59,084 bases of DNA from Asaia bogorensis (GTDB lineage: Bacteria > Pseudomonadota > Alphaproteobacteria > Acetobacterales > Acetobacteraceae): the NCBI GenBank assembly GCA_945897825.1, contig CAMDGX010000019.1:1-59084 (forward strand). Direction: 5' to 3'. Position 1 is the stretch's first letter, and each line of letters begins with the position of its first letter. Shown one piece after another: positions 1 to 59,084 of this stretch. A model generated the notes under the pieces. The model was not told the DNA's origin. It ran no database searches and worked only from the letters and a program-made list of their open reading frames with translations. A program made the translations under genes and the position numbers.

Positions 1-65
1 CGTTTGCCGCGTGAACGCGGGAAGTGCGGGGCAAAGCGGGCCATCTGCGCCCGCGACAACAGAAC

Positions 66-94
66 TACGTCGGACATTACCCACCTCCGACGTA
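66..94. promoter_or_regulatory. Perfect 9-bp inverted repeat, candidate operator
   Basis: TACGTCGGA (66-74) and TCCGACGTA (86-94) are perfect inverted arms separated by 11 bases, so their centres are 20 bp apart, or about two helical turns. The repeat lies 79 bases upstream of the glutathione S-transferase start. No T-tract follows it, which makes an intrinsic terminator less likely. The geometry suits a dimeric repressor of TetR or MarR type, but no such regulator gene is in the window. The function is inferred. Confidence 0.4.
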
Positions 95-172
95 TCGAGA
101 ATCACATGCTCCCGCGCCGAGGCAAGCCGCTTATGGGTCCTGAGCCTAGTCTCCCCTGCACCGGAGGATCGC

Positions 173-808
173 ATGTACACCCTCTTCGCCCGCCCCGGCT
201 GGGGCTCGGCCATCGTCGAGCTGCAGCTTGCCTGGTACGCCCTGCCCTACGAGGTCGAGGACGTCGACAATCCCTTCACGTCCGAGGCCGCCCGCGCGCG
301 CCTTGCGCCGCTGAATCCCATCACCCAGCTCCCCACGTTGCTGCTGCCGGACGGGCAGGTCATGACCGAGAGTGCGGCCATCACCCTGCACCTCGCCGAC
401 ATCGCCGGCACCGCGGGGCATACGCTCGTCCCGCCCGTCGGCGACCCGAGCCGGCCCGCCTTCCTGCGCTGGCTGGTTTTCACGGTGGCCAACATCTACC
501 CGACCTTCACCTATGCCGACGACCCGGCCCGCTTCGTCGATGACGCAGGCGCCCAGCCCGGCTTCAAGGCCCGCGTCGATGCCTACGCCCAACGCCTCTG
601 GCGCCTGGTGGAAGACGCCGCCGACCTGCCGTGGTTCTGCGGCGAGCGCTTCACGGCGCTCGATCTGTATATCGGCGTGATGACGAACTGGCGGCCCAAC
701 CGGCCCTGGTTCGCCGAAAATTGCCCGAAGCTGCATGCCATCGCCGAAGGGGCGGAGGCCCTGCCGGAACTGCGCGCGGTGTGGCGCCGCAATGTCGTGA
801 CGCCGTGA
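173..808 (+). CDS. Glutathione S-transferase family protein
   Basis: The 211-residue product has the usual length and two-domain layout of cytosolic glutathione S-transferases. The N-terminal thioredoxin-like half (about 1-80) carries the pattern 'QLPTLLLPDG' followed by the glutathione-contacting ESAAI at 66-70. The rest is the helical C-terminal domain. The start at 173 is preceded by GGAGG at -9 to -13. The frame stays open further upstream, but that part does not resemble the family. The protein probably conjugates glutathione to electrophiles or acts in stress defence in the cytoplasm; the substrate cannot be told. A perfect inverted repeat lies just upstream, and a palindromic repeat module begins 17 bases after the stop. 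Confidence 0.88.
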   Translation: MYTLFARPGWGSAIVELQLAWYALPYEVEDVDNPFTSEAARARLAPLNPITQLPTLLLPDGQVMTESAAITLHLADIAGTAGHTLVPPVGDPSRPAFLRWLVFTVANIYPTFTYADDPARFVDDAGAQPGFKARVDAYAQRLWRLVEDAADLPWFCGERFTALDLYIGVMTNWRPNRPWFAENCPKLHAIAEGAEALPELRAVWRRNVVTP

Positions 809-825
809 TAGCAAGGAAGCAAGGC

Positions 826-935
826 CTTCTTTTTCTGAAGAAAAAGAAGCAAAAAGACTTTTTCCCATTTGCGCCCGGGTTAACAGCCAGGCAAATGGGA
901 GAAAGTTTTTTGGTTCTTTTTTTCAAAAAAGAACC
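826..935. repeat. Compound palindromic repeat, copy 1 (A-core-C)
   Basis: Element A is an 11-bp inverted repeat around GA (CTTCTTTTTCT 826-836, AGAAAAAGAAG 839-849). Element C is an 11-bp inverted repeat around TC (GGTTCTTTTTT 912-922, AAAAAAGAACC 925-935). The core between them pairs over 15 bases with one G-T (858-872 with 891-905). Read on either strand, the core hairpin is followed by T-tracts, as in a bidirectional terminator. It lies between the glutathione S-transferase and MFS genes, which run in the same direction. Confidence 0.85.
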
Positions 936-961
936 GCTTTCTTTCTTGAGATTCTCCTGAC

Positions 962-2158
962 ATGCACCCGGAACTCCGCCGTTCCTGGCCGGTCGTTGCC
1001 GCGTGCTTCCTGGTCGCCATCCACGCCTGGACCTACGGCTTCTACGGCCTGTCCGCCTTTGTCGCTGCCTTCCAGCGGGAGCGCGGCTGGTCCAGCGCGA
1101 TGACCTCCGGCGCCACCTCGGCCTTTTATCTTGTCGGCGCCATCGCGCTCGCCCGCGCGCCGCTGTGGGTCCAGCGCTTCGGCCCGCGGACCGTGCTGCT
1201 CAGTGGGTGCATCTGCCTCTCCCTCGGTGCGACCATCGCGGCGAATGCCACCGCCGCCTGGCATCTCGTCCTCGGCTTCCTGGTCCTGGCGCTCGGCTGG
1301 GCCTGCACCAGCGTTCCGGCGCTTTCGACCGTCATTGCCCTGTGGTTCGACACGCGCCGGGGCCTCGCGATGTCGCTCGCGCTCAACGGCGCCAGCGCCG
1401 CCGGCTTCACGCTCGCGCCCGCGCTGGTCTGGCTGTCCGACCGGCACGGGATCGCCTTCGCTGGCACCGTCCTTGCCCTGGGGATGCTGGTGCCGCTGGT
1501 GCCGATCGTGTTGCTGGCCCTGGCCGGCCCGCGCCAGGCCTTCGCACCGGCGCCGGTGGCGGCACCGGGCACCGAACTGGCGACCCAGGGTGCTGCCATG
1601 CGCAGCCGCCGCTTCTGGGCCATTGCCCTGCCCTTCGCGCTGATCGTCATGGCCCAGGTCGGGCTCATGGTGCATTTGGTCTCGCTGCTGCTGCCGCGAC
1701 TGCATGCCGAAGGTGCTGCGCTGGCCCTCGGCATAGTCGCCGTTTGCGCCGTCATCGGCCGGGTGGCGCTCGGCACCATCATCGACCGGATCGACCAGCG
1801 CCGGGCCGCCGCCGCGGGGGCCGCGGTGCAGATGGCCGGGCTGGCCCTGATGTGGTCCCTGCCCGCCGAGCCCTGGGCGCTCTATGCCGGCTGCGTGCTG
1901 TTCGGCCTGTCCGTCGGCAACAACATCACGCTGCCGCCGCTGCAGCTCCAGCGCAGCTTCACCCGCGCCAGCTTCGCCCTCGTGGTCGGCCTCTACAGCG
2001 CCGTCGCCCAGCTGGGCTACGCCGTCACCCCCGGCCTCCTCGGGCTGATCCACGACGCCACGGGCGGCTACCAGGCCGTGCTGCTCGCGGTGATCGCGAT
2101 GCAGGCCACCGGCGCGCTGCTGCTGCTGGCCGGGCGGAGCCAGCAGCGCAGCACCTGA
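962..2158 (+). CDS. MFS transporter
   Basis: The 398-residue protein consists almost wholly of hydrophobic helices, about 12, with a central more polar linker around residues 195-215. This is the normal build of major facilitator superfamily carriers. It is probably a proton-driven carrier for a small organic anion at the inner membrane, closest in feel to monocarboxylate or oxalate/formate-type members. The substrate is not evident. The ATG at 962 follows repeat copy 1 by 26 bases, so the gene probably has its own promoter or reads through the repeat. Its stop is only 6 bases from the convergent permease gene. Confidence 0.85.
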   Translation: MHPELRRSWPVVAACFLVAIHAWTYGFYGLSAFVAAFQRERGWSSAMTSGATSAFYLVGAIALARAPLWVQRFGPRTVLLSGCICLSLGATIAANATAAWHLVLGFLVLALGWACTSVPALSTVIALWFDTRRGLAMSLALNGASAAGFTLAPALVWLSDRHGIAFAGTVLALGMLVPLVPIVLLALAGPRQAFAPAPVAAPGTELATQGAAMRSRRFWAIALPFALIVMAQVGLMVHLVSLLLPRLHAEGAALALGIVAVCAVIGRVALGTIIDRIDQRRAAAAGAAVQMAGLALMWSLPAEPWALYAGCVLFGLSVGNNITLPPLQLQRSFTRASFALVVGLYSAVAQLGYAVTPGLLGLIHDATGGYQAVLLAVIAMQATGALLLLAGRSQQRST

Positions 2159-2164
2159 CGCCGG

Positions 2165-3061
2165 CTACTTCGAGCGCGGATCCAGCGCGTCGCGCAGCCC
2201 GTCGCCGACCAGGTTGAAGCTCAGCACCACCAGGAAGATCGCCGCCCCCGGGAACACCGCCAGCCACGGCGCCTGGGTGAGGAAGCGCTGCGCCGAATTG
2301 AGCATCGACCCCCAGGACGGCGCCGGCGGCTGCTGGCCCAGCCCCAGGAACGACAGGCTCGCCTCCGCGATGATCGCCCCGGCGATCGCCAGCGTCGCCT
2401 GCACCATCACCGGTGGCACGATGTTCGGCAGCACATGGCGCACCGCCACCCGCCAGGGCGGATTGCCCAGGGCGCGAGCGGCCTCGACATAGTCGTTGGT
2501 GGCCGCATCGATCGTCGCCCCGCGCGCCACGCGCACGAAGATCGGTGTCGCGGTGATGCCGATGGCGATCATCGCGTTCTGCAGGCTCGGCCCGAGGAAG
2601 GCGGCCAGCGCGATCGCCAGGATCAGGAACGGAGCCGCCAGCATCGCATCGACCAGCCGCCCGATGATCATGTCGGTTTTGCCGCCGACGAAGCCTGCCA
2701 GCAGCCCGATCGGCACGCCCACGCCGGTGGCGATCGTCACCGAGATCACGCCGGCCAGCAGACTGGCGCGCGCGCCCCAGATGATCCGGCTGAGCACGTC
2801 GCGCCCGTTTTCGTCGGTGCCCATCCAGTGCGCCCAGGAGGGCGCCTTGCGGATCAGCGTCCAGCTGGTCTTGACCGGGTCGAACGGCGCGATCAGCGGC
2901 GCGAAGGAGGCCACAACCACGAAGAACACCACCACCACCAGCCCGATCACCGCGGCCGGGCGGGACAGGAACCGCCGCACCGCCAGCCGCGCCGGCGATT
3001 GCGAGGCCGCGGCCATCACCGCGCCCGCGGTGTTCGCGGCACTTGCCGATGTTGCACTCAT
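2165..3061 (-). CDS. Peptide/nickel-type ABC transporter permease (DppC/OppC family)
   Basis: This 298-residue inner-membrane permease has the DppC layout. A polar N-terminus precedes the first helix (about residues 35-55). Next comes the motif 'HWMGTDENGRDVLSRI', which is diagnostic of DppC/OppC proteins. The binding-protein-dependent transport core follows, with an EAA-like loop ('EAARALGNPPWR'). It pairs with the upstream DppB-type permease to form the channel. The start codon overlaps the stop of that gene by 4 bases (ATGA), so translation is probably coupled. It is the last gene of a four-gene minus-strand operon that contains no ATP-binding subunit. Confidence 0.93.
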   Translation of the reverse strand: MSATSASAANTAGAVMAAASQSPARLAVRRFLSRPAAVIGLVVVVFFVVVASFAPLIAPFDPVKTSWTLIRKAPSWAHWMGTDENGRDVLSRIIWGARASLLAGVISVTIATGVGVPIGLLAGFVGGKTDMIIGRLVDAMLAAPFLILAIALAAFLGPSLQNAMIAIGITATPIFVRVARGATIDAATNDYVEAARALGNPPWRVAVRHVLPNIVPPVMVQATLAIAGAIIAEASLSFLGLGQQPPAPSWGSMLNSAQRFLTQAPWLAVFPGAAIFLVVLSFNLVGDGLRDALDPRSK

Positions 3062-4002
3062 GCGCCGCGCAGCCTCGGGTTGATCATCACGTAAAGAATG
3101 TCGGCCAGCAGGTTCAGCAGCACGTAGACGGTCGCCGTCACCAGCACCACGCCCTGCACCACCGGGTAGTCGCGGTTGAACACGGAATCGACCACCATCT
3201 TGCCGAAGCCGGGGATGGAGAACACCTGCTCGGTCAGCACCGCGCCGGACAGCAGCGTGCCCAGCTCCAGCGCGCCCAGCGTCACCACCGGCACCAGCGC
3301 GTTGCGCAGCGCGTGCTTCGTGACGACCAGCGTCTCGCCCAGCCCCTTGGCGCGCGCGGTGCGCACATAGTCCTGCTGCAACGCCGTCAGCATCGCGCTG
3401 CGGGTGTGGCGCATGAACACGGCGGCGATGCCGGTGCCCAGCACGAAGGCCGGCATGATCGTGGTGGCCAGCGACTGCCGCCAATCCTCGGTCAGCGGCA
3501 CGTAGCCCGAAGGCGGCAGCCAGCCGAGATGCACCGACACCAGCAGGATCATCATGATCCCGAGCCAGAAGTTCGGCGTCGACAGCCCGGCCAGCCCGAT
3601 CGCGTTGGCCGCGTAGTCCCACACGGTGTTCTTCTTGACCGCCGAGATCACGCCGAGCGGCACGCCGATGACCACGGCGATGACGAAGGCCATGCCGGCC
3701 AGCTGCAACGTCACCGGCAATTTGGTCGCCACCAGCTCGGTCACCGGCTGGCGGATGCGCCAGGAGAAGCCGAGGTCCCCCTGCAGCACATTGGTGATCC
3801 AGTAGAGGTACTGCATCACCAGCGGCTGGTCGAGCTTCAGCTCGCGGCGGATCTGCTCCAGCACCAGCGGGTCGCGCTCCTCGCCGGCCAGCACCAGCGC
3901 GGGATCGCCAGGCATGAGCTGCTGGAGCCCGAACACCATGATGCTGACCAGCAGCAGCGTCGGGATCACCTGCGCGAAGCGTGCGCCGAGATGGCCTCTC
4001 AT
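3058..4002 (-). CDS. Peptide/nickel-type ABC transporter permease (DppB/OppB family)
   Basis: The 314-residue permease has the DppB signature: an N-terminal helix followed by 'LMPGDPALVLAG', then a periplasmic region, five further helices and a cytoplasmic EAA loop ('YVRTARAKGLGE'). This region contacts the ATPases in related systems. It sits between the binding-protein genes and the DppC-type gene and overlaps both by 4 bases. The substrate is probably a di- or oligopeptide, or a related polar solute bound by the two upstream-encoded SBP5 proteins. Confidence 0.93.
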   Translation of the reverse strand: MRGHLGARFAQVIPTLLLVSIMVFGLQQLMPGDPALVLAGEERDPLVLEQIRRELKLDQPLVMQYLYWITNVLQGDLGFSWRIRQPVTELVATKLPVTLQLAGMAFVIAVVIGVPLGVISAVKKNTVWDYAANAIGLAGLSTPNFWLGIMMILLVSVHLGWLPPSGYVPLTEDWRQSLATTIMPAFVLGTGIAAVFMRHTRSAMLTALQQDYVRTARAKGLGETLVVTKHALRNALVPVVTLGALELGTLLSGAVLTEQVFSIPGFGKMVVDSVFNRDYPVVQGVVLVTATVYVLLNLLADILYVMINPRLRGA

Positions 4003-5573
4003 CGGGCGAACTTCACGCCGTTGAGGCGCAGCATCCCGTCGGCCACCGGGTCGAAGCCCTCCACCTTGGCCGCCATGCCGAAGTTCCAGCGGGCATTGTA
4101 GAGGTACATGATCGGCAGATCGTCACGCAGCAGCGCATAGACCTTGCGATACGTCGCCATCCGCACCGCCATGTCCGCGGTGCTGCGCCCCTGGTCCAGC
4201 AGCGTGTCGAACGCGGGGTTCTTGTAGCCGACATAGTTCGTGCCGGCGCCGGTGTAGAGCAGGTCGCGCAGATTGCCGTCGACGTCGGGCCGCCCCGTCC
4301 AGCCCACCGTCCAGGCCGCGAAGTCGCCCTTGTCGGCGGCATTCAGGGTGGAGACGAACTCCATCGTGCTCAGCTTCAGCTCGAACCCGGCCTCGGCGAC
4401 CATCGACTGCATCACCTCGGCCACCTGCACCGCCTCGGGATTGTTGATGACCGTCAGCGTCACGACGAAGGGCAGCTTCACCCCCGCCTCCGCCAGCAGC
4501 GCCCGCGCCCGCGCCACGTCGCGCTTCGGCTGCGGCAGGGCGGGATCGAAGAACGGGCTGGTCGGCGGCACCGGATAGGCGTTCGGCGCATGCACGCCGT
4601 TGAACACCACGTCCACGATCGCCTTGCGGTCGATGGCGAGGTCGAAGGCCTGGCGCACGCGCTTGTCGGTGCCGAACGGCCCCGGCGTGGTGTTGTTGCG
4701 CCCCATGTTCACCGTGAGCCCGGCATAGCCGAGCCCGTCGAAGGTGTGCAGTTTCAGTCGGTTGTCCTTGCGCACCTCATCGGCCAGGGTCGGCGGCACG
4801 TTCATGTTCACGTCGATCGCGCCGGCCCGCAGGTTGGCCAGCCGGACCGTGCTGTCGGAGATCGGCCGGAAGGTCACGCGCGAGAAATGGTAGTTCGCCG
4901 CGTCCCAATAGCCCGGCACGCGCTCGATCACGATCCGGTCCTGCGCCACGCGTTCGAGGAAGCGGTACGGCCCGGCGCACACGGGACGCAGCCCGAAATC
5001 CTTGCCCGCCGCCTCGGCCGCTGTGGGCGAAACCAGCACCCCGGCGCGCACGGCAAGCTGGCTGAGGAACACGACATCGGGCCCCTTCAGGCGGAAGCGC
5101 ACCGTCAGCGGATCGACGATTTCCACGCCGGTGAGGCTGGCGAGGTCGCCACGCCGCGCGCTGCCGGTGTAGGTCTGGTGCCGCTCGATGCTGTATTTCA
5201 CCGCGGCGGCATCGACCGGCGTGCCGTCGTTGAACGACACGCCCGGGCGCAGCTTCACCACCAGCGTCTGCGCGTCGGGCCACTCGTAGGACAGGGCGAG
5301 GCGGGGCACGACCTCCATCCTGGCGTTGTAGTCGAACAGGCTCTCGCACATGTTCAGCAGCGCAACCCGCTGCACATAGGCGCGCCCGGTGGTGGGATCC
5401 ATCACGTCGGCGTCTTCGGAGATGGCGACGCGCAGGTGCGGCAGATCCTGCGCCGTCGCCGCGGGAGCCCCGGCTGCGAGAGCGGCGAAGGCCAGGGCGG
5501 TGACGGCAATCGGGGCGCGGACGGTCATGGCGGCGGCCTTCATGGAAGAATGAAGCGAGGGGGCGGCGGTCAT
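3999..5573 (-). CDS. ABC transporter substrate-binding protein (SBP family 5)
   Basis: The 524-residue secreted binding protein has a Sec-type signal peptide ending near 'APAATA' (about residue 40). The mature SBP5 domain contains 'LRPGVSFNDGTPVDA', 'VCAGPYRFLERV' and 'AIDRKAIVDVVF'. The chosen ATG (5571-5573) overlaps the stop of the preceding binding-protein gene by 4 bases; internal ATGs at 5543 and 5528 are alternatives nearer the signal core. It is a clear paralogue of the neighbouring SBP: both share PVCAGP, DYWDAAN/GYWDAAN and the 'EVMQSM' segment. Two binding proteins feeding one permease pair would widen the substrate range. This is inference. Confidence 0.92.
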   Translation of the reverse strand: MTAAPSLHSSMKAAAMTVRAPIAVTALAFAALAAGAPAATAQDLPHLRVAISEDADVMDPTTGRAYVQRVALLNMCESLFDYNARMEVVPRLALSYEWPDAQTLVVKLRPGVSFNDGTPVDAAAVKYSIERHQTYTGSARRGDLASLTGVEIVDPLTVRFRLKGPDVVFLSQLAVRAGVLVSPTAAEAAGKDFGLRPVCAGPYRFLERVAQDRIVIERVPGYWDAANYHFSRVTFRPISDSTVRLANLRAGAIDVNMNVPPTLADEVRKDNRLKLHTFDGLGYAGLTVNMGRNNTTPGPFGTDKRVRQAFDLAIDRKAIVDVVFNGVHAPNAYPVPPTSPFFDPALPQPKRDVARARALLAEAGVKLPFVVTLTVINNPEAVQVAEVMQSMVAEAGFELKLSTMEFVSTLNAADKGDFAAWTVGWTGRPDVDGNLRDLLYTGAGTNYVGYKNPAFDTLLDQGRSTADMAVRMATYRKVYALLRDDLPIMYLYNARWNFGMAAKVEGFDPVADGMLRLNGVKFAR

Positions 5574-7111
5574 GGTGCGATCTTCATGCCCTGCACGCGG
5601 ATCAACCCGTCCGGCACCGGCACGAAGCCGGAGACCTTGGCGTTCATGCCCATGATCGGCTTGCCGGAGAACAGGTAGAGCAGCGGGATGTCCTGGTGCA
5701 CCTGGGCGGCGATCTTGCCGTAGATCGCGCGGCGGGCGGCAATGTCGGTGGTGGCGCGGGCGTCCTGCAGCCAGGTGTCGACGCTGGCGTTGCTGTAGCC
5801 GGACGAGTTCAGCGGGCCCTTGGTGCGGATCATGTTCCACATGTTGGCGTCCGCGTCCGCCCGGCCGGACCAGCCGATGAAGAACACCTCGAAATCGCCG
5901 GCATCGGAGGCGCGCAGGGCGGTGACGAATTCGGTCGAGCGCAGCTTGACGTCGAACCCGGCCTCGGCGGCCATCGACTGCATCACCTCGCCGGCCTGGC
6001 GCGCGTCGGGGCTGTTGGAGATCATCAGCTCGACGGCGATCGGCGTCTTCACCCCAGCTTCCGCCAGCAATGCCTTCGCCTTGGCGACGTCGCGCGCCGG
6101 CACCGCCACCTGGGGCGCGTAGAACGGCGAGCTCGGCGGCACCGCCTGGGCGACCGGCGTGTAGAGGCCGCCATAGACCACGTCGACCAGCGCCTTGCGG
6201 TCCAGCGACAGCTCGAACGCCTTGCGCACCCGCGCATCCTGCATCATCGGGGTGCGCGGGCGGGTGCCGTTGACGTGGTTGAAGGTGAGGCTGGTGTAGC
6301 CGAGGCCGTCCATGACCACGAGGCGCAGGCGGTTGTCGCTTTTGACCTCGTCGGCGTTGTGCGGCAGCAGGCCCATGATCATGTCCAGCGCGCCGGCGCG
6401 CAAATTGGCCACGCGCACCGAGCCGTCAGTGACCGGCAGGTAGACCAGGCGGTTGAGATGGATGTTCGCCGCGTCCCAGTAGTCGGGGAAGCGGTCGAGG
6501 ACGATGCGGTCCTGGGGCACGCGCTCGGTGAAGCGGAACGGGCCGGCGCAGACCGGGGCCTTGCCGAAATCGTTGCCCAGGGCGGCGATGGCCTTGGCCG
6601 ACATGATCATGCCGGCGCGGTCGGTCAGCTGGGCGAGGAAGGAGGCGTTCGGAGCGCTCAGCACCAGGCGGACGGTGTGGCGATCGACCTCCACGATGTC
6701 CTTGAGGCCAGCCAGCTCGCCGCGGCGGGTGCTGCCCTGCATGTTCAGGTGCCGCTCCAACGAGGCCTTCACCGCCGCCGAGTCGAGCTCCGTGCCGTCG
6801 TGGAACTTCACGCCCTGGCGCAGCTTCAGCTCCAGCGTCAGCGGGTCGGTCCAGGTGTAGGCGGTGGCAAGCTGCGGCACGATCGCCAGCTTGGGGTCGA
6901 TGTCCACCAGCTTGTCGCACAGGCCGTTGAACACGATCCGGCCGACCAGGGTGCGCGACAGCGTGGGGTCCAGCGCATCGGCATCGTTGTCGAGGCCGAT
7001 GCGCAGCGTGCCCGGCGGGTTGGTTTGCGCGGTGGCGGGCACGGCGGCGCCCAGCGCCATCGCCGCGAGAGTGGCCAGAACCAGGGGGGTGGTCATGCGG
7101 CGGCGGGCCAT
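5570..7111 (-). CDS. ABC transporter substrate-binding protein (SBP family 5), first gene of importer operon
   Basis: This 513-residue secreted binding protein starts at an ATG preceded by AGGAAAGGA, a good ribosome site. It has a short Arg-rich N-terminus and a signal peptide ending at 'VPATAQ' (about residue 30). The SBP5 core includes 'LRQGVKFHDGTELDS' and 'PVCAGPFRF'. It is the promoter-proximal gene of the importer operon, reading away from the divergent Crp/Fnr regulator gene 158 bases off. The two could share control, but I could not identify an FNR-type box in the gap. The ligand is not predictable from sequence; peptides, glutathione and opines are all possible for this family. Confidence 0.92.
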   Translation of the reverse strand: MARRRMTTPLVLATLAAMALGAAVPATAQTNPPGTLRIGLDNDADALDPTLSRTLVGRIVFNGLCDKLVDIDPKLAIVPQLATAYTWTDPLTLELKLRQGVKFHDGTELDSAAVKASLERHLNMQGSTRRGELAGLKDIVEVDRHTVRLVLSAPNASFLAQLTDRAGMIMSAKAIAALGNDFGKAPVCAGPFRFTERVPQDRIVLDRFPDYWDAANIHLNRLVYLPVTDGSVRVANLRAGALDMIMGLLPHNADEVKSDNRLRLVVMDGLGYTSLTFNHVNGTRPRTPMMQDARVRKAFELSLDRKALVDVVYGGLYTPVAQAVPPSSPFYAPQVAVPARDVAKAKALLAEAGVKTPIAVELMISNSPDARQAGEVMQSMAAEAGFDVKLRSTEFVTALRASDAGDFEVFFIGWSGRADADANMWNMIRTKGPLNSSGYSNASVDTWLQDARATTDIAARRAIYGKIAAQVHQDIPLLYLFSGKPIMGMNAKVSGFVPVPDGLIRVQGMKIAP

Positions 7112-7269
7112 CGCTCGTCCTTTCCTGTTCGGGAATCGCCGCAGACGCGCCGGATTCGTCTCCGTCGCGCGTCTGCCCCCCGTATTGTTGTGCTTGTATG
7201 ACCATCGTGCCGATCCAGGCCCGGCGTTGCAAGGGTCGTCGCCGCGAGTCGCCCCACGGAGCCTGCCCC

Positions 7270-7962
7270 ATGCACGAGCGCCTGTTCGACCTGTTCCCGG
7301 CCCTGGCGGCGCTGGCACCGCCCGAGCGCGCGGAGCTTGCCGCCCAGGTTCGGCCGATGCGCCTGGCGGCGGGGGCGGCGCTGTTCCATCCCGGCGAACT
7401 CTGCGCCGGCTATCCGTTCGTGCTCGACGGGCGCGTGGTGGTGCGGCGGATCGCGCGGTCGGGGCGGGAGATCGTGCTGTACCGGGTGCTGCCGGGCCAG
7501 ACCTGCATCATGAGCACCACCTGCCTGATGAACGACACGACCGCCTCGGCGGAAGCGGTGGCCGAGGCGGATGTGGCGGCGCTGGCGCTGCCCGGCCCGG
7601 CGTTCGCGCGGCTCCTGGCGCAGTCCGCCGCGTTCCGCAGCTTCGCCTTCGGGGCCTGCGCACGACGGATCGGCGACCTGATGGCGCGCATCGAAGAAAT
7701 GGCCGACACCTCGATCGACCAGCGCCTGGCCGCCCGGCTGCTGGCATTGGCCGGGACGGGAGGTGCGGTGGCGGTGACGCATGCCGAGCTGGCGCGCGAC
7801 ATCGGCAGCGCGCGCGAGGTGGTCAGCCGGGCGATCAAGCACCTCGCGGGGCGCGGCTGGCTGCGGGGCGAGCGGGGGCGGATCGAGCTACTCGCGCCGT
7901 CGATGCTGCGCGCGCTGGCCGATGGTGACGAAGTCACCGACGCGGCCTCCGGCGGCGGGTGA
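7270..7962 (+). CDS. Crp/Fnr family transcriptional regulator
   Basis: The 230-residue regulator has an N-terminal cyclic-nucleotide-binding-like beta roll (about 10-120), the long dimer helix (about 120-150) and a C-terminal winged helix. The recognition helix lies near 'AREVVSRAIKHL' (181-192). The usual FNR iron-sulfur pattern is not present, although cysteines occur at 45, 79, 85 and 130. The effector is therefore unclear, possibly redox or a small molecule. The frame is open from 7198, but the ATG at 7270 gives a normal N-terminus. A DUF2892 membrane protein follows after 32 bases. Regulators of this subgroup next to a DUF2892 gene are a familiar pairing linked to reactive sulfur or redox stress. 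Confidence 0.88.
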   Translation: MHERLFDLFPALAALAPPERAELAAQVRPMRLAAGAALFHPGELCAGYPFVLDGRVVVRRIARSGREIVLYRVLPGQTCIMSTTCLMNDTTASAEAVAEADVAALALPGPAFARLLAQSAAFRSFAFGACARRIGDLMARIEEMADTSIDQRLAARLLALAGTGGAVAVTHAELARDIGSAREVVSRAIKHLAGRGWLRGERGRIELLAPSMLRALADGDEVTDAASGGG

Positions 7963-7994
7963 AATGGCGGCACGGCGCAAGGAGGCCGGATGCC

Positions 7995-8186
7995 ATGGTT
8001 GCCAATGTCGGTGGAATCGATCGGGTGCTGCGCGCGGTCGTCGGGATCGTGCTGATCGCCCTTGTCTTCGTGGGGCCGCAGACGCCGTGGGGTTGGATCG
8101 GGCTGGTGCCGCTGGCGACGGCCCTGATCCGGTTCTGCCCGTTCTATCCCCTGCTGGGCCTGAACACCTGCCCGCGGCAGGGCTGA
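7995..8186 (+). CDS. DUF2892 / YgaP-type small inner-membrane protein
   Basis: This 63-residue protein has two membrane helices (about 12-30 and 34-46) and ends 'CPFYPLLGLNTCPRQG'. That spacing of cysteines around 'FCPFYPLLGLNTC' is typical of DUF2892 domains, the membrane part of YgaP-like rhodaneses. AAGGAGG (7979-7985) sets the ATG at 7995. It lies 32 bases after the Crp/Fnr gene and is probably co-transcribed with it. The molecular role of stand-alone DUF2892 proteins is not settled. Here the conserved cysteines and the presence of a rhodanese (19.4 kb) and SQR (34.7 kb) make a sulfur-related role plausible. Confidence 0.85.
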   Translation: MVANVGGIDRVLRAVVGIVLIALVFVGPQTPWGWIGLVPLATALIRFCPFYPLLGLNTCPRQG

Positions 8187-8235
8187 TGCAGCGCGGGAGT
8201 GGGCGGCGGCGACGGGACGGCGTAGGCTGCCCCGC

Positions 8236-10350
8236 ATGACGCCGTCCGTTCCCGTTGCCACCGACATCGTATTGCTGGGCGCGGGGCACGCGCATGTCGA
8301 GGTGCTGCGCCGCGCGGCGATGCGGCCGGACCCGGGCGTGCGGCTGACACTGATCGCGCGCGAGGGGAACACCCCGTATTCCGGCATGCTGCCGGGGTTG
8401 ATCCGCGGCGAGCACGGCTTCGACGATGCGCATCTCGATTGCGCGAAGCTGGCCATCGCCGCGGGCGCCCGGCTGATCCTGGGCGAGGCGACGGCGATCG
8501 ACCTGGCACGGCGGGAAGTGGCGGTCGCGGGACGGCCGCCGGTGGCGTACGACCTGCTGGCGGTCGATGTCGGCGGGGTGCCGGCGATGCCGGCGGGGGG
8601 TGGAACCCCGGTGAAACCGATCGGGCGGTTCCTGGCGCGGCTGGCCGACATCGAGCGCGACCTCGCGCCGGGTACACGGATCGTGGTGGTGGGCAATGGC
8701 GCGGCCGGCTGCGAGCTGGCGATCGCGCTGGCCCTGCGGCTGGCCGGGCGGGCGCGGGTCGTGCTGGTCGGGCGAGGCCCGGTGCCGATGAGCGATGCGC
8801 CCGCGCGGGTGCAGCGCGAGGCCCGGGCGGGGCTGGTGCGGGCGGGGGTGGAGATCGTCAGCGGCGTGGATGCCGGCGCGCACGATGGTGCGCTCCTGCC
8901 GCTCTCCGATGGGAGCGTGCTGGAGGCCGGGCATGTGCTGTGGGCAACCGGGGTGGTGGCGCCGGCCTTCCTGGCCGCCTCCGGCCTGGAATGCGACGCG
9001 GCCGGATGCATCCGGGTGGACGCCACACTGCGCAGCGTGAGCAACCAGCGGGTGTTTGCCGCCGGGGATTGCGCGGCGCTGGAGGGGGCGCCGCGGCCCA
9101 AGGCCGGGGTGTGGGCGGTGCGGGCCGGGGCGAAGCTGGCGGAAAATCTCGCGCGGGCGGCAAGCGGGGCGCCGTTGCTGCCGTGGCGGCCGCAGCGCAG
9201 TGCGCTGGCGATCCTGGGCCTGGGGCACGGGCGGGCCGTGGCGTGGAAAGACCGGTTCTCCTTTGCGGGCGCCGCGGCGCACTGGTTGAAGCAGCGGATC
9301 GATCGGCGCTGGATGGCGATGTACCAGTCGCTGCGGCCAATGGCCGGCACCGGAGACGCCATGCGCTGCGGCGGGTGCGGAGCCAAGATCGGGCCGGAGG
9401 CGCTGGCCGACGCGCTGGCCGGCCTGGCCGAACCGCCGCGGGAAGATATCATGGTCGGCATGGCGGAGGGGGACGACGCCGCCGTCGCGCTGCCGCCGCC
9501 CGGCATGGCGGTGGTGCAGAGCGTCGATCATTTCCGCGCCTTCATCGACGACCCCTTCATCTTCGGCAAGATCGCCGCGGCGCATGCGCTGTCGGACATT
9601 CACGCCATGGGCGCACGGCCGTGGACGGCGCTGGCCATTGCCGCGTTGCCGTTCATGCAGGGGCGGCGCATGGGGCAGGATCTCAGGGCGATGATGCTCG
9701 GCGCCGTCGAGGTGCTGCGCGCGGATGGCTGCGCGCTGGTGGGCGGGCACAGCGCGGAGGGGGCGGAGGCGTCGCTGGGCTTCGCGGTGACGGGGCTCGC
9801 GGCGCTGGATGCGCTGTGGCGCAAGGCGGGGTTGAAGATCGACGACGTGCTGGTGCTGACCAAGCCGCTCGGCACCGGAATCGTGCTGGCCGGGCATATG
9901 CGCGGGCTGGCGCGGGTCGATTGGCTGGAGGCGGCGCTCGCCGGCATGGCGCACAGCGACGGCGCGGCGGCCGAGGTTCTGCGCAGGTTCAACGTGCGGG
10001 CCTGCACCGATGTGACCGGGTTCGGGCTGGGCGGGCACCTGATGGAGATGCTGCGCGCATCGGGCGTGGCCGCGGTGCTGGATGCGGATTTACCGGCACT
10101 GCCAGGGGCGCGGGAGCTGGCGGCCCTGGGGGTGGAGAGCACGCTGGCGCCCGCGAACCGGGCGATGCTCGACATCGCCGACTCCGCGATGATGGCACTG
10201 CTGGCCGATCCGCAGACCTCGGGCGGGCTGCTGGCGGGGCTGCCGCGCGAGCAGGCCGATGCCTGCGTCGCGGCACTGCGCGCAGTTGGCGTCGAGGCGT
10301 GGGCGATCGGCACGGTGGCCGCAGGGGCCGCCGGCATCCGGGTGAGTTGA
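8236..10350 (+). CDS. selD: Bifunctional NADH dehydrogenase-like (FAD) / selenide, water dikinase SelD
   Basis: The 704-residue fusion has two parts. Residues 1 to about 370 form a pyridine-nucleotide-disulfide-type FAD oxidoreductase like NDH-2, with 'LLGAGHAHVEVL' at the start and a second GxGxxG ('VVGNGAAGCEL') near 155. Residues 376-704 are SelD, which makes selenophosphate from selenide and ATP. The catalytic Cys/Lys pair is present in 'CGGCGAK' (C381, K384, matching C17/K20 of E. coli SelD), and the ATP-binding aspartates lie in 'EGDDAAVAL'. NDH-SelD fusions are known from several bacterial groups. The oxidoreductase half may reduce or deliver selenium; that is unproven. No selA, selB, mnmH or Sec tRNA is in the window. 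Confidence 0.93.
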   Translation: MTPSVPVATDIVLLGAGHAHVEVLRRAAMRPDPGVRLTLIAREGNTPYSGMLPGLIRGEHGFDDAHLDCAKLAIAAGARLILGEATAIDLARREVAVAGRPPVAYDLLAVDVGGVPAMPAGGGTPVKPIGRFLARLADIERDLAPGTRIVVVGNGAAGCELAIALALRLAGRARVVLVGRGPVPMSDAPARVQREARAGLVRAGVEIVSGVDAGAHDGALLPLSDGSVLEAGHVLWATGVVAPAFLAASGLECDAAGCIRVDATLRSVSNQRVFAAGDCAALEGAPRPKAGVWAVRAGAKLAENLARAASGAPLLPWRPQRSALAILGLGHGRAVAWKDRFSFAGAAAHWLKQRIDRRWMAMYQSLRPMAGTGDAMRCGGCGAKIGPEALADALAGLAEPPREDIMVGMAEGDDAAVALPPPGMAVVQSVDHFRAFIDDPFIFGKIAAAHALSDIHAMGARPWTALAIAALPFMQGRRMGQDLRAMMLGAVEVLRADGCALVGGHSAEGAEASLGFAVTGLAALDALWRKAGLKIDDVLVLTKPLGTGIVLAGHMRGLARVDWLEAALAGMAHSDGAAAEVLRRFNVRACTDVTGFGLGGHLMEMLRASGVAAVLDADLPALPGARELAALGVESTLAPANRAMLDIADSAMMALLADPQTSGGLLAGLPREQADACVAALRAVGVEAWAIGTVAAGAAGIRVS

Positions 10351-10402
10351 TCCGCCCTCCCGGCCGCGCCACTGTGCGGGCGAATCAGGCAAGGAACGCC
10401 GC

Positions 10403-11485
10403 ATGCGCACCCACAGGATCGCCTCCATCCCCGCCGACGGCATCGGGCCGGAGGTGATCGAGGCCGGGCTGGAGGTGCTCGACGCGCTGGCGGCGCGGAT
10501 GGGGGATTTCCGGCTGGATGTGACCAGGCTCGATTGGGGCTCGGCGCGCTACCGGCAGACCGGCGCGTTCATGCCGGCGGACGGGCTGGCGCAGCTCAAG
10601 GCGATGGACGCGATCTATTTCGGCGCGGTCGGCGCGCAGGACGTGCCGGACCATGTGTCGCTCTGGGGCCTGCGGCTGCCGATCTGCCAGGGGTTCGACC
10701 AGTATGCCAACGTGCGCCCGACGCGCATCTTCCCGGGCGTGACCTCGCCGCTGCGCGATGTGGGGCCAGGGGACCTCGACTGGCTGATCATCCGGGAGAA
10801 CTCCGAGGGCGAATACGCCGGCCATGGCGGGCGGGCGCACAAGGGGCTCCCGGAGGAGGTCGCCACGGAAGTGGCCATCTTCACCCGCGTCGGCGTCGAG
10901 CGGATCATGCGCTTCGCCTTCGACTGCGCCCGCGCCCGGCCGCGCAAGCACATCACCATCGTCACCAAGTCCAACGCCCAGCGCTTCGGCCTGGTGATGT
11001 GGGACGAAATCGCGCTGGAGGTCTCGGCCGACTACCCCGATGTCACCTGGGACAAGGAACTGGTCGACGCGATGACCATGCGCATGGTGCGCAAGCCGCA
11101 GTCGATCGACACGGTGGTGGCAACGAACCTGCATGCCGACATCCTGTCGGACCTGGCCGCGGCCCTCGCGGGCTCGCTGGGCATCGCGCCGACCGGCAAC
11201 GTCGATCCGCAGCGACGCTATCCCTCGATGTTCGAGCCGATCCATGGCAGCGCCTTCGACATCACCGGCAAGGGCATCGCCAACCCGGTGGCAAGCTTCT
11301 GGACCGCATCGATGATGCTGGAACACCTCGGCGAGCGGGCGGCGGCTGCGGTGCTGATGACGGCGATCGAACAGGTGTGTGCCGCCGGCGTGCTGACGCC
11401 CGATCTCGGCGGACGGGCGACCACGAAGGAGGTCACGGCAGCGATGCTGTCGGCGCTCGCCGGGCTGAACCTGCCGCGGAGCTGA
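10403..11485 (+). CDS. Tartrate dehydrogenase / D-malate dehydrogenase-like (isocitrate/isopropylmalate DH family)
   Basis: The 360-residue protein belongs to the beta-decarboxylating dehydrogenases. It shows 'ADGIGPEV' at the N-terminus, substrate-binding arginines in 'NVRPTRIFPG', 'ENSEGEYAGHGGRAHKG' in the clasp region, 'TNLHADILSD' with the metal-binding aspartates, and 'EPIHGSAFDI'. The clasp sequence and the length match the TtuC/DmlA subgroup rather than leucine-pathway LeuB. It would oxidise tartrate or D-malate with NAD and divalent metal in the cytoplasm. AAGGA precedes the ATG at 10403. It stands alone rather than in a leucine operon, which supports a catabolic role. Confidence 0.88.
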   Translation: MRTHRIASIPADGIGPEVIEAGLEVLDALAARMGDFRLDVTRLDWGSARYRQTGAFMPADGLAQLKAMDAIYFGAVGAQDVPDHVSLWGLRLPICQGFDQYANVRPTRIFPGVTSPLRDVGPGDLDWLIIRENSEGEYAGHGGRAHKGLPEEVATEVAIFTRVGVERIMRFAFDCARARPRKHITIVTKSNAQRFGLVMWDEIALEVSADYPDVTWDKELVDAMTMRMVRKPQSIDTVVATNLHADILSDLAAALAGSLGIAPTGNVDPQRRYPSMFEPIHGSAFDITGKGIANPVASFWTASMMLEHLGERAAAAVLMTAIEQVCAAGVLTPDLGGRATTKEVTAAMLSALAGLNLPRS

Positions 11486-11486
11486 C

Positions 11487-13049
11487 ATGGCGATGGCGCC
11501 CCAGCCGCCGGAAGGGCCGCGCCCGACGCTCGCGGAGATCGCCGCCGGCGCGCCGGTGACGGTCTCGCGCCGACGCCCGGGGTCGGCGCGCCGCTGGCCG
11601 CGCAAGCCGCGGTCGCGCCTGGTGCGCTGGCTGACGACGCTTGCGGTGCTGGGGATGGTGGCCGGGCTGGCAGGGCTGGCCGGGGCCGCGTGGTTCCTCG
11701 ACGACCAGAACCGGACACCGCGGGAATGGGCGCCGTATGTCGAGCGCCGGGCGGCCGGCAACCACCCGCTGTTCGTTCAGGCCGGCGACCTCGTGGCGCG
11801 CACCCTGCTGCGGCTGGATCGGCTGGCGCGCGAGGACGAGCCGGTGGTGCCGCCGGGCGTCGGCGCCGATGCCACCCGGTCCGGCGCCCCGCCGCAGGTG
11901 ATGACGAAGCTGGTGACCAACACCGCGCAGTTGGTCGCAGCCCTGGCCGCGGCGACGCCGGGGCAGATCATCCAGATGGTGCCCGGCGACTACGCCGTCA
12001 CCGGGCGCGGCCTGATCCTCGACCGCCCTGGCGCGCCGAACGCCCCGATCACGCTGCGCGCCGAGCGCCTGGGCGATGTGACGATCACCTCGCACGTGCC
12101 GGCCGCGTTCAAAGCCTATGCGCCGCACTGGGTGGTGGAGAATCTGGTGGTGCGCGGGGGCTGCGACGCGGGCGGGCACAGCTATTGCGAACATGCGCTG
12201 CACGTGGTCGGCGGTGCCGTGGGCACGGTGATCCGCAACAACCGGTTCGAGGACCTCAACGCGCACATCAAGATCAACGGCGAAGACGGACAGTTCCCCG
12301 ACAATGGGCGCATCCTGGGCAACACCATGGTCAACGCGGTGGCGCGCAACACGCGCAACCCGGTCACGCCGATCGACCTGGTGTCGGCCAGCAACTGGCG
12401 CATCGCCGGCAACTTCATCGCCGATTTCCAGCGCCAGGGCACGGGCGGGGCCACCTACGGCGCCTTCATGAAGGGGGCGGGCGAAGGCACCGTGATGGAG
12501 CGCAACGTGGTGCTGTGCGAGTGGCGGCTGCGGCGGCGCAGCTACTCGCCCAATATCGGCCTGTCGATCGGCGGCGGCGGCACCTGGCCGGACGCCATCA
12601 AGCGCGACCTCGGCAAGTCCGGGCTGGAGCAGACCGGAGGGGTGATCCGCGACAACCTGATTGCGTTCTGCAACGATGTCGGCATCTACGTGAACAAGGG
12701 GCTGCGCTCGCTGATCGCGCACAACACGATCGTCGATACGGCGGGGATCGGGGTGCGGTTCGGTGAATCCTCGGCCGAAGTCGTCGGCAACATCGTGGAC
12801 GGAGTGGTGCAGACGCGCGACGGCGGCGTGGCACGCCTGCGTGACAACCACACGGCGGCGCTGCTGGGCCTGTTCGTGGGCTGGCACCCGGCGCGCGACC
12901 TGTTCCGCGATCCCGCACGACTGGACCTGCGCTGGCGCAGCCGGCCCGAACCGATCACCAGCGGGGAGTTGCGGCCAGACCTGTGCGGGACGGAACGGAC
13001 CGGGCGGGTGATGCCGGGGGCGTTCGAGGATTTCGGGCGGTGCAGATAG
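11487..13049 (+). CDS. Membrane-anchored right-handed parallel beta-helix protein
   Basis: The 520-residue protein begins with a basic N-terminus, followed by one membrane helix (about residues 52-70) that should anchor the rest in the periplasm. Residues of roughly 135-480 read as right-handed beta-helix coils, with repeated short 'VIRNNRF', 'RILGNTMV', 'NWRIAGNFI' and 'GVIRDNLIAF' units. This fold is seen in pectate-lyase-like and nitrous-oxide-accessory-type proteins. A polysaccharide-binding or -cleaving role is possible, but no catalytic set could be assigned. The ATG lies one base after the previous stop, so it may be co-translated with the tartrate dehydrogenase gene. Repeat copy 2 starts 10 bases after its stop. 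Confidence 0.72.
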   Translation: MAMAPQPPEGPRPTLAEIAAGAPVTVSRRRPGSARRWPRKPRSRLVRWLTTLAVLGMVAGLAGLAGAAWFLDDQNRTPREWAPYVERRAAGNHPLFVQAGDLVARTLLRLDRLAREDEPVVPPGVGADATRSGAPPQVMTKLVTNTAQLVAALAAATPGQIIQMVPGDYAVTGRGLILDRPGAPNAPITLRAERLGDVTITSHVPAAFKAYAPHWVVENLVVRGGCDAGGHSYCEHALHVVGGAVGTVIRNNRFEDLNAHIKINGEDGQFPDNGRILGNTMVNAVARNTRNPVTPIDLVSASNWRIAGNFIADFQRQGTGGATYGAFMKGAGEGTVMERNVVLCEWRLRRRSYSPNIGLSIGGGGTWPDAIKRDLGKSGLEQTGGVIRDNLIAFCNDVGIYVNKGLRSLIAHNTIVDTAGIGVRFGESSAEVVGNIVDGVVQTRDGGVARLRDNHTAALLGLFVGWHPARDLFRDPARLDLRWRSRPEPITSGELRPDLCGTERTGRVMPGAFEDFGRCR

Positions 13050-13059
13050 GAAGGAAGGC

Positions 13060-13168
13060 CTTCTTTTTCTGAAGAAAAAGAAGCAAAAAGACTTCATCCA
13101 TTTTGTGCCGCGCTTGAACGGTTTGAATGTGATGAAAGTTTTTTGGTTCTTTTTTTCAAAAAAGAACC
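13060..13168. repeat. Compound palindromic repeat, copy 2
   Basis: Element A (13060-13070 / 13073-13083) and element C (13145-13155 / 13158-13168) are base-for-base the same as in copy 1. The core differs and pairs only partly: CATC at 13095-13098 with GATG at 13131-13134, plus imperfect extensions. The module fits between two convergent stops, 10 bases from each gene, as expected for a bidirectional terminator. Confidence 0.85.
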
Positions 13169-13178
13169 GCTTCCTTGT

Positions 13179-13958
13179 TCATCTCCACGCCAGCACCGCC
13201 CGCTCCACCCGCCCCAGCACCCACGCCACCGTCAGCCCCAGCGCGCTGAGCAGCACGATGCCGGCCATCAGGTTCTCGGTGTCGTAGAGGTTGCCGGCCT
13301 GGAGCACGAAGCTGCCGATGCCCTTGTCCGCCCCGATCATTTCGGCTGCCACCAGCAGGATGATGGCCGTCGACGTGGTGATGCGGAAGCCCGACAGGAT
13401 CGCCGGCAGCGCACCGGGAAGCACCACCTTCCAAACGATGGCCCCGCGGGAAAGACCGAAGGACTGCGCCATCCGGATCAGCCCGCGCGGCACACCGTCC
13501 ACCCCGGCAACGGTGTTGATCACGGTCGGGAAGAACACGCCGAACGCCAGGGTCACGACCTTGCTCCCCTCGCCGATGCCGAACCAGATGATGAACAGCG
13601 GCACCAGCGCGATCTTGGGGATCGGGAACAGGGCGGAAACCACCGCCATGCCGGGCGCGCGGGCCAGGGTGAACAACCCGACCGCAAAGCCGACGACGAG
13701 CCCCGCCGCGGTGCCGATCGCCCAGCCGATCGCGAAGCGGTGCAGCGAGGCAGCGAGATGGGCCCAGAGTTCGCCGCTGATGGCGAGCGCATGCAGCGCC
13801 TTCATGATCGCCCAGGGCGTCGGCAGGAAACGGCTCGAGAACCAGCCCGCCGAGGCACCCGCCTGCCAGAGCGCGAGCAGCGCCACCAGGGTCAGCGCGC
13901 CGGTGAACGGGATGCTGCGCGGCGAAAAGCCGCCTGCCCTGAAGGGAACGTCAGCCAC
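13179..13958 (-). CDS. Nitrate/sulfonate/taurine-type ABC transporter permease (SsuC/TauC family)
   Basis: The 259-residue permease has about six helices, the 'RFLPTPWAIMKAL' segment typical of SsuC/TauC proteins and an EAA-type loop ('RMAQSFGLSRGAIVWKV'). The GTG start at 13956-13958 is chosen because it overlaps the end of the ATPase gene by 8 bases and yields a normal-length protein; no ATG lies nearby. It forms the membrane channel with the ATPase and binding protein encoded upstream in the same minus-strand operon. The substrate is an organic compound of the sulfonate or NMT1/THI5 type and is not otherwise identifiable. Confidence 0.92.
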   Translation of the reverse strand: MADVPFRAGGFSPRSIPFTGALTLVALLALWQAGASAGWFSSRFLPTPWAIMKALHALAISGELWAHLAASLHRFAIGWAIGTAAGLVVGFAVGLFTLARAPGMAVVSALFPIPKIALVPLFIIWFGIGEGSKVVTLAFGVFFPTVINTVAGVDGVPRGLIRMAQSFGLSRGAIVWKVVLPGALPAILSGFRITTSTAIILLVAAEMIGADKGIGSFVLQAGNLYDTENLMAGIVLLSALGLTVAWVLGRVERAVLAWR

Positions 13959-14724
13959 CGACGACCTCCCGCGTCGCGGCCGCGGCGTCGGCGCGGATGG
14001 CGTCCCACAACGTGGCCTCGGCGGCGCGCAGGGCGGGGTCGTCGGGGTGGCGGTCGGCGGGCGGCGTGTCCAGCCGCAGGGTCGTGGCGATGCGGCCGGG
14101 GCGGCGGGACAGAACGACGATGGAGTGGCCCAGGCGCACGGCCTCGGCGAGGTTGTGCGTGACATAGACGCAGGTGATGCCGGCGCGGGCGATCATGGCG
14201 GCGAACTCGTCCTGCAGCAGCAGGCGGGTCGGCGTGTCCAGCGCGGAGAGCGGTTCGTCCATCAGCAGCACGGCGGGGCGCACGGCCAGCGCGCGGGCGA
14301 TGCCGAGGCGCTGGCGCATGCCGCCGGAAAGCTGGCGCGGCCAGGCGCGGGCGAAGTCGGACAGGCCGGTCAACGCCAGAACCTCGGCGATGCGAGCCTC
14401 GCGTTCCGCGCGCGGCAGGCGGCCCTCCAGGACCAACGAGACATTCGCGGCAACCCGCCGCCAGGGCAGCAGGGCAAAATCCTGGAACACATAGGTGAGC
14501 GGATTGAGGCAACCGGGCGGCGGCGTGCCATGCATCACCACCCTGCCCCGCGTCGGCGCCAGCAGGCCGCCGAGGATGGCCAGCAGCGTGGACTTGCCGC
14601 AGCCCGATGGGCCGAGCAGCACGGTCACCTCGCCCGGGGCGATCGCGAGGTCGATGCCGGAGAGCACCTCCAGCGCGTCGAAGCGGTGGGAGATGCCCTC
14701 GGCGCGCAGCCCGACTCCACTCAC
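13951..14724 (-). CDS. Nitrate/sulfonate/taurine-type ABC transporter ATP-binding protein (SsuB/TauB family)
   Basis: This 257-residue ATPase has Walker A 'GPSGCGKST' (about 38-46), Q-loop 'YVFQDFALLPWR', signature 'LSGGMRQRL', Walker B 'AVLLMDEP', D-loop 'SALD' and switch 'VTHN'. The pattern is that of the SsuB/TauB group. The GTG at 14722-14724 overlaps the stop of the binding-protein gene (GTGA), so translation is probably coupled. It powers the importer formed with the adjacent permease and binding protein. Unusually, both the ATPase and permease genes of this operon start with GTG. Confidence 0.94.
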   Translation of the reverse strand: MSGVGLRAEGISHRFDALEVLSGIDLAIAPGEVTVLLGPSGCGKSTLLAILGGLLAPTRGRVVMHGTPPPGCLNPLTYVFQDFALLPWRRVAANVSLVLEGRLPRAEREARIAEVLALTGLSDFARAWPRQLSGGMRQRLGIARALAVRPAVLLMDEPLSALDTPTRLLLQDEFAAMIARAGITCVYVTHNLAEAVRLGHSIVVLSRRPGRIATTLRLDTPPADRHPDDPALRAAEATLWDAIRADAAAATREVVGG

Positions 14725-15731
14725 CGTGTTGGGAGGAACCGCGTGTCGATGATGGCGGCGGCGTCGACATCGCCCTTCACCATGCCCTGCCCGCTGAACC
14801 AGGCGAGCTGGTTGCGCACGTCCGCCACATTCAGCGCGCCGCCCTCGTCGTACCAGCCCAGGCCGGCCTTGATCTTGGTGGCCGCCAGGGGGTCGCCGAT
14901 GAAGACATACTTGGTGATGTCGGCGATCGCGGCATCGGTGGCGGGGCCATACTGCGGCGCGCCGGCCGCGTCGAAGCGCAGGAACGCCTCGCGGTAGGCG
15001 GCGACACCGCGCTGATAGGCCGTGGCGAATTTCTTCAGATCGTCGGCGCGGCTGGCGACCATCGCCTTGGCGGCGAACAGGGCGGTGATCTGGTAGGGCA
15101 CATGGTCGCCAACCCACCCGATGATCACAGCCTCGCCGCTGGCGGCAGCGGGGGCGGCCATCGAGGCGATGGCCATGGTGGCATCGACCTGGCCGGTGCG
15201 AACGGCGGCAACCATATTCTGCACCGATTGCAGCGGACGCAGGGTGAGCGACTTGAGGTCGAAACCCTGCACCTCGGCCAGCCGGCCGGCCATGTAGTGG
15301 AAGCTGGACCCGTACTGGGTGATGCCGAAGCTCTTGCCGGCAAGCTTGTCGAGCGAGGTGAGGCCGGCCTCATGTGCCTTTTTGGAGACGAGCACGGCCG
15401 TCAGCCGAACGCCCTTCTGCTCGTGCAGCCCGCCGCCGATCACCACCAGCTCGCCGCGCCCGGCCAGTGCGAAGAATCCGCCGGTCAGCGCCGTGATGCC
15501 CATGTCGGTGTCGCCCGAGACCGCGGCCGCGGCGATCGGCTGCGCGGCATCGAAGAAGCGGAACTGCACCTCCACGCCCGCCTCGCGGAACCAGCCGCGC
15601 TCCTGCGCGATATAGAGCGGCGCCGGCGAGGCGGTGCGCAGCAGGCCGAGCCGGATCGGGGTCGACGCGCGGACGGGGGCGGCAATCGCGGTGGCGCCAA
15701 GAGCGAGCGCGGCGCGGCGGGTAAGGCGCAT
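14721..15731 (-). CDS. NMT1/SsuA-type ABC transporter substrate-binding protein
   Basis: The 336-residue binding protein has a short Arg-rich signal peptide ('MRLTRRAALALGATAIAAPV', cleavage near residue 22) that could use Sec or Tat. The mature two-lobe domain begins 'TPIRLGLLRTASPAPLYIAQERGW', broken here by family-typical positions at APLYIA. GGAGG precedes the ATG. Proteins like this bind aliphatic sulfonates, taurine, nitrate or pyrimidine precursors. The start of the domain fits SsuA/NMT1 best. It is the first gene of a three-gene importer operon (binding protein, ATPase, permease), read from 15.7 kb down to 13.2 kb. Confidence 0.9.
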   Translation of the reverse strand: MRLTRRAALALGATAIAAPVRASTPIRLGLLRTASPAPLYIAQERGWFREAGVEVQFRFFDAAQPIAAAAVSGDTDMGITALTGGFFALAGRGELVVIGGGLHEQKGVRLTAVLVSKKAHEAGLTSLDKLAGKSFGITQYGSSFHYMAGRLAEVQGFDLKSLTLRPLQSVQNMVAAVRTGQVDATMAIASMAAPAAASGEAVIIGWVGDHVPYQITALFAAKAMVASRADDLKKFATAYQRGVAAYREAFLRFDAAGAPQYGPATDAAIADITKYVFIGDPLAATKIKAGLGWYDEGGALNVADVRNQLAWFSGQGMVKGDVDAAAIIDTRFLPTR

Positions 15732-15747
15732 CGGACGGACCTCCGGG

Positions 15748-16182
15748 TCAGGGTTGGGCCGCATAGGCATTCCAGACCGCATCGACGTCAAGCGCCGCCA
15801 CCGCTTCCTCCTGGGCGGCGGTCTCCACGGCCCGCCGGTCGTAATTCGCGCGCACCCAGGCCACCGGATCGGCAATTCCGGCCACCCGCGCCAGCGCCGC
15901 GATGAACGTGCCGGTGCGTCCCAGCCCCGCCGCGCACCCGACATAGACCGGCAATTGCGGCGCCGCGCGCATCAGCACCAGCGTGCGCACGAGGCCGTCG
16001 ACCAGCTGCGCCTGGGTCGGCGCGGTAAAATCCGGCACCTCGATCAGCACGTCGGCGAGGTTCGCCAGCCGTGAGTGAACCTCCAGGCACACGCCGATCG
16101 CCGGCGGCACAAAGGCGTTGAACGGCCCCCCGGCCACGCACCGCTCGGCGCCGAGGAGATGCAGCGTTACCTGCCCGTTCAT
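15748..16182 (-). CDS. Tyrosine/dual-specificity phosphatase-like protein
   Basis: The 144-residue protein contains 'CAAGLGRTGTF' (C83 to R89), a complete C-x5-R-T protein-tyrosine-phosphatase loop with the expected small residues. A candidate general-acid aspartate lies upstream, in 'EVPDFTAPT' (about D51). Its size suits small dual-specificity or phosphoinositide-type phosphatases. The ATG overlaps the stop of the upstream binding-protein gene by 4 bases, so the two are translationally coupled, an unexpected partnership. The substrate is unknown. The NMT1-type importer operon starts 17 bases after its stop. Confidence 0.78.
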   Translation of the reverse strand: MNGQVTLHLLGAERCVAGGPFNAFVPPAIGVCLEVHSRLANLADVLIEVPDFTAPTQAQLVDGLVRTLVLMRAAPQLPVYVGCAAGLGRTGTFIAALARVAGIADPVAWVRANYDRRAVETAAQEEAVAALDVDAVWNAYAAQP

Positions 16183-17408
16183 GCTTCGGGTGCCGTGAAG
16201 ATGAACCGGAACTGCGCCGCAGGATCGCCGAGCGGCTTCGTGCCGTCCCGACGCACCTGATAGACGCTGACGGTCCGGCTCCTGATGTCGCCGTCGGCGT
16301 CGAACTCGACCATGCCCTGCAGCGTCTTGGCCCGCACCGACTCGAGTGCGTCGCGCAGAGCGTCGCGGGTGACCGACTTGCCGGTGGCGGCGACACTGCG
16401 CGCGGCCTCGATGATCGCCTCGGCCGCGCTGTGGGCGGTGATGCTGTAGGTGTCCGGCGGGCTCTTGAACCTGGCGACGTAGGTCCGGGACCAGGCGGCG
16501 ACCGCCGGGTCGGCCGACAGATCCGGGCTGGCCTGGGTGGCATACCAGCCCTCGGCCGCCGGAAAGCCCGCAGTGGACAGGAAATCGGCATCCATGATCC
16601 CGTCGCCGCTGCCCTTGATCACCGAGGGAATGATGTCGTGGGCCTGGCGGGCGAGTGCTGCACCGGCCGCGGCGATGCCGCCATAGTACAGCGACTGGGC
16701 GCCGAGCGACCTGATCCTGGCGAGAACCGCGCCGTGGTCGGCGGATTTCGGATCGAGCCGGTCGCGGCCCAGCAGCTGGAGGCCCTTCTTCCTGGCCTGC
16801 GCCTCGAAGCTGTCCGCGATGCCGACGCCGAAGGTGCCGCCGTCGTCCAGCACGAACACCGATTTCACCGCCAGCACCTCGGCGTAGAAATTGGCCATGT
16901 TGACGCCCTGGAACGCGTCGGTGGTGACGGTGCGGAAGAACACCACCTTGCCCTTCGGCCGGTAGTCGCCAGCGCGCTTCGGATCGGTCAGGTCCGCGCT
17001 GGTGGCCGAAGGCGAGATGATCGGCAGGTTGCCCTCCGACAGGATCGGCAGCATCGGCCTGGCCACGCTCGACATCATCGGCCCGATCGCCGCCAGGATC
17101 GCGCGGTCGGCCACCATGCGGCGCGCATTGGCGGCCCCCTGCGCCGGGTCGTACTGCCCGGCGGCCGCGGTCGCGTCGTCGAAGCGCTCGGTGCGGAAGA
17201 CATGGCCCCTCACCGCCTTCCTGCGGTTGGCCGCGTCGAAGGCCAGCAGCGCGCCATTGGCCATGCGCTGCGCCACGCCCGCGTCGGCGCCGGTGAACGA
17301 GAGGGCCAGGCCGATCTTGATGGTCCGGTCCCTGCCCTGCGCCCTGGCGTCGTGGCCGAACGGGATGGCGGCGAGGCCGGCCATGACGGCGGAGCGGCGT
17401 GTCAGCAT
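16179..17408 (-). CDS. Branched-chain-amino-acid-type ABC substrate-binding protein (LivJ-like)
   Basis: The 409-residue protein has a signal peptide ending near 'HDARAQG' and a periplasmic-binding fold of the Leu/Ile/Val type. Typical segments are 'IKIGLALSFTGADAG', 'ILAAIGPMMSSVARPM' and 'DTYSITAHSAAEAI'. AGGGAGA precedes the ATG at 17406-17408. No livH, livM, livG or livF homologue is nearby, so it either shares a distant permease or acts as a sensor-type receptor. It is followed without a gap by a phosphatase-like gene. The ligand could be an amino acid, amide, urea or an aromatic acid. It reads divergently from the Uup-like gene across 155 bases. Confidence 0.88.
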   Translation of the reverse strand: MLTRRSAVMAGLAAIPFGHDARAQGRDRTIKIGLALSFTGADAGVAQRMANGALLAFDAANRRKAVRGHVFRTERFDDATAAAGQYDPAQGAANARRMVADRAILAAIGPMMSSVARPMLPILSEGNLPIISPSATSADLTDPKRAGDYRPKGKVVFFRTVTTDAFQGVNMANFYAEVLAVKSVFVLDDGGTFGVGIADSFEAQARKKGLQLLGRDRLDPKSADHGAVLARIRSLGAQSLYYGGIAAAGAALARQAHDIIPSVIKGSGDGIMDADFLSTAGFPAAEGWYATQASPDLSADPAVAAWSRTYVARFKSPPDTYSITAHSAAEAIIEAARSVAATGKSVTRDALRDALESVRAKTLQGMVEFDADGDIRSRTVSVYQVRRDGTKPLGDPAAQFRFIFTAPEA

Positions 17409-17563
17409 GACACTCTCCCTGGGGCGTAATTTCCTGCGGGGTGATGCGGGACCGGGCATGTCGAATTCCAGACACCACAACAGCTCAACCCTGCCGCGCA
17501 TTGCGTGCACGCGCAAGCGCTGTCGTGCAGTGCGCGCGCGCCGGCACATGCTAGAAGCCGCGC

Positions 17564-19387
17564 ATGGCGCCCCCCCTGCTGTTCCTCTCCGACATCTTCC
17601 TCACACTTGGAACCACGCCGCTGCTGCGTGGCGCCGAGATATCCGTGGCGCCCGGCGATCGGCTGTGCCTGGTCGGCCGCAACGGCTCCGGCAAGTCGAC
17701 ACTGCTGAAGATCGCCGCCGGGCAGATCGCGCCCGATGCCGGCACGCGCTTCGTCCAGCCCGGCGCCACCGTCCGCTACCTGCCGCAGGAGCCGGACCTC
17801 GCGGGCTTCGAGACCACGCTCGACTACGCCATGGCCGGGCTCGGACCGGGCGACGACCCGCACCGGGCGCGCACCCTGCTGGAGGCGCTGGGCCTGACCG
17901 GCGAGGAACATCCCTCGCGGCTGTCCGGCGGCGAGGCGCGGCGCGCGGCGCTGGCCCGCGTGCTGGCGCCCTCGCCCGACATCCTGCTGCTGGACGAGCC
18001 GACCAACCATCTCGACCTGCCGGCCATCGCCTGGCTGGAGGCGGAGCTGTCGTCGCTGCGCTCGGCGATGGTGCTGATCAGCCATGACCGGCGGCTGCTG
18101 GAATCGCTGTCGCGCGGCATCGTCTGGCTCGACCGCGGCGCGGCACGGCGGCTCGACCGCGGCTTCGCGCATTTCGAAGGCTGGCGGGACGAGACGCTGG
18201 AGCAGGAGGCGAAGGAGCGCCACAAGCTCGACCGCAAGCTGGTGATGGAGGAGGACTGGCTGCGCTACGGCGTGACCGCCCGGCGCAAGCGCAACGTGCG
18301 CCGGCTGGGCGACCTGCACGAATTGCGCGCGCGCACCAAGCAGCTGCGCGGCCCGGCCGGCGGGCCGAAGATGGCAGCCACCGAAGGCGAGATCTCCGGC
18401 CGCATGGTGATGGTGGCCGACGACGTGTCAAAATCGTTCGGCGAACGCCCGATCGTGCGCGGCCTGACCACCCGCGTGCTGCGCGGCGACCGGGTCGGGA
18501 TCATCGGCCCGAACGGCGCCGGCAAGACCACGCTGCTGAACCTGCTCACCGGCGCGCTGGAGCCCGATTCAGGCACGGTCAAGCTGGGCGCCGCACTCCA
18601 GATGGTAACGTTGGACCAGCGCCGCGACAGCCTCGACCCCGACGCCACCCTGGCCGACACGCTGACCGGCGCCAACGGCCGCCGCGGCGGCGACCAGGTG
18701 ATCGTCAACGGCCAGGCGCGGCACGTGATCGGCTACATGAAGGACTTCCTGTTCCCGCCCGAGCAGGCGCGCACCCCGGTCGGCGTGCTGTCCGGCGGCG
18801 AGCGCGGGCGGCTGGCGCTGGCCGTCGCGCTGGCCAAGCCCGGCAACCTGCTGGTGCTGGACGAGCCGACCAACGACCTCGACCTCGAGACCCTGGAACT
18901 GCTGCAGGAACTGCTGGCCGACTACCCCGGCACCGTGCTGCTGGTCAGCCACGACCGCGACTTCATCGACCGCGTCTGCACCAACGTGCTGGTGGCCGAG
19001 GGCGACGGCACCTGGCAGGACTATGCCGGCGGCTGGTCGGACATGCTGGCGCAGCGCGGCGCGCCACCATGGCTCCCCGTGGGCGCCGCGCCCTCGCGCG
19101 AATCGGCCAAGCCGAAAGCCGCTGGACAGGCGCCGTCGCCTCAGGTCGCACGGAAACTCAGCTTCAAGGACAAGCACGCGCTGGAGCAGCTGCCCGCGCA
19201 GATGGAGAAGCTTCAGGCCGAGATCGCGCGGCTCCAGGCGAAGCTTGCCGACCCCGACCTCTACCGGCGCGATCCCACCGCCTTCCGCAAGACCAACGAC
19301 GCCCTCACCGCCGCCGCCGCCACGCTGGCGGCGGCGGAGGAGCGCTGGCTCGAACTGGAAATGCTGCGGGAGTCGCTCGAAGGATAG
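17564..19387 (+). CDS. uup: ABC-F family ATPase, Uup-like
   Basis: The 607-residue soluble protein has two ABC cassettes: Walker A at 38-46 (GRNGSGKST) with signature LSGGEARR, and a second Walker A (GPNGAGKTT) near 311 with LSGGERGR. They are joined by the ABC-F linker. An acidic or basic insert and a C-terminal coiled coil (about 530-600, 'LEQLPAQMEKLQAEIARLQ') follow, which is the feature that separates Uup from EttA. No membrane helices are present. Such proteins act on ribosomes or on branched DNA intermediates; Uup deletion in E. coli affects transposon precise excision. The gene is monocistronic and ends 4 bases before the convergent rhodanese gene. Confidence 0.93.
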   Translation: MAPPLLFLSDIFLTLGTTPLLRGAEISVAPGDRLCLVGRNGSGKSTLLKIAAGQIAPDAGTRFVQPGATVRYLPQEPDLAGFETTLDYAMAGLGPGDDPHRARTLLEALGLTGEEHPSRLSGGEARRAALARVLAPSPDILLLDEPTNHLDLPAIAWLEAELSSLRSAMVLISHDRRLLESLSRGIVWLDRGAARRLDRGFAHFEGWRDETLEQEAKERHKLDRKLVMEEDWLRYGVTARRKRNVRRLGDLHELRARTKQLRGPAGGPKMAATEGEISGRMVMVADDVSKSFGERPIVRGLTTRVLRGDRVGIIGPNGAGKTTLLNLLTGALEPDSGTVKLGAALQMVTLDQRRDSLDPDATLADTLTGANGRRGGDQVIVNGQARHVIGYMKDFLFPPEQARTPVGVLSGGERGRLALAVALAKPGNLLVLDEPTNDLDLETLELLQELLADYPGTVLLVSHDRDFIDRVCTNVLVAEGDGTWQDYAGGWSDMLAQRGAPPWLPVGAAPSRESAKPKAAGQAPSPQVARKLSFKDKHALEQLPAQMEKLQAEIARLQAKLADPDLYRRDPTAFRKTNDALTAAAATLAAAEERWLELEMLRESLEG

Positions 19388-19391
19388 AGCG

Positions 19392-19763
19392 CTACTTCTC
19401 CACCTCGCCGCCGGCATCCACCCAGCCCTTGAAGCCGCCGAGATTGCGCACGTCGGAAAAACCCATGTCCTTCAGCGTCTTGCCCGCCAGCGCGGAGCGC
19501 CCGCCCGAGGCGCAATAGACGATCACGGTCCGGTCCTTGCGGAATTCCGGGTCATGGCTCGGCATCTCGGAATCGGCCTTGAACTCGATCAGGCCGCGCT
19601 GGGCATGCACCGCGCCCTTGACCTTGCCGTTGGCGACTTCGGTGCCGTCGCGCACATCGACCACCAGCGCACCCTTGGCGATCAGGTCGCGCGCCTCCTG
19701 GGGCGTGACGGTCGGCACGGCGGCGTTGGCGGCGGCAAGCAGTCCCTTGGCGGTGACGGGCAT
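19392..19763 (-). CDS. Rhodanese-like domain protein
   Basis: This 123-residue single-domain rhodanese has 'VVDVRDGTEV' (about 34-43), the active-site cysteine C84 in 'YCASGGRSA' and a terminal 'NLGGFKGWVDAGG', all standard for the fold. AAGGAGG precedes the ATG. It should transfer a sulfane sulfur from a persulfidated donor to cyanide, glutathione or a protein acceptor in the cytoplasm. With the SQR at 34.7 kb and the DUF2892 protein at 8 kb it may contribute to sulfide detoxification. That link is by function only, because the genes are not adjacent. Confidence 0.9.
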   Translation of the reverse strand: MPVTAKGLLAAANAAVPTVTPQEARDLIAKGALVVDVRDGTEVANGKVKGAVHAQRGLIEFKADSEMPSHDPEFRKDRTVIVYCASGGRSALAGKTLKDMGFSDVRNLGGFKGWVDAGGEVEK

Positions 19764-19824
19764 GGCGTTTCCTCCTTGTGGCGTTCGGGCGAATATGGGG
19801 CGGGCAGGCCGCGCGGAAAAGCCG

Positions 19825-20544
19825 CTACCGCCGTACCCGCAGCTTCGAGCCGGCGGCCATGAAGCGGGCGTTGATCATGTCCAGGTCGATCGCCCCGGCC
19901 GGATCGGCCCGGCGCGGCTGGCTGGCCAGCCCCGGCTCGCGGTCGCGCCGCCACAGCTTCAGCAGCCGCTCCAACTCGTCGAGCGGCGCCGCGTGGTCGT
20001 CGGTGCGGATGCAGAGGTCGGGGAAATCCTCCGTGGTGTAAAGGCGCATGGCCGCCGATTGCTGCCCGCGCGCGTCGCCGCCGGCGCGCTGCCCGGCCTG
20101 CATCGCCGCCAGCATCCGCTCCGGCAGCGCCAGCCCGTCCTGCGCCAGGAACGTGCCGAGTGTGTCGCCCACCACCGCCTCGCCCGCCAGCATGTTGCCC
20201 GCCACGCTCACGGACCGGCCGGCCATGTGGCCGCACCACATCACGCAATTGTCGCCAGTCCACGCGGCCGTGCGGCCCTGGCTGTCGATCGCGTGCACCT
20301 GGCGCAGCCCACGCCCCTCGTCGCTCGCGACCGCTCCGCGGATCGCCAGCTCCGGCGAAAGGCCGCGCGCCATCGCGTCGAGAATCGCCGGCCCCAGATA
20401 CCGGTTGGAGAAACTCTGCGAGGCCACGGCGCCGACGCCCGCGCGGATATGCGGCACGCTCGCCCCCACGGCGAAGTTGCAGGTCGCGACGGAACAGGCG
20501 AAGGCGCCCGTCGTGGGATCATGGGTGACGATGGACCAGGTCAT
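19825..20544 (-). CDS. DUF1028 family protein (Ntn-hydrolase-like fold)
   Basis: The 239-residue protein matches DUF1028 throughout. It begins 'MTWSIVTHDPTTGAFACSVAT', cut here by family-typical variation, and contains 'GVGAVASQSFSN', 'DNCVMWCGHMAG' and 'VAGNMLAG'. Members are thought to have an Ntn-hydrolase-like fold and often lie beside amidase or peptide-uptake genes, but no reaction is firmly established. It is flanked by the rhodanese and MobA genes on the same strand, with gaps of about 40-60 bases, and may be transcribed with either. Confidence 0.85.
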   Translation of the reverse strand: MTWSIVTHDPTTGAFACSVATCNFAVGASVPHIRAGVGAVASQSFSNRYLGPAILDAMARGLSPELAIRGAVASDEGRGLRQVHAIDSQGRTAAWTGDNCVMWCGHMAGRSVSVAGNMLAGEAVVGDTLGTFLAQDGLALPERMLAAMQAGQRAGGDARGQQSAAMRLYTTEDFPDLCIRTDDHAAPLDELERLLKLWRRDREPGLASQPRRADPAGAIDLDMINARFMAAGSKLRVRR

Positions 20545-20583
20545 GTCGTGCCTCCGCTGTATTCGGCCATGATGCGCGAAGCG

Positions 20584-21231
20584 TCAGCGCCCGGCCAGCC
20601 GCCGCTCGGCCGCCGCGAGGTCGTCGGGCGTGTTGACGTTGGCAAAGGGATCGCCGCCATCCGCGCCGGACCCGAACGCCACCTCGGCGAGGCCCGCATG
20701 GCGCAGAAACAACTCCACCTTGCGCTCGCCAGCCGCCAAGCGCGCGGCCACAACGTCGGCGAGGGCGGCGCGCCACAGCCCGACGACCGGATGCAGGCGA
20801 CCGCCGGAACTGGCGCACGCGACCGCCGCATCCCCGCGCCCTGCCCGAAGTCGCGCCGCCAGGTCGGGCGGCAGGAACGGCGAATCGGCGGGCACGATGA
20901 GCACATCGTCCGCACCCTGCGCCCGCGCCCAGCGCAGCCCGGCCAGCACGCCAGCCAGCGGCCCAGGATGGTCCGGCACCGGGTCGGCCAGGACAGGCAG
21001 CCCCCAGGCAGCAAAGCGCGCCGGGTCCCCATTCGCGTTCAGCGCGACGCGATCAACCTGCGCTGCGACGCGGCCGAGAACATGGTCCAGCATCGTCCGC
21101 CCAGCCAGTTGGCGAAGCGCCTTGTCCCCACCGCCCAGCCGCAACCCCCGCCCGCCCGCCAGCACCACCGCCGCGAGTGGCGCAGCCGGCCCGGCGCGGG
21201 CATCATCCTGGGGGGAAGCAGAGGAGAGCAT
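20584..21231 (-). CDS. mobA: Molybdenum cofactor guanylyltransferase MobA
   Basis: The 215-residue nucleotidyltransferase has the N-terminal GTP-binding motif 'LAGGRGLRLGGGDKAL' (about 24-39) and a metal-binding aspartate in 'VPADSPFLP', as in MobA. It attaches GMP to molybdopterin to give the guanine dinucleotide cofactor used by DMSO-reductase-type enzymes. The only suitable start is the ATG at 21229-21231, which has no visible ribosome site. It stands 3 bases from the ATG of the divergent SDR gene, so the mRNA may be leaderless or very short-leadered. No molybdoenzyme is in the window. Confidence 0.88.
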   Translation of the reverse strand: MLSSASPQDDARAGPAAPLAAVVLAGGRGLRLGGGDKALRQLAGRTMLDHVLGRVAAQVDRVALNANGDPARFAAWGLPVLADPVPDHPGPLAGVLAGLRWARAQGADDVLIVPADSPFLPPDLAARLRAGRGDAAVACASSGGRLHPVVGLWRAALADVVAARLAAGERKVELFLRHAGLAEVAFGSGADGGDPFANVNTPDDLAAAERRLAGR

Positions 21232-21234
21232 GGC

Positions 21235-21957
21235 ATGAGGTTGCGCGAGAAGGTGGCGCTTGTCACCGGCGGCATCTCGGGCATCGGCGCCGCAGTGGTG
21301 CAACGCTTCCGGGAAGAGGGCGCGACGGTGATCGCCGCCGACATCCAGGCCGAGGACGGCGCGGACACGCTTCACCTGGACGTGGCCGACCCCGCGAGCT
21401 GCAACCGCGCAGTCGCCGCGGTGGTGGCGCGCCATGGTCGGCTGGACATCCTGGTGAACTCGGCCGGCATCGCGCGCGACATCCCCTTCCTGGAAACGCC
21501 GGTCGAAACCTTCGACCAGGTCATCGCGGTGAACCTGCGCGGCACCTTCCTGATCGGCCAGGCCGCCGCGCGGGCCATGTCCGCCGGGGCCGCCATCGTG
21601 AACATCGCCAGCGTCTCCGGCATGCGCGGCAATGTCGGCCGCGCGGCCTATGGCGCCTCGAAGGGCGGCGTGGTGACCCTGTCGCAGGTCATGGCCGCCG
21701 ACCTCGCCCCCCTCGGCATCCGCGTGAACGTGATCTCGCCCGGCCCGATCGAGACGCCGCTGCTGGCACCGATGATGGCCACATCCGGCGCCGCCGAATG
21801 GCGCGCGGCGGTGCCGCTCGGCCGCTTCGGCGCGCCGGAGGACGTCGCGGCGGCCGCCACCTTCCTGTGCAGCGACGAGGCCGGCTATGTCACCGGCCAC
21901 GTGATGGCCGTCGATGGCGGGTTCCTCGCCGCCGGGCTGCGCAGGCCGCGCAATTGA
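21235..21957 (+). CDS. SDR family oxidoreductase
   Basis: The 240-residue classical short-chain dehydrogenase has the cofactor motif 'TGGISGIG', 'VNSAGIA' in place of NNAG, catalytic YxxxK in 'AAYGASKGG', and 'PGPIETPLL' followed by the C-terminal 'VDGG'. An acidic residue after beta-2 ('AADIQAEDG') suggests preference for NAD(H). The substrate is not clear; it may be a sugar, a 3-hydroxyacyl compound or another alcohol. Its ATG lies 3 bases from the mobA start on the other strand, and AGGAGAG in the mobA 5' end serves as its ribosome site. The stop overlaps the TTG start of the next gene. Confidence 0.9.
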   Translation: MRLREKVALVTGGISGIGAAVVQRFREEGATVIAADIQAEDGADTLHLDVADPASCNRAVAAVVARHGRLDILVNSAGIARDIPFLETPVETFDQVIAVNLRGTFLIGQAAARAMSAGAAIVNIASVSGMRGNVGRAAYGASKGGVVTLSQVMAADLAPLGIRVNVISPGPIETPLLAPMMATSGAAEWRAAVPLGRFGAPEDVAAAATFLCSDEAGYVTGHVMAVDGGFLAAGLRRPRN

Positions 21958-22499
21958 GCCCGCGCATCCACATCACCGGCGCCTCGGGCAGCGGCGTGAC
22001 CACCCTGGGCGCCGGACTGGCCGCGGCGCTGCGGGTGCCGTGGCACGACACGGACAGCTACTTCTGGGTCGCCACCGAACCGCCCTTCACCACCCCCCGC
22101 CCAATGCCCGAACGGCTGGAGCGCCTGGCGCGCGCGCTGGACGACGAGATCGGCTGGGTGCTGTCCGGCTCCCTCGACGGCTGGGGCGACGCGCTGATCC
22201 CGCGGCTCGGCGGCGACATCTTCCTGCGCCTGCCGCTCGAGACACGCATGGCGCGGCTGCGGGCGCGCGAGGCAACGCGGTTCGGCGCGCGCATTGCCCC
22301 GGGCGGCGACATGCACGCCAGCAGCCAGGAATTCCTCGCCTGGGCCGCCAGCTACGACACCGCCGGCACCGACCAGCGCAGCCTCGCGCGCCACGATGCC
22401 TGGCTCGCCGCCCTGCCCTGCCCCGTGCTGCGCCTCGACGCCGCATTGCCCGCGCCCGAGGTGCTGGCGCAAGCGGTGGCCTGGGCGAAAGGCCGCTGA
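21954..22499 (+). CDS. P-loop nucleotide kinase-like protein
   Basis: This 181-residue protein opens with 'RIHITGASGSGVTTLG', a P-loop in which the usual GKT/S lysine is replaced by valine (GASGSGVTT). It then continues with 'PWHDTDSYFW' and 'GWVLSGSLDGWGD', as in small adenylate-kinase-like proteins of the AAA_18/shikimate-kinase type. No ATG fits. The TTG at 21954-21956 overlaps the SDR stop (TTGA) and gives a natural N-terminus. The lysine loss makes catalysis uncertain, though close relatives annotated as kinases share it. Its role is unknown, possibly phosphorylation of a small molecule. Confidence 0.72.
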   Translation: MSPRIHITGASGSGVTTLGAGLAAALRVPWHDTDSYFWVATEPPFTTPRPMPERLERLARALDDEIGWVLSGSLDGWGDALIPRLGGDIFLRLPLETRMARLRAREATRFGARIAPGGDMHASSQEFLAWAASYDTAGTDQRSLARHDAWLAALPCPVLRLDAALPAPEVLAQAVAWAKGR

Positions 22500-22503
22500 A
22501 CCC

Positions 22504-23277
22504 TCAGCCCTTCTTCTTGCTCGCCAGGAAATGCGCCATCCGCGCCCCCGGCTCCGGCGTCGTCCACGCCTCGGCGAAGGCGTCGATGCCGGCGGCGATG
22601 GCCCCGGCCATGCCGCGCTCCTCCCACTCCCCGATCAGCCGCTTCTGCAATGCCAGCGCATGCGGCGCGCCGGCCAGCAGGTCGTCCAGCACCCGGCCAA
22701 TGGCGGCATCGAGCTCGGCCGTCGGCACCACCTCCTCCACCATCCCCCACGCCAAGGCCTTGTCGGCCCCAAAGGTCTCGCCCGTCATCAATATCCGCCG
22801 CGTCCGCCCCCAGCCGATCAGCGACGGCAGCAACGCGGCCTCAATCACGCTGGGAATGCCCACCCGCACCTCCGGCATGCCCATCACCGCATCCGCGCTG
22901 GCAATGCGCATGTCGCACGCCGCCGCGATCTCCAGCCCCCCGCCGAGGCAGTAGCCCTGCATCCGCGCCACCACCGGCACCGGCAGCGCCCGGATGGCAC
23001 CGCAGACATTGTGCAGCTGGGTGATGAAGTCCCGCGCGGTGCGCGGGTTCAGCCCCGCCATCTCGCGAATATCCGCCCCCCCGATCAGCGCCCGCCCGCC
23101 AGCACCTTCCAGCACCACGGCGCGCAGGGACGTATCGGCGGCCAGGGCACGGAAAGCCGCCTCCAGCTCCGCCGACAGCGCCGAGTTCAGCACGTTCAGC
23201 TTGGCCTGGTTGTCCACCACCACGCGGGCCACGCGCCCTTCGGCCCGCTCCTCGAAATTCGTCACGATCCTGGCCAT
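22504..23277 (-). CDS. Enoyl-CoA hydratase/isomerase family protein
   Basis: The 257-residue crotonase-fold protein contains the oxyanion-hole segments 'ALIGGADIREM' and 'YCLGGGLEIAAACD'. The two glutamates used for hydration are present (in GGGLE and in MPE near residue 135). The reaction would be addition of water to a trans-2-enoyl-CoA. The ATG at 23275-23277 is preferred over one 39 bases upstream because the family usually begins close to 'VRVEGRVARVVV'-like text. It ends 4 bases from the convergent kinase-like gene and is divergent from msrA. Confidence 0.86.
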   Translation of the reverse strand: MARIVTNFEERAEGRVARVVVDNQAKLNVLNSALSAELEAAFRALAADTSLRAVVLEGAGGRALIGGADIREMAGLNPRTARDFITQLHNVCGAIRALPVPVVARMQGYCLGGGLEIAAACDMRIASADAVMGMPEVRVGIPSVIEAALLPSLIGWGRTRRILMTGETFGADKALAWGMVEEVVPTAELDAAIGRVLDDLLAGAPHALALQKRLIGEWEERGMAGAIAAGIDAFAEAWTTPEPGARMAHFLASKKKG

Positions 23278-23347
23278 GCGGCGTCTTCCCCCCAACTGGA
23301 CAATGCTTGCGAGCATGCCAACCTATGGGACTTCACAGGAGGACGCG

Positions 23348-23893
23348 ATGCCCCAACAACTCGCCACCCTTGGAGGCGGCTGCTTCTGGTGCCTGGAGGC
23401 CGTCTATCTCGGCATGCGCGGCGTGAGCGCCGTCATGAGCGGCTATGCCGGCGGCCACGTGGACAACCCCAGCTACGAGGCGGTCTGCGCCAAAACCACC
23501 GGCCATGCCGAAGTGGTCCAGATCACCTTCGACCCCGCCGAGGCCAGCTACGAAGACCTGCTGCGCGTGTTCTTCACCATCCATGACCCCACCACCAAGG
23601 ACCGCCAGGGCCACGACGTCGGCCCGCAATACCGCTCCATCATCCTCACCCACGACGAAGCCCAACGCGCCGCCGCGGAGCGCATGATCGCCGAGATCGG
23701 CAAGGCCGGCATCTGGGAAGGCCCGATCGTCACCGAGATCGTGCCGTTGGAAAAATTCTGGCCAGCCGAGGAGGAGCACCACAACTACTTCGCCCGCAAC
23801 CCCTGGTCCGGCTACTGCCGCGCCGTTGTGGCGCCCAAGGTATTGAAATTCCGCAAGACCTTCGCGGATCGGATGAAGCCGGCGGCGGCGTGA
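23348..23893 (+). CDS. msrA: Peptide methionine sulfoxide reductase MsrA
   Basis: The 181-residue protein is a typical MsrA. The catalytic motif 'GGCFWC' is at 10-15 (C12 nucleophile), followed by 'SGYAGG', 'TGHAEVVQI' and the 'DPTTKDRQGHDVGPQYRS' segment that binds methionine sulfoxide, and a C-terminal resolving cysteine in 'WSGYCRAVV'. It reduces the S-epimer of methionine sulfoxide using thioredoxin, in the cytoplasm. It is a single gene, and repeat copy 3 begins 13 bases after its stop. Confidence 0.95.
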   Translation: MPQQLATLGGGCFWCLEAVYLGMRGVSAVMSGYAGGHVDNPSYEAVCAKTTGHAEVVQITFDPAEASYEDLLRVFFTIHDPTTKDRQGHDVGPQYRSIILTHDEAQRAAAERMIAEIGKAGIWEGPIVTEIVPLEKFWPAEEEHHNYFARNPWSGYCRAVVAPKVLKFRKTFADRMKPAAA

Positions 23894-23906
23894 AGCAAGC
23901 AAGAAT

Positions 23907-24023
23907 CTTCTTTTTCTGAAGAAAAAGAAGCAAAAAGACTTTCATCCATTGGCACCGGGAGGACCATCAACTCCCGGTGCCATGTGGAGAAAGTTTTTTG
24001 GTTCTTTTTTTCAAAAAAGAACC
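23907..24023. repeat. Compound palindromic repeat, copy 3
   Basis: Element A is at 23907-23917 / 23920-23930 and element C at 24000-24010 / 24013-24023, both unchanged from the other copies. The core is a perfect GC-rich hairpin, TGGCACCGGGAG (23950-23961) with CTCCCGGTGCCA (23971-23982) and a 9-base loop. T6 and T7 runs follow on the top strand and T5 runs on the bottom strand. It fills the gap between the convergent msrA and CoA-transferase stops (13 and 6 bases away). Confidence 0.9.
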
Positions 24024-24029
24024 TCTTCC

Positions 24030-25250
24030 CTACCCGAGCTTGACCGCCCCCGATCCCGCCAGCGCCGCGATCGCCGCCTCGCTCCGCCCCAGCATCCGCA
24101 GCACCTCGCCCGTATGCTCCCCCAGACGCGGCGCGGGCGAGCGGATGGCCCCGGGCGTGGCGCCAAGCCGCGGCACCACGGCGTGCATCGCCACATGGCC
24201 CAGATCGGCATCCGGCATCTCCACCAGGATTTCCCGCTCGGCCACGTGCGGGTCGGCGATCAGCTGGTCGATGTCGTACACCGGCGCCGCGGTGATCTCC
24301 GCCTTCTCGAAGATCGCCAGCACCTCGGCGCAGTCGCGCGCGGCGATGAACTCGGCGATCGGCCGCTCGCAGTCCGCGGCGTTCTCCACCCGCGCCGTGT
24401 TCGTCGCGAAGCGCGGATCGGCGATCATGTCCGCCCGCCCGATGGTGCGCAGCAGCCGTTCGGCCATCGCCTGGATCGAAGCCGAGATCGCGATGAACCG
24501 CCCGTCGCGGGTGTGGAACACGTTGCGCGGCGAGGTGGTGTTGCTGCGGCTGCCGGTGCGCGGCGGGATCTCGCCGGAAACCTGGAACATCGCCGCCTGC
24601 GGTCCCAGGATCGAGACCATCGGGTCGAGCAGCGGCAAATCGATCACCTGCCCCGGCCGTCCGGCCTCCACCTCGCGCCGCGCGATCATCACCGCGAAGG
24701 CGCCGTAGAGCCCGGCGACCATGTCGGCCAGCGCCAGCGGCGGCAGCACCGGCTCGCGGTCGCCGAATCCATTCATCGCCGCGAACCCGCTCATGCCCTC
24801 CACCAGCGTCCCAAACCCCGGCCGCTCGCGATACGGCCCGTCCTGCCCGAACCCCGACACCCGCACGATGATCAGCTTCGGATTGCGCGCATGCAGCACC
24901 GCGGGCGCCAGCCCCATCGCCTCCAGCGTGCCCGGCCGGAAATTCTCGATCAGCACGTCCGACGCCGCGATCAGGTCGCCCAGCACCGCCAGCGCATCCG
25001 GGTGACGCAGGTCGAGCGCCAGCGACTTCTTGTTCCGCGCATACACCTTCCAATGGAGCGAATGCCCATCGGTCCGCCAGGCCCGCAGCGGATCGCCCTT
25101 CGCGGGATCCTCGATCTTGATCACCTCCGCGCCATGGTCGGCAAGCTGCAGGCTGACCATGTTGCCCGCGACAAGGCGGGACAAATCCACCACCCGCAGC
25201 CCCGCCAGCGGCGGCGTGGCATCCGGCTGGAAATCACGTCGATGCAGCAT
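24030..25250 (-). CDS. CaiB/BaiF family CoA-transferase
   Basis: The 406-residue class III CoA-transferase has the family opening 'LAGLRVVDLSRLVAG', then 'GAEVIKIE', 'NFRPGTLE' and the active-site aspartate in 'LALADMVAGLYGA' (position equivalent to D169 of formyl-CoA transferase). It would move CoA between carboxylic acids through an aspartyl-CoA anhydride. The start overlaps the stop of the upstream acyl-CoA ligase gene by one base (TGATG), so the two form an operon for activating an organic acid. The substrate is unknown. Confidence 0.9.
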   Translation of the reverse strand: MLHRRDFQPDATPPLAGLRVVDLSRLVAGNMVSLQLADHGAEVIKIEDPAKGDPLRAWRTDGHSLHWKVYARNKKSLALDLRHPDALAVLGDLIAASDVLIENFRPGTLEAMGLAPAVLHARNPKLIIVRVSGFGQDGPYRERPGFGTLVEGMSGFAAMNGFGDREPVLPPLALADMVAGLYGAFAVMIARREVEAGRPGQVIDLPLLDPMVSILGPQAAMFQVSGEIPPRTGSRSNTTSPRNVFHTRDGRFIAISASIQAMAERLLRTIGRADMIADPRFATNTARVENAADCERPIAEFIAARDCAEVLAIFEKAEITAAPVYDIDQLIADPHVAEREILVEMPDADLGHVAMHAVVPRLGATPGAIRSPAPRLGEHTGEVLRMLGRSEAAIAALAGSGAVKLG

Positions 25251-26746
25251 CAGCCGATCCTTTCGAACACCGGGCGCGGCCCGTCGACCAGGCGCCAGCG
25301 AGCCTGCAATTCCGCCAGCAGCAGCCGACGCACCACCTTGCCCTGGCCGTTGCGCGGAAACGCGGCCACCGAGGCATGGAAGCGCGGCCGCTTGAACGGT
25401 GCCAGGTCGGCACACGCCGCCCTCGCCGCCGCCTCCCATCCCTCCGGCGCGTTCTCCGCGACGGCAACAATCACCTCGCCCCAGTATTCCGACGGAAAGC
25501 CAACCACCACCGCCTCGGCCGCCGGCGCCACGGCCCGCTCGATCTCCTGTGGATACACCTTGTAGCCACCGGTCTTCATCGCGTCGGACAGGCGCGCCAC
25601 CAGATGCAGCCGGCCCCGGTCGTCGAACCGCCCGACATCGCCGGTCGGGTGAAACCCGTCCGCCCGCCACGGCACCACGTTGAACGCGGCATCGAGCGTG
25701 CCGTCGGACATGTGCCGCGCCCGCAGCAGCACCTCGCCCGCATCGTCAAGCACCACCTCCACCCCCTGCCCCGGCCATCCGACGCAGGCAGCCCCATCGG
25801 CCCCGCCACCTTCGGCATACCACGCCTCGGTCTCCTCCGGCCGCAGGATGGCGATGGGGTTCACCACCTCCGTCTTGCCATAGGTCACGCGCACCACCGG
25901 CCCGAACATGTCGCGCACGCGCCCGTACAGCAGCGGCGGCAGCGGCGCAGTCCCCGTGAAAATCGTCCGCAGCCCCGGCAACTCGGCCCCCGCGAAGCTG
26001 GCCGCCAGCTTCGCCAGCACGGTCGGCGCCGCGAACATCGCCTCCAACCCGCGCGCCTCCAGCAGCGGGCGCACGCGCTCGGCGTCGACGCCGTCATGCA
26101 GCACCACCGTCCCGCCCTGGCTGAGCCAGGCATAGGTTTGCAGCGAAGCGCCATGGGCAAACGGCGTCATCAGCAGGCAGCGGCTCCCCGCACCCGGCAG
26201 CCACGGCAGGCTGGCCTGCAACAGCAGATGGCCGATGAACCGCGCGCGCTGGCTGGTCACGATCGCCTTGGGCCGCCCGGTGGTCCCGGACGTGAAGCCG
26301 ATCCGCCCCGGCAACAAGCCGCCAACATCCGGAAACAGCGACGCATCAATCCGCTCGGGCACGACAGCGCCAATGTCATGCACGGTGCAACCCACATCGC
26401 GGAACAGCGCCGCATGCTCCGCCCCGCACACCACCGTCGCGACCCCGGCAATCGCCAGCGCATCGCGAAGCTCCGCCTCGGTGTAGGCAATGTTCAGCGG
26501 CACCTCCGCCGCCCCCGCCAGCATCACCCCGTAGGACGCCGCCACCGCCAAGCGCCCGTTCCGCGCCAGCGTCGCCACGCGCTGGCCAGGCCCGACACCC
26601 GCCTCGACCAACCCCCGCGCAAGCCCCGCCGCCGTGTCGATCACCTCGGCATAGCTCGCCGCCCCCCGCGCATCCTCCACCGCCACGCAGGCCCCGAAGC
26701 GCGCGCGCATCGTGGCCAGTTCCCGCCCCCAGTTGACCGCCGGCAT
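25250..26746 (-). CDS. AMP-dependent acyl-CoA ligase
   Basis: This 498-residue ANL-superfamily enzyme has the P-loop-like 'GFTSGTTGRPKA' (about 150-161), 'TYGKTEVV' in the acyl-adenylate region, 'PTGDVGRFDDRGRL', the hinge 'ARLSDAMKTGGYKVYPQEIE' and the C-terminal catalytic lysine in 'NGQGKVVRR'. It activates a carboxylic acid to acyl-AMP and then the CoA thioester. Specificity cannot be read with confidence. It is coupled to the CaiB-type gene just downstream and is divergent from an enoyl-CoA hydratase 76 bases away, so all three may serve one acid-degradation route. Confidence 0.9.
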   Translation of the reverse strand: MPAVNWGRELATMRARFGACVAVEDARGAASYAEVIDTAAGLARGLVEAGVGPGQRVATLARNGRLAVAASYGVMLAGAAEVPLNIAYTEAELRDALAIAGVATVVCGAEHAALFRDVGCTVHDIGAVVPERIDASLFPDVGGLLPGRIGFTSGTTGRPKAIVTSQRARFIGHLLLQASLPWLPGAGSRCLLMTPFAHGASLQTYAWLSQGGTVVLHDGVDAERVRPLLEARGLEAMFAAPTVLAKLAASFAGAELPGLRTIFTGTAPLPPLLYGRVRDMFGPVVRVTYGKTEVVNPIAILRPEETEAWYAEGGGADGAACVGWPGQGVEVVLDDAGEVLLRARHMSDGTLDAAFNVVPWRADGFHPTGDVGRFDDRGRLHLVARLSDAMKTGGYKVYPQEIERAVAPAAEAVVVGFPSEYWGEVIVAVAENAPEGWEAAARAACADLAPFKRPRFHASVAAFPRNGQGKVVRRLLLAELQARWRLVDGPRPVFERIG

Positions 26747-26822
26747 CCGCTCGCCCCGCCCGTTTGACCCGCCTTCCTACGGCCGGTACCGTCACCCCGC
26801 CAAGCCCAATGGAAGCGCCCGG

Positions 26823-27623
26823 ATGAAGCTCGCCAAAACCTACGAGACCCTGATGCTCGACGAACCCGCCGCGCACGTGCTGCGGATCACCCTGAACCGC
26901 CCCGAAGTGTCCAACGCGATGAACACCCAGATGGGCCTGGACATGCTCGACCTCTGGGACAGTTTGTGCGCCGACCCCGGCCTCTACCGCTGCGCCATCC
27001 TCACCGGCGCCGGCGAGAAGGCCTTCTGCGCCGGCGGCGACCTCAAGCAGCGCAACGGCATGACCGACGCGCAATGGCAGGCTCAGCACCTGATCTTCGA
27101 GCGCGGCGTGCGCGCCATGCTCGCCTGCCCGATCCCCATCATCGGCGCGATCAACGGCGCGGCCTATGGCGGCGGCTGCGAATTCACCCTCTCCTGCGAC
27201 TTCGCCTACGCCAGCAGCACCGCCCGCTTCGCCCTGACCGAAGTCACCCTCGGCATCATGCCAGGCGCCGGCGGCACCCAGAACATGCCGCGCGCCGTGG
27301 GCATCAAGCGCGCCAAGGAAATCCTGCTCACCGGCCTGCCCTTCACCGCCCAGCAGGCGCTGGAATGGGGCGTGGTGAACAAGGTGTGCGAACCCGCCGC
27401 CCTCCAGGCCGAAACGCTGGCCACCGCCGAGCGCATCGCCGGCAACGCCCCGCTCTCGACCCGCCAGATCAAGCATTCGGTGAATACCGGCATGCAGATG
27501 GACCTCGCCAGCGCGTTGCTGTTCGAGATCGAGGCCTATAATCGCCTCCCGCCCACCGAGGACCGGCGCGAGGGCGTCGCCGCATTCAACGAGAAACGCA
27601 AGCCGGTCTTCAAAGGGCGCTGA
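26823..27623 (+). CDS. Enoyl-CoA hydratase
   Basis: The 266-residue crotonase has 'KAFCAGGDLKQ' (CoA and oxyanion hole), 'AAYGGGCEFTLSCD' with the first catalytic glutamate, and 'LTEVTLGIMPGAGGTQNM' with the second. It therefore looks fully competent for hydration of 2-enoyl-CoA. The open frame extends back to 26712, but the ATG at 26823 aligns with the usual N-terminus. Divergent placement beside the acyl-CoA ligase/CoA-transferase pair suggests a shared pathway and promoter region (26747-26822). Confidence 0.92.
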   Translation: MKLAKTYETLMLDEPAAHVLRITLNRPEVSNAMNTQMGLDMLDLWDSLCADPGLYRCAILTGAGEKAFCAGGDLKQRNGMTDAQWQAQHLIFERGVRAMLACPIPIIGAINGAAYGGGCEFTLSCDFAYASSTARFALTEVTLGIMPGAGGTQNMPRAVGIKRAKEILLTGLPFTAQQALEWGVVNKVCEPAALQAETLATAERIAGNAPLSTRQIKHSVNTGMQMDLASALLFEIEAYNRLPPTEDRREGVAAFNEKRKPVFKGR

Positions 27624-27862
27624 GCCCTGCCGACGGCTATTATGGAATAGTTTCGTCCTCGCCCTGGTATCCAGGCCCGGGGCACCCCATCTGTTGCATC
27701 AACCGGACACCGGGGCATTCTTCGCGGCGCAGGTCTGCCGCCCGATGCTTCTTCCCGGTCAGGTTCCCCCATTTCATTCCAACGCCGTCGCCGGCCACGG
27801 CGCCATCGTGGTCACGCGGAGGTGCGCCCCAGGCGCGCCCCGCTCCGGAAAGGCCATGCATC

Positions 27863-28105
27863 ATGACCAAGTTCGTTCCCTACGGCGTTCTCCTCGCCAT
27901 CCTCGCCCTCGCCGGCTGCGGCCAGAGCCAGGGTGACCGCGCGCTCTCCGGCGGCGCGATCGGCGCCGGCACCGGTGCCGCGGTCTCCGCCATCACTGGC
28001 GGCAGCCTCGGCACCGGCGCGCTGATCGGCGGCGCCCTCGGCGCGGTCGGCGGTGCGGCCACCAGCGACCGCAGCATCAACCTCGGCAAGCCCGTCTGGC
28101 GCTGA
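27863..28105 (+). CDS. Glycine-zipper lipoprotein
   Basis: The 80-residue protein has a signal peptide with lipobox 'LALAGC' (lipidated Cys at about 19). A glycine-zipper region of small residues follows ('GGAIGAGTGAAVSAITGG', 'GALIGGALGAVGGAA'), the pattern of OmpA-like/SlyB-type glycine zipper domains that insert in or lie against the outer membrane. No enzymatic function is expected; a role in envelope integrity is an inference. Two small cytosolic protein genes follow on the same strand, one of them CsbD-like, so the group may be stress-induced. Confidence 0.75.
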   Translation: MTKFVPYGVLLAILALAGCGQSQGDRALSGGAIGAGTGAAVSAITGGSLGTGALIGGALGAVGGAATSDRSINLGKPVWR

Positions 28106-28174
28106 ACCGCCGCCACAACGGCCGCAACCGACTCCGCCCGCAAGCACGCCCCGCAGCACCAGGAGACAGCGCAC

Positions 28175-28345
28175 ATGGACAAGGACAGGGTCATCGGCTC
28201 GGCCAAGCAGGTTCTGGGCACGATCAAGGAAGCCGTCGGCCGCGCCGTCGGCGATGCGAAGCTGCAGGTCGACGGCAAGGCTGAGCAGGTGGACGGCAAG
28301 GTGCAGAATGCCGTCGGCGGCCTGAAGGACACTCTCAAGCCGTAG
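28175..28345 (+). CDS. CsbD-like small stress protein
   Basis: The 56-residue hydrophilic protein begins 'MDKDRVIGSAKQVLGTIKEA' and continues with 'KAEQVDGKVQNAVGGLKD'. This matches the CsbD family (E. coli YjbJ, a hyperosmotic or stationary-phase stress protein). The tandem 'G-x-A-K-Q' and 'G-K-A-E-Q' repeats are visible. AGGAG precedes the ATG by 9 bases. The biochemical role of the family is not known. It lies 69 bases after the glycine-zipper lipoprotein gene and may be co-expressed with it. Confidence 0.85.
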   Translation: MDKDRVIGSAKQVLGTIKEAVGRAVGDAKLQVDGKAEQVDGKVQNAVGGLKDTLKP

Positions 28346-28424
28346 CAAACCCTGTTATCCTGGGTGCGAAGCATGCGGCACGCGCCCCAGCACGGCGCCG
28401 CGCGCGCGAACCAGGAGCACCACG

Positions 28425-28562
28425 ATGGCCAAGGGCAGAGACAAGGGCGGCCGCGAGGCCAAGAAACCGAAGGCGGACAAGAAGGGCCCGGTCCAGGCCC
28501 CGCCCGCGCCGCCGCGCCCCATGCCGGTGGCGACAAAGCAGGGTCCGAAGTCCGAGAAATAG
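28425..28562 (+). CDS. Small basic Lys/Pro-rich protein, unknown
   Basis: This 45-residue open frame starts after AGGAG (spacing 8) and encodes a Lys/Gly-rich N-terminal half ('GRDKGGREAKKPKADKKG') and a Pro-rich tail ending 'KQGPKSEK'. It has no hydrophobic segment and is probably disordered and nucleic-acid- or acid-binding. The ribosome site, the position directly after a CsbD-like gene, and the reading frame's fit to local codon use support a real gene. I do not recognise the family with certainty; short Lys-rich proteins of this kind are common in alphaproteobacteria. Confidence 0.55.
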   Translation: MAKGRDKGGREAKKPKADKKGPVQAPPAPPRPMPVATKQGPKSEK

Positions 28563-28686
28563 CGCCGGGCCCCGGCCTATCGCAGCGGTCCCGTCGCGGA
28601 GGTTCCCGTCGGGACCGGCTTCGCGCATACTCCGCACAACACGCGCATGCGGGCGAGCCGACACCCCGCCGCGAAGGGGAACCGCC

Positions 28687-30030
28687 ATGACCGACCTCAC
28701 CCGCGCCATCGTCCGCCGCACCCGCCCCATCGCGCATGCCACCCTGCCGGCGGAAACCCGCGCCCTGGCCGTGCAATGCATGCAAGACGCCATCGCCGTC
28801 GCCATGGCCGGCGCCGAGGACGATCTGGTCCGCATCCTGCGCGCCGAGCTGGAGGAAGCCGGCGGCACCAAGCAAGCCAGCGTCTGGGGCTCCGACCTGC
28901 GCCTCCCCGCCGGTGCCGCCGCCCTGCTCAACGGCACCATGGCCCACGCCCTGGACTACGACGACGTCAACCTCGCCATGCCCGGCCACCCGACGGTCGC
29001 CATCCTCCCCGCCGTCATGGCCCTGGGCGAAGCCCGCGGCGCCACCGGCGCGGAGGTGATGGCGGCCTTCGTCGCCGGCTACGAAACCGCCTGCCGCATC
29101 GGCCGCGTCATGGCCCCCGGCCACTACGACGTCGTCGGCTTCCACGCCACCGGCACGGTCGGAACCTTCGGCGCCGCCGCCGGCTGCGCCCACCTGCTAG
29201 GGCTGGACGAGGAACAAACGCTCCACGCAATCGGCATCGCCGCCACCCAGGCCGCCGGGCTGAAATCCATGTTCGGCACCATGTGCAAGCCGCTCCACGC
29301 CGGCAAGGCCGCCCAGAACGGCCTCCTCGCCGCCAAGCTCGCCGCCCGCGGCTTCACCGCACGGCCCGACAGCCTCGAATGCCTCCAGGGCTTCGCCCGC
29401 ACCCACTCGCCCGACTTCCACCCCGAGGCCGCCTTGGAGGACCCCGAGGGCGGCTTCCACATCCGCGCCAACCTCTTCAAATACCACGCCGCCTGCTACC
29501 TCACCCATGCCGGCATCGAGGCCGCGCGGATGCTGCGCGACCGCCCCGGCGTGGCCGCCGACCAGATCGCCGCGATCACCCTGCGCGTCGACGAATCCAC
29601 CGACCGCGTCTGCAACATCGCCGCCCCCCGCACCGGCCTCGAAGCCAAGTTCTCCCACCGCCTCACCGCCGCGATGGCGCTGGCCGGCCTGGAGACCAGC
29701 CGGCTCGACTGCTTCACCGCCGAGGTCGCGTCCGACCCCCGCATCACCGCCCTGCGCGACAAGGTCAGCGTCGAACTCCTGCCCCGCTTCGGCCAGACCC
29801 ACGCCATCATGGACATCCGCCTGGTCGACCAGACCACGCTCAGCGCCGAACACGACGCCGGCATCCCCGCGCCCGACGTGGCGCACCAGGGCACCCGCAT
29901 CCGCGCCAAGTTCGACGGCCTGGCCGCAGCCGCCCTGGGCCCGGCCCGCGCCGCCGCCCTCGGCGACGCCATCGCGGCGATCGACACGGCCCCGACCGTC
30001 ACCACCTTCGCCCCGCTCTGGGCCGCCTGA
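28687..30030 (+). CDS. MmgE/PrpD family protein
   Basis: The 447-residue protein belongs to the MmgE/PrpD family of dehydratases, which includes 2-methylcitrate dehydratase and cis-aconitate decarboxylase. It contains 'LNGTMAHALDYDDVN' with the histidine and aspartates typical of the active site, then 'GHPTVAILPAVMALGE', 'GFHATGTVGTFGAAAG' and 'KYHAACYLTHAGIEAA'. No prpB or prpC is nearby, so propionate metabolism is not implied. Family members next to CoA-transferases, as here, are usually assigned to degradation of unsaturated or branched di- or tricarboxylates. The substrate is unknown. Confidence 0.88.
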   Translation: MTDLTRAIVRRTRPIAHATLPAETRALAVQCMQDAIAVAMAGAEDDLVRILRAELEEAGGTKQASVWGSDLRLPAGAAALLNGTMAHALDYDDVNLAMPGHPTVAILPAVMALGEARGATGAEVMAAFVAGYETACRIGRVMAPGHYDVVGFHATGTVGTFGAAAGCAHLLGLDEEQTLHAIGIAATQAAGLKSMFGTMCKPLHAGKAAQNGLLAAKLAARGFTARPDSLECLQGFARTHSPDFHPEAALEDPEGGFHIRANLFKYHAACYLTHAGIEAARMLRDRPGVAADQIAAITLRVDESTDRVCNIAAPRTGLEAKFSHRLTAAMALAGLETSRLDCFTAEVASDPRITALRDKVSVELLPRFGQTHAIMDIRLVDQTTLSAEHDAGIPAPDVAHQGTRIRAKFDGLAAAALGPARAAALGDAIAAIDTAPTVTTFAPLWAA

Positions 30031-30058
30031 TCCCATGCGCACGGCACAGTCGCCCACC

Positions 30059-30490
30059 ATGCGCACCGCGCAATGCCTCTGCGGCGCGCTCAAGCTTTCC
30101 ACCCGCGCGGCCCCGCTCTCCTCCTACCTCTGCCACTGCATCACCTGCCAGCGCCGCACCGGCTCGGTGCTGCACCACGGCGCCAAGTTCCGCATCGCCG
30201 ACGTCGCCGTCACCGGCCCGAGCACCGTCTATGTCCGCACCTCGGACAGCGGCTCCTCGGTCGAGCACCATTTCTGCCCCACCTGCGGCACCACGGTGTT
30301 CTGGCGCAGCAGCAAATACCCCGACGACTACGGCGTCGCCGTCGGCTGCTTCGCCGACCCCGCCTTCCCGCCGCCGCGCCGCTCGATCTGGGAGGAGTAC
30401 AAACACCCCTGGCTCGGCCTGCCCGACGCCATCGAGCACCGCGCCCAGGGCTTCGCCGCCAACGAGATGCCGAAGCCTACCCCAAGCTGA
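30059..30490 (+). CDS. GFA family (glutathione-dependent formaldehyde-activating-like) zinc protein
   Basis: The roughly 143-residue protein has the three zinc-ligand clusters of the GFA fold: 'CLCG' near the N-terminus, 'CHCITCQRRTGS' and 'CPTCGTTVFW'. Despite the name, most members do not act on formaldehyde and their reaction is unknown. Two in-frame starts are present. The ATG at 30059 leads straight into the conserved 'QCLCGAL', while the one at 30035 adds eight residues and is followed by a near repeat of the same start sequence. The 3' end overlaps the convergent DUF1194 gene by 14 bases. Confidence 0.88.
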   Translation: MRTAQCLCGALKLSTRAAPLSSYLCHCITCQRRTGSVLHHGAKFRIADVAVTGPSTVYVRTSDSGSSVEHHFCPTCGTTVFWRSSKYPDDYGVAVGCFADPAFPPPRRSIWEEYKHPWLGLPDAIEHRAQGFAANEMPKPTPS

Positions 30491-31202
30491 CCGGCAGCCC
30501 CGCGATCTCCGTCACCAGCTTGCGCCGGATCGCCATGCCGAAGCGCGCGAAATCCTCCGCCACCACCAGGAACGCGCCATCCCCGCCGATCACGTGCTCG
30601 CGGAAATACGGCTCCAGGTCCTGCTGCGGCATGCGGCCGAAATTCGGCCGGTCGTTGACGATCGGCAGCCCGTTGATCACCACCCCGTCCGCCACCAGCC
30701 GGTCGCGCACCGTCTCCGGCGGCGGCCCGCTGTTGTTGATCCCGTCGCCCGACACATCCACCACCCGCCGCGCCGCCGCGAACGGGCAATCCCCCAGCAC
30801 CGTGCCCGCCATCATCAGCGCGCCCGAGATGCTGGTCCACGACATGCTGTCGCGCGACGCACCCGCCAGCGCGCGCGCCCAGCCGGCGCAATCCGCCGCC
30901 CCCGCCAGCCGCATCCACGGGATCACCAAGCGCTGATACTGGATGCCGGCCCACTCGACATAGGCGACCGCAATGGCGGCATGCGGCCCGCCGGTGATCG
31001 CCGCGACAACCTGCGGGTCCATCATCGCCTCCTGGTAGCCCTCGCGCTGCAACCGCGCCTCCTCCTCGTCGATCGAGCGCGACACGTCGACCGCCAACAC
31101 CAGCGCCAGGTCCACCTCGCCACTGGCAAGCGCGCCACCCGCCCCCAGGCCCACCCCCATGGCCAGCACCCCACCCGCCGCCAGAACCGCGCGCCGCCGC
31201 AT
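30477..31202 (-). CDS. DUF1194 family exported VWA-like protein
   Basis: The 241-residue protein has a signal peptide (basic start, hydrophobic to about residue 26) and then 'LALVLAVDVSRSIDEEE'. This is a von Willebrand A-type fold with a DxSxS metal-ion site (DVSRS). 'DVSGDGINNSG' further on supplies another aspartate typical of DUF1194. Such proteins are exported and probably mediate metal-dependent protein contacts; the partner is unknown. The 3' end overlaps the GFA gene on the other strand, a tail-to-tail overlap of 14 bases. Confidence 0.86.
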   Translation of the reverse strand: MRRRAVLAAGGVLAMGVGLGAGGALASGEVDLALVLAVDVSRSIDEEEARLQREGYQEAMMDPQVVAAITGGPHAAIAVAYVEWAGIQYQRLVIPWMRLAGAADCAGWARALAGASRDSMSWTSISGALMMAGTVLGDCPFAAARRVVDVSGDGINNSGPPPETVRDRLVADGVVINGLPIVNDRPNFGRMPQQDLEPYFREHVIGGDGAFLVVAEDFARFGMAIRRKLVTEIAGLPVSLG

Positions 31203-31731
31203 GCCCCGCCCTCCTGTCCCGCCCGCGCAGTGCAGCGCGGGCCGATGCCGAAATGCAAGAAGACTCGCAGCCTGGCGTGGCGCCGGCCACCGATCCAGCC
31301 GATGAAGTCACCGTTTCCCGGTGGGCTCCGAAACCGCGCCCCCCATTGCCATTCCTTTGTGGGTCTCTGCGGTGGATCCGAACCTTTTCCGCCGGCGGTT
31401 CAGGCGTCCTCATGAGCTTTTCCTCGGCTCTGGCGAACCAACCCCACCGCGGGACGACCCTGACCATCCGGCGCGCGTTGACGAAGTTCAGATTCAACAC
31501 AGAGGCACGGAGGGACGGAGAAGCAAGGCAAGGGAGAAGCAAGAATATCCGCTTTCTTCTCCCTTCTGTCCTTCTCCGTGCCTCTGTGTCTCTGTGTTGA
31601 ATCTGAACTTCCTTTCTTCCCTTTCAGCCCCCCGGTCTCATGCCGGGAGGCACGACGCCGCCCCGCATCCTACCGGAATTTAATCCAGAAACCCTTTGGC
31701 GCGCCCCCCGATCCTCGGGCAAACTAACCGA
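31203..31731. other. Non-coding stretch with a long hairpin repeat
   Basis: Between the DUF1194 start and a possible small gene lie 529 bases without a convincing gene. The first part (31203-31483) is of mixed composition with lower GC than its neighbours. It includes the promoter region for the minus-strand DUF1194 gene but no clear promoter match. A large inverted repeat occupies 31484-31610. An open frame of 115 codons (31253-31600) crosses the repeat and is judged spurious. Confidence 0.6.
31484..31610. repeat. 127-base long inverted repeat (hairpin)
   Basis: The outer arms are perfectly complementary over 21 bases (31484-31504 with 31590-31610). An inner stem of 10 bases pairs AAGGGAGAAG (31530-31539) with CTTCTCCCTT (31556-31565), and GCACGGAG/CTCCGTGC (31506-31513 / 31574-31581) pair between them. 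The text, with its CACAGAGGCACGGAG and TCTCCGTGCCTCTGTG segments, is of a kind seen dispersed in intergenic regions of many proteobacteria. It is AT-richer than the surroundings. Its function is unknown. Confidence 0.8.
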
Positions 31732-32202
31732 GTGAGTTATCTCCACTTCCTCCTGGCCCTGATCGTCGCCACCCTGCTCCCCCCCGCGCAAGCGGGTGGC
31801 GGCGACGCGCGCGCGCAGGTCCACGCGGCGCAGGCCCTGTTCCTCGCGCTTCTCGTCCACCTCGCCGCCCTCGACGGCGAAGCGTCGGCGCGGCGCCTCC
31901 CCCATTCCCCCTACGCCGTGCCCTACGGCACCCCGGGCCCGCGCACCGCCCGCCATCGCGGCCCCGTGCCCCCGCGCGCCTGTCGTCTCGGCCGCTTCAC
32001 CGCATGGTGGGCCCGCAATCGCGGCGCCCGCGCCCTGCCGAGCGACGCGCCCCACCCCCATCCCGCCAAGCCCGCCCGCGCCCCGCCCGCACAGACGCAC
32101 CTCCCATCAGCCGCCAGGCAACACCCCAAACGGGGTGCGCCTGCGCGCGCCCAAAGCTTTCAGAAGCTCCGAGGCATCCCCAGCACGTGCTGCCCGACAT
32201 AG
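31732..32202 (+). CDS. Possible small exported protein, unknown
   Basis: A 156-codon frame starting at GTG 31732 has a plausible signal peptide ('SYLHFLLALIVATLLPPAQA', cleavage near 21) and a further hydrophobic stretch. A Pro/Arg-rich, compositionally simple tail follows. GC at third positions is high in this frame. However, no ribosome site stands out, the tail is low complexity, and the last 43 bases overlap the convergent acyl-CoA dehydrogenase gene. I do not recognise a family. It may instead be a chance frame in GC-rich DNA. Confidence 0.3.
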   Translation: MSYLHFLLALIVATLLPPAQAGGGDARAQVHAAQALFLALLVHLAALDGEASARRLPHSPYAVPYGTPGPRTARHRGPVPPRACRLGRFTAWWARNRGARALPSDAPHPHPAKPARAPPAQTHLPSAARQHPKRGAPARAQSFQKLRGIPSTCCPT

Positions 32203-33344
32203 CTCAGCACCAGGTTCGTCGAGATCGGCGCGATCTGGTACAGCCGCGCTTCCCGCCATTTCCGCTCGATGTCGTATTCGCGTGCGTAGCTGAACCCGCC
32301 ATGCGTCTGCATCGCCGCCTCGGCCGCCTTCCACGTCGCCTCGCTCGCCAGCATCTTGGCGATGTTGGCATCCGCCCCGCAGTCCCGCCCGGCCTGGAAC
32401 AGTGCGGCCGCCCGCCGGCAGATCATGTCCGCCGCCTCCAGCTCCGCCCAGGCCCGCGCGATCGGGAACTGCACCGCCTGGTTCTGCCCGATCGGCCGCC
32501 CGAACACCTGCCGCTCATTGGCATAGGCCACCGACTTCTTCACGAACCACTTGCCGTCGCCGATGCACTCGCTGGCCACCAGGATGCGCTCGGCATTCAT
32601 GCCGTCCAGGATGTAGCGGAACCCCCGCCCCTCCTGCCCGATCAGGCTGTCGGCCGGGATGCGGAGGTTGTCGAAGAACAGCTCCGTGGTGTTGTGGTTG
32701 ATCATCGCCTTGATCGGCCGGATCGTCAGCCCGTTGCCCACTGCCTTGCGCATGTCGACGAGAAACACGCTGAGCCCGTCGGCCTTCTTCGCCACCTGAT
32801 CGAGCGGCGTGGTCCGCGCCAGCAGCAGCAGCAGGTCCGAATGCGCCGCCCGTGACGTCCACACCTTCTGCCCGTTCACCACATAGGAATCGCCATCCCG
32901 CACCGCCCGCGTCCGCAGCGAGGTGGTATCCGTCCCGCTCGTCGGCTCCGTCACCCCGAACGCCTGCAACCGCAGCTCGCCGGTCGCAATCTTCGGCAGA
33001 TAATTCTTCTTCTGCTCGGCCGAGCCATGCCGCAGCAGCGTGCCCATGATGTACATCTGCGCGTGCCCCTGGCTGGCGGTGCAGCCCGAAGCATTGATCT
33101 CCTCCAGGATCACCGCCGCCGCCCGCAGCGGCAGCCCCGTCCCGCCGTATTCCTCCGGGATCAGCGCCGCGAGGTAGCCGGCCTCGGTCAGCTCGCGGAT
33201 GAACTCGGTCGGATAGCCCTCGCGCTCCTCCAGCGCCCGCCAGTACTCGCCCGGATACTTCGCGCAGATGCGGCGCACCGCCTCGCGCAATTCCGGATAG
33301 TCGTTGCCCGCCGGCACCAGCGTCAGGTCGTCGCCCGCATCCAT
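32160..33344 (-). CDS. Acyl-CoA dehydrogenase family protein
   Basis: The 394-residue flavoprotein has the acyl-CoA dehydrogenase layout: 'IPEEYGGTGLPL', 'AFGVTEPTSGTDTTSLRT' (FAD/substrate contact), 'VNGQKVWTSRA', 'ANERQVFGRPIGQNQAVQF' and 'MQTHGGFSYAREYDIERKWREARL'. The segment where medium-chain dehydrogenases carry the catalytic glutamate (YEGT) reads 'QIAPIS' here. The base must therefore sit elsewhere, as in some subgroups, or the reaction differs. Start at ATG 33342-33344 after GAGGCGACG. It is divergent from a CaiB-type gene 113 bases away, probably in the same pathway. Confidence 0.9.
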   Translation of the reverse strand: MDAGDDLTLVPAGNDYPELREAVRRICAKYPGEYWRALEEREGYPTEFIRELTEAGYLAALIPEEYGGTGLPLRAAAVILEEINASGCTASQGHAQMYIMGTLLRHGSAEQKKNYLPKIATGELRLQAFGVTEPTSGTDTTSLRTRAVRDGDSYVVNGQKVWTSRAAHSDLLLLLARTTPLDQVAKKADGLSVFLVDMRKAVGNGLTIRPIKAMINHNTTELFFDNLRIPADSLIGQEGRGFRYILDGMNAERILVASECIGDGKWFVKKSVAYANERQVFGRPIGQNQAVQFPIARAWAELEAADMICRRAAALFQAGRDCGADANIAKMLASEATWKAAEAAMQTHGGFSYAREYDIERKWREARLYQIAPISTNLVLSYVGQHVLGMPRSF

Positions 33345-33457
33345 CGTCGCCTCCCTCGTCATCGCCCTCCGCATATGGCTCCCCTGCCGCCCGGTCAACG
33401 CGTTGACCCCCCGCGAAGCCCTGCCTAGCCTCCGCCCCGGACTCGGGAGGATCGCTG

Positions 33458-34603
33458 ATGTCGTCGACAAAGCCGCTGGCCGGCATGAAGGTGCTTGAGA
33501 TCGGCCACTCCATCGCCGCCCCCTATGCCGGCATGATCCTGGGCGAGCTTGGCGCGGACGTGGTGAAGCTGGAAAATCCCGGCGCCGGCGACTACGCCCG
33601 CGGCTGGGGCCCGCCCTTCGTCGAGGGTGTCTCCACCGTGTTCCACACCATGAACCGCAGCAAGCGCGGCATCGCCGCCGACCTGTCCGACGACGCCACC
33701 CGCGCAAAGGTGCGCGCCCTCATCCTGGGCGAGATGGACGTGGTGATCCACAACCTCAAGCCCGGCGCGCTGGACAAGCTGGGCCTTGGCGCGGAAGGCC
33801 TGCTGGCCGAGAAACCGTCGCTGATCTTCTGCAACATCGGCGCCTTCGGGGCCAAGGGGCCGCTGGCCAGCCTGCCTGGCTACGACCCGCTGATGCAGGC
33901 CTTCGGCGGCCTGATGTCGATGCTCGGCGAGGACGGCCGCCCGCCGGTGCGCGTGCCGGTCTCGATCATGGACCTCGCCACCGGCATGTGGACGGTGATC
34001 GGCATCCTCGCCGCCCACGCCGAGCGCGGCCGCACGGGCAAGGGCGGCATCGTCGATACGTCTCTCTACGAGACCTCCTGCGCCTGGATGGCCATCCCGC
34101 TCGCCGACTACATCGCCAGCCAAATCCTCCCGAAGCGCACCGGCTCCGGCGTCGGTATGATCGTCCCCTACCAGGCCTTCCCGTGCACCGACGGCCACCT
34201 GATGATCGCTTCGGGCAACGACAACCTGTTCCGCAAGCTCTGCACCGTCATCGGCCAACCTGCCCTGGCCGACGATCCCCGCTTCACGAAAAACGCCGGC
34301 CGCGTCGAGAACCGCGAAACCCTGATCCCGATCCTCTCCGCCGCCCTCGCCCAGGACACGCGGGCCGCCTGGCAGGCGAAGCTGGAAGCCGTCGGCGTGC
34401 CGTGCGGCCCGGTGCAGACGCTGGACCAGGTCGTCGACCACCCGCAGACCGCCGCCCTCGGCATCCTGCAGACCAGCCCCGACGGCGCGCTGCGCACCGT
34501 CGGCCTGCCCCTCTCGTTCGACGGCACCCGCCCCGCCTACGAAACCGGCGCCCCCGGCCTGGGCGAGCACACCGACGCCATATTGTCGCGGCGCGGGGAT
34601 TGA
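33458..34603 (+). CDS. CaiB/BaiF family CoA-transferase
   Basis: This 381-residue class III CoA-transferase begins 'KPLAGMKVLEIGHSIAAPYA' and has 'LGADVVKLENP', 'VIHNLKPGALDKLGL', the active-site aspartate in 'VSIMDLATGMW' and a C-terminal 'GLGEHTDAIL'. It differs clearly from the CaiB-type protein at 24-25 kb, so the two are not recent duplicates. It would transfer CoA to an organic acid whose acyl-CoA could then be used by the divergent acyl-CoA dehydrogenase. The substrate is unknown. Confidence 0.9.
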   Translation: MSSTKPLAGMKVLEIGHSIAAPYAGMILGELGADVVKLENPGAGDYARGWGPPFVEGVSTVFHTMNRSKRGIAADLSDDATRAKVRALILGEMDVVIHNLKPGALDKLGLGAEGLLAEKPSLIFCNIGAFGAKGPLASLPGYDPLMQAFGGLMSMLGEDGRPPVRVPVSIMDLATGMWTVIGILAAHAERGRTGKGGIVDTSLYETSCAWMAIPLADYIASQILPKRTGSGVGMIVPYQAFPCTDGHLMIASGNDNLFRKLCTVIGQPALADDPRFTKNAGRVENRETLIPILSAALAQDTRAAWQAKLEAVGVPCGPVQTLDQVVDHPQTAALGILQTSPDGALRTVGLPLSFDGTRPAYETGAPGLGEHTDAILSRRGD

Positions 34604-34639
34604 TGCAGGAACGGCATGGCTGCTCGTTGCGTACGTGAT

Positions 34640-34653
34640 CGCTTAATTTAGCG
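34640..34653. promoter_or_regulatory. AT-rich segment with short dyad upstream of SQR
   Basis: CGCT-N6-AGCG lies in an AT-rich island (about 34636-34668: 'TTAATTTAGCG', 'TATTCTGATATTGAT') that stands out from the GC-rich surroundings. It is 61 bases upstream of the sulfide:quinone oxidoreductase start and is the most likely promoter/operator. Sulfide-responsive ArsR-type repressors (SqrR/BigR) control such genes elsewhere, but no such regulator is encoded here and the site is only a candidate. Confidence 0.28.
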
Positions 34654-34714
34654 TATTCTGATATTGATCTCCCCATGGCACCCGCGCCGCGGCTGCCGGA
34701 AGGGGGGATTGGCC

Positions 34715-36049
34715 ATGCCGGACCACGCCACGACGCTGCGCAACGCCCTGCAACACCTGCCCCTCTCTCGCCGTGCGGCCCTCGCGGCACTCGCCGCCGC
34801 TGCCCTGCCTGCCTCCGCCCACGCCGCCGCGCGCCTCTCGACCCGCGCCCGCATCCTGATCCTCGGTGCCGGCGCGGCGGGCCTCGCCACCGCCAACCGC
34901 CTCGCCCAAAGGCTCGACGGCGCCAGCATCACCCTGCTCGACCGCCGCGCCGCCCATCTGTACCAGCCGGGCTTCACCCTGGTCGCCGCCGGCCTCAAAC
35001 CGGCCTCCTACGTCGTGTCGACCACCGCCGAGTATCTCCCGCCCGGCGCGCGCTGGATCGAGGAAAGTGCGCGCGAGATCGACCCCGTCGCCAAGACCGT
35101 CACCACCGATGCGGGCCAGCGCCTGGGCTACGATTATCTCGTGGTGGCCACCGGCCTCAGCCTCGACTACGGCGCCATCGGGGGCATGGACACCGCGCTG
35201 ATCGGCCGCAACGGCCTGGGCTCCGTCTATGCCAGCCCCGCCGCCGCCGCCACCACCTACCGCGCCTTGTCCGAGGTGGCCGACCGTGGCGGCACCTTCC
35301 TGTTCGGCCGGCCCGAGACCGAGATGAAATGCGCCGGCGCACCGCTGAAATACGCCATGCTCGCCGATGACATCCTGCGCCGCCGCGGCACCCGCGCCAA
35401 GGCGAAGCTGGTCTATGCCGCGCAGAACAAGACGATGTTCGGCGTTCCGATCGTCTCCGAGAAGGTGCGCATGCTGTTCGCCGAGCGCGACATCGCAATG
35501 CGCCACGACCATGTGCTGACGTCCATCGACCCCGCGCGCCGCATCGCCACCTTCGCCACGCCCGCCGGCGCGCAGGAGATCGGCTACGACTTCTTCAACC
35601 TCGTGCCGCCGATGCGCGCGCCTTCCGTGGTGCGCGCCTCGCCGCTCGCCTGGCAGTCCGGCCCCTTCGCCGCCGATGGCTGGGCCGAGGTGGACCGTGC
35701 CACGCTGCGCCATGCCCGCTTCCCCGAGGTGTTCGCCGTCGGCGACGTGGCCGGCGTGCCGAAGGGCAAGACTGCGGCCAGCGTGAAGTGGCAGGTGCCG
35801 GTCGCCGTCGACCACATCGTCGCCGACCTCGCCGACGGGCGCAGCAGTTCCGCCTACAACGGCTACACCTCCTGCCCGCTCATCACCCGCATCGGCCGGG
35901 CGATGCTGGTGGAGTTCGACTACGACAACAACCTCGTGCCCTCCTTCCCCGGCGTGATCGCGCCGCTGGAGGAGCTGTGGACCACCTGGCTGATCAAGAC
36001 GATCGGCCTGAAGCCCACCTACCTCGCCATGCTGCGCGGCAAGGCCTGA
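34715..36049 (+). CDS. sqr: Sulfide:quinone oxidoreductase (SQR), type II-like
   Basis: The 444-residue flavoprotein has an N-terminal Arg-Arg leader ('LSRRAALAALAAAALPASA', residues 17-35) suggesting Tat-type export. The FAD motif 'ILGAGAAGLATA' lies at 49-60. The redox-active cysteines C206 ('MKCAGAP') and C387 ('NGYTSCPL') match the paired cysteines of type II SQR, including human SQOR. It oxidises sulfide to a persulfide or polysulfide and passes electrons to quinone at the membrane. The ATG at 34715 is preferred because a GGGGGG-type ribosome site precedes it; an upstream ATG (34664) adds a poor N-terminus. A small membrane protein follows 14 bases later. Confidence 0.9.
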   Translation: MPDHATTLRNALQHLPLSRRAALAALAAAALPASAHAAARLSTRARILILGAGAAGLATANRLAQRLDGASITLLDRRAAHLYQPGFTLVAAGLKPASYVVSTTAEYLPPGARWIEESAREIDPVAKTVTTDAGQRLGYDYLVVATGLSLDYGAIGGMDTALIGRNGLGSVYASPAAAATTYRALSEVADRGGTFLFGRPETEMKCAGAPLKYAMLADDILRRRGTRAKAKLVYAAQNKTMFGVPIVSEKVRMLFAERDIAMRHDHVLTSIDPARRIATFATPAGAQEIGYDFFNLVPPMRAPSVVRASPLAWQSGPFAADGWAEVDRATLRHARFPEVFAVGDVAGVPKGKTAASVKWQVPVAVDHIVADLADGRSSSAYNGYTSCPLITRIGRAMLVEFDYDNNLVPSFPGVIAPLEELWTTWLIKTIGLKPTYLAMLRGKA

Positions 36050-36063
36050 GCGGGAGCATCGCC

Positions 36064-36405
36064 ATGAAACAGCTCGACGCCGCCACCTTCATCGCCGTGC
36101 TGCACGAGATGCTGGGCCTCGCCCTGTGGCCGCTGATCGTGCTGGCCGCCCTGGCCACGCTCGCCTTCGCGGTCGTGCTGGTGCGCGACCGCGGCCTGCG
36201 CGCCCGCCGCCTGCTCTGGTCGGAAGCCGCAGGCCTCGGCGGCGGGCTGGCAGCCCTGTTCGTGCTGCTCCTGGTCACCGACTCGCACCTGGTCGATGTC
36301 GGCGGGCCGATCGACTGGCTGCTGGTGGCCGCCGTCGTGCTCGTCGGCGCGATCGGAACGACGATCGCCGCCTACACCCTGCTCGGCCTCGCGCGCCGCG
36401 CCTGA
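36064..36405 (+). CDS. Small three-helix membrane protein next to SQR (DUF5368-like)
   Basis: The 113-residue protein has three predicted helices (about 15-40, 57-77 and 86-108) joined by charged loops ('VRDRGLRARR', 'DSHLVDVGGP'). It starts 14 bases after the SQR stop, so co-transcription is very likely. Small membrane proteins of this size beside sqr in other alphaproteobacteria are listed as DUF5368. The match here is from memory and only tentative. A role in docking SQR to the membrane or in quinone access would fit, but this is inference. Confidence 0.7.
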   Translation: MKQLDAATFIAVLHEMLGLALWPLIVLAALATLAFAVVLVRDRGLRARRLLWSEAAGLGGGLAALFVLLLVTDSHLVDVGGPIDWLLVAAVVLVGAIGTTIAAYTLLGLARRA

Positions 36406-36412
36406 TCCCCGC

Positions 36413-38026
36413 TCAGGCCGCCTGGGCCATCGCCGCACCACGGATCAGGTCGGCGCATTTCTCGCCCACCATGATGCTCGGCGCATTGGTGTTGCCGCTC
36501 GGCATGGTCGGGAAGATCGAGGCATCGGCGATGCGCAGGCCGGACAGCCCGTGCACCCGCAACTGGTCGTCCACCACGCAATTCGCCTGCGGCCCCATGC
36601 GGCAGGTGCCGATCGGGTGATAGGCGGTCTCGGAGTTGCGGCGGATCCAGTCCAGGATCTCGTCGTCGCTGGCCACCTGCTCGCCCGGCGAGAACTCCTC
36701 GCCGCGGAACGCCTCCATCGGCGGCGCGTTGGCGATGGCGCGGATCATCCGGAACCCGTCGACCATGGCGCGCTGGTCCACGGGATCGGCCAGGAAGTTG
36801 AACCGGATTGCCGGCTGGTCATAGGGATTGCCGGACCGGATATGGATCGAGCCCAGGCTCTCCGGCCGCAGCTGGTAGACCGAGATCGTCATCCCCGGCC
36901 ATTCGTGCAGCTGGCGCTTCTTGGGGTTCTTCACCGCATAGGGCACCAGGTGCATCTGCACGTCCGGCGTTTCCAGCTCCCGCCGCGTCTTGAGGAACGC
37001 CAGCAGCGGTGCCGAGGGCAGGCTGTAGAAGCCCTGCCGGGAGGTGAGGTACGTCATTGCCTCGCGCACCAGCCCCAGCCCGCGCGCCCGGGTGTTGAAC
37101 GACACGCCCGGCACCTTCACCCGCCAGACGATGCGCGCGTTGAGGTGGTCGCGGAAATTCTCGCCCACGCCCGGCAGGACATGGCGCACCTCGATGCCAT
37201 GCTGTGACAGGAGGTCGGGATTGCCGATGCCCGACAGCTCCAGCAGCTGCGGCGTCGCGACGGCCCCGGCGCACAGGATCACCTCGCGCCCGGCATGGGC
37301 GGTGATGCGTCGCCCGGCCTGCTCGTATTCGATGCCGATGCAGCGCGTTCCGTCGAGCAGCACCTTCGTGGTGTGCGCCTCGGTGACGATGCGCAGGTTC
37401 GGCCGGCGGCGGGCGGGGTCGAGGTAGCAATGCGCCGTGCTCATCCGCCGCCCGTTGTGGATGGTCGTCTGCGTCTTGACGATGCCTTCCTGGTCCTCGC
37501 CGTTGTAGTCCGGGTTGCGCTTGTGGCCGAGATGGGCGGCGGCGGCGAACAGCGCGTCGAACAGCGGGTTCTCGTCCGGCACCTCGCCCACGCGCAGCGG
37601 GCCATCGGCGCCGCGCACCGCGTCGCCGCCCTTCACGTAGGATTCCATCCGGCGGAACACCGGCGCCACGTCGCGATACGACCAGCCCCGGTTGCCCATC
37701 TGCGCCCAGGTGTCGAAATCGAGCGGCTGGCCGCGCACATAGACCAGGCCGTTGATCGACGACGACCCGCCCAGCAGCTTGCCGCGTGGCACCGGGATCT
37801 GGCGGTTGTGGGTGTTGGGCTCGGGGTCGGAGAAATAGCGCCAGTTGGCCGCCGGGTTGTCGATCAGCAGGCCGAAGCTGATCGGAAACCGCGACGCCGG
37901 ATGGCTCGCCCGCCCGGCCTCGACCAGCAGCACGCGCACGTTGGGGTCCTCGGTCAGCCGCGCGGCCAGCGCCGCCCCTGCCGACCCCGCGCCGACGACG
38001 ATGTAGTCCTGTTGGATTTCGGTCAT
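36413..38026 (-). CDS. GMC family FAD oxidoreductase (choline dehydrogenase-like)
   Basis: The 537-residue glucose-methanol-choline oxidoreductase has the FAD-binding 'VVGAGSAGAALAARL' at the N-terminus, 'RGKLLGGSSSINGLVYVRG' (GMC signature 1 region), the signature 2 region 'GAVATPQLLELSGIG', and the catalytic His/Asn pair in 'YHPIGTCRMG' and 'SGNTNAPS'. Such enzymes oxidise a primary or secondary alcohol. Despite BetA likeness there is no betaine-aldehyde dehydrogenase or BetI nearby, so choline is not assured. It is divergent from the amidase operon with 82 bases between the starts. Confidence 0.9.
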   Translation of the reverse strand: MTEIQQDYIVVGAGSAGAALAARLTEDPNVRVLLVEAGRASHPASRFPISFGLLIDNPAANWRYFSDPEPNTHNRQIPVPRGKLLGGSSSINGLVYVRGQPLDFDTWAQMGNRGWSYRDVAPVFRRMESYVKGGDAVRGADGPLRVGEVPDENPLFDALFAAAAHLGHKRNPDYNGEDQEGIVKTQTTIHNGRRMSTAHCYLDPARRRPNLRIVTEAHTTKVLLDGTRCIGIEYEQAGRRITAHAGREVILCAGAVATPQLLELSGIGNPDLLSQHGIEVRHVLPGVGENFRDHLNARIVWRVKVPGVSFNTRARGLGLVREAMTYLTSRQGFYSLPSAPLLAFLKTRRELETPDVQMHLVPYAVKNPKKRQLHEWPGMTISVYQLRPESLGSIHIRSGNPYDQPAIRFNFLADPVDQRAMVDGFRMIRAIANAPPMEAFRGEEFSPGEQVASDDEILDWIRRNSETAYHPIGTCRMGPQANCVVDDQLRVHGLSGLRIADASIFPTMPSGNTNAPSIMVGEKCADLIRGAAMAQAA

Positions 38027-38108
38027 GCGCCGCTTCCCCATGATCGTGCGAAGGCTATGCGCAGTGCCCCGCGGCGGGCAACATCGCGCGGCGAAGCGGA
38101 GGATCGGC

Positions 38109-38264
38109 GTGGAGTCGGACGAGACGGCGAAGGCGGAGGTGCGGGCGGTGCTGGCCCGCTCGGGCATCGTGCTGCCGGAGGCGGACATCGCCTTCCTGGC
38201 CGCCCAGCGCGCCATGCTGGCCGAGACGATCCGCGCGGTCTCGAACGCCGCCCCCCCGGCATGA
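38109..38264 (+). CDS. AtzG-like small subunit (DUF4089)
   Basis: The 51-residue helical protein ('AEVRAVLARSGIVLPEADIA', then 'FLAAQRAMLAETIRAVSNA') matches the small AtzG-type partner that stabilises AtzE amidases in s-triazine/biuret-type operons. The GTG at 38109 is chosen: GGAGG lies 6 bases upstream, and the length then fits the family. The longer ATG-started frame from 38025 overlaps the divergent GMC gene. Its stop overlaps the amidase start by 4 bases (ATGA), so the two are probably made in step. Confidence 0.82.
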   Translation: MESDETAKAEVRAVLARSGIVLPEADIAFLAAQRAMLAETIRAVSNAAPPA

Positions 38265-39598
38265 CCCGCATCGCCAAAACCGTCGCCCAAATCCGTGCCG
38301 GCACGCTGGACCCGGTGGCGATGGCCGAGGCCCATCTCGCCCGCGCCGACGCCGGCAACCCGCGGCTGCACGCCATGATCGCGATCGCCGCTTCCACGCT
38401 GCGCCACGACGCCGCGGCGCTCCGCGCCCGCATCGCCCGCGGCGACACGGTGGGGCCGCTGGCCGGTACCGTCGTCGCCGTGAAGGACGCCTTCGACGTC
38501 GCCGGCCTGCCGACCACCGCCAATGCCCGCCTGTTCGCGAACGCCAGGCCCGCCCCCACCGACAGCGCCGCCGTCGCCCGCCTGCGCGCGGCCGGTGCGC
38601 TCATCCTCGGCAAGGCCAATTGCTGGGAGATGTCCGTCGGCGGCCCGAGCCGCGACTCCCCCGCCCCGCCTGCCGTCAACCCCTGGGCCGAGGACGCCGA
38701 CCCCGGCGGCTCGTCGAACGGCAGCGCCGTGGCGGTCGCTTCCGGCATGGCGATGGCGGCCCTTGGCGGCGACACCGGCGGGTCGATCCGGCTGCCGGCC
38801 GCGTTCTGCGGGGTGGCCGGCTTCAAGCCCACCCATGGCGTGGTGCCGATGGCGGGCGCCATCCCGTTCGCCGAAAGCCTCGACGTCGTCGGCCCGATCG
38901 CGCCCACCGCCGCCGATTGCGCCACGCTGCAGGCCGTGCTGTCCGGCATTGCCGCCCATCCGCCCGTGGCCCTCGCTGGACTGCGGATCGGCGTGCCAGC
39001 GGCGTTGCTCGAACTCGGCAACCCGACCGCCGCCGTCGCTGCCGATTTCGAGGCTGCCTGCCAGGCCCTCGCCCGCGCCGGCGCCACGCTTCACCCCGTC
39101 GCCCTACCATCGGCCGCGCTGTTCAACCGCTGCTACTTCGTCGTCGCCCGCAGCGAGGCCTTCGCCCGCTGGCGCGGCGTGCTGGCCAGCGACCCCGACC
39201 AACTGAACGCCCTGACCCGCCGCAGCTTCGCCATCGGTGCCCTGCTCCCCCCATCCGCGGTGGCCGACGCCGCCCGGCTGCGCGACCGACTGCGCACGGA
39301 ACTCGCGGAGGCGATGGCAACCATCGACGTCCTCGCCCTGCCCACCGCCCCGGACGAAGCCGGCGACCTCGATGCCGGCGACGCCTTCAGCCGGCCGGAC
39401 ACCGCCCCCTATACCCGCCCGTTCAGCCTGGTCGGCGTTCCGGCGGTCTCGATCCCGTCCGGCCTCGGCCCGCGCGGCCGCCCGCTCGGCCTGCAACTGA
39501 TCGGCCGCCACCACGACGACGCGGCGCTGCTCGCCATCGCGACGGCAGCAGAAGCAGCACTGCCCAAGATCGGCACCCCCAGGGAGTGGTGGCAATGA
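38261..39598 (+). CDS. AtzE-family amidase (amidase signature hydrolase)
   Basis: The 445-residue amidase has the catalytic lysine in 'VAVKDAFDV' (about K73), the cis-Ser in 'PGGSSNGSAVAVASG' and the nucleophilic serine in 'GGDTGGSIRLPA' of the Ser-cisSer-Lys triad. It is closest to AtzE/GatA-like amidohydrolases, which split carboxybiuret-type or other amide bonds. The preceding small AtzG-like gene supports this. The true substrate here is unknown, because no cyanuric-acid hydrolase or biuret hydrolase is adjacent. It is the second gene of a four-gene operon with 4-base overlaps throughout. Confidence 0.9.
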   Translation: MTRIAKTVAQIRAGTLDPVAMAEAHLARADAGNPRLHAMIAIAASTLRHDAAALRARIARGDTVGPLAGTVVAVKDAFDVAGLPTTANARLFANARPAPTDSAAVARLRAAGALILGKANCWEMSVGGPSRDSPAPPAVNPWAEDADPGGSSNGSAVAVASGMAMAALGGDTGGSIRLPAAFCGVAGFKPTHGVVPMAGAIPFAESLDVVGPIAPTAADCATLQAVLSGIAAHPPVALAGLRIGVPAALLELGNPTAAVAADFEAACQALARAGATLHPVALPSAALFNRCYFVVARSEAFARWRGVLASDPDQLNALTRRSFAIGALLPPSAVADAARLRDRLRTELAEAMATIDVLALPTAPDEAGDLDAGDAFSRPDTAPYTRPFSLVGVPAVSIPSGLGPRGRPLGLQLIGRHHDDAALLAIATAAEAALPKIGTPREWWQ

Positions 39599-40353
39599 CC
39601 CTGCAAGGACGCCGCGCGCTGGTCACCGGCGCCGGCAGCGACGGCATCGGCCGCGCCATCTCCCGCGCCCTGGCCCGGGCCGGCGCCGACGTCGCCGTGC
39701 ACCATCTCGGCCAGGCCCGCGAGGCCGCCGCGCTCGTCGCGGAAATCCAATCCCTGGGTCGCCGATCCCTGGCCCTGGAAGCCGATTTCGCCGACGTCGC
39801 CGCCGCCCGCGCCATGGTGCGCCAAGCCATCGGTGCCCTCGGCGGCATCGACATCCTCGCCTGCACCGCTGCCGTGCTGCTGCGCAAGCCGGCGCTGGAA
39901 ACCGACGACGCCGACTGGGCGCGCGTCCATACCGTCAACCTCCACGCCAGCTTCGCCGTCGCCCAGGAGGCCGCGCGCGACATGCTCCCCCGCGCCTGGG
40001 GGCGCATCGTCATGGTCTCCTCCGTCAATCAATGGACGCCAAACCCCGGCCTGGTCGCCTACGCCGCCGGCAAGGCCGGCATGATGCAGATGGCCCGCAC
40101 CCTCGCCCTCGAACTCGCCCCCACCGGCATCACCGTCAACCTGATCGCCCCCGGCACCATCGAGACCGACTTCAACCGCGCCGCCCTCGCCGACCCCGCC
40201 TGGCGCGAAGCCAAGCTCGACCTGATACCGATGCGCCGCATCGGCCGCCCGGAGGATATCGCCGCCGCCGCCCTGTTCCTCGCCGGCGACGGCGCCGCCT
40301 ACGTCACCGGCAGCACCATCACCGTCGATGGCGGGCTCGAACTGCGGCCATGA
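39595..40353 (+). CDS. SDR family oxidoreductase (FabG-like)
   Basis: The 252-residue short-chain dehydrogenase has 'VTGAGSDGIGRAI' for cofactor binding, 'ACTAAVLL' in place of the NNAG stretch, catalytic YxxxK in 'VAYAAGKAG', 'PGTIETDF' and 'TVDGG'. The unusual NNAG replacement and 'SSVNQWTPNPG' active-site text suggest a specialised substrate rather than fatty-acid synthesis. It sits between the amidase and the E2-like gene with ATGA overlaps on both sides, so it belongs to the same pathway. Confidence 0.88.
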   Translation: MTLQGRRALVTGAGSDGIGRAISRALARAGADVAVHHLGQAREAAALVAEIQSLGRRSLALEADFADVAAARAMVRQAIGALGGIDILACTAAVLLRKPALETDDADWARVHTVNLHASFAVAQEAARDMLPRAWGRIVMVSSVNQWTPNPGLVAYAAGKAGMMQMARTLALELAPTGITVNLIAPGTIETDFNRAALADPAWREAKLDLIPMRRIGRPEDIAAAALFLAGDGAAYVTGSTITVDGGLELRP

Positions 40354-41129
40354 AAGGCAGAATGGTCCCGCTGTCGCGCCCGCGACGCATCCTGACCGAC
40401 CTGTCCCACGCCTCGCTCGCCTACCCGCGCGCCACGCTGAAAACCCGCATCGACGTCGGCGCCCTGGTCGCCCCCCGCGCCGCGCCGCCCCAAGGCGCCC
40501 GCGTGCCGTGGCCCATCGTCTTCGCCAAGGCCTTCGCCCTGGTGGCGCGCGACATGCCCCACCTGCGCCGCGTCTACGTGAAGCTCCCCTGGCCGCATTT
40601 CTACGAACTGCCCACCAGCGTTGCCTCCATCATCGTCGAACGCGACTGGCCCGAAGCCGCCCCGGTCGAACAGGCGCTGTTCCTCGCCCGCCTCAAGGAC
40701 CCCGCGGCCGCCGCCCTCGCCGACTCCGCCACCGCGCTGCGCCACGCCAAGACCGCGCCGATCGACAGCATCGCCGATTTCCGCCGCATCCTGGCCATCG
40801 CCGCCCTGCCGCTGCCGCTGCGCCGCCTGGCCCTCTACCTGGCGCTGAACCTCGGCCGCCAGGTGCCCAACTACTTCGGCACCTTCGCCATCTCCCCCCT
40901 CGGCTCGCACGGCGCGGCGATCCTGGACACCATCCCGGTCTGGACCAGCTTCCTCAACTACGGCCCCATCGCCCCCGATGGCGGCGTGGATGTCTATCTC
41001 TCCGTCGACCACCGCGTCATGGACGGAGGTCACGCCGCGCGGGCAATCACCGCGATGGAGGCGGTTCTCAACGGGGCGATACTCAACGAACTGAAGGCAA
41101 TCGAAGACAAGAAAGCGGTTCTTTTTTGA
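40350..41129 (+). CDS. 2-oxoacid dehydrogenase E2-like acyltransferase domain protein, no lipoyl domain
   Basis: The 259-residue protein consists only of the catalytic acyltransferase fold of E2 enzymes. The clearest mark is 'YLSVDHRVMDGGHAA' near 225-239, the HxxxDG motif in DHRVMDG form. 'FGTFAISPLG' is a family beta strand. No lipoyl or subunit-binding domain precedes it. It may acylate a small molecule or be structural. The final residues and the stop codon come from repeat copy 4 (the stop is 41127-41129, at the centre of a palindrome), so the original 3' end has been replaced. It is last in the amidase operon. Confidence 0.78.
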   Translation: MKGRMVPLSRPRRILTDLSHASLAYPRATLKTRIDVGALVAPRAAPPQGARVPWPIVFAKAFALVARDMPHLRRVYVKLPWPHFYELPTSVASIIVERDWPEAAPVEQALFLARLKDPAAAALADSATALRHAKTAPIDSIADFRRILAIAALPLPLRRLALYLALNLGRQVPNYFGTFAISPLGSHGAAILDTIPVWTSFLNYGPIAPDGGVDVYLSVDHRVMDGGHAARAITAMEAVLNGAILNELKAIEDKKAVLF

Positions 41130-41235
41130 AAAAAAGAACCAAAAAACTTTCCTGACCTTGCACCGTGGCCGATTGGCCGCCAGCGGCCAAAATGGATAGA
41201 AAGTCTTTTTGCTTCTTTTTCTTCAGAAAAAGAAG
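41117..41235. repeat. Compound palindromic repeat, copy 4 (reverse orientation)
   Basis: Element C (41117-41127 / 41130-41140) comes first and element A (41212-41222 / 41225-41235) last, so this copy is inverted relative to copies 1-3. The core differs again and holds a perfect palindrome, TTGGCCGC (41173-41180) and GCGGCCAA (41183-41190). The copy overlaps the end of the E2-like gene and stops 6 bases before the convergent GMC gene. Confidence 0.9.
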
Positions 41236-41241
41236 GCCTTG

Positions 41242-42813
41242 CTACCCCTTCATCCCCGCCGCCACCTTCTCCCCGATCAGCATGCACGTGAAATGCGTGT
41301 TCGCCCGGCAATCCAGCGGCATGATCGACGCATCCGCCACGCGCAGCCCCGCCAGCCCCTTCACTGACCCGTCCGGATTGACCACCCCGCGCGGGTCCTC
41401 CCAGGCGCTCATCCGGCAGGTGCCCGCCGCGTGCTGCGCGTCGCCCGCCTCGGCCAGCAGCAGCGCGTCCTGCTCCCCGGCAGGCATCGCCGCGACCGCA
41501 TCGAGCGACAGCGCGGTCGCCCCGAACGTCACCCGCTCGGCAATCCCGGCCACCGCCGGATGCGCCGCGATGCGCGCCAGCCGCGCCACGCCGTCGCGCA
41601 GCCGCAGCCGGTCGTCGGGGTGGGAGAGCATGTTCTCCTCCACCAGCGGATCGACCGCCGGATCGGCCGACAGCAGCCGCACCTCGCCCCGCGACCGCGC
41701 CTCGAACACGCCGACCACCAGCGCCCCGGGCCCCGCGCCCTCCGCCGTCACGCCGCGATGGTTCATGGCGATCATCAGCATGTCCCGCCGCGCCGCCCCG
41801 GCCAGGCCCGACGAGTAGCTGACGCACACATTCGTATGCCGCGCATCGAAATCCGTCGGCCGATGCGCGGATTTCAGCTCCACCGAGGCGCGCAGCATCG
41901 GATGGTCCATGAAGTTGCGGCCCACCTCCGGCAACGCATGCGCCACCGCGATCCCGTGCGCCGCCAGCGCCGCGGGGTCGCCGATGCCTGAGCGCATCAG
42001 GATCGCCGGCGAATGCACCGCCCCCGCGCACAGCACCACATCGCGCGCCGCGATATCCACCCAGCCCCGCCCCGGCAGCCGCACCCGAACGCCGCACGCC
42101 CGTGCCCCGTCGAGCAGCACGCGATCGACCAGCGCCCCGCCCAGGATGGTCAGGTTCGCCCGCCCGCGCGCCGGCTCCAGGAACGCCTCGTTGGTCGAGA
42201 CGCGGATGCCGTCGCGGCTGTTGATGGGATAGGTCGCCACCCCCTCGCCCTCCGGCGCGTTCAGATCGCCATGCGCCGGATAGCCCAGCGCCAGCGCCGC
42301 ATCGTGCATGGCGCGGTCGATCGGCCCCCACGTGTCACGCGGCGCGCGATACACCGGCACCGGGCCGTCGGCGCCATGCTGCGCACCCCCCATCGGATCG
42401 GCCTCGATGCGGTTCATGTGCCCCAGCAGCGCCTGGAACGACCACCCCTCGCAGCCCGCCTCCGCCCAGGCATCGAACGCATCCGCCACGCCGCGGATGG
42501 CGATCTGCGCGTTCACCGCCGAGCTGCCGCCCATGCCGCGCCCGCGCCAGTAGAGCTTCGGTTCCTGCGCCGCCGTGCGCCGCGCCATCAGCCCGGGATA
42601 CTGCCAGGCCGCCTGCATCTCCGGCGGCAGGATGATGTTGAGCGGATTGGCGCTTTGCATCCCCCGCGGCGCCTCCCCCGCCCGCCAGTCCCGCCCGGCC
42701 TCCAGCAGCAGCACATGGCACTGGCGGTCCTCGGAAAGGCGCGCGGCCACCACCGCCCCGGCCGACCCGGCGCCCACCACGATGACATCGTATCTTGCCG
42801 AACTGATGTCCAT
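41242..42813 (-). CDS. GMC family FAD oxidoreductase
   Basis: The 523-residue GMC oxidoreductase has N-terminal 'DVIVVGAGSAGAVVAARL', 'WRGRGMGGSSAVNAQIAIRG', the signature 'GAVHSPAILMRSGIG', and the active-site histidine in 'QHAAGTCRMS' with a second residue in 'CRANTHFTCM'. It shares family features with the GMC protein at 36.4-38 kb but is well diverged from it. It would oxidise an alcohol with FAD. The ATG at 42811-42813 is preferred; a GTG six bases upstream is also possible. It is divergent from the pilus gene set. Confidence 0.9.
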   Translation of the reverse strand: MDISSARYDVIVVGAGSAGAVVAARLSEDRQCHVLLLEAGRDWRAGEAPRGMQSANPLNIILPPEMQAAWQYPGLMARRTAAQEPKLYWRGRGMGGSSAVNAQIAIRGVADAFDAWAEAGCEGWSFQALLGHMNRIEADPMGGAQHGADGPVPVYRAPRDTWGPIDRAMHDAALALGYPAHGDLNAPEGEGVATYPINSRDGIRVSTNEAFLEPARGRANLTILGGALVDRVLLDGARACGVRVRLPGRGWVDIAARDVVLCAGAVHSPAILMRSGIGDPAALAAHGIAVAHALPEVGRNFMDHPMLRASVELKSAHRPTDFDARHTNVCVSYSSGLAGAARRDMLMIAMNHRGVTAEGAGPGALVVGVFEARSRGEVRLLSADPAVDPLVEENMLSHPDDRLRLRDGVARLARIAAHPAVAGIAERVTFGATALSLDAVAAMPAGEQDALLLAEAGDAQHAAGTCRMSAWEDPRGVVNPDGSVKGLAGLRVADASIMPLDCRANTHFTCMLIGEKVAAGMKG

Positions 42814-43094
42814 GCTCACCCCCGGTTCCACCGATCCCCATGATCGAACGGCGTGTGGCCAGTGGCAACCGCCCCGCCGCGTTTGCAACGAAACCGCGCT
42901 CAAAGTAACGTAATGCAACACTCAAAAGGTTAACCGCAATACTCTGAAACCATGCACATTTTAATCCATGACGAAAGCATCATTTGCGGCCGAATTGGCC
43001 GCTTCCTGTAACCATTTTGACAGAACGCCGAGCGCAAGAACGCCCTGGGCCAAGCGCGACATATTGAGGGCGCGCCCCGAGGAGGAGGATTTCC
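42814..43094. promoter_or_regulatory. AT-richer divergent promoter region of GMC and tad genes
   Basis: These 281 bases have visibly lower GC content than their neighbours, with several A/T runs (42896-42970) and a TTAACC half-site (in 'AGGTTAACCGC', about 42928-42938) like one half of a CtrA box. No full TTAA-N7-TTAA match was found. A strong GGAGGAGGA ribosome site (43080-43089) precedes the first pilus gene. Promoters for both directions must lie here, but none could be placed exactly. Confidence 0.4.
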
Positions 43095-44426
43095 ATGCGC
43101 GACAGCACCCTTGCCGCCAAAGGCCATGCCGCCCGGCTTCCGTCCAATCCCACCCGGGCAGCCCATCTGCTGGACCGGCTCCGCGCCGCCCGCCGCGGCA
43201 GCGTCTCCACCGTCATTGCCGCGGCCACGCCGGTGCTGATCGGGTTCATGGGCCTGGCGATCGACACCACCTACTGGGAAACCGGCAAGGTCACGATGCA
43301 GGGCTCGACCGACATGGCCGCCATCGCCGCCGGCCGCGCCTACAAGTCGGGTTCCAACATCACCACCGAGGCCCTGGCCGTGCTCGCCGCCAACGGCTAC
43401 ACGAACGGCGTCGGCAACGTCAACGTAACGATAAGCCAGCCGCCCCCCAGCGGCCTTTACGCCGGCAACCCGCATGCCATCCAGGTCACCGTCACCCAGC
43501 CGCAGCGCAGCTTCTTCAGCACCGTGCTCGGCCGCACCCCGCCGACGCTGACCACCTCCTCGGTGGCGGCCCCCCCAACCGCCATGGGCGGCGGCGCCTG
43601 CATCATCGCCCTCGGCACGACCGGCGAGACCGTCACGATCAACGGCTCCAACATGGTCGATACCCAGTACTGCAACTTCTACAACAACTCGGTCTCGGCC
43701 GAAGGCACCCGCCTGGTCGGTGGCGGCACGATCAAGGTGCTGAACGCCTACCTCACCGGCAACTGGACCGGCAGCGGCACCTTCACCACCACCAAGGCGC
43801 TGCACAGCAACGCCTCCCCGGTCGCCGACCCCTACGCCGACCGCGGCCTGCCCGCCGTTCCCACCCGCTGCGACGCCAGCAACACCAACCTCAACAACTC
43901 CGCGTCGTTCACCGCCAAGGCCGACGGCTTCTTCGTCTTCTGCAAGGGACTCAAGCTCGTCGCCAACGACAAGGTATTGACCCTCGGCCCCGGCATCTAC
44001 GTGATCGACGGCGACCAGTTCTCGATCAACGCCGGCTGGACCATCAACGCCACCAACGCCACCATCTACCTCACCAAGGTCGCCGCCACCGAGTATGCGG
44101 AGCTGAAGGTCAACGGCCAGCAGATCTTCAACCTCGTCGCCCCCACCACCGGCCCGACGCGCGGCATCGCCGTCATGGCGCATCCCAGCACGCCCGCCTC
44201 GAAGGTCATCAGCTTCGGCGGCGGCAGCTCGCTGAACGTCACCGGCGCGCTCTATGCCCCCAGCACGGAGATCACCGTTTCGGGCAACAACGGCAGCTCC
44301 GCCTGCACCCAGGTGGTCGCCCGCTCGGTGGTGCTGAACGGCAACAACACCTTCCGCCACGAATGCGCCGGCATCGGCGTCTCCGACCCGCCGGGCAGCC
44401 TGCCGGCGCTCGTCCTGGTCCAGTAG
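43095..44426 (+). CDS. TadG-related pilus assembly protein
   Basis: This 443-residue protein has a basic N-terminal segment followed by a TadG/TadE-type start ('GSVSTVIAAATPVLIGFMGLAID', about 35-57) and one membrane helix. A long extracytoplasmic part rich in Asn, Thr, Ser and Gly follows, with runs such as 'IALGTTGETVTINGSN' and 'GPGIYVIDGD' that look like beta-strand repeats. Tad proteins of this type are minor components of Flp pili. A strong ribosome site precedes the ATG. Two TadE-like genes follow directly, but no tadA, tadB, tadC, rcpC or flp gene is in the window. Confidence 0.82.
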   Translation: MRDSTLAAKGHAARLPSNPTRAAHLLDRLRAARRGSVSTVIAAATPVLIGFMGLAIDTTYWETGKVTMQGSTDMAAIAAGRAYKSGSNITTEALAVLAANGYTNGVGNVNVTISQPPPSGLYAGNPHAIQVTVTQPQRSFFSTVLGRTPPTLTTSSVAAPPTAMGGGACIIALGTTGETVTINGSNMVDTQYCNFYNNSVSAEGTRLVGGGTIKVLNAYLTGNWTGSGTFTTTKALHSNASPVADPYADRGLPAVPTRCDASNTNLNNSASFTAKADGFFVFCKGLKLVANDKVLTLGPGIYVIDGDQFSINAGWTINATNATIYLTKVAATEYAELKVNGQQIFNLVAPTTGPTRGIAVMAHPSTPASKVISFGGGSSLNVTGALYAPSTEITVSGNNGSSACTQVVARSVVLNGNNTFRHECAGIGVSDPPGSLPALVLVQ

Positions 44427-44431
44427 CAGGG

Positions 44432-44935
44432 ATGCCGACCGTGGCCAGCCTCGCCCTCCCCCGGCGCATCGTCGCCGCCCTGCGCCGCCTGCGGGCCGCG
44501 CGGGGTGGCATCGCGGCGGTGGAGTTCGCCATCGGTGCCTCCTTCTTCATCCTCGCCACGCTGGGCCTCTACGATTTCGGCCGCGCCTCCTGGCACCGCA
44601 TGCAGGTCGCCGCCGCCGCCCAGGCCGGCGCCGCCTATGCCGCGTCGAACGGCTTCAACACCAACGGCATCGTCAGCGCCGTCACCGGCGCCACCAACTT
44701 CTCCGCCTTGTCCGCCTCGCCCGCGCCAACGCTGCAATGCGGCTGCCCCAACGGCACGTCCGGCGTCACCGTCGCCGCCTGCGGCAGCACCTGCCCGATC
44801 GCGGGCGGCGTGGCCGAAACCGCCGGCTACTACGTCACCGTCCACGCCCTCGGCACCTATTCGTTCGTGTTCCCCTACCCCTATGTGTCCAACCCGGTCG
44901 TCATGACCGCCAGCGCATTCGCCAAGCTGCAATGA
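44432..44935 (+). CDS. TadE-like minor pilin
   Basis: The 167-residue protein has a short basic lead, then 'GGIAAVEFAIGASFFILATLGLYDFGR', shown here only to mark the TadE motif G-x-AAVEFA followed by one membrane helix (about 28-46). The glutamate after the small residues is the prepilin-like E5 position. The remainder is exported and has four cysteines ('CGCPNG', 'CGSTC') that may form disulfides. The start lies 6 bases after the TadG-like gene; its stop overlaps the next TadE gene (ATGA). Confidence 0.85.
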   Translation: MPTVASLALPRRIVAALRRLRAARGGIAAVEFAIGASFFILATLGLYDFGRASWHRMQVAAAAQAGAAYAASNGFNTNGIVSAVTGATNFSALSASPAPTLQCGCPNGTSGVTVAACGSTCPIAGGVAETAGYYVTVHALGTYSFVFPYPYVSNPVVMTASAFAKLQ

Positions 44936-45330
44936 CCCGCACCCTGCGCCACCTCGCCGCCCTGCTGCGCACCGACCGACGCGGCCTGACCAGCCTCGAG
45001 TTCGGCTTCATCGCCCTGCCCTTCACCATGCTGCTGTTCGGCGTCGTGGAGATCGGGCTGGTCGTGCGCATGAAGTCCGCCCTGCAATACGCCACCACCC
45101 AGACCGCCCGCTGCCTGGTGGTCAACACCGCGCTCTGCGGCACCACCGAGAACGCCCGCGCCTATGCCGTCAGCCAGTCGCAGGGCGTCCCCATCACCAC
45201 CGGCGCCTTCACCATCACCACCGCCGCCTGCGGCCGCCTGGTGACGGCGAACGTCGCGTTCCCCATCGTCGCGAGCAAGGTGATGCCCCAGGCCCTCACC
45301 CTCACCGCCCAGGCCTGCTACCCGATCTAG
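44932..45330 (+). CDS. TadE-like minor pilin
   Basis: The 132-residue protein has the TadE motif 'RRGLTSLEFGFIALPF' (about 16-31) with the E5-like glutamate and one helix ('MLLFGVVEIGLVVRM'). An exported domain of about 80 residues with three cysteines follows. It is smaller than its neighbour but of the same family and translationally coupled to it. Together the three genes probably encode minor Flp-pilus or related secretion components used with a tad machine located elsewhere on the chromosome. Confidence 0.85.
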   Translation: MTRTLRHLAALLRTDRRGLTSLEFGFIALPFTMLLFGVVEIGLVVRMKSALQYATTQTARCLVVNTALCGTTENARAYAVSQSQGVPITTGAFTITTAACGRLVTANVAFPIVASKVMPQALTLTAQACYPI

Positions 45331-45396
45331 CTCCCATCTGGCCGCGCGCGCCGGCCCGCCCTAGTCTTCCCGCGTGCCAGCCACGGGAACGACGCC

Positions 45397-46971
45397 ATGA
45401 CCGCCACCATCGCCGCCATCGACCACCTGTTCGCCAACTGGACCGGCCCCGACACCCCCGGCCTCGTCGTCGCCGCCACGCGCGGCGGCAAGCTGGTGCA
45501 CCAGGGCGCCTACGGCATGGCCGACCTCGCCCACGCCATCCCGCTCGGCCCGCGCTCCACCGTGCGCATCGGCTCGCAGACCAAGCAGTTCACCGTCCTG
45601 CTCGCCCTGATGCTGGAGCGCGAGGGCAAGCTGGACATGAACGCGCCGGTCCATCGCTACGCCCCCTGGCTCGCCGCCCTGCCGCACACCGTCACGCTGC
45701 GCCACCTCGCCAGCAACACCTCCGGCATGCGCGACTTCCTGGAGATGCTGACCTGGAACGGCCTCGCGCTCTCCAGCGTCTCCACCCGCGCCACCGCCCG
45801 CGCGCTGATCGGCCGCCACGGCGAGATGAACTTCCCGCCCGGCGAGCAGATGATCTACTGCAACACCGGCTTCTTCCTGCTCTCCGAGATCGTCGAGGAG
45901 GTCTCCGGCCGCAGCTACAACGAGCTCCTGCGCGCCCGCATCACCGGCCCGCTCGGCATGGAGGACACCATCCTCCAGCACCGCGACGGCCAGATCCTGC
46001 CCCGCCTCGTCGGCCACCATTCCAAGGGCCCCGACGGCGCCTGGGAACGCGCGCAATGGGGCCTCGTGCTCGGCGGCGAGGGCGGCATGAGCTCCACGCT
46101 GGAGGACATGCTGCGCTGGCAGGCCCACCTCGCGAACCCAACGCCGGACATGGCCGACCTCCTGGCCCGCATGGAACAGCCGACGCGCTTCGCCAACGGC
46201 TCGCTTTCGATGTACGCGCTGGGCTTCACCGTCACCCGCTACCGCGGCCTGCGCAATATCGGCCATGGCGGCGGCGTCGCCGGCGGACGCTCCGAATCGG
46301 TGCGCTTCCCCGAACAGCAGGCCGGCGTGGTCATCCTCGGCAACCGCGACGACATCGCCCCATTCTCGATCGCGCGCCGGATGATCGACACGGTGCTGGC
46401 CGACCAGCTCGCCCCGCTGCCCGACGAAGCCAACCTGCGCGCGCTCGCCGCCGCCGCCGGCATGTATCGCGACGCGGACGGCGACGATGTGTTCGAGATC
46501 GTCGACGACAACGGCCGCCCCACCTTCACCAGCCAGGGCGGCAGCGGCGGCACCATCGAGCAGCTGTCCCCGGGCGAGTTCGCCCCCGAGCGCGCCGTCG
46601 TGCACCTCAGCTTCGGCCTGCCGCGCGACGGCACCATCCCCGCCCGCTGGTGCGGCGCCGCGCGCAGCTACCGCCCGGTCCGCCCCGGCGCCGGCAGCGC
46701 GCCCGCCCTGGCCGGCAGCTACGCCAACGCCACGCTCGGCCTGGACGCCACGATCTCCCCCGATGGCGGCCTGCTGGTCGTCCGCTCCGAATACGGCGCG
46801 CTGCGCCTCGCCCTCTCCTGGATCGAGCCCGACCTGCTGATGGCCATGCCGGCCGACACCCCCCAGCGCGCGCCCGGCAAGCCCTGGGCCGCCGTGGTCC
46901 GCGTCGAGCCCGGTGCCCTCGTGGTCACCACCGACCGGACCAAGGCCCTGCGCCTGGAGCGCCTGGCATGA
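45397..46971 (+). CDS. dap: D-aminopeptidase (serine hydrolase, family S12)
   Basis: The 524-residue protein has the beta-lactamase-type domain with S60-x-x-K63 (SQTK), Y154-C-N156 and H290-G-G. These positions and the total length agree closely with D-aminopeptidase of Ochrobactrum (about 520 residues). Two C-terminal beta-barrel domains (about 345-524) are also typical of that enzyme. It removes N-terminal D-amino acids from peptides and amides, probably in the cytoplasm because no signal peptide is seen. Its stop overlaps the start of the M20 amidohydrolase gene, so D-amino-acid peptide or amide breakdown is a likely shared theme. Confidence 0.88.
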   Translation: MTATIAAIDHLFANWTGPDTPGLVVAATRGGKLVHQGAYGMADLAHAIPLGPRSTVRIGSQTKQFTVLLALMLEREGKLDMNAPVHRYAPWLAALPHTVTLRHLASNTSGMRDFLEMLTWNGLALSSVSTRATARALIGRHGEMNFPPGEQMIYCNTGFFLLSEIVEEVSGRSYNELLRARITGPLGMEDTILQHRDGQILPRLVGHHSKGPDGAWERAQWGLVLGGEGGMSSTLEDMLRWQAHLANPTPDMADLLARMEQPTRFANGSLSMYALGFTVTRYRGLRNIGHGGGVAGGRSESVRFPEQQAGVVILGNRDDIAPFSIARRMIDTVLADQLAPLPDEANLRALAAAAGMYRDADGDDVFEIVDDNGRPTFTSQGGSGGTIEQLSPGEFAPERAVVHLSFGLPRDGTIPARWCGAARSYRPVRPGAGSAPALAGSYANATLGLDATISPDGGLLVVRSEYGALRLALSWIEPDLLMAMPADTPQRAPGKPWAAVVRVEPGALVVTTDRTKALRLERLA

Positions 46972-48233
46972 CCGCCTTCGAAACCGCCCTCGCCCAGTCC
47001 ACCGCCGAAAGCTGGGCGCTGATGGCGCGCATCGGCGCCGACACGCGCGGCACCGTCGGCATCACCCGCGCCCCCTACGACGCCGCCGAGCAGCGCGCCG
47101 CCGAGGCCACCCGCGCCGAGCTAAACGCCGAGGGCATCGCCGCCGAGTACGACGCCTTCGGCAACCTGCACGCCACCCTCCCCGGCACCGATCCCACGCT
47201 GCCCGCCGTCGGCCTCGGCTCGCATTTCGATTCGGTGCCCGACGGCGGCAACTACGACGGCCTCGCCGGCGTCATGGCGGCCCTTTCCGTCGTTCTCGCC
47301 GCGAAGCGCACCGGCCTCGCCCCCCGCCGCCCCCTGCGTCTGCTCGGCCTGCGCGGCGAGGAAAGCCCGTGGTACGGCACCGCCTATCTCGGCAGCCGCA
47401 TGGCCCTCGGCCACGTCCCGTTCGCCACCATGGGCAAGCTGGTCCGCGGCGACACCGGCCGCACCCTCTCCGACCACATGGCCGCCCTCGGCTTCCACGG
47501 CCAGGACACGCCGAGCCTTTCCCCCGCCACCCTGGCCTGCTGGCTGGAACTGCACATCGAGCAGGGCCCGCTGCTGATCGGCCAAGACGTGCCGATCGGC
47601 ATCGCGACCGCCATCCGCGGCAACATCCGCCACGCCGCCGCCAAGTGCTTCGGCGCCTGGGCCCATTCCGCCGCCGTCCCCCGGGCCTTCCGCCACGATG
47701 CCGTCGTCGCGGTCAGCGAGCTGGTCATGGCGATCGACGCCTTCTGGAGCGAGCGCATCGCCGAGGGCGACGACAACTTCGTCGCCACCATCGGCATCGT
47801 CGCGACGCGGCCAGACCTGCACGCCATGACCAAGGTGCCCGGCGAGGTTGCCTTCACCGTGAACCTCGGCGCCACCGACCCCGCCATCCTGCGCCTTTCC
47901 GGTGAACATGCCCGCGCCCAGGCGGATGCCATCGCCGCGCGCCGCCGCGTCCGCTTCGACCTCGGGCCCGACACCGGCTCCCAGCCCACGCCGCTCGATG
48001 CCGCCCTGGTCAACCGGCTCGATGCCGCCGCCGCCGCGCTCGGCCTCGGCCGCCACCGCATGCCGACGGTCGGCCACGATGCCGGCATGTTCGCCCAGGC
48101 GGGAATTCCCTCGGCCATGGTCCTGGTCCGCAACCAGAACGGCAGCCACAATCCCGACGAAGCGCTGGAGGAGGCCGACTACACCGCCGGCGTGCGCGTG
48201 CTGGCCCGCGCGGCCCTGGAGGTCGCGGGCTGA
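46968..48233 (+). CDS. M20 family Zn-dependent amidohydrolase (N-carbamoyl-amino-acid hydrolase/allantoate-type)
   Basis: The 421-residue metallohydrolase has the metal ligands of the hydantoinase/carbamoylase group: 'GSHFDSVPDGGNYDG' (H and D), 'RGEESPWYG' (E pair), 'ELHIEQG' (H) and 'NGSHNPDEA' (H). Enzymes of this group hydrolyse N-carbamoyl amino acids, beta-ureidopropionate or allantoate. Specificity is open. Coupling to the D-aminopeptidase gene favours amino-acid amide metabolism. It ends 4 bases from the convergent serine-protease gene. Confidence 0.88.
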   Translation: MTAFETALAQSTAESWALMARIGADTRGTVGITRAPYDAAEQRAAEATRAELNAEGIAAEYDAFGNLHATLPGTDPTLPAVGLGSHFDSVPDGGNYDGLAGVMAALSVVLAAKRTGLAPRRPLRLLGLRGEESPWYGTAYLGSRMALGHVPFATMGKLVRGDTGRTLSDHMAALGFHGQDTPSLSPATLACWLELHIEQGPLLIGQDVPIGIATAIRGNIRHAAAKCFGAWAHSAAVPRAFRHDAVVAVSELVMAIDAFWSERIAEGDDNFVATIGIVATRPDLHAMTKVPGEVAFTVNLGATDPAILRLSGEHARAQADAIAARRRVRFDLGPDTGSQPTPLDAALVNRLDAAAAALGLGRHRMPTVGHDAGMFAQAGIPSAMVLVRNQNGSHNPDEALEEADYTAGVRVLARAALEVAG

Positions 48234-48237
48234 GACG

Positions 48238-49125
48238 CTACTGCCAGCACAGGATCTGCACGGTCGCCTTCCCGGCGCGCGCCAGCACGTCCTCGTCGTC
48301 CTGCACCGCCGCGGCCGCGCCGCCACCGAGCATCGCCCTGAGCGGCCCCGCCCCCGGCCCGATCGACAGGTCCGGCGTGGCGATGCCATAGGCGGCGACG
48401 GCCCGCACCGGATCGATCAGCGCCCGCACAATGCCCACCACATGCCCGCTCCCGGCATCGAGGATCGGCCCGCCGCTGTAGCCCTGCGCGATCTCCGGCG
48501 CCTGCATCCACACCAGTGTCGCAGGGTCGGTCTCCAGCGCCGCGCGATGCACGAAGCTGTCGTTGACGATCGCCGCCCACGTCACCTGCGGCGCCACGAC
48601 GGGGCGCGGTGCCGCCACCGCCAGCGCCAGCATCCGCGCCTGCGCCGGATAGCCGAACACCGCCACCCGCCCGCCCGCCCGCGCCGGGCCGATCGCGAGA
48701 TGCGCCGGACCCGGGGCGGCGGCCTGCAGCACCGCGATGTCATGCTCGGCATCCATCGCCACCACCCGCGCCGCGGTCGCCGCCATGTGCCGCGACACCA
48801 CGCGGATCGCGCGGCACGCCTGCACCACATGCGCCGCCGTCACCACCAACCCCTGCGCGCTGGCGAAGAACCCGGTGCCGGTCGCCTCGGCGACGGCCTC
48901 CGGCGGCGGGCGCAGCGGATCGTACGGCAGCAGATGCACCTGCGGCAGTCCCGCCCCCGCCACCGGCGGCGCGATCACGCCCGATGCCAGCACCGGCTGC
49001 GCCATGGACTCGATCCGCCCCTGCGGATGTCCATGCCCGTCGCGCGCCCCCTCGATCTCCTCCGCAACGGCGGGCGAAGCCAAGCCAAGTGTCGCGATGA
49101 TCAACGGTGCCAGCAGGCGACGCAT
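48238..49125 (-). CDS. Secreted trypsin-like serine protease
   Basis: This 295-residue protein has a signal peptide ('LLAPLIIATLGLASPAVA', cleavage near 21) and a chymotrypsin/HtrA-type domain. The triad H99 ('VTAAHV'), D129 ('EHDIAVLQ') and S217 ('QGYSGGPI') is complete. There is no PDZ domain, so it is not a full DegP. It is expected to work in the periplasm or outside the cell. The ATG at 49123-49125 is used in preference to one 27 bases upstream because the signal peptide then begins normally. A CtrA-like site lies about 60 bases upstream. Confidence 0.86.
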   Translation of the reverse strand: MRRLLAPLIIATLGLASPAVAEEIEGARDGHGHPQGRIESMAQPVLASGVIAPPVAGAGLPQVHLLPYDPLRPPPEAVAEATGTGFFASAQGLVVTAAHVVQACRAIRVVSRHMAATAARVVAMDAEHDIAVLQAAAPGPAHLAIGPARAGGRVAVFGYPAQARMLALAVAAPRPVVAPQVTWAAIVNDSFVHRAALETDPATLVWMQAPEIAQGYSGGPILDAGSGHVVGIVRALIDPVRAVAAYGIATPDLSIGPGAGPLRAMLGGGAAAAVQDDEDVLARAGKATVQILCWQ

Positions 49126-49551
49126 CGGTCCGTTCCGAAGTTCGGACCCCACGTTGCGCGACGTGTCCCTACAGCCGCGTTTCAGTTTACCTTCGCTTAA
49201 CCCTTCATCCCCGACGCGCCGGCAGGCACCGTTTCACGCAGGATCACGCGCGCAGCGCCGCGAATCGGCAGTTTTCGCAATTTGCGCTGGCCCGCGGGGC
49301 AAATCGCCTTGCAATTTGCAACGCCTCCTGGCCCCGGCATGCGGATTAACGCCGCGTTTGCACCGCAGTTTTGCCGATAGCTCGAGTTGAAACCTTAAGA
49401 AACATTGAATGCCCGTACGGGCGTGGCCGGACTGGCATCACGATTGCGTAGCACCTTCTGCGAGGGCCAAACCCCACCGGTCCTGCGCTCTGGGCGGTCG
49501 TGTTGCTTCGGCAAGCGGCGGTCCGGGGGACCAGCAACGGAGATTGGCAAA
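49126..49551. other. 426-base divergent regulatory region with repeated motifs
   Basis: This gene-free stretch separates the protease and the CtrA-like regulator. It contains a near CtrA site (49186-49200), two direct copies of GCAATTTGC (49277-49285 and 49311-49319), and GCAAAT-N9-ATTTGC as an inverted pair (49299-49304 / 49314-49319). A further TTAACG lies near 49347 and CCTTAAG near 49393. GC is lower than in the genes. Promoters for both neighbours should lie here; none is placed with certainty. Confidence 0.5.
49186..49200. promoter_or_regulatory. CtrA-box-like site (TTTA-N7-TTAA)
   Basis: TTTA (49186-49189), seven bases, TTAA (49197-49200) followed by CC: one mismatch from the CtrA consensus TTAA-N7-TTAA. 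It is about 60 bases upstream of the protease start and about 350 bases upstream of the CtrA-like regulator. It may serve genuine CtrA or the paralogue encoded next to it. The match is by eye only. Confidence 0.35.
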
Positions 49552-50286
49552 ATGCGTATTCTTCTGGCCTCCCTCGAAGGTTACCTCGCCAGCGACATTT
49601 CCGTCGTCCTCGGCGGCCAGGCCTTCTCGATCGAGCGCGCCGACAGCGCCGACGACGCCGTGGACCTCGCCCGGCGCTATCACTTCGACGTGATCCTGTT
49701 CGGCACCGGCGCCGGCGGCGGTCCTGGCACCGAGATCATCCGCCGCCTGCGCGCCGCCGGCAGCCAGTTGCCCGCCATCGGCCTCGGCCGCGTGCTCGAC
49801 GGCCGCAGCCGCAGCCGCCTGCTCGATGCCGGTGCGGACGATGTCGTCGACATGCCCTGCGACACCGCCGAACTCTGCGCCCGCCTGCGCGCCGTGGTCC
49901 GCCGCGCCCGCGGCTTCACCCGCTCGGTGCTGACCGTCGGCCCGCTCGCGCTGCACATGGACAGCCGCTCGGCCAGCGCCGACGGCCAGGAGCTGCACCT
50001 TTCCCCCAGCGAATACAAGGTCCTGGAGCTGCTGACGCTGCGCAAGGCCAGCGTCGTCAGCAAGACCGCGCTGATGGACCTGCTCTACGGCGAGTTCGAG
50101 GAGCCCGACGTGAAGTCGCTCAACGTGCTCATGCACCGCCTGCGCAAGCGCCTGGCCGCCGCCGGGCTCGGCACCCTGGTGCGCACCGTCTGGGGCACCG
50201 GCTACCTGATCGACGAGCCCAGCCGTCGTGTCCCCGCCATGGCCCGCGAGGCCCTGCCGCAGGAAGACATGGCCTACGCCGACTGA
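49552..50286 (+). CDS. CtrA-like OmpR-family regulator with degenerate receiver domain
   Basis: This 244-residue protein aligns with CtrA along its whole length: 'MRILLA' start, 'AVVRRARGFTRSV' linker, and a winged helix with 'LSPSEYKVLELLTLRKASVVSK', truncated here to its shape, 'MHRLRKRL' and 'VWGTGYLI'. The receiver, however, lacks the phosphorylation pocket. The N-terminal acidic pair is reduced to one glutamate (E9), the phosphoacceptor aspartate (CtrA D51) is G51, the conserved lysine before proline is methionine, and the switch Ser/Thr is glycine. It therefore probably binds DNA without phosphorylation, perhaps modulating CtrA targets. GGAG lies upstream of the ATG. Confidence 0.85.
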   Translation: MRILLASLEGYLASDISVVLGGQAFSIERADSADDAVDLARRYHFDVILFGTGAGGGPGTEIIRRLRAAGSQLPAIGLGRVLDGRSRSRLLDAGADDVVDMPCDTAELCARLRAVVRRARGFTRSVLTVGPLALHMDSRSASADGQELHLSPSEYKVLELLTLRKASVVSKTALMDLLYGEFEEPDVKSLNVLMHRLRKRLAAAGLGTLVRTVWGTGYLIDEPSRRVPAMAREALPQEDMAYAD

Positions 50287-50332
50287 CACCCGCGCCCTTC
50301 CGCCCCGTCGCGGTTCCGCCTAGTCTGGCTGA

Positions 50333-50623
50333 ATGCGCAGGTCCACACAGGTTCTGCTGGTGCTCATGGGCGGCGGCATCATCGCCTCGGCCGTGGTCCC
50401 GCTCGTCATGGCGCCCGACTGCGAGCCATCCGCCCAGCAGGACGGCGGCTGCACCTCCAACACATCCTCGCGGACCGGCTCCTCCTCCTCCTCGCGCATC
50501 GGCCACGGCGGCTCCACGGCCGCGGGCCTCGCGGCAGGGGCCGCCGCCGGAGCCACGGCCGCGACCGTGGCGCGCGGCGGCTTCGGCAGTACCGGAGCGG
50601 CGCGGGCCAGCAGCGGCGGCTAG
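50333..50623 (+). CDS. Short DUF1190/YgiB-like exported protein
   Basis: The 96-residue protein has an N-terminal hydrophobic signal or anchor (about 7-27). A Ser-rich middle with two cysteines follows, then a small-residue segment and the tail 'TVARGGFGSTGAARASSGG', which closely resembles the C-terminus of E. coli YgiB/YjfM (TVTRGGFG...SSRSMGG). It is much shorter than YgiB (over 200 residues). Position also supports the call, because the glutathionylspermidine-synthase-like gene (YgiC type) starts 3 bases after its stop, as ygiB-ygiC do in enterobacteria. Its role is unknown. Confidence 0.7.
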   Translation: MRRSTQVLLVLMGGGIIASAVVPLVMAPDCEPSAQQDGGCTSNTSSRTGSSSSSRIGHGGSTAAGLAAGAAAGATAATVARGGFGSTGAARASSGG

Positions 50624-50626
50624 GCC

Positions 50627-51736
50627 GTGCGCCGCCACATCGTGCCCCCCCGCCCCGACCGGCATGCGCGCTGGGCCGCCATCGGCTTCGGCTTCGCCGA
50701 GATCGACGGCAAGCCCTACTGGGACGAAGGCGCCTGCTGGGAATTTACCCCAGCCGAAATCGACACGCTCGACGACGCGACCAATGCGCTGGACGCCCTG
50801 TGCCTGAAGGCCGTGGACCACGCCGTGCGGACCGGCTGCCACGATCTGCTCGGCATCCCGGCCACGGTCTGGCCGCTGGTGGTCCGCAGCTGGGAGGCGC
50901 AGGAGCCCAGCCTCTACGGCCGCATGGACCTGCGCTGGGACGGCACCGGCCCGCCCAAGCTGCTGGAATACAACGCCGACACCCCCACCGCCCTGTTCGA
51001 GGCGGCCGTCGTGCAATGGGACTGGCTGCAATCCACCCGCCCCGACGCCGACCAGTTCAACGCGATCCACGAGGCGCTGATCGCCGCTTGGCTCGCCCGC
51101 CCCCTGCCCGGCGGCATTCACTTTGCCTGCCAGCGCGACAGCGACGAGGATCGCGGCACGGTGGACTACCTGCGCGACACCGCGATGCAGGCCGGCCTCG
51201 CCGCGCCGTTCCTGCACATCGACGAGATCGGCTGGACCGGCACCGGCTTCGTCGACCTCGACGACCGCCCGATCGCCCACCTGTTCAAGCTCTACCCCTG
51301 GGAATTCCTGCTGCGCGACGCCTTCGGCGCCCATGTCGCCGCCGCCCGCACCCGCTGGATCGAGCCGGCGTGGCGGATGGTGCTGTCCGGCAAGGGCGTG
51401 CTGGCGCTGTTGTGGGAGCTGTTTCCCGGCCACCCCAACCTGCTGCCGGCCTTCCGCGAACCCGGCCGGACCGGCGGGCGGGAAATCCGCAAGCCGCTCT
51501 GGGGGCGCGAGGGGGCCAACGTCACCGCCCCCGGCTTCGCGACACCCGGCCCCTATGGCGAGGAAGGCTTCGTCCACCAGGCCTGGGCCGAGCTGCCCTG
51601 CGTCGACGGGCGCTACCCCGTGCTGGGCAGCTGGGTGGTCGGCGGGCGCGCCGTCGGGCTGGGCATCCGCGAGGACGACACGCCAATCACCCGCGACACC
51701 AGCCGCTTCGTGCCGCATTATTTCATGCCCGGCTGA
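50627..51736 (+). CDS. Glutathionylspermidine synthase-like ATP-grasp ligase (YgiC/YjfC family)
   Basis: The 369-residue protein has the ligase domain of glutathionylspermidine synthetase without the amidase half, as in YgiC/YjfC. Diagnostic segments are 'YWDEGACWEF' near residue 25, 'LLEYNADTPTAL' (ATP-grasp/substrate region), 'LYPWEFLLRDAFG' and 'VTAPGFATPGPYGEEGFVHQ'. It probably forms an amide bond between a carboxylate and an amine at the cost of ATP; YgiC itself does not make glutathionylspermidine. The GTG start (50627) is used because it immediately follows the previous stop and no ATG fits. Confidence 0.88.
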   Translation: MRRHIVPPRPDRHARWAAIGFGFAEIDGKPYWDEGACWEFTPAEIDTLDDATNALDALCLKAVDHAVRTGCHDLLGIPATVWPLVVRSWEAQEPSLYGRMDLRWDGTGPPKLLEYNADTPTALFEAAVVQWDWLQSTRPDADQFNAIHEALIAAWLARPLPGGIHFACQRDSDEDRGTVDYLRDTAMQAGLAAPFLHIDEIGWTGTGFVDLDDRPIAHLFKLYPWEFLLRDAFGAHVAAARTRWIEPAWRMVLSGKGVLALLWELFPGHPNLLPAFREPGRTGGREIRKPLWGREGANVTAPGFATPGPYGEEGFVHQAWAELPCVDGRYPVLGSWVVGGRAVGLGIREDDTPITRDTSRFVPHYFMPG

Positions 51737-51761
51737 ACCGGCCGGCCCCGGGGGAACCGCG

Positions 51762-52151
51762 ATGCTCGACAGCCTGCTGGCCTTCCTGACCTATTTCGGC
51801 GCGGCGGTGCTGCTGCTCGCCGCCTTCCTGGCGCTCTACACGCTGGTGACGCCGGTGCGCGACTGGGAGATGATCCGCGCCGGCAACACCGCGGCCGCGG
51901 TGGCCCTCGGCGGCGCCGTGCTGGGGTTCTGCCTGCCGCTCTCGATGGCCATCGCGCGCAGCCACAGCCTGCCCGACATGGTGCTGTGGGCGGCCATCGC
52001 GCTCGTGGTGCAGTTGGCCGGCTATGCCGCCGTGCGGTTCCTGCGCAAGCACGAGACCGGAGGGGTCGAATCCGGAGACATGGCGGAGGCGATCCTGCTG
52101 GCCTCGGGCGCCGTCGGGCTCGGGCTGCTGAACGCCGCCTGCCTGACATGA
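51762..52151 (+). CDS. DUF350 (YjfL-like) membrane protein
   Basis: The 129-residue protein has four helices (about 5-27, 42-64, 70-90 and 105-125) with 'GNTAAAVALGGAVLGFCLPL' in the second, the hallmark of DUF350/YjfL. DUF350 genes commonly accompany YjfC-type ligases and DUF1190 proteins, so this is a conserved three-gene unit. Together they may modify or protect the envelope; the exact role is unknown. The stop overlaps the PRC-barrel gene start. Confidence 0.88.
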   Translation: MLDSLLAFLTYFGAAVLLLAAFLALYTLVTPVRDWEMIRAGNTAAAVALGGAVLGFCLPLSMAIARSHSLPDMVLWAAIALVVQLAGYAAVRFLRKHETGGVESGDMAEAILLASGAVGLGLLNAACLT

Positions 52152-52519
52152 AGCCGCTCTGCCTCGGCGCGCTGGCGCTGCTGCTCGCCGCGCCGGGCTG
52201 GGCACAGGCGCTCGATCCGTCCACGCTGGTGCCGCTGATGGGCAAGCGGCTGGTCGGGCCGAGCGGGGAGGAGCTGGGGCGGGTGGTCGATGTGGTCGCC
52301 GACCTCCAGGCGCGGCCGGTGGCCGCGGTCGTGGATGTCGGCGGCTTCATGGGGCTGGGCTCGCGCCGCGTGGCGGTGGCTTGGCATGTGCTCCAGCTGC
52401 GCGCCGACGGCGACGTGGTGCGCCTGATGATCGACGTGGCGCCCGACGTCGTCATCGCCGCGCCCGACTTCCGGCCCGAGGAGCCGGCCACGATCTTCGA
52501 CCCCTCGCCGCGCAAGTGA
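52148..52519 (+). CDS. Exported PRC-barrel domain protein
   Basis: This 123-residue protein has a signal peptide (cleavage near 'GWAQA', about residue 20) and then a PRC-barrel: 'LMGKRLVGPSGEELGRVVDVVAD' is shown here only by its key positions, G-K-x-V and E-LG-VVDVV, followed by 'RRVAVAWHVLQL'. PRC-barrels are small beta domains that mediate protein or RNA contacts; exported forms are frequent in alphaproteobacteria. It overlaps the DUF350 stop and the MFS start, so it is an integral part of this operon. Confidence 0.82.
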   Translation: MKPLCLGALALLLAAPGWAQALDPSTLVPLMGKRLVGPSGEELGRVVDVVADLQARPVAAVVDVGGFMGLGSRRVAVAWHVLQLRADGDVVRLMIDVAPDVVIAAPDFRPEEPATIFDPSPRK

Positions 52520-53775
52520 GGCGGCGCGCCCGCATCCGCGGGCCGGTCGACGGCGCCTTCGCCAGGCCCGCGCCCGGACGGCGTGGCCTGGACGGCCTGA
52601 ACGCCTTCGTCGCCGCCATGCGCACCGCCTTCGGCGCCTTCGTGCCGGCCTACCTCGCCGGCCAGGGCTGGACCCAGGCGCAGATCGGGCTGGTGCTGAC
52701 GGTGGAGACCGTCACCTCCATGCTCTCCCAAGTGCCGGGCGGGGCGCTCATGGATGTCACGCGGCACCGGCGCCTGGTGCTGGGGCTGTCGATCGGCGGC
52801 GCGGCGCTGGCGGCGCTGGTGATCGCCGCGCTGCCCTTCCACCTGCCGGTGCTGCTGGCGCTGCTGGCCCATGCGCTGGCCGGAAGCATCATCGCCCCGG
52901 GGATCGCGGCGGTCACCGTGGCGATGGTCGGCCGGCGCGACCTCGGCGAGCGGCTGGGGCGCAATGTCCGCTACGCCTCGATCGGCAGCGGGGTCGGGGC
53001 GGCGCTGATGGGTCTCGCGGCCTCGACGGTCTCGGAGCGGGCGGTGTTCGTGCTGGCGGCGCTGCTGGCGCTGCCGGCGCTGTGGGCGCTGTGGTCGCTG
53101 CATCCGCGGCGGCAGCGGCGCAGAGGGGGCGGGGCCGTCGCGCCGACCGACGCGGTGGAGCAGCACGGCTCGGTGCGCGCGCTGCTGGCGGACCGGCGGA
53201 TGCAAGTGTTCGCGGCCTGCGTCGTGCTGTTCCACTTCTCCTCGGCGGCCCTGCTGGCCGTGGCCGCGGCGGAGGTGACGCGGCGAGCGGGGTTGCGGGC
53301 CGGGCTGCTCATCGCGGCGTTCGTGATCGTGCCGCAAGTGCTGGTGGCGCTGGCCTCGCCGCTGGTGGGGCGGCTGGCGGAGCGGATCGGGCGGCGGCCG
53401 GTGCTGGTGGTGGGCTTCGCCTCGCTGCCGCTGCGCGCGGCGCTGTTCGCGGTGGTGGACGATCCGTACTGGCTGGTGCCGGTGCAGTTGCTGGAGGGAG
53501 TGGCGGCCGCGGCATTCGGGGTGATGCTGCCGCTGGTCACGGCCGACCTGACGCGCGAGAGCGGGCGCTACACGCTGGGGCTGGGGGTCCTGGGATTGGC
53601 GGGCACCCTCGGGGCGGCGCTGAGCACGACGGTGGCCGGGCTGATCGCCACGCGCTGGGGCGTGGCGGCTTCGTTCTGGACGCTGGCCGCGGCCGGTATG
53701 GCGGCGCTGGCACTGGTCCTGCTCGCCATGCCGGAAACACGGCGACACAGGGCGCCCGGATCGCAGCCGGCGTAG
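52516..53775 (+). CDS. MFS transporter
   Basis: The 419-residue protein has about 12 hydrophobic helices. It carries the MFS loop motif between helices 2 and 3 ('GGALMDVTRHRRLVLG') and its counterpart in the second half ('GRLAERIGRRPVLVVG'). The GTG start at 52516 overlaps the PRC-barrel stop (GTGA). Drug or metabolite efflux is most likely; the substrate is unknown. Its codons favour G in third position (GCG, CTG, GTG), unlike the C-ending codons of the YgiC-like gene at the start of the same operon. Confidence 0.86.
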   Translation: MRRRARIRGPVDGAFARPAPGRRGLDGLNAFVAAMRTAFGAFVPAYLAGQGWTQAQIGLVLTVETVTSMLSQVPGGALMDVTRHRRLVLGLSIGGAALAALVIAALPFHLPVLLALLAHALAGSIIAPGIAAVTVAMVGRRDLGERLGRNVRYASIGSGVGAALMGLAASTVSERAVFVLAALLALPALWALWSLHPRRQRRRGGGAVAPTDAVEQHGSVRALLADRRMQVFAACVVLFHFSSAALLAVAAAEVTRRAGLRAGLLIAAFVIVPQVLVALASPLVGRLAERIGRRPVLVVGFASLPLRAALFAVVDDPYWLVPVQLLEGVAAAAFGVMLPLVTADLTRESGRYTLGLGVLGLAGTLGAALSTTVAGLIATRWGVAASFWTLAAAGMAALALVLLAMPETRRHRAPGSQPA

Positions 53776-53854
53776 CCGACGGGCGCGACGGGTTGGCGAT
53801 CGAGACGATCTGTCGCAGGTTCGTAACTGTTGAATACAAAATCGAGGAAATGCG

Positions 53855-54931
53855 ATGCGACTCCCTGCCCTTGCCGCCCTCGCCGCGGTGCCTCTCCTGG
53901 CCGGCTGCCTGGCCACCCCTGGCGCTGGCGGCGCACCGACCGCCTCCGCACAGGCCGGATTTTCATCAGGCGTGGTCACCGCGGGCGGTGGTGCCCAGGA
54001 CCTGCGAGCCCTGCCGGGAGAGGTGGCGCCGCTGCCGATCCCGCTGCGCGGCGGCGATGTGCGCACGCTGGGTAGCGGCGCGCGGGTGATCGTGCCGGCC
54101 TATGGCGTCACCGTGATCACGGCGCAGAATGTCCGCGCCGTGTCGCAGGGTGCGCTGGGCGGCGGCTTCGGCGGCGGCTCGACCCGCAGCGCGAGCGTAC
54201 GCACGGTGCTGGCCGGGCTCTCGCCCGCCATCTACCAGCAGATCGCCGACGAGGCCCATGCCGACCTGTTGCAGCGCCTCGCGGCGGCCGGGATCGCGGT
54301 GGCAAGTGCGCAGGAGGCGGCGCAGGCCGCGGCGGCGGCCCCGCGGGTGCCCGGCAATGCGCTGGATGGCTCGGCGGGCTCCACCATCCTGGGCGGTTCG
54401 TCGTCCACATGGCGGACGGTGGGAGCCGGGGCGGCGCCGCTGATCGCGGGGCTGTCGGGCGAGGAAGCGGGCGGCGGGCTGGGCGGGCTCGCGGTGATCG
54501 GGGGCAACAGCGCCGCACAGGCGCTGGCCACTTCCTCCGGGGGCCTGGTGGTGATGCCGCTGCTGCGGCTGGACTACGTGTCGCTGTCGTCCTCCGGGCG
54601 CAGCCTGCTGTCCGGCCGGGCGAACGCGGAGGCGACCGCCCGCTTCTCGGTGGTGGCGGGCAGCAAGGCGACCGTGGCGGTGCGTCGCCAGGGCATGGGG
54701 GCGGCAGACATCGCCGCGCTCAGCGTGCCCGAGGCGGTGGGCACGGATGAGCCGTTCGCCACCATGGGAGCGTCCTCCGGCGGCAGCGTCGGCGCGCTGG
54801 TCGGCTTCGGGACACGCACCGACACCCAGGTGGTGGCCAACGAGGCACGCTGGGTGGCACTGGCCCGCGCGGCCTATCGCGGCTTCAACGCGGCGATCGT
54901 GCAGCAGATCGCGGGCGCGCGCGGCGTGTGA
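53855..54931 (+). CDS. Putative lipoprotein, unknown
   Basis: The 358-residue protein begins with a lipoprotein signal peptide with lipobox 'LLAGC' (Cys at 18). The mature part contains Gly/Ala/Ser-rich stretches ('GGGAQDLRALPGEV', 'LGGGFGGGSTRS') and a helical region around 125-155, and ends in a mixed alpha/beta segment with 'YVSLSSSGRSLLSG' and 'RFSVVAGSKATVAVRRQG'. I do not recognise a family. It is probably tethered to the outer membrane. GAGGAAA precedes the ATG. It is monocistronic, separated from its neighbours by 79 and 149 bases. Confidence 0.72.
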   Translation: MRLPALAALAAVPLLAGCLATPGAGGAPTASAQAGFSSGVVTAGGGAQDLRALPGEVAPLPIPLRGGDVRTLGSGARVIVPAYGVTVITAQNVRAVSQGALGGGFGGGSTRSASVRTVLAGLSPAIYQQIADEAHADLLQRLAAAGIAVASAQEAAQAAAAAPRVPGNALDGSAGSTILGGSSSTWRTVGAGAAPLIAGLSGEEAGGGLGGLAVIGGNSAAQALATSSGGLVVMPLLRLDYVSLSSSGRSLLSGRANAEATARFSVVAGSKATVAVRRQGMGAADIAALSVPEAVGTDEPFATMGASSGGSVGALVGFGTRTDTQVVANEARWVALARAAYRGFNAAIVQQIAGARGV

Positions 54932-55080
54932 TGCGGCGCGTCATTCCGGGGCTGGGGGGCATCGCTCCCCGGCCCGCCGTCACGGGGTGGTGAGGCACGG
55001 AACAGCATCCTGCAATCGGGGTTGCCTTCGCATGCATGTCCGCCACGGCGGACCTTCCCCCGAACAGCAGGAGACGCAGC

Positions 55081-56091
55081 ATGACGCCGAGGCTCAAGCC
55101 ACTGCACGAACAGGTCATTGTCATCACGGGGGCGACCTCGGGCATCGGGCTCACCACCGCGTGCCGGGCGGCGGCGCGGGGGGCCGCGGTGGTGCTGGCG
55201 GCACGCAACGAGGATGCGTTGCGCGAGGTGTGCGACGGCATCCGCGCGCGCGGCGGGCGGTGCGCGACGGTGGTGGCCGATGTCGGGGTGAAGGAGGATG
55301 TGCAGCGGATCGCCGCCGAGGCGGAGCGGGCGTTCGGGCCGTTCGACACCTGGGTGAACAATGCCGGGATCGGGATGTATTCCCGGCTGGAGGAGATGAG
55401 CGACAAGGACCATGAGCGGCTGTTCCAGACCAACTACTGGGGCGTCGTGTACGGCTCGCGCGAGGCACTGCTGCTGCTGAAGCAGCGTGGCGGGGCGCTG
55501 ATCAACCTGGGTTCGATCGCCTCCGAGATGCCGGCGCCGCTGCTGGGCGCCTATGCGGCGACCAAGCACGCCGTGAAGGGGTTCACCGACAGCCTGCGGC
55601 TGGAACTGCTGCACGAGGGAGCGCCGGTGTCGGTGACGCTGATCCAGCCCTCGGGGATCGACACCCCGTTCGGGGAGCACGCCAAGAACGACATGGAGTG
55701 GGCCTCCCAGGTGCCGCCGCCGGTGTATGCGCCGGAGGTGGTGGCCGATGCCATCCTGCATGCCGCCGAGCACCCGACGCGGGATCTGGTGGTCGGCGGC
55801 GTCGGGCGGCTGATGATCGCGGCGTCGCGGTTGATTCCGTCGCTGGCCGACCGGGTGTTCTCCTATTCGTTCCACAAGACGGCGATCCAGCACGGGCGGC
55901 CCAAGCGGGACACGCCAAAGAACCTGCATCATGCCGGCGAGGATGGCAGCCGCTATGGCGACCAGGGGCACCTGTTCAGCCACAGCCTGTACACCACCGC
56001 GCGGATGCATCCGGTGGTGACCACGCTGGGGCTGTTGAGCGCCGGGGCGCTCCTGCTGGGGCTGACGTCGCGCCGGTCGCGGATCAGCTGA
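55081..56091 (+). CDS. SDR family oxidoreductase with C-terminal membrane segment
   Basis: The 336-residue protein has a classical SDR domain: 'VITGATSGIGLTT', 'WVNNAGIGMYS', YxxxK in 'GAYAATKHAVKG', and 'IQPSGIDTPFG'. A C-terminal extension of about 85 residues follows and ends in a hydrophobic helix ('VVTTLGLLSAGALLLG'). The extended form suggests a membrane-associated enzyme acting on a lipid or hydrophobic alcohol. AGGAG precedes the ATG at 55081. The 3' end overlaps the convergent deacetylase-like gene by 8 bases. Confidence 0.9.
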   Translation: MTPRLKPLHEQVIVITGATSGIGLTTACRAAARGAAVVLAARNEDALREVCDGIRARGGRCATVVADVGVKEDVQRIAAEAERAFGPFDTWVNNAGIGMYSRLEEMSDKDHERLFQTNYWGVVYGSREALLLLKQRGGALINLGSIASEMPAPLLGAYAATKHAVKGFTDSLRLELLHEGAPVSVTLIQPSGIDTPFGEHAKNDMEWASQVPPPVYAPEVVADAILHAAEHPTRDLVVGGVGRLMIAASRLIPSLADRVFSYSFHKTAIQHGRPKRDTPKNLHHAGEDGSRYGDQGHLFSHSLYTTARMHPVVTTLGLLSAGALLLGLTSRRSRIS

Positions 56092-57022
56092 GGCTGCCCG
56101 GGTAGTCCTTCCAGATGCTGGGGGCGAGGCGCAGGTGGGTCTCGGGAGGGTGCGCCGCCGCCCAGTGATTGGCGAGCTCGGTGCCGGTGGCGATCCAGAG
56201 GCCGGGGTGGCCGCGCAGATGGGCGAGGAAGTCGTCGAGCATCTGGACCCGATTGGCCCAGCCGCAGTGCTGCGGATGGACGACCATGTGGAAGTGGCGG
56301 CCGCGGGCGTATTGGGCGGCGAATTCGGCGCGCCAGTTGCGGGCGAGGAAGTCGGGGTTCTCGAGGCCCGTGCCCTTGGACGGGAACATGCAGAACCACT
56401 GGTCGTCGAAATGGTAGTGGTAGGGCAGCGTCAGCAGGGCGCGGTGGCTGGCTGCGTCGGTGACCCAGTAGTGCGGGATGTCGTCGGCCTGGCTGTTGCC
56501 GAAGTAGCGGTAGCCGGCGTCGATCAGCAGGTCGATGGTGTGCGGGCTGACGGTGCCGCCGGCGAAGGGGTCGGACTGGCGCGGCAGGCCGAACCAGCCG
56601 GACGGGCTCGTGCCGGCGGCCTCGGCGATCCATTCGGTGGTGGTTTCGAGGCGGGCCTGTTCCTCCTCGCGCGACAGCGTGCTGACATCCTCGCCCTTGA
56701 GGCCGCCGGCGGCGATCTCGTGGCCGTCGGCGCGCAGCGCGCGGATGGTTTCGGGGCGGATCTTCGCCAGCACGGCGGGGACGGCGACGGTGGCGCGCAT
56801 GGCGTGCTTGCCGAGGACGGCGCGGAGCTGGGCGAGGCCTTCGGTGGCGGCGAAGACGGCGGCGTCGGAGGCAAGGTCCTTCGCGGTGATGCCCTCGGGG
56901 GTGGTGGCGATGTTCAGGTCGATGACGAGCTGGACGGCGCAGGCGGCGCCGCTGGGCCAGGCGAGTTCGTCGTCGCGCAGGCCGATCTCGTCGGAGATGG
57001 TGTAGCCCTGTTTCCACGGCAT
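56084..57022 (-). CDS. Polysaccharide deacetylase-like protein, degenerate metal site
   Basis: The 312-residue protein has the NodB-type barrel of the polysaccharide deacetylase superfamily and resembles the PuuE-type or peptidoglycan-deacetylase subgroup in length and order of motifs. The usual histidine pair after 'GHEIA' is missing: the text reads 'HEIAAGGLKGED' (H101, then glycines where metal-binding histidines are expected). The first motif also lacks the paired aspartates. It may therefore be inactive alone and act as a partner of the intact gene 4 bases upstream. Confidence 0.82.
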   Translation of the reverse strand: MPWKQGYTISDEIGLRDDELAWPSGAACAVQLVIDLNIATTPEGITAKDLASDAAVFAATEGLAQLRAVLGKHAMRATVAVPAVLAKIRPETIRALRADGHEIAAGGLKGEDVSTLSREEEQARLETTTEWIAEAAGTSPSGWFGLPRQSDPFAGGTVSPHTIDLLIDAGYRYFGNSQADDIPHYWVTDAASHRALLTLPYHYHFDDQWFCMFPSKGTGLENPDFLARNWRAEFAAQYARGRHFHMVVHPQHCGWANRVQMLDDFLAHLRGHPGLWIATGTELANHWAAAHPPETHLRLAPSIWKDYPGSLS

Positions 57023-57026
57023 GGCG

Positions 57027-57911
57027 TCAGGCTCCTTTCGACGGATGGGCGGCGAGGACGTGGCGGGCGAGGTCCTCCGAGGTGGGGAACCAGACGCCCG
57101 GCATGGACTGCATGCGGCGGAGCAGGCGCTCCATCATGGCGACCCTGAGCGCGCGGCCGGAGACGAAGGGGTGCATGACGATGTTGAGGTAGCCGCCCTG
57201 GGCATACTGCTGGCGGAAGGCATCCCACCACATGTCGCAGACGCGGTCGGGGTCGGAGATGCGCTGGGCCTGGTTGGGGCTGCCGAGCCAGGCGAAGCTG
57301 TAGAACATCGCGTCGTCGATGACGTAGTGGAACGGGAGATTCAGGAGCGCCTTCCCGGTGCCGGGGTCGCGATGGTAGTGCGGCAGATGGTGGGCGTGGC
57401 CGTGCGAGTTGTAGATGAAGCCCTCCTCCTGGAGCAGGCTTTGGGTGTGCCAGGAGCGGGTGCCGACGGGGTTGCGGCCGGTGACGGAGGCAATGGCGGC
57501 GGCGGCCTTGCGCAGGTGGTCGCGTTCGAGGGCGGGATCCTTGGGGACGTGGTGTTCCCACATGTGATCGGCGATCTCGTGGCCCTGGGCGTGGGCGTGG
57601 CGCAGGGCCTCCGGGTAGAGCTCGACGATGCGGCCGGGGGTGAAGACGGTGCCCTTGATGCCGAGGCTGTCGAACAGGGCGATCATGCGCCAGATGCCGA
57701 CGCGGCCGCCGAACTCGCCCTTGCCGAGCTGGCTGGGGGGTTCGTTCATCAGGCGGCGCAGGAGCATGGCGTCGAAATCGAGCGTGACGTTGACGGCCAT
57801 GCGCACGCCCTGGGGCCAGTCGATCCTGGGGATGAATTCGTGGTGGGCATCGGCGCGGGCGGCGGCTTCGGCGAGCGGGGCGAGATGGGCGGCCGGGTCG
57901 AATGGGGGCAT
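57027..57911 (-). CDS. Polysaccharide deacetylase family protein
   Basis: The 294-residue NodB-domain protein has motif 1 'NVTLDFDAML' with D45 and D47 and motif 2 'HEIADHMWEHH' with the metal-binding H116-x3-H120. 'GTRSWHTQSLL' follows as motif 3. It is expected to be a metal-dependent amidohydrolase that removes an acyl group from a sugar or hydrolyses a cyclic or linear amide, as PuuE allantoinase does. No signal peptide is seen, which favours a cytoplasmic small-molecule substrate. It is the first gene of a two-gene minus-strand operon with the degenerate paralogue. Confidence 0.87.
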   Translation of the reverse strand: MPPFDPAAHLAPLAEAAARADAHHEFIPRIDWPQGVRMAVNVTLDFDAMLLRRLMNEPPSQLGKGEFGGRVGIWRMIALFDSLGIKGTVFTPGRIVELYPEALRHAHAQGHEIADHMWEHHVPKDPALERDHLRKAAAAIASVTGRNPVGTRSWHTQSLLQEEGFIYNSHGHAHHLPHYHRDPGTGKALLNLPFHYVIDDAMFYSFAWLGSPNQAQRISDPDRVCDMWWDAFRQQYAQGGYLNIVMHPFVSGRALRVAMMERLLRRMQSMPGVWFPTSEDLARHVLAAHPSKGA

Positions 57912-58486
57912 GGGCTTGTCCCTCCTGTCGGGGGGAGTTTAGCGCGCGGGGTGGGCGGTGCCGCAAGGTGGGGGGTGGACGTAATTAATTGCGATATCGG
58001 AACATTTAGGGCGCGCGACGGTGGCGGCGGCGCAGGGCAAATTTTTGGCGGATCGTGGGCTTTGCGGAGCTGACGACGGAACGGGGCCTGGCCCGCGCGC
58101 GTGGCACGATGCGGCGGCGGGGTCGGGCGAGGCGCCACGGCGACCGGGCGCGCGGCGGCGCAGTGCGTGGACGCGGCTTGGGTGGGGCGTCGGCGGCGCG
58201 GGCGGGCCGCACGCGGGAGGCGGTAGGCGCTGCCGGACGGTGCTGCGGCGCGCGGCGTGGACCGGTGGCGGCGGGGGGTGAGGATGGCGGCCGGGAGCAG
58301 GCCCTCCTGCCAAAGGGCGACGAGGTTCTCCAACCGGGTGAAGATACGGGCCAGGGCGGCAAGGATGAGGGCATGCAAGGCGGCAATCACCCCGGCCTCG
58401 GCGGCCCGCAGGGCAGCCTGGGCGCGCACGTCTCCCGCCAGGTTTGCGACCTGTTCGGCGAGGGTTGGGGGCGATTGATCTAACAT
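57749..58486 (-). CDS. Doubtful hypothetical gene upstream of deacetylases
   Basis: A minus-strand frame starting at ATG 58484-58486 has a believable N-terminal part: about 75 residues of helical, mildly hydrophobic sequence ('LAEQVANLAGDVRAQAALRA', 'HALILAALARIFTRLENL'). It then becomes Pro/Arg-rich and low in complexity. Its last 163 bases overlap the deacetylase gene on the same strand in another frame, so the annotated end is unlikely to be right; the real gene may be frameshifted or end near 57990. An AT-rich element (GAGTT 58488-58492, AACTC 58502-58506) precedes it and could be its promoter. If this gene is rejected, 57912-58673 is non-coding. Confidence 0.28.
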   Translation of the reverse strand: MLDQSPPTLAEQVANLAGDVRAQAALRAAEAGVIAALHALILAALARIFTRLENLVALWQEGLLPAAILTPRRHRSTPRAAAPSGSAYRLPRAARPRRRRPTQAASTHCAAARPVAVAPRPTPPPHRATRAGQAPFRRQLRKAHDPPKICPAPPPPSRALNVPISQLITSTPHLAAPPTPRAKLPPTGGTSPCPHSTRPPISPRSPKPPPAPMPTTNSSPGSTGPRACAWPSTSRSISTPCSCAA

Positions 58487-58600
58487 TGAGTTTTTATATA
58501 TAACTCTCATCGCCGCTGCAAAGGAAAATTCGCGACCTGCCCCAAGATTTTTCGACCCCGCCGTGACGACCTGACCGGCGCCATGGAGGAAAAGTTTTTT

Positions 58601-58624
58601 GCTTCTTTTTTTCAAAAAAGAAGC
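58601..58624. repeat. Half copy of the compound palindromic repeat (C-type), copy 5
   Basis: A single 11-bp inverted repeat around TC (GCTTCTTTTTT 58601-58611, AAAAAAGAAGC 58614-58624) is preceded by AAAAGTTTTTT, as in the C element of full copies. GGTTC is changed to GCTTC with the matching change in the other arm, so pairing is kept. No A element or core hairpin lies on the left. Unlike the others it sits in front of a gene, 50 bases before its start. Confidence 0.75.
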
Positions 58625-58673
58625 GCTTGCCTTCTGAAACCCTCCGTTAACCCGCCGGGCGAAGGATGGCGCC

Positions 58674-59084
58674 ATGATGTTGTCCCGTCGATCGCTGGTG
58701 GTTGGGCTGTCCGCGGTACTGGCGCATCCGGCGCGGGCGGACGGGGCGTTGCGGCTGGAGGCGGGGCCCGGGGAGATGGTGGCGCTGACCGGGCCGGGGG
58801 TTCGGCGGGCGTTGCTGTTGCCGGGCGGGGGGGCGCGGTTGCTGGCGCCGCTGGCCTGCGGGGGCGAGATGGTGACGGTGGCGGGGTTCGTGCTGGGGCG
58901 GGTGGAATGGGCGGCGCTGGCGGTGGCGCTGGAGGACGGGGTGGCGTTGCTGGCGCTGGAGCCGCTGGCGTGGCGGGGTTCGGGCGGGGCGCGGATGGAG
59001 ACGCGGCTGGCGGGGACGGGCGACCGGCGCCATGTGCTGTGCCGGCGGGATACGGCGGTGCCGGCGGGGCCGACGCTGTGGCGG
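58674..59084 (+). CDS. Exported protein of unknown function, 3' truncated by window end
   Basis: The frame is open to the last base (137 codons seen). It begins with ATG-ATG and a signal peptide of Arg-Arg type ('MLSRRSLVVGLSAVLAHPARA', cleavage near residue 23), so export by Sec or Tat is likely. The mature part is beta-rich with alternating Val/Ala/Leu and Gly/Arg. It has a very strong preference for G-ending codons. One TTAACC element lies 25 bases upstream. I do not recognise a family from this part. Confidence 0.6.
   Translation, partial: MMLSRRSLVVGLSAVLAHPARADGALRLEAGPGEMVALTGPGVRRALLLPGGGARLLAPLACGGEMVTVAGFVLGRVEWAALAVALEDGVALLALEPLAWRGSGGARMETRLAGTGDRRHVLCRRDTAVPAGPTLWR

What the first reader, a model, noticed from the sequence alone, without database searches (positions are those of the whole stretch)
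826..41235. Dispersed 110-119 bp compound palindromes with swapped cores: a family of mobile bidirectional terminators?
Four full copies (826-935, 13060-13168, 23907-24023, 41117-41235, the last inverted) share two identical 11-bp palindromes (A around GA, C around TC). The core between them differs in sequence. Three of the four cores are perfect or nearly perfect inverted repeats; copy 2 pairs only partly. On each strand the core hairpin is followed by T-rich tracts provided by A or C. Three copies fill the space between convergent stop codons with 6-13 bases to spare. A and C also pair with each other imperfectly, so one long hairpin or three short ones can form. Constant arms with exchanged but still paired cores suggest selection for structure, plus some spreading mechanism.
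Basis: partly seen in the sequence, partly recalled or inferred. Interest (0 to 1): 0.8.

Follow-up and report, generated by a model that had tools for sequence, protein, structure and literature searches.

The report
Repeated three-hairpin two-way gene terminators
A roughly 140-base DNA element, repeated hundreds of times in this bacterium's genome, mostly sits right behind the ends of genes and looks like a ready-made transcription stop that works in both directions; related bacteria carry the same outer parts with other middles, so it has spread by a route that is still unknown.

Summary
The repeat is real. They belong to a family of about 340 copies in this genome (139 in the 2.0 Mb read). 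Each copy is two palindromic arms around a paired core, with outer purine/pyrimidine tracts. Copies sit behind genes: in 52 of 93 convergent, 66 of 337 co-directional and 5 of 189 divergent gaps of 100 bp or more, typically about 10 bp from a stop codon. Across 30 genomes the arms covary as separate hairpins (27 two-sided changes, 26 in the arms, against 4.6 shuffled), not as one arm-to-arm hairpin (1 against 0.9). Best reading: a bidirectional intrinsic terminator; no RNA ends were measured. 'Swapped cores' is half right: cores share a lineage consensus and diverge with compensation. Filled and empty orthologous sites, lineage-specific cores and arm 'dialects' indicate lineage-wise amplification, but no REP-type transposase was found here. 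The arm pattern was absent from 380 sampled genomes of other families of the class. It is a new family of a known kind; how it spreads and why arms stay so exact are open.

The parts
815..945 (+). Copy 1: full element with outer tracts, between co-directional genes ending 808 (glutathione S-transferase-like) and starting 962 (MFS transporter-like)
   Evidence: (131.8 bits)
826..849 (+). Left arm A of copy 1: long-type palindrome with TGAA loop
850..900 (+). Copy 1 spacer CAAAAAGACTTT and core hairpin
901..935 (+). Right side of copy 1: spacer with T-run and short-type palindrome C
13049..13178 (+). Copy 2: between convergent stops 13049 (beta-helix protein) and 13179 (transport permease); core pairs only partly; no element at this site in four genus relatives
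   Evidence: (114.1 bits)
23896..24033 (+). Copy 3: between convergent stops 23893 (methionine sulfoxide reductase) and 24030 (CoA-transferase III); near-perfect core
   Evidence: (136.5 bits)
41107..41246 (-). Copy 4, inverted: between convergent genes; the stop codon TGA (41127-41129) of the left gene lies inside the short arm
   Evidence: (113.9 bits)
58520..58634 (+). Copy 5: decayed, only the right arm (58594-58624) intact, in a divergent gap by my gene calls
   Evidence: (51.1 bits)
19388..19391 (.). Empty orthologous site: 4 bp between convergent stops (ABC ATPase / rhodanese); 6 genus relatives carry an element here

Best explanation
Each copy is a portable, two-way intrinsic transcription terminator made of three hairpins. 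Read from either strand, the polymerase meets an A-rich stretch, a paired core and then a T-run at the inner edge of the downstream arm; this should end the transcript. The downstream arm is itself a hairpin followed by a pyrimidine tract (CTTnCTTCCTT), which may be a second, back-up stop. Because the whole is symmetric, one copy serves both convergent genes. Shown by sequence: position, symmetry, pairing, compensatory change, filled and empty sites, different core families in different lineages. Inferred: that RNA ends there, the back-up role of the arm, amplification within lineages, and a copying mechanism, which is unknown.
For: Position: of 128 copies in the unselected contigs, 52 lie in convergent, 66 in co-directional and 5 in divergent gaps, 5 unclassified. 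Random placement gives 14.8 convergent (maximum 31 in 5000 trials) and 34.2 divergent (minimum 17). 94 of 104 convergent stop-to-arm distances and 59 of 66 co-directional upstream-stop distances are 0-20 bp, against 11 of 66 to the downstream start. One copy lies 11 bp behind a tRNA-Leu 3' end, of 29 tRNA genes in the part read. Structure: on one element from each of 30 genomes (25 genera) the two arm hairpins plus the stem base show 27 two-sided changes (26 in the arms) against 4.6 +/- 1.7 in shuffles, 0 of 500; arm-to-arm pairing shows 1 against 0.9. Own core halves pair better than swapped halves, 0 of 5000 permutations. Orthologous cores and stem base change on both sides: site 5, G171 GCTTGC/GCAAGC and G203 CCCCG/CGGGG; site 3, G202 ACGTTT/AAACGT. 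Arms without a near partner in viral contigs and one microvirus point downstream of the majority gene strand in 11 of 13 cases (for the microvirus by the record's annotation).
Against: No transcript 3' ends were available. 5 of 128 copies lie in divergent gaps. In the folds the T6 run is paired with the upstream A5, so the release point is uncertain. The simple terminator scan of window 1-20000 marks copies 1 and 2 only as arm hairpin plus pyrimidine tail on one strand, and its total (9) is not clearly above shuffles (6.6 +/- 2.8). Much of the core pairing comes from the shared consensus: swapped halves already pair well (mean -14.9 against -17.1 kcal/mol) and the own partner is the best of 47 in only 4; on alignment A1 the number of pairs with two-sided change is 15 against 12.4, reached by 44 of 500 shuffles. 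Two-armed copies also occur in one-directional viral contigs (e.g. L266, L267, L277), so one-armedness is not simply tied to one-way transcription; 3 of the 11 agreeing arms have a visible decayed partner, and the criterion is the contig's majority strand, not the neighbouring gene. Arms look more conserved than a terminator alone seems to need. Gene calls come from a home-made caller, not checked against an annotation.
Confidence: 0.8

Rival explanations
1. A selfish REP- or MITE-like palindromic repeat whose place behind genes only reflects what is tolerated; termination is incidental.
For: Patchy presence, filled and empty sites, arm dialects and different core families in the three genomes compared. 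In 8 of 278 arms the arm holds the stop codon of the neighbouring gene, as if it had arrived in a gene end.
Against: Arms and cores keep pairing through compensatory changes, which a purely selfish repeat need not do. In co-directional gaps copies sit next to the upstream stop. Neither PF01797 nor NF047646 gives a match at E <= 0.001 in G000 or in G119, the genome with most arms.
Confidence: 0.3
2. The arms are binding sites of a trans-acting protein (nucleoid, termination or uptake factor), and termination is only part of the function.
For: Arms nearly invariant within this genome (with an ascertainment caveat); dialects of the arm's closing pair: 19 of 32 carrier genomes have only one of two counted forms, e.g. 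G043 140/0, G062 67/0, G103 0/150, G150 0/105 for CTGAAG/GTGAAC; strong long-plus-short arm rule, 123 of 139 against 69 expected, p = 3e-22.
Against: 10 of the 32 genomes are mixed, including all 8 of this genus. No protein was sought beyond REP/Y1 transposases. A different founder copy in each lineage explains dialects too. About 340 copies are fewer than the generally >= 1000 given for uptake sequences (PMC1852404, passages read).
Confidence: 0.2
3. 3'-UTR stabiliser: hairpins that protect mRNA 3' ends from exonucleases after Rho-dependent or other termination.
For: Element lies about 10 bp behind stop codons; stable hairpins on both strands.
Against: The A-tract / stem / T-run layout on both strands fits termination better (inference from anatomy).
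Confidence: 0.1

Closest known systems
Uptake-sequence (DUS/USS) terminators of Neisseria and Pasteurellaceae (Kingsford 2007, PMC1852404, passages read)
   Same: A repeated genomic motif in inverted pairs, behind genes, serving as intrinsic terminator; lineage dialects of DUS are the subject of PMC3630211 (listing and start of abstract seen only).
   Different: There the conserved motif (about 9-11 nt) forms the stem itself, is generally present 1000 times or more, and mostly lies outside terminators. Here the conserved parts are 20-24 nt palindromic arms beside a variable stem, about 340 mostly paired copies; a link to DNA uptake was not tested.
Ordinary bidirectional intrinsic terminators (e.g. 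Bacillus cereus, PMC5381666, passages read)
   Same: One DNA segment serving two convergent genes as hairpin plus U-tract; compensatory evolution of stems.
   Different: To my knowledge (recalled) ordinary ones do not share their sequence with each other; here hundreds share the same two palindromic arms and, in this genome, a core consensus.
REP/BIME palindromes with RAYT transposases (recalled)
   Same: Hundreds of intergenic palindromic copies in one genome, patchy among relatives.
   Different: No RAYT match in this genome or in G119; none of 5 fetched transposase loci holds an arm; three palindromes with unequal arms; the flank profile shows no GTAG consensus (the GTAG rule is recalled).
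MITEs of bacteria (recalled)
   Same: Short, non-coding, inverted-repeat elements with filled and empty sites.
   Different: No target-site duplication could be recognised by eye; no parent transposon was found, and only REP/Y1-type enzymes were sought.

Membership tests
Intrinsic (Rho-independent) terminator | Stable hairpin followed by T-run at gene 3' end | tested here: met
   on both strands. The simple scan does not pick out the core-plus-T-run form
Intrinsic (Rho-independent) terminator | RNA 3' ends at the T-run, factor-independent release | not testable with these tools
   no RNA data
Bidirectional terminator | Symmetric layout, enriched between convergent genes | tested here: met
   52 of 93 convergent gaps of 100 bp or more (52 of all 254 convergent gaps) hold a copy; function itself not tested
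REP/RAYT system | RAYT transposase (NF047646 / Y1 PF01797) in the genome | tested here: not met
   no match at E <= 0.001 in G000 or G119. Over 200 genomes 16 of 47 arm carriers and 24 of 153 others have one, Fisher p 0.011, not corrected for relatedness
REP/RAYT system | Palindromes flanking the transposase gene | tested here: not met
   no arm in the 5 loci fetched, L112-L116; other transposase loci were not fetched
MITE | Filled and empty orthologous sites | tested here: met
MITE | Target-site duplication | tested here: inconclusive
   flanks 72-96 % identical; none recognisable by eye
MITE | Parent transposase sharing the ends | not tested
   only REP/Y1-type enzymes were searched
DUS/USS uptake sequence | Generally 1000 or more copies, most of them not in terminators | tested here: not met
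   about 340 elements per genome estimated; 23 arms without a strict partner beside 139 pairs, many such arms having a decayed partner (22 of 27)
DUS/USS uptake sequence | Promotes transformation | not testable with these tools
   needs an experiment
Any Rfam 15 family | Score above gathering threshold | tested here: not met
   0 in the window; best sub-threshold on copy 1 is 32.2 bits, 55.8 needed, E 0.00019

The most novel reading that the evidence does not exclude
A self-renewing terminator family: the arms are read by an unidentified trans-acting factor that drives copying of the element to gene ends and tends to hold the copies of a genome to one arm 'dialect', while the core is free to drift as long as it pairs. 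Genomes of this family of bacteria would then be supplied with gene ends by a domesticated mobile element. The mixed dialects of this genus would be a change of dialect in progress.
Probability: 0.18. Interest if true: 0.8.

Novelty: new variant of a known kind. Interest (0 to 1): 0.6.

Why it matters
Intrinsic terminators are usually thought to arise one by one. Here more than half of the convergent gaps of 100 bp or more in the part of the genome read (52 of 93) are filled by one interspersed family whose arms recur across many genera of the same bacterial family and whose middle differs between lineages. This makes it possible to test how a genome acquires terminators in bulk, what keeps arms so alike at hundreds of places, and whether a mobile repeat has become a standard gene end. 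The elements might also serve as compact two-way insulators in laboratory strains.

Tried and rejected
One long hairpin from arm A to arm C: it is the consensus lowest-energy fold and 95.1 % of its cells pair on A3, but shuffles give the same 95.1 % and there is no covariation, so it was rejected as the selected structure.

Unrelated, exchanged cores: rejected as a general rule, because cores share a consensus in this genome and other consensuses in G055 and G062; the different cores at orthologous site 3 remain.

Recent transposition of whole copies in this genome: no pair among 121 cores exceeds 84.3 % identity (18 of 139 cores outside 30-60 nt were not compared). Against this, two of the G055 cores (L365, L370) look alike by eye; not measured.

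RAYT/Y1 transposase as mover: no match in this genome; the weak family-wide association was not followed further. The cross-table was typed from the listings, taking the 200 genomes to be the same, since the handles agree where listed.

Single arms as a frequent class: 22 of the 27 arms that looked single have a partner with 0-2 errors, so the first element count (62) was too low. One search paired some of them but still too few; its numbers were replaced by those. Contigs C34 and C37 were left out of the context statistics because I had picked them from hit lists.

The first gene caller chose wrong frames and was replaced. The clustering missed arms with indels and was replaced.

Printed descriptions: none of the listed titles and abstract starts of searches (12 of 343 shown) and 77 concerns this repeat; searches (arm sequences as text) gave nothing. 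Most subscription papers are not in that library.
Full report
What is there. The window is contig C19 of an unnamed 4.93 Mb genome of 208 contigs. The palindromes are not chance: 0 matches in 100 shuffles. Genome-wide, the 35-base A pattern with up to 3 mismatches has 307 matches and the C pattern also 307, with 0 for the reversed controls. In 2,002,698 bases read (window included), 139 paired elements were found, which scales to about 342 for the genome.

Anatomy. From outside in: a purine tract (AAGGAAGnAAG-like) of about 12 bases (62 elements); an arm palindrome; an A-rich spacer CAAAAAxACTTT; the core; the mirror spacer AAAGTxTTTTTG; the second arm palindrome; a pyrimidine tract. Arms come in two lengths, about 22 nt (TTCTTTTTnTGAAn'AAAAAGAA) and about 20 nt (TTCTTTTTTGAAAAAAAGAA). 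One long plus one short arm is the rule: 123 of 139, 69 expected, p = 3e-22. The 14 elements with two long arms have a larger distance between arms (median 91 against 72 nt, p = 4e-5). I infer that unequal arms keep the element from being one long perfect palindrome, which replication tolerates badly (general knowledge, not tested).

Cores. In this genome they share a consensus and differ mostly towards the loop. Of 47 cores of at least 36 nt in 52 heterotypic copies, 36 have an energy z-score below -2 (mononucleotide shuffles). Own halves pair better than swapped halves, 0 of 5000 permutations, but the gain is moderate (mean -17.1 against -14.9 kcal/mol, own partner best in 4 of 47): much pairing comes from the consensus. 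On alignment A1 of 46 selected copies (heterotypic, core 36-54 nt), cells with two-sided changes are 66 against 40.2 +/- 6.2 shuffled (0 of 500), while the number of pairs with such a change is 15 against 12.4 (44 of 500).

Which structure is selected. Alignment A3 holds the best element of each of 30 genomes (25 genera; loci were given for 30 of the 36 genomes with a match) and was made without structure. The separate arm hairpins plus the stem base give 98.1 % paired cells and 27 two-sided changes (26 in the arms) against 4.6 +/- 1.7 (0 of 500 shuffles), and exceed every slid control. The arm-to-arm hairpin has 95.1 % paired cells, equal to its shuffles, and 1 two-sided change against 0.9. 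The elements were found with a model that includes the separate hairpins and was built from this genome, and shuffles do not allow for relatedness, so the numbers are not probabilities; the contrast between the two structures is the informative part.

Where it sits. A home-made gene caller gave a coding fraction of 0.911. In the unselected contigs 128 elements were placed: 52 convergent, 66 co-directional, 5 divergent, 5 unclassified. 52 of 93 convergent, 66 of 337 co-directional and 5 of 189 divergent gaps of 100 bp or more are occupied (there are 254, 1167 and 260 gaps of any length). Random placement gives 14.8 (maximum 31) convergent and 34.2 (minimum 17) divergent. The median stop-to-arm distance is 9 bp in convergent and 10.5 bp in co-directional gaps. 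In 8 of 278 arms the neighbouring gene's stop codon lies inside the arm, 7 of them as the TGA of the TGAA loop, window copy 4 included. One of 29 tRNA genes in the part read is followed by a copy, at 11 bp.

Relatives. In the family 47 of 200 genomes hold the long-arm pattern. The full-element model finds 36 of 120 genomes and 31 of 102 genera (at most 27 candidates were scored per genome, so these are presence data). In the class sample 2 of 385 genomes match, this one and another of the same family; the 380 from other families have none (long-arm pattern with up to 2 mismatches, so remoter forms could be missed). Two plasmids of Pseudoroseomonas cervicalis carry related stretches.

Gain and loss. 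Orthologous sites in genus relatives, flanks 72-96 % identical, show presence and absence. Site 2 (window copy 2) is filled only here among the five genomes with both flanks; the flanks are 12 and 18 bp apart in G171 and G119 and 68 bp apart, without an element, in G033 and G202. Site 5 (window 19387-19392) is empty here and in G200 but filled in six relatives, two of them (G202, G204) with a decayed arm. Site 3 is filled in own, G033, G202 and G203 and empty in G204 (in the relatives a further gene follows). Site 6 is filled in G119 and empty in five. Site 7 is filled in G033, and its flanks are 37 and 54 bp apart in G203 and G119. At site 3 the cores of own, G203 and G033 look unrelated but are paired; at site 5 the cores of the closer species differ by compensatory changes. 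No target-site duplication could be read.

Dialects and lineages. The arm with closing pair C-G and the arm with G-C were counted exactly in 32 carrier genomes (the T-A form was not counted). Examples: G043 140/0, G062 67/0, G056 63/0, G103 0/150, G150 0/105, G055 4/101, own 223/104, G119 78/389. 19 genomes have only one of the two forms in more than one copy, G111 has a single match, G055 and G031 are nearly pure, and 10 are mixed, including all 8 of this genus. Cores also differ: 20 arms each were sampled in two genomes; G055 (partner found for 17) has cores like TATTCGCTGGAGTC...GACTCCAGCGAATA, and in G062 (partner found for 9) three cores have GGGCAGTGCC...GGCACTGCCC. This suggests that whole elements were amplified in each lineage, after which cores diverged (mean 64 % and best 84 % identity among 121 cores here) while arms stayed at 96 % (130 arms of 22 nt) and 99 % (117 arms of 20 nt) identity. 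The arm values are inflated, because arms were found by likeness to a consensus (up to 3 errors) and only the two standard lengths were compared. Selection on arms and homogenisation between copies are not separated by these data.

Phages. A microvirus record (MG945182, source cattle blood) carries a core hairpin followed by the short arm only, on the strand of its annotated features. Of 13 exact arms without a near partner in IMG/VR contigs and this record, 11 point downstream of the contig's majority gene strand, 1 does not and 1 is undetermined; three of the 11 (L271, L289, L290) have a visible decayed partner. Two-armed copies also occur in one-directional contigs. This is mild support for the arm being the 3' part of a terminator.

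Mover. PF01797 has no match in this genome or in G119, and NF047646 none either. Family-wide the association is weak (16 of 47 against 24 of 153, p = 0.011).

Reading. The best-supported explanation is a portable bidirectional intrinsic terminator with a possible second stop at the downstream arm, amplified separately in lineages of one bacterial family by an unknown route. Shown: layout, position, covariation, turnover, dialects. Inferred: RNA termination itself, the amplification history and the reason for the exact arms. It is not filed as a REP/RAYT element or uptake sequence, since tested defining features were not met. No Rfam 15 family matches it at its threshold, and the paper searches named under Tried and rejected found no description.

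Noticed in passing
window 31483-31523 and 31571-31611: A different inverted repeat (41-nt arms, ACACAGAGGCACGGAGG motif) lies in the gap where relative G033 carries the element described here; the motif has 4 matches in the 2.0 Mb read, two of them in this pair.
   Followed up: partly
L093:17667-17854 (G033) and L108:1833-1982 (G204), ortholog of window copy 1: The core holds another repeat-like stretch containing GTCATTGCGAGCGCAGCG, and in G204 the left arm is lost.
   Followed up: no
L097:5528-5713 (G119): A long-core copy carries a further repeat-like stretch (GGATCCTTCGCC...AGGATGACGGG) inside the loop, as if repeats nest in cores.
   Followed up: no
L111:2850-3110 (MG945182): A microvirus from cattle blood carries a one-armed copy, which suggests a host from the same bacterial family (inference).
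   Followed up: partly
window 4316-4615 and 5887-6186: 300-nt direct repeat, 72 % identical, inside two neighbouring genes on the minus strand; probably a gene duplication.
   Followed up: no
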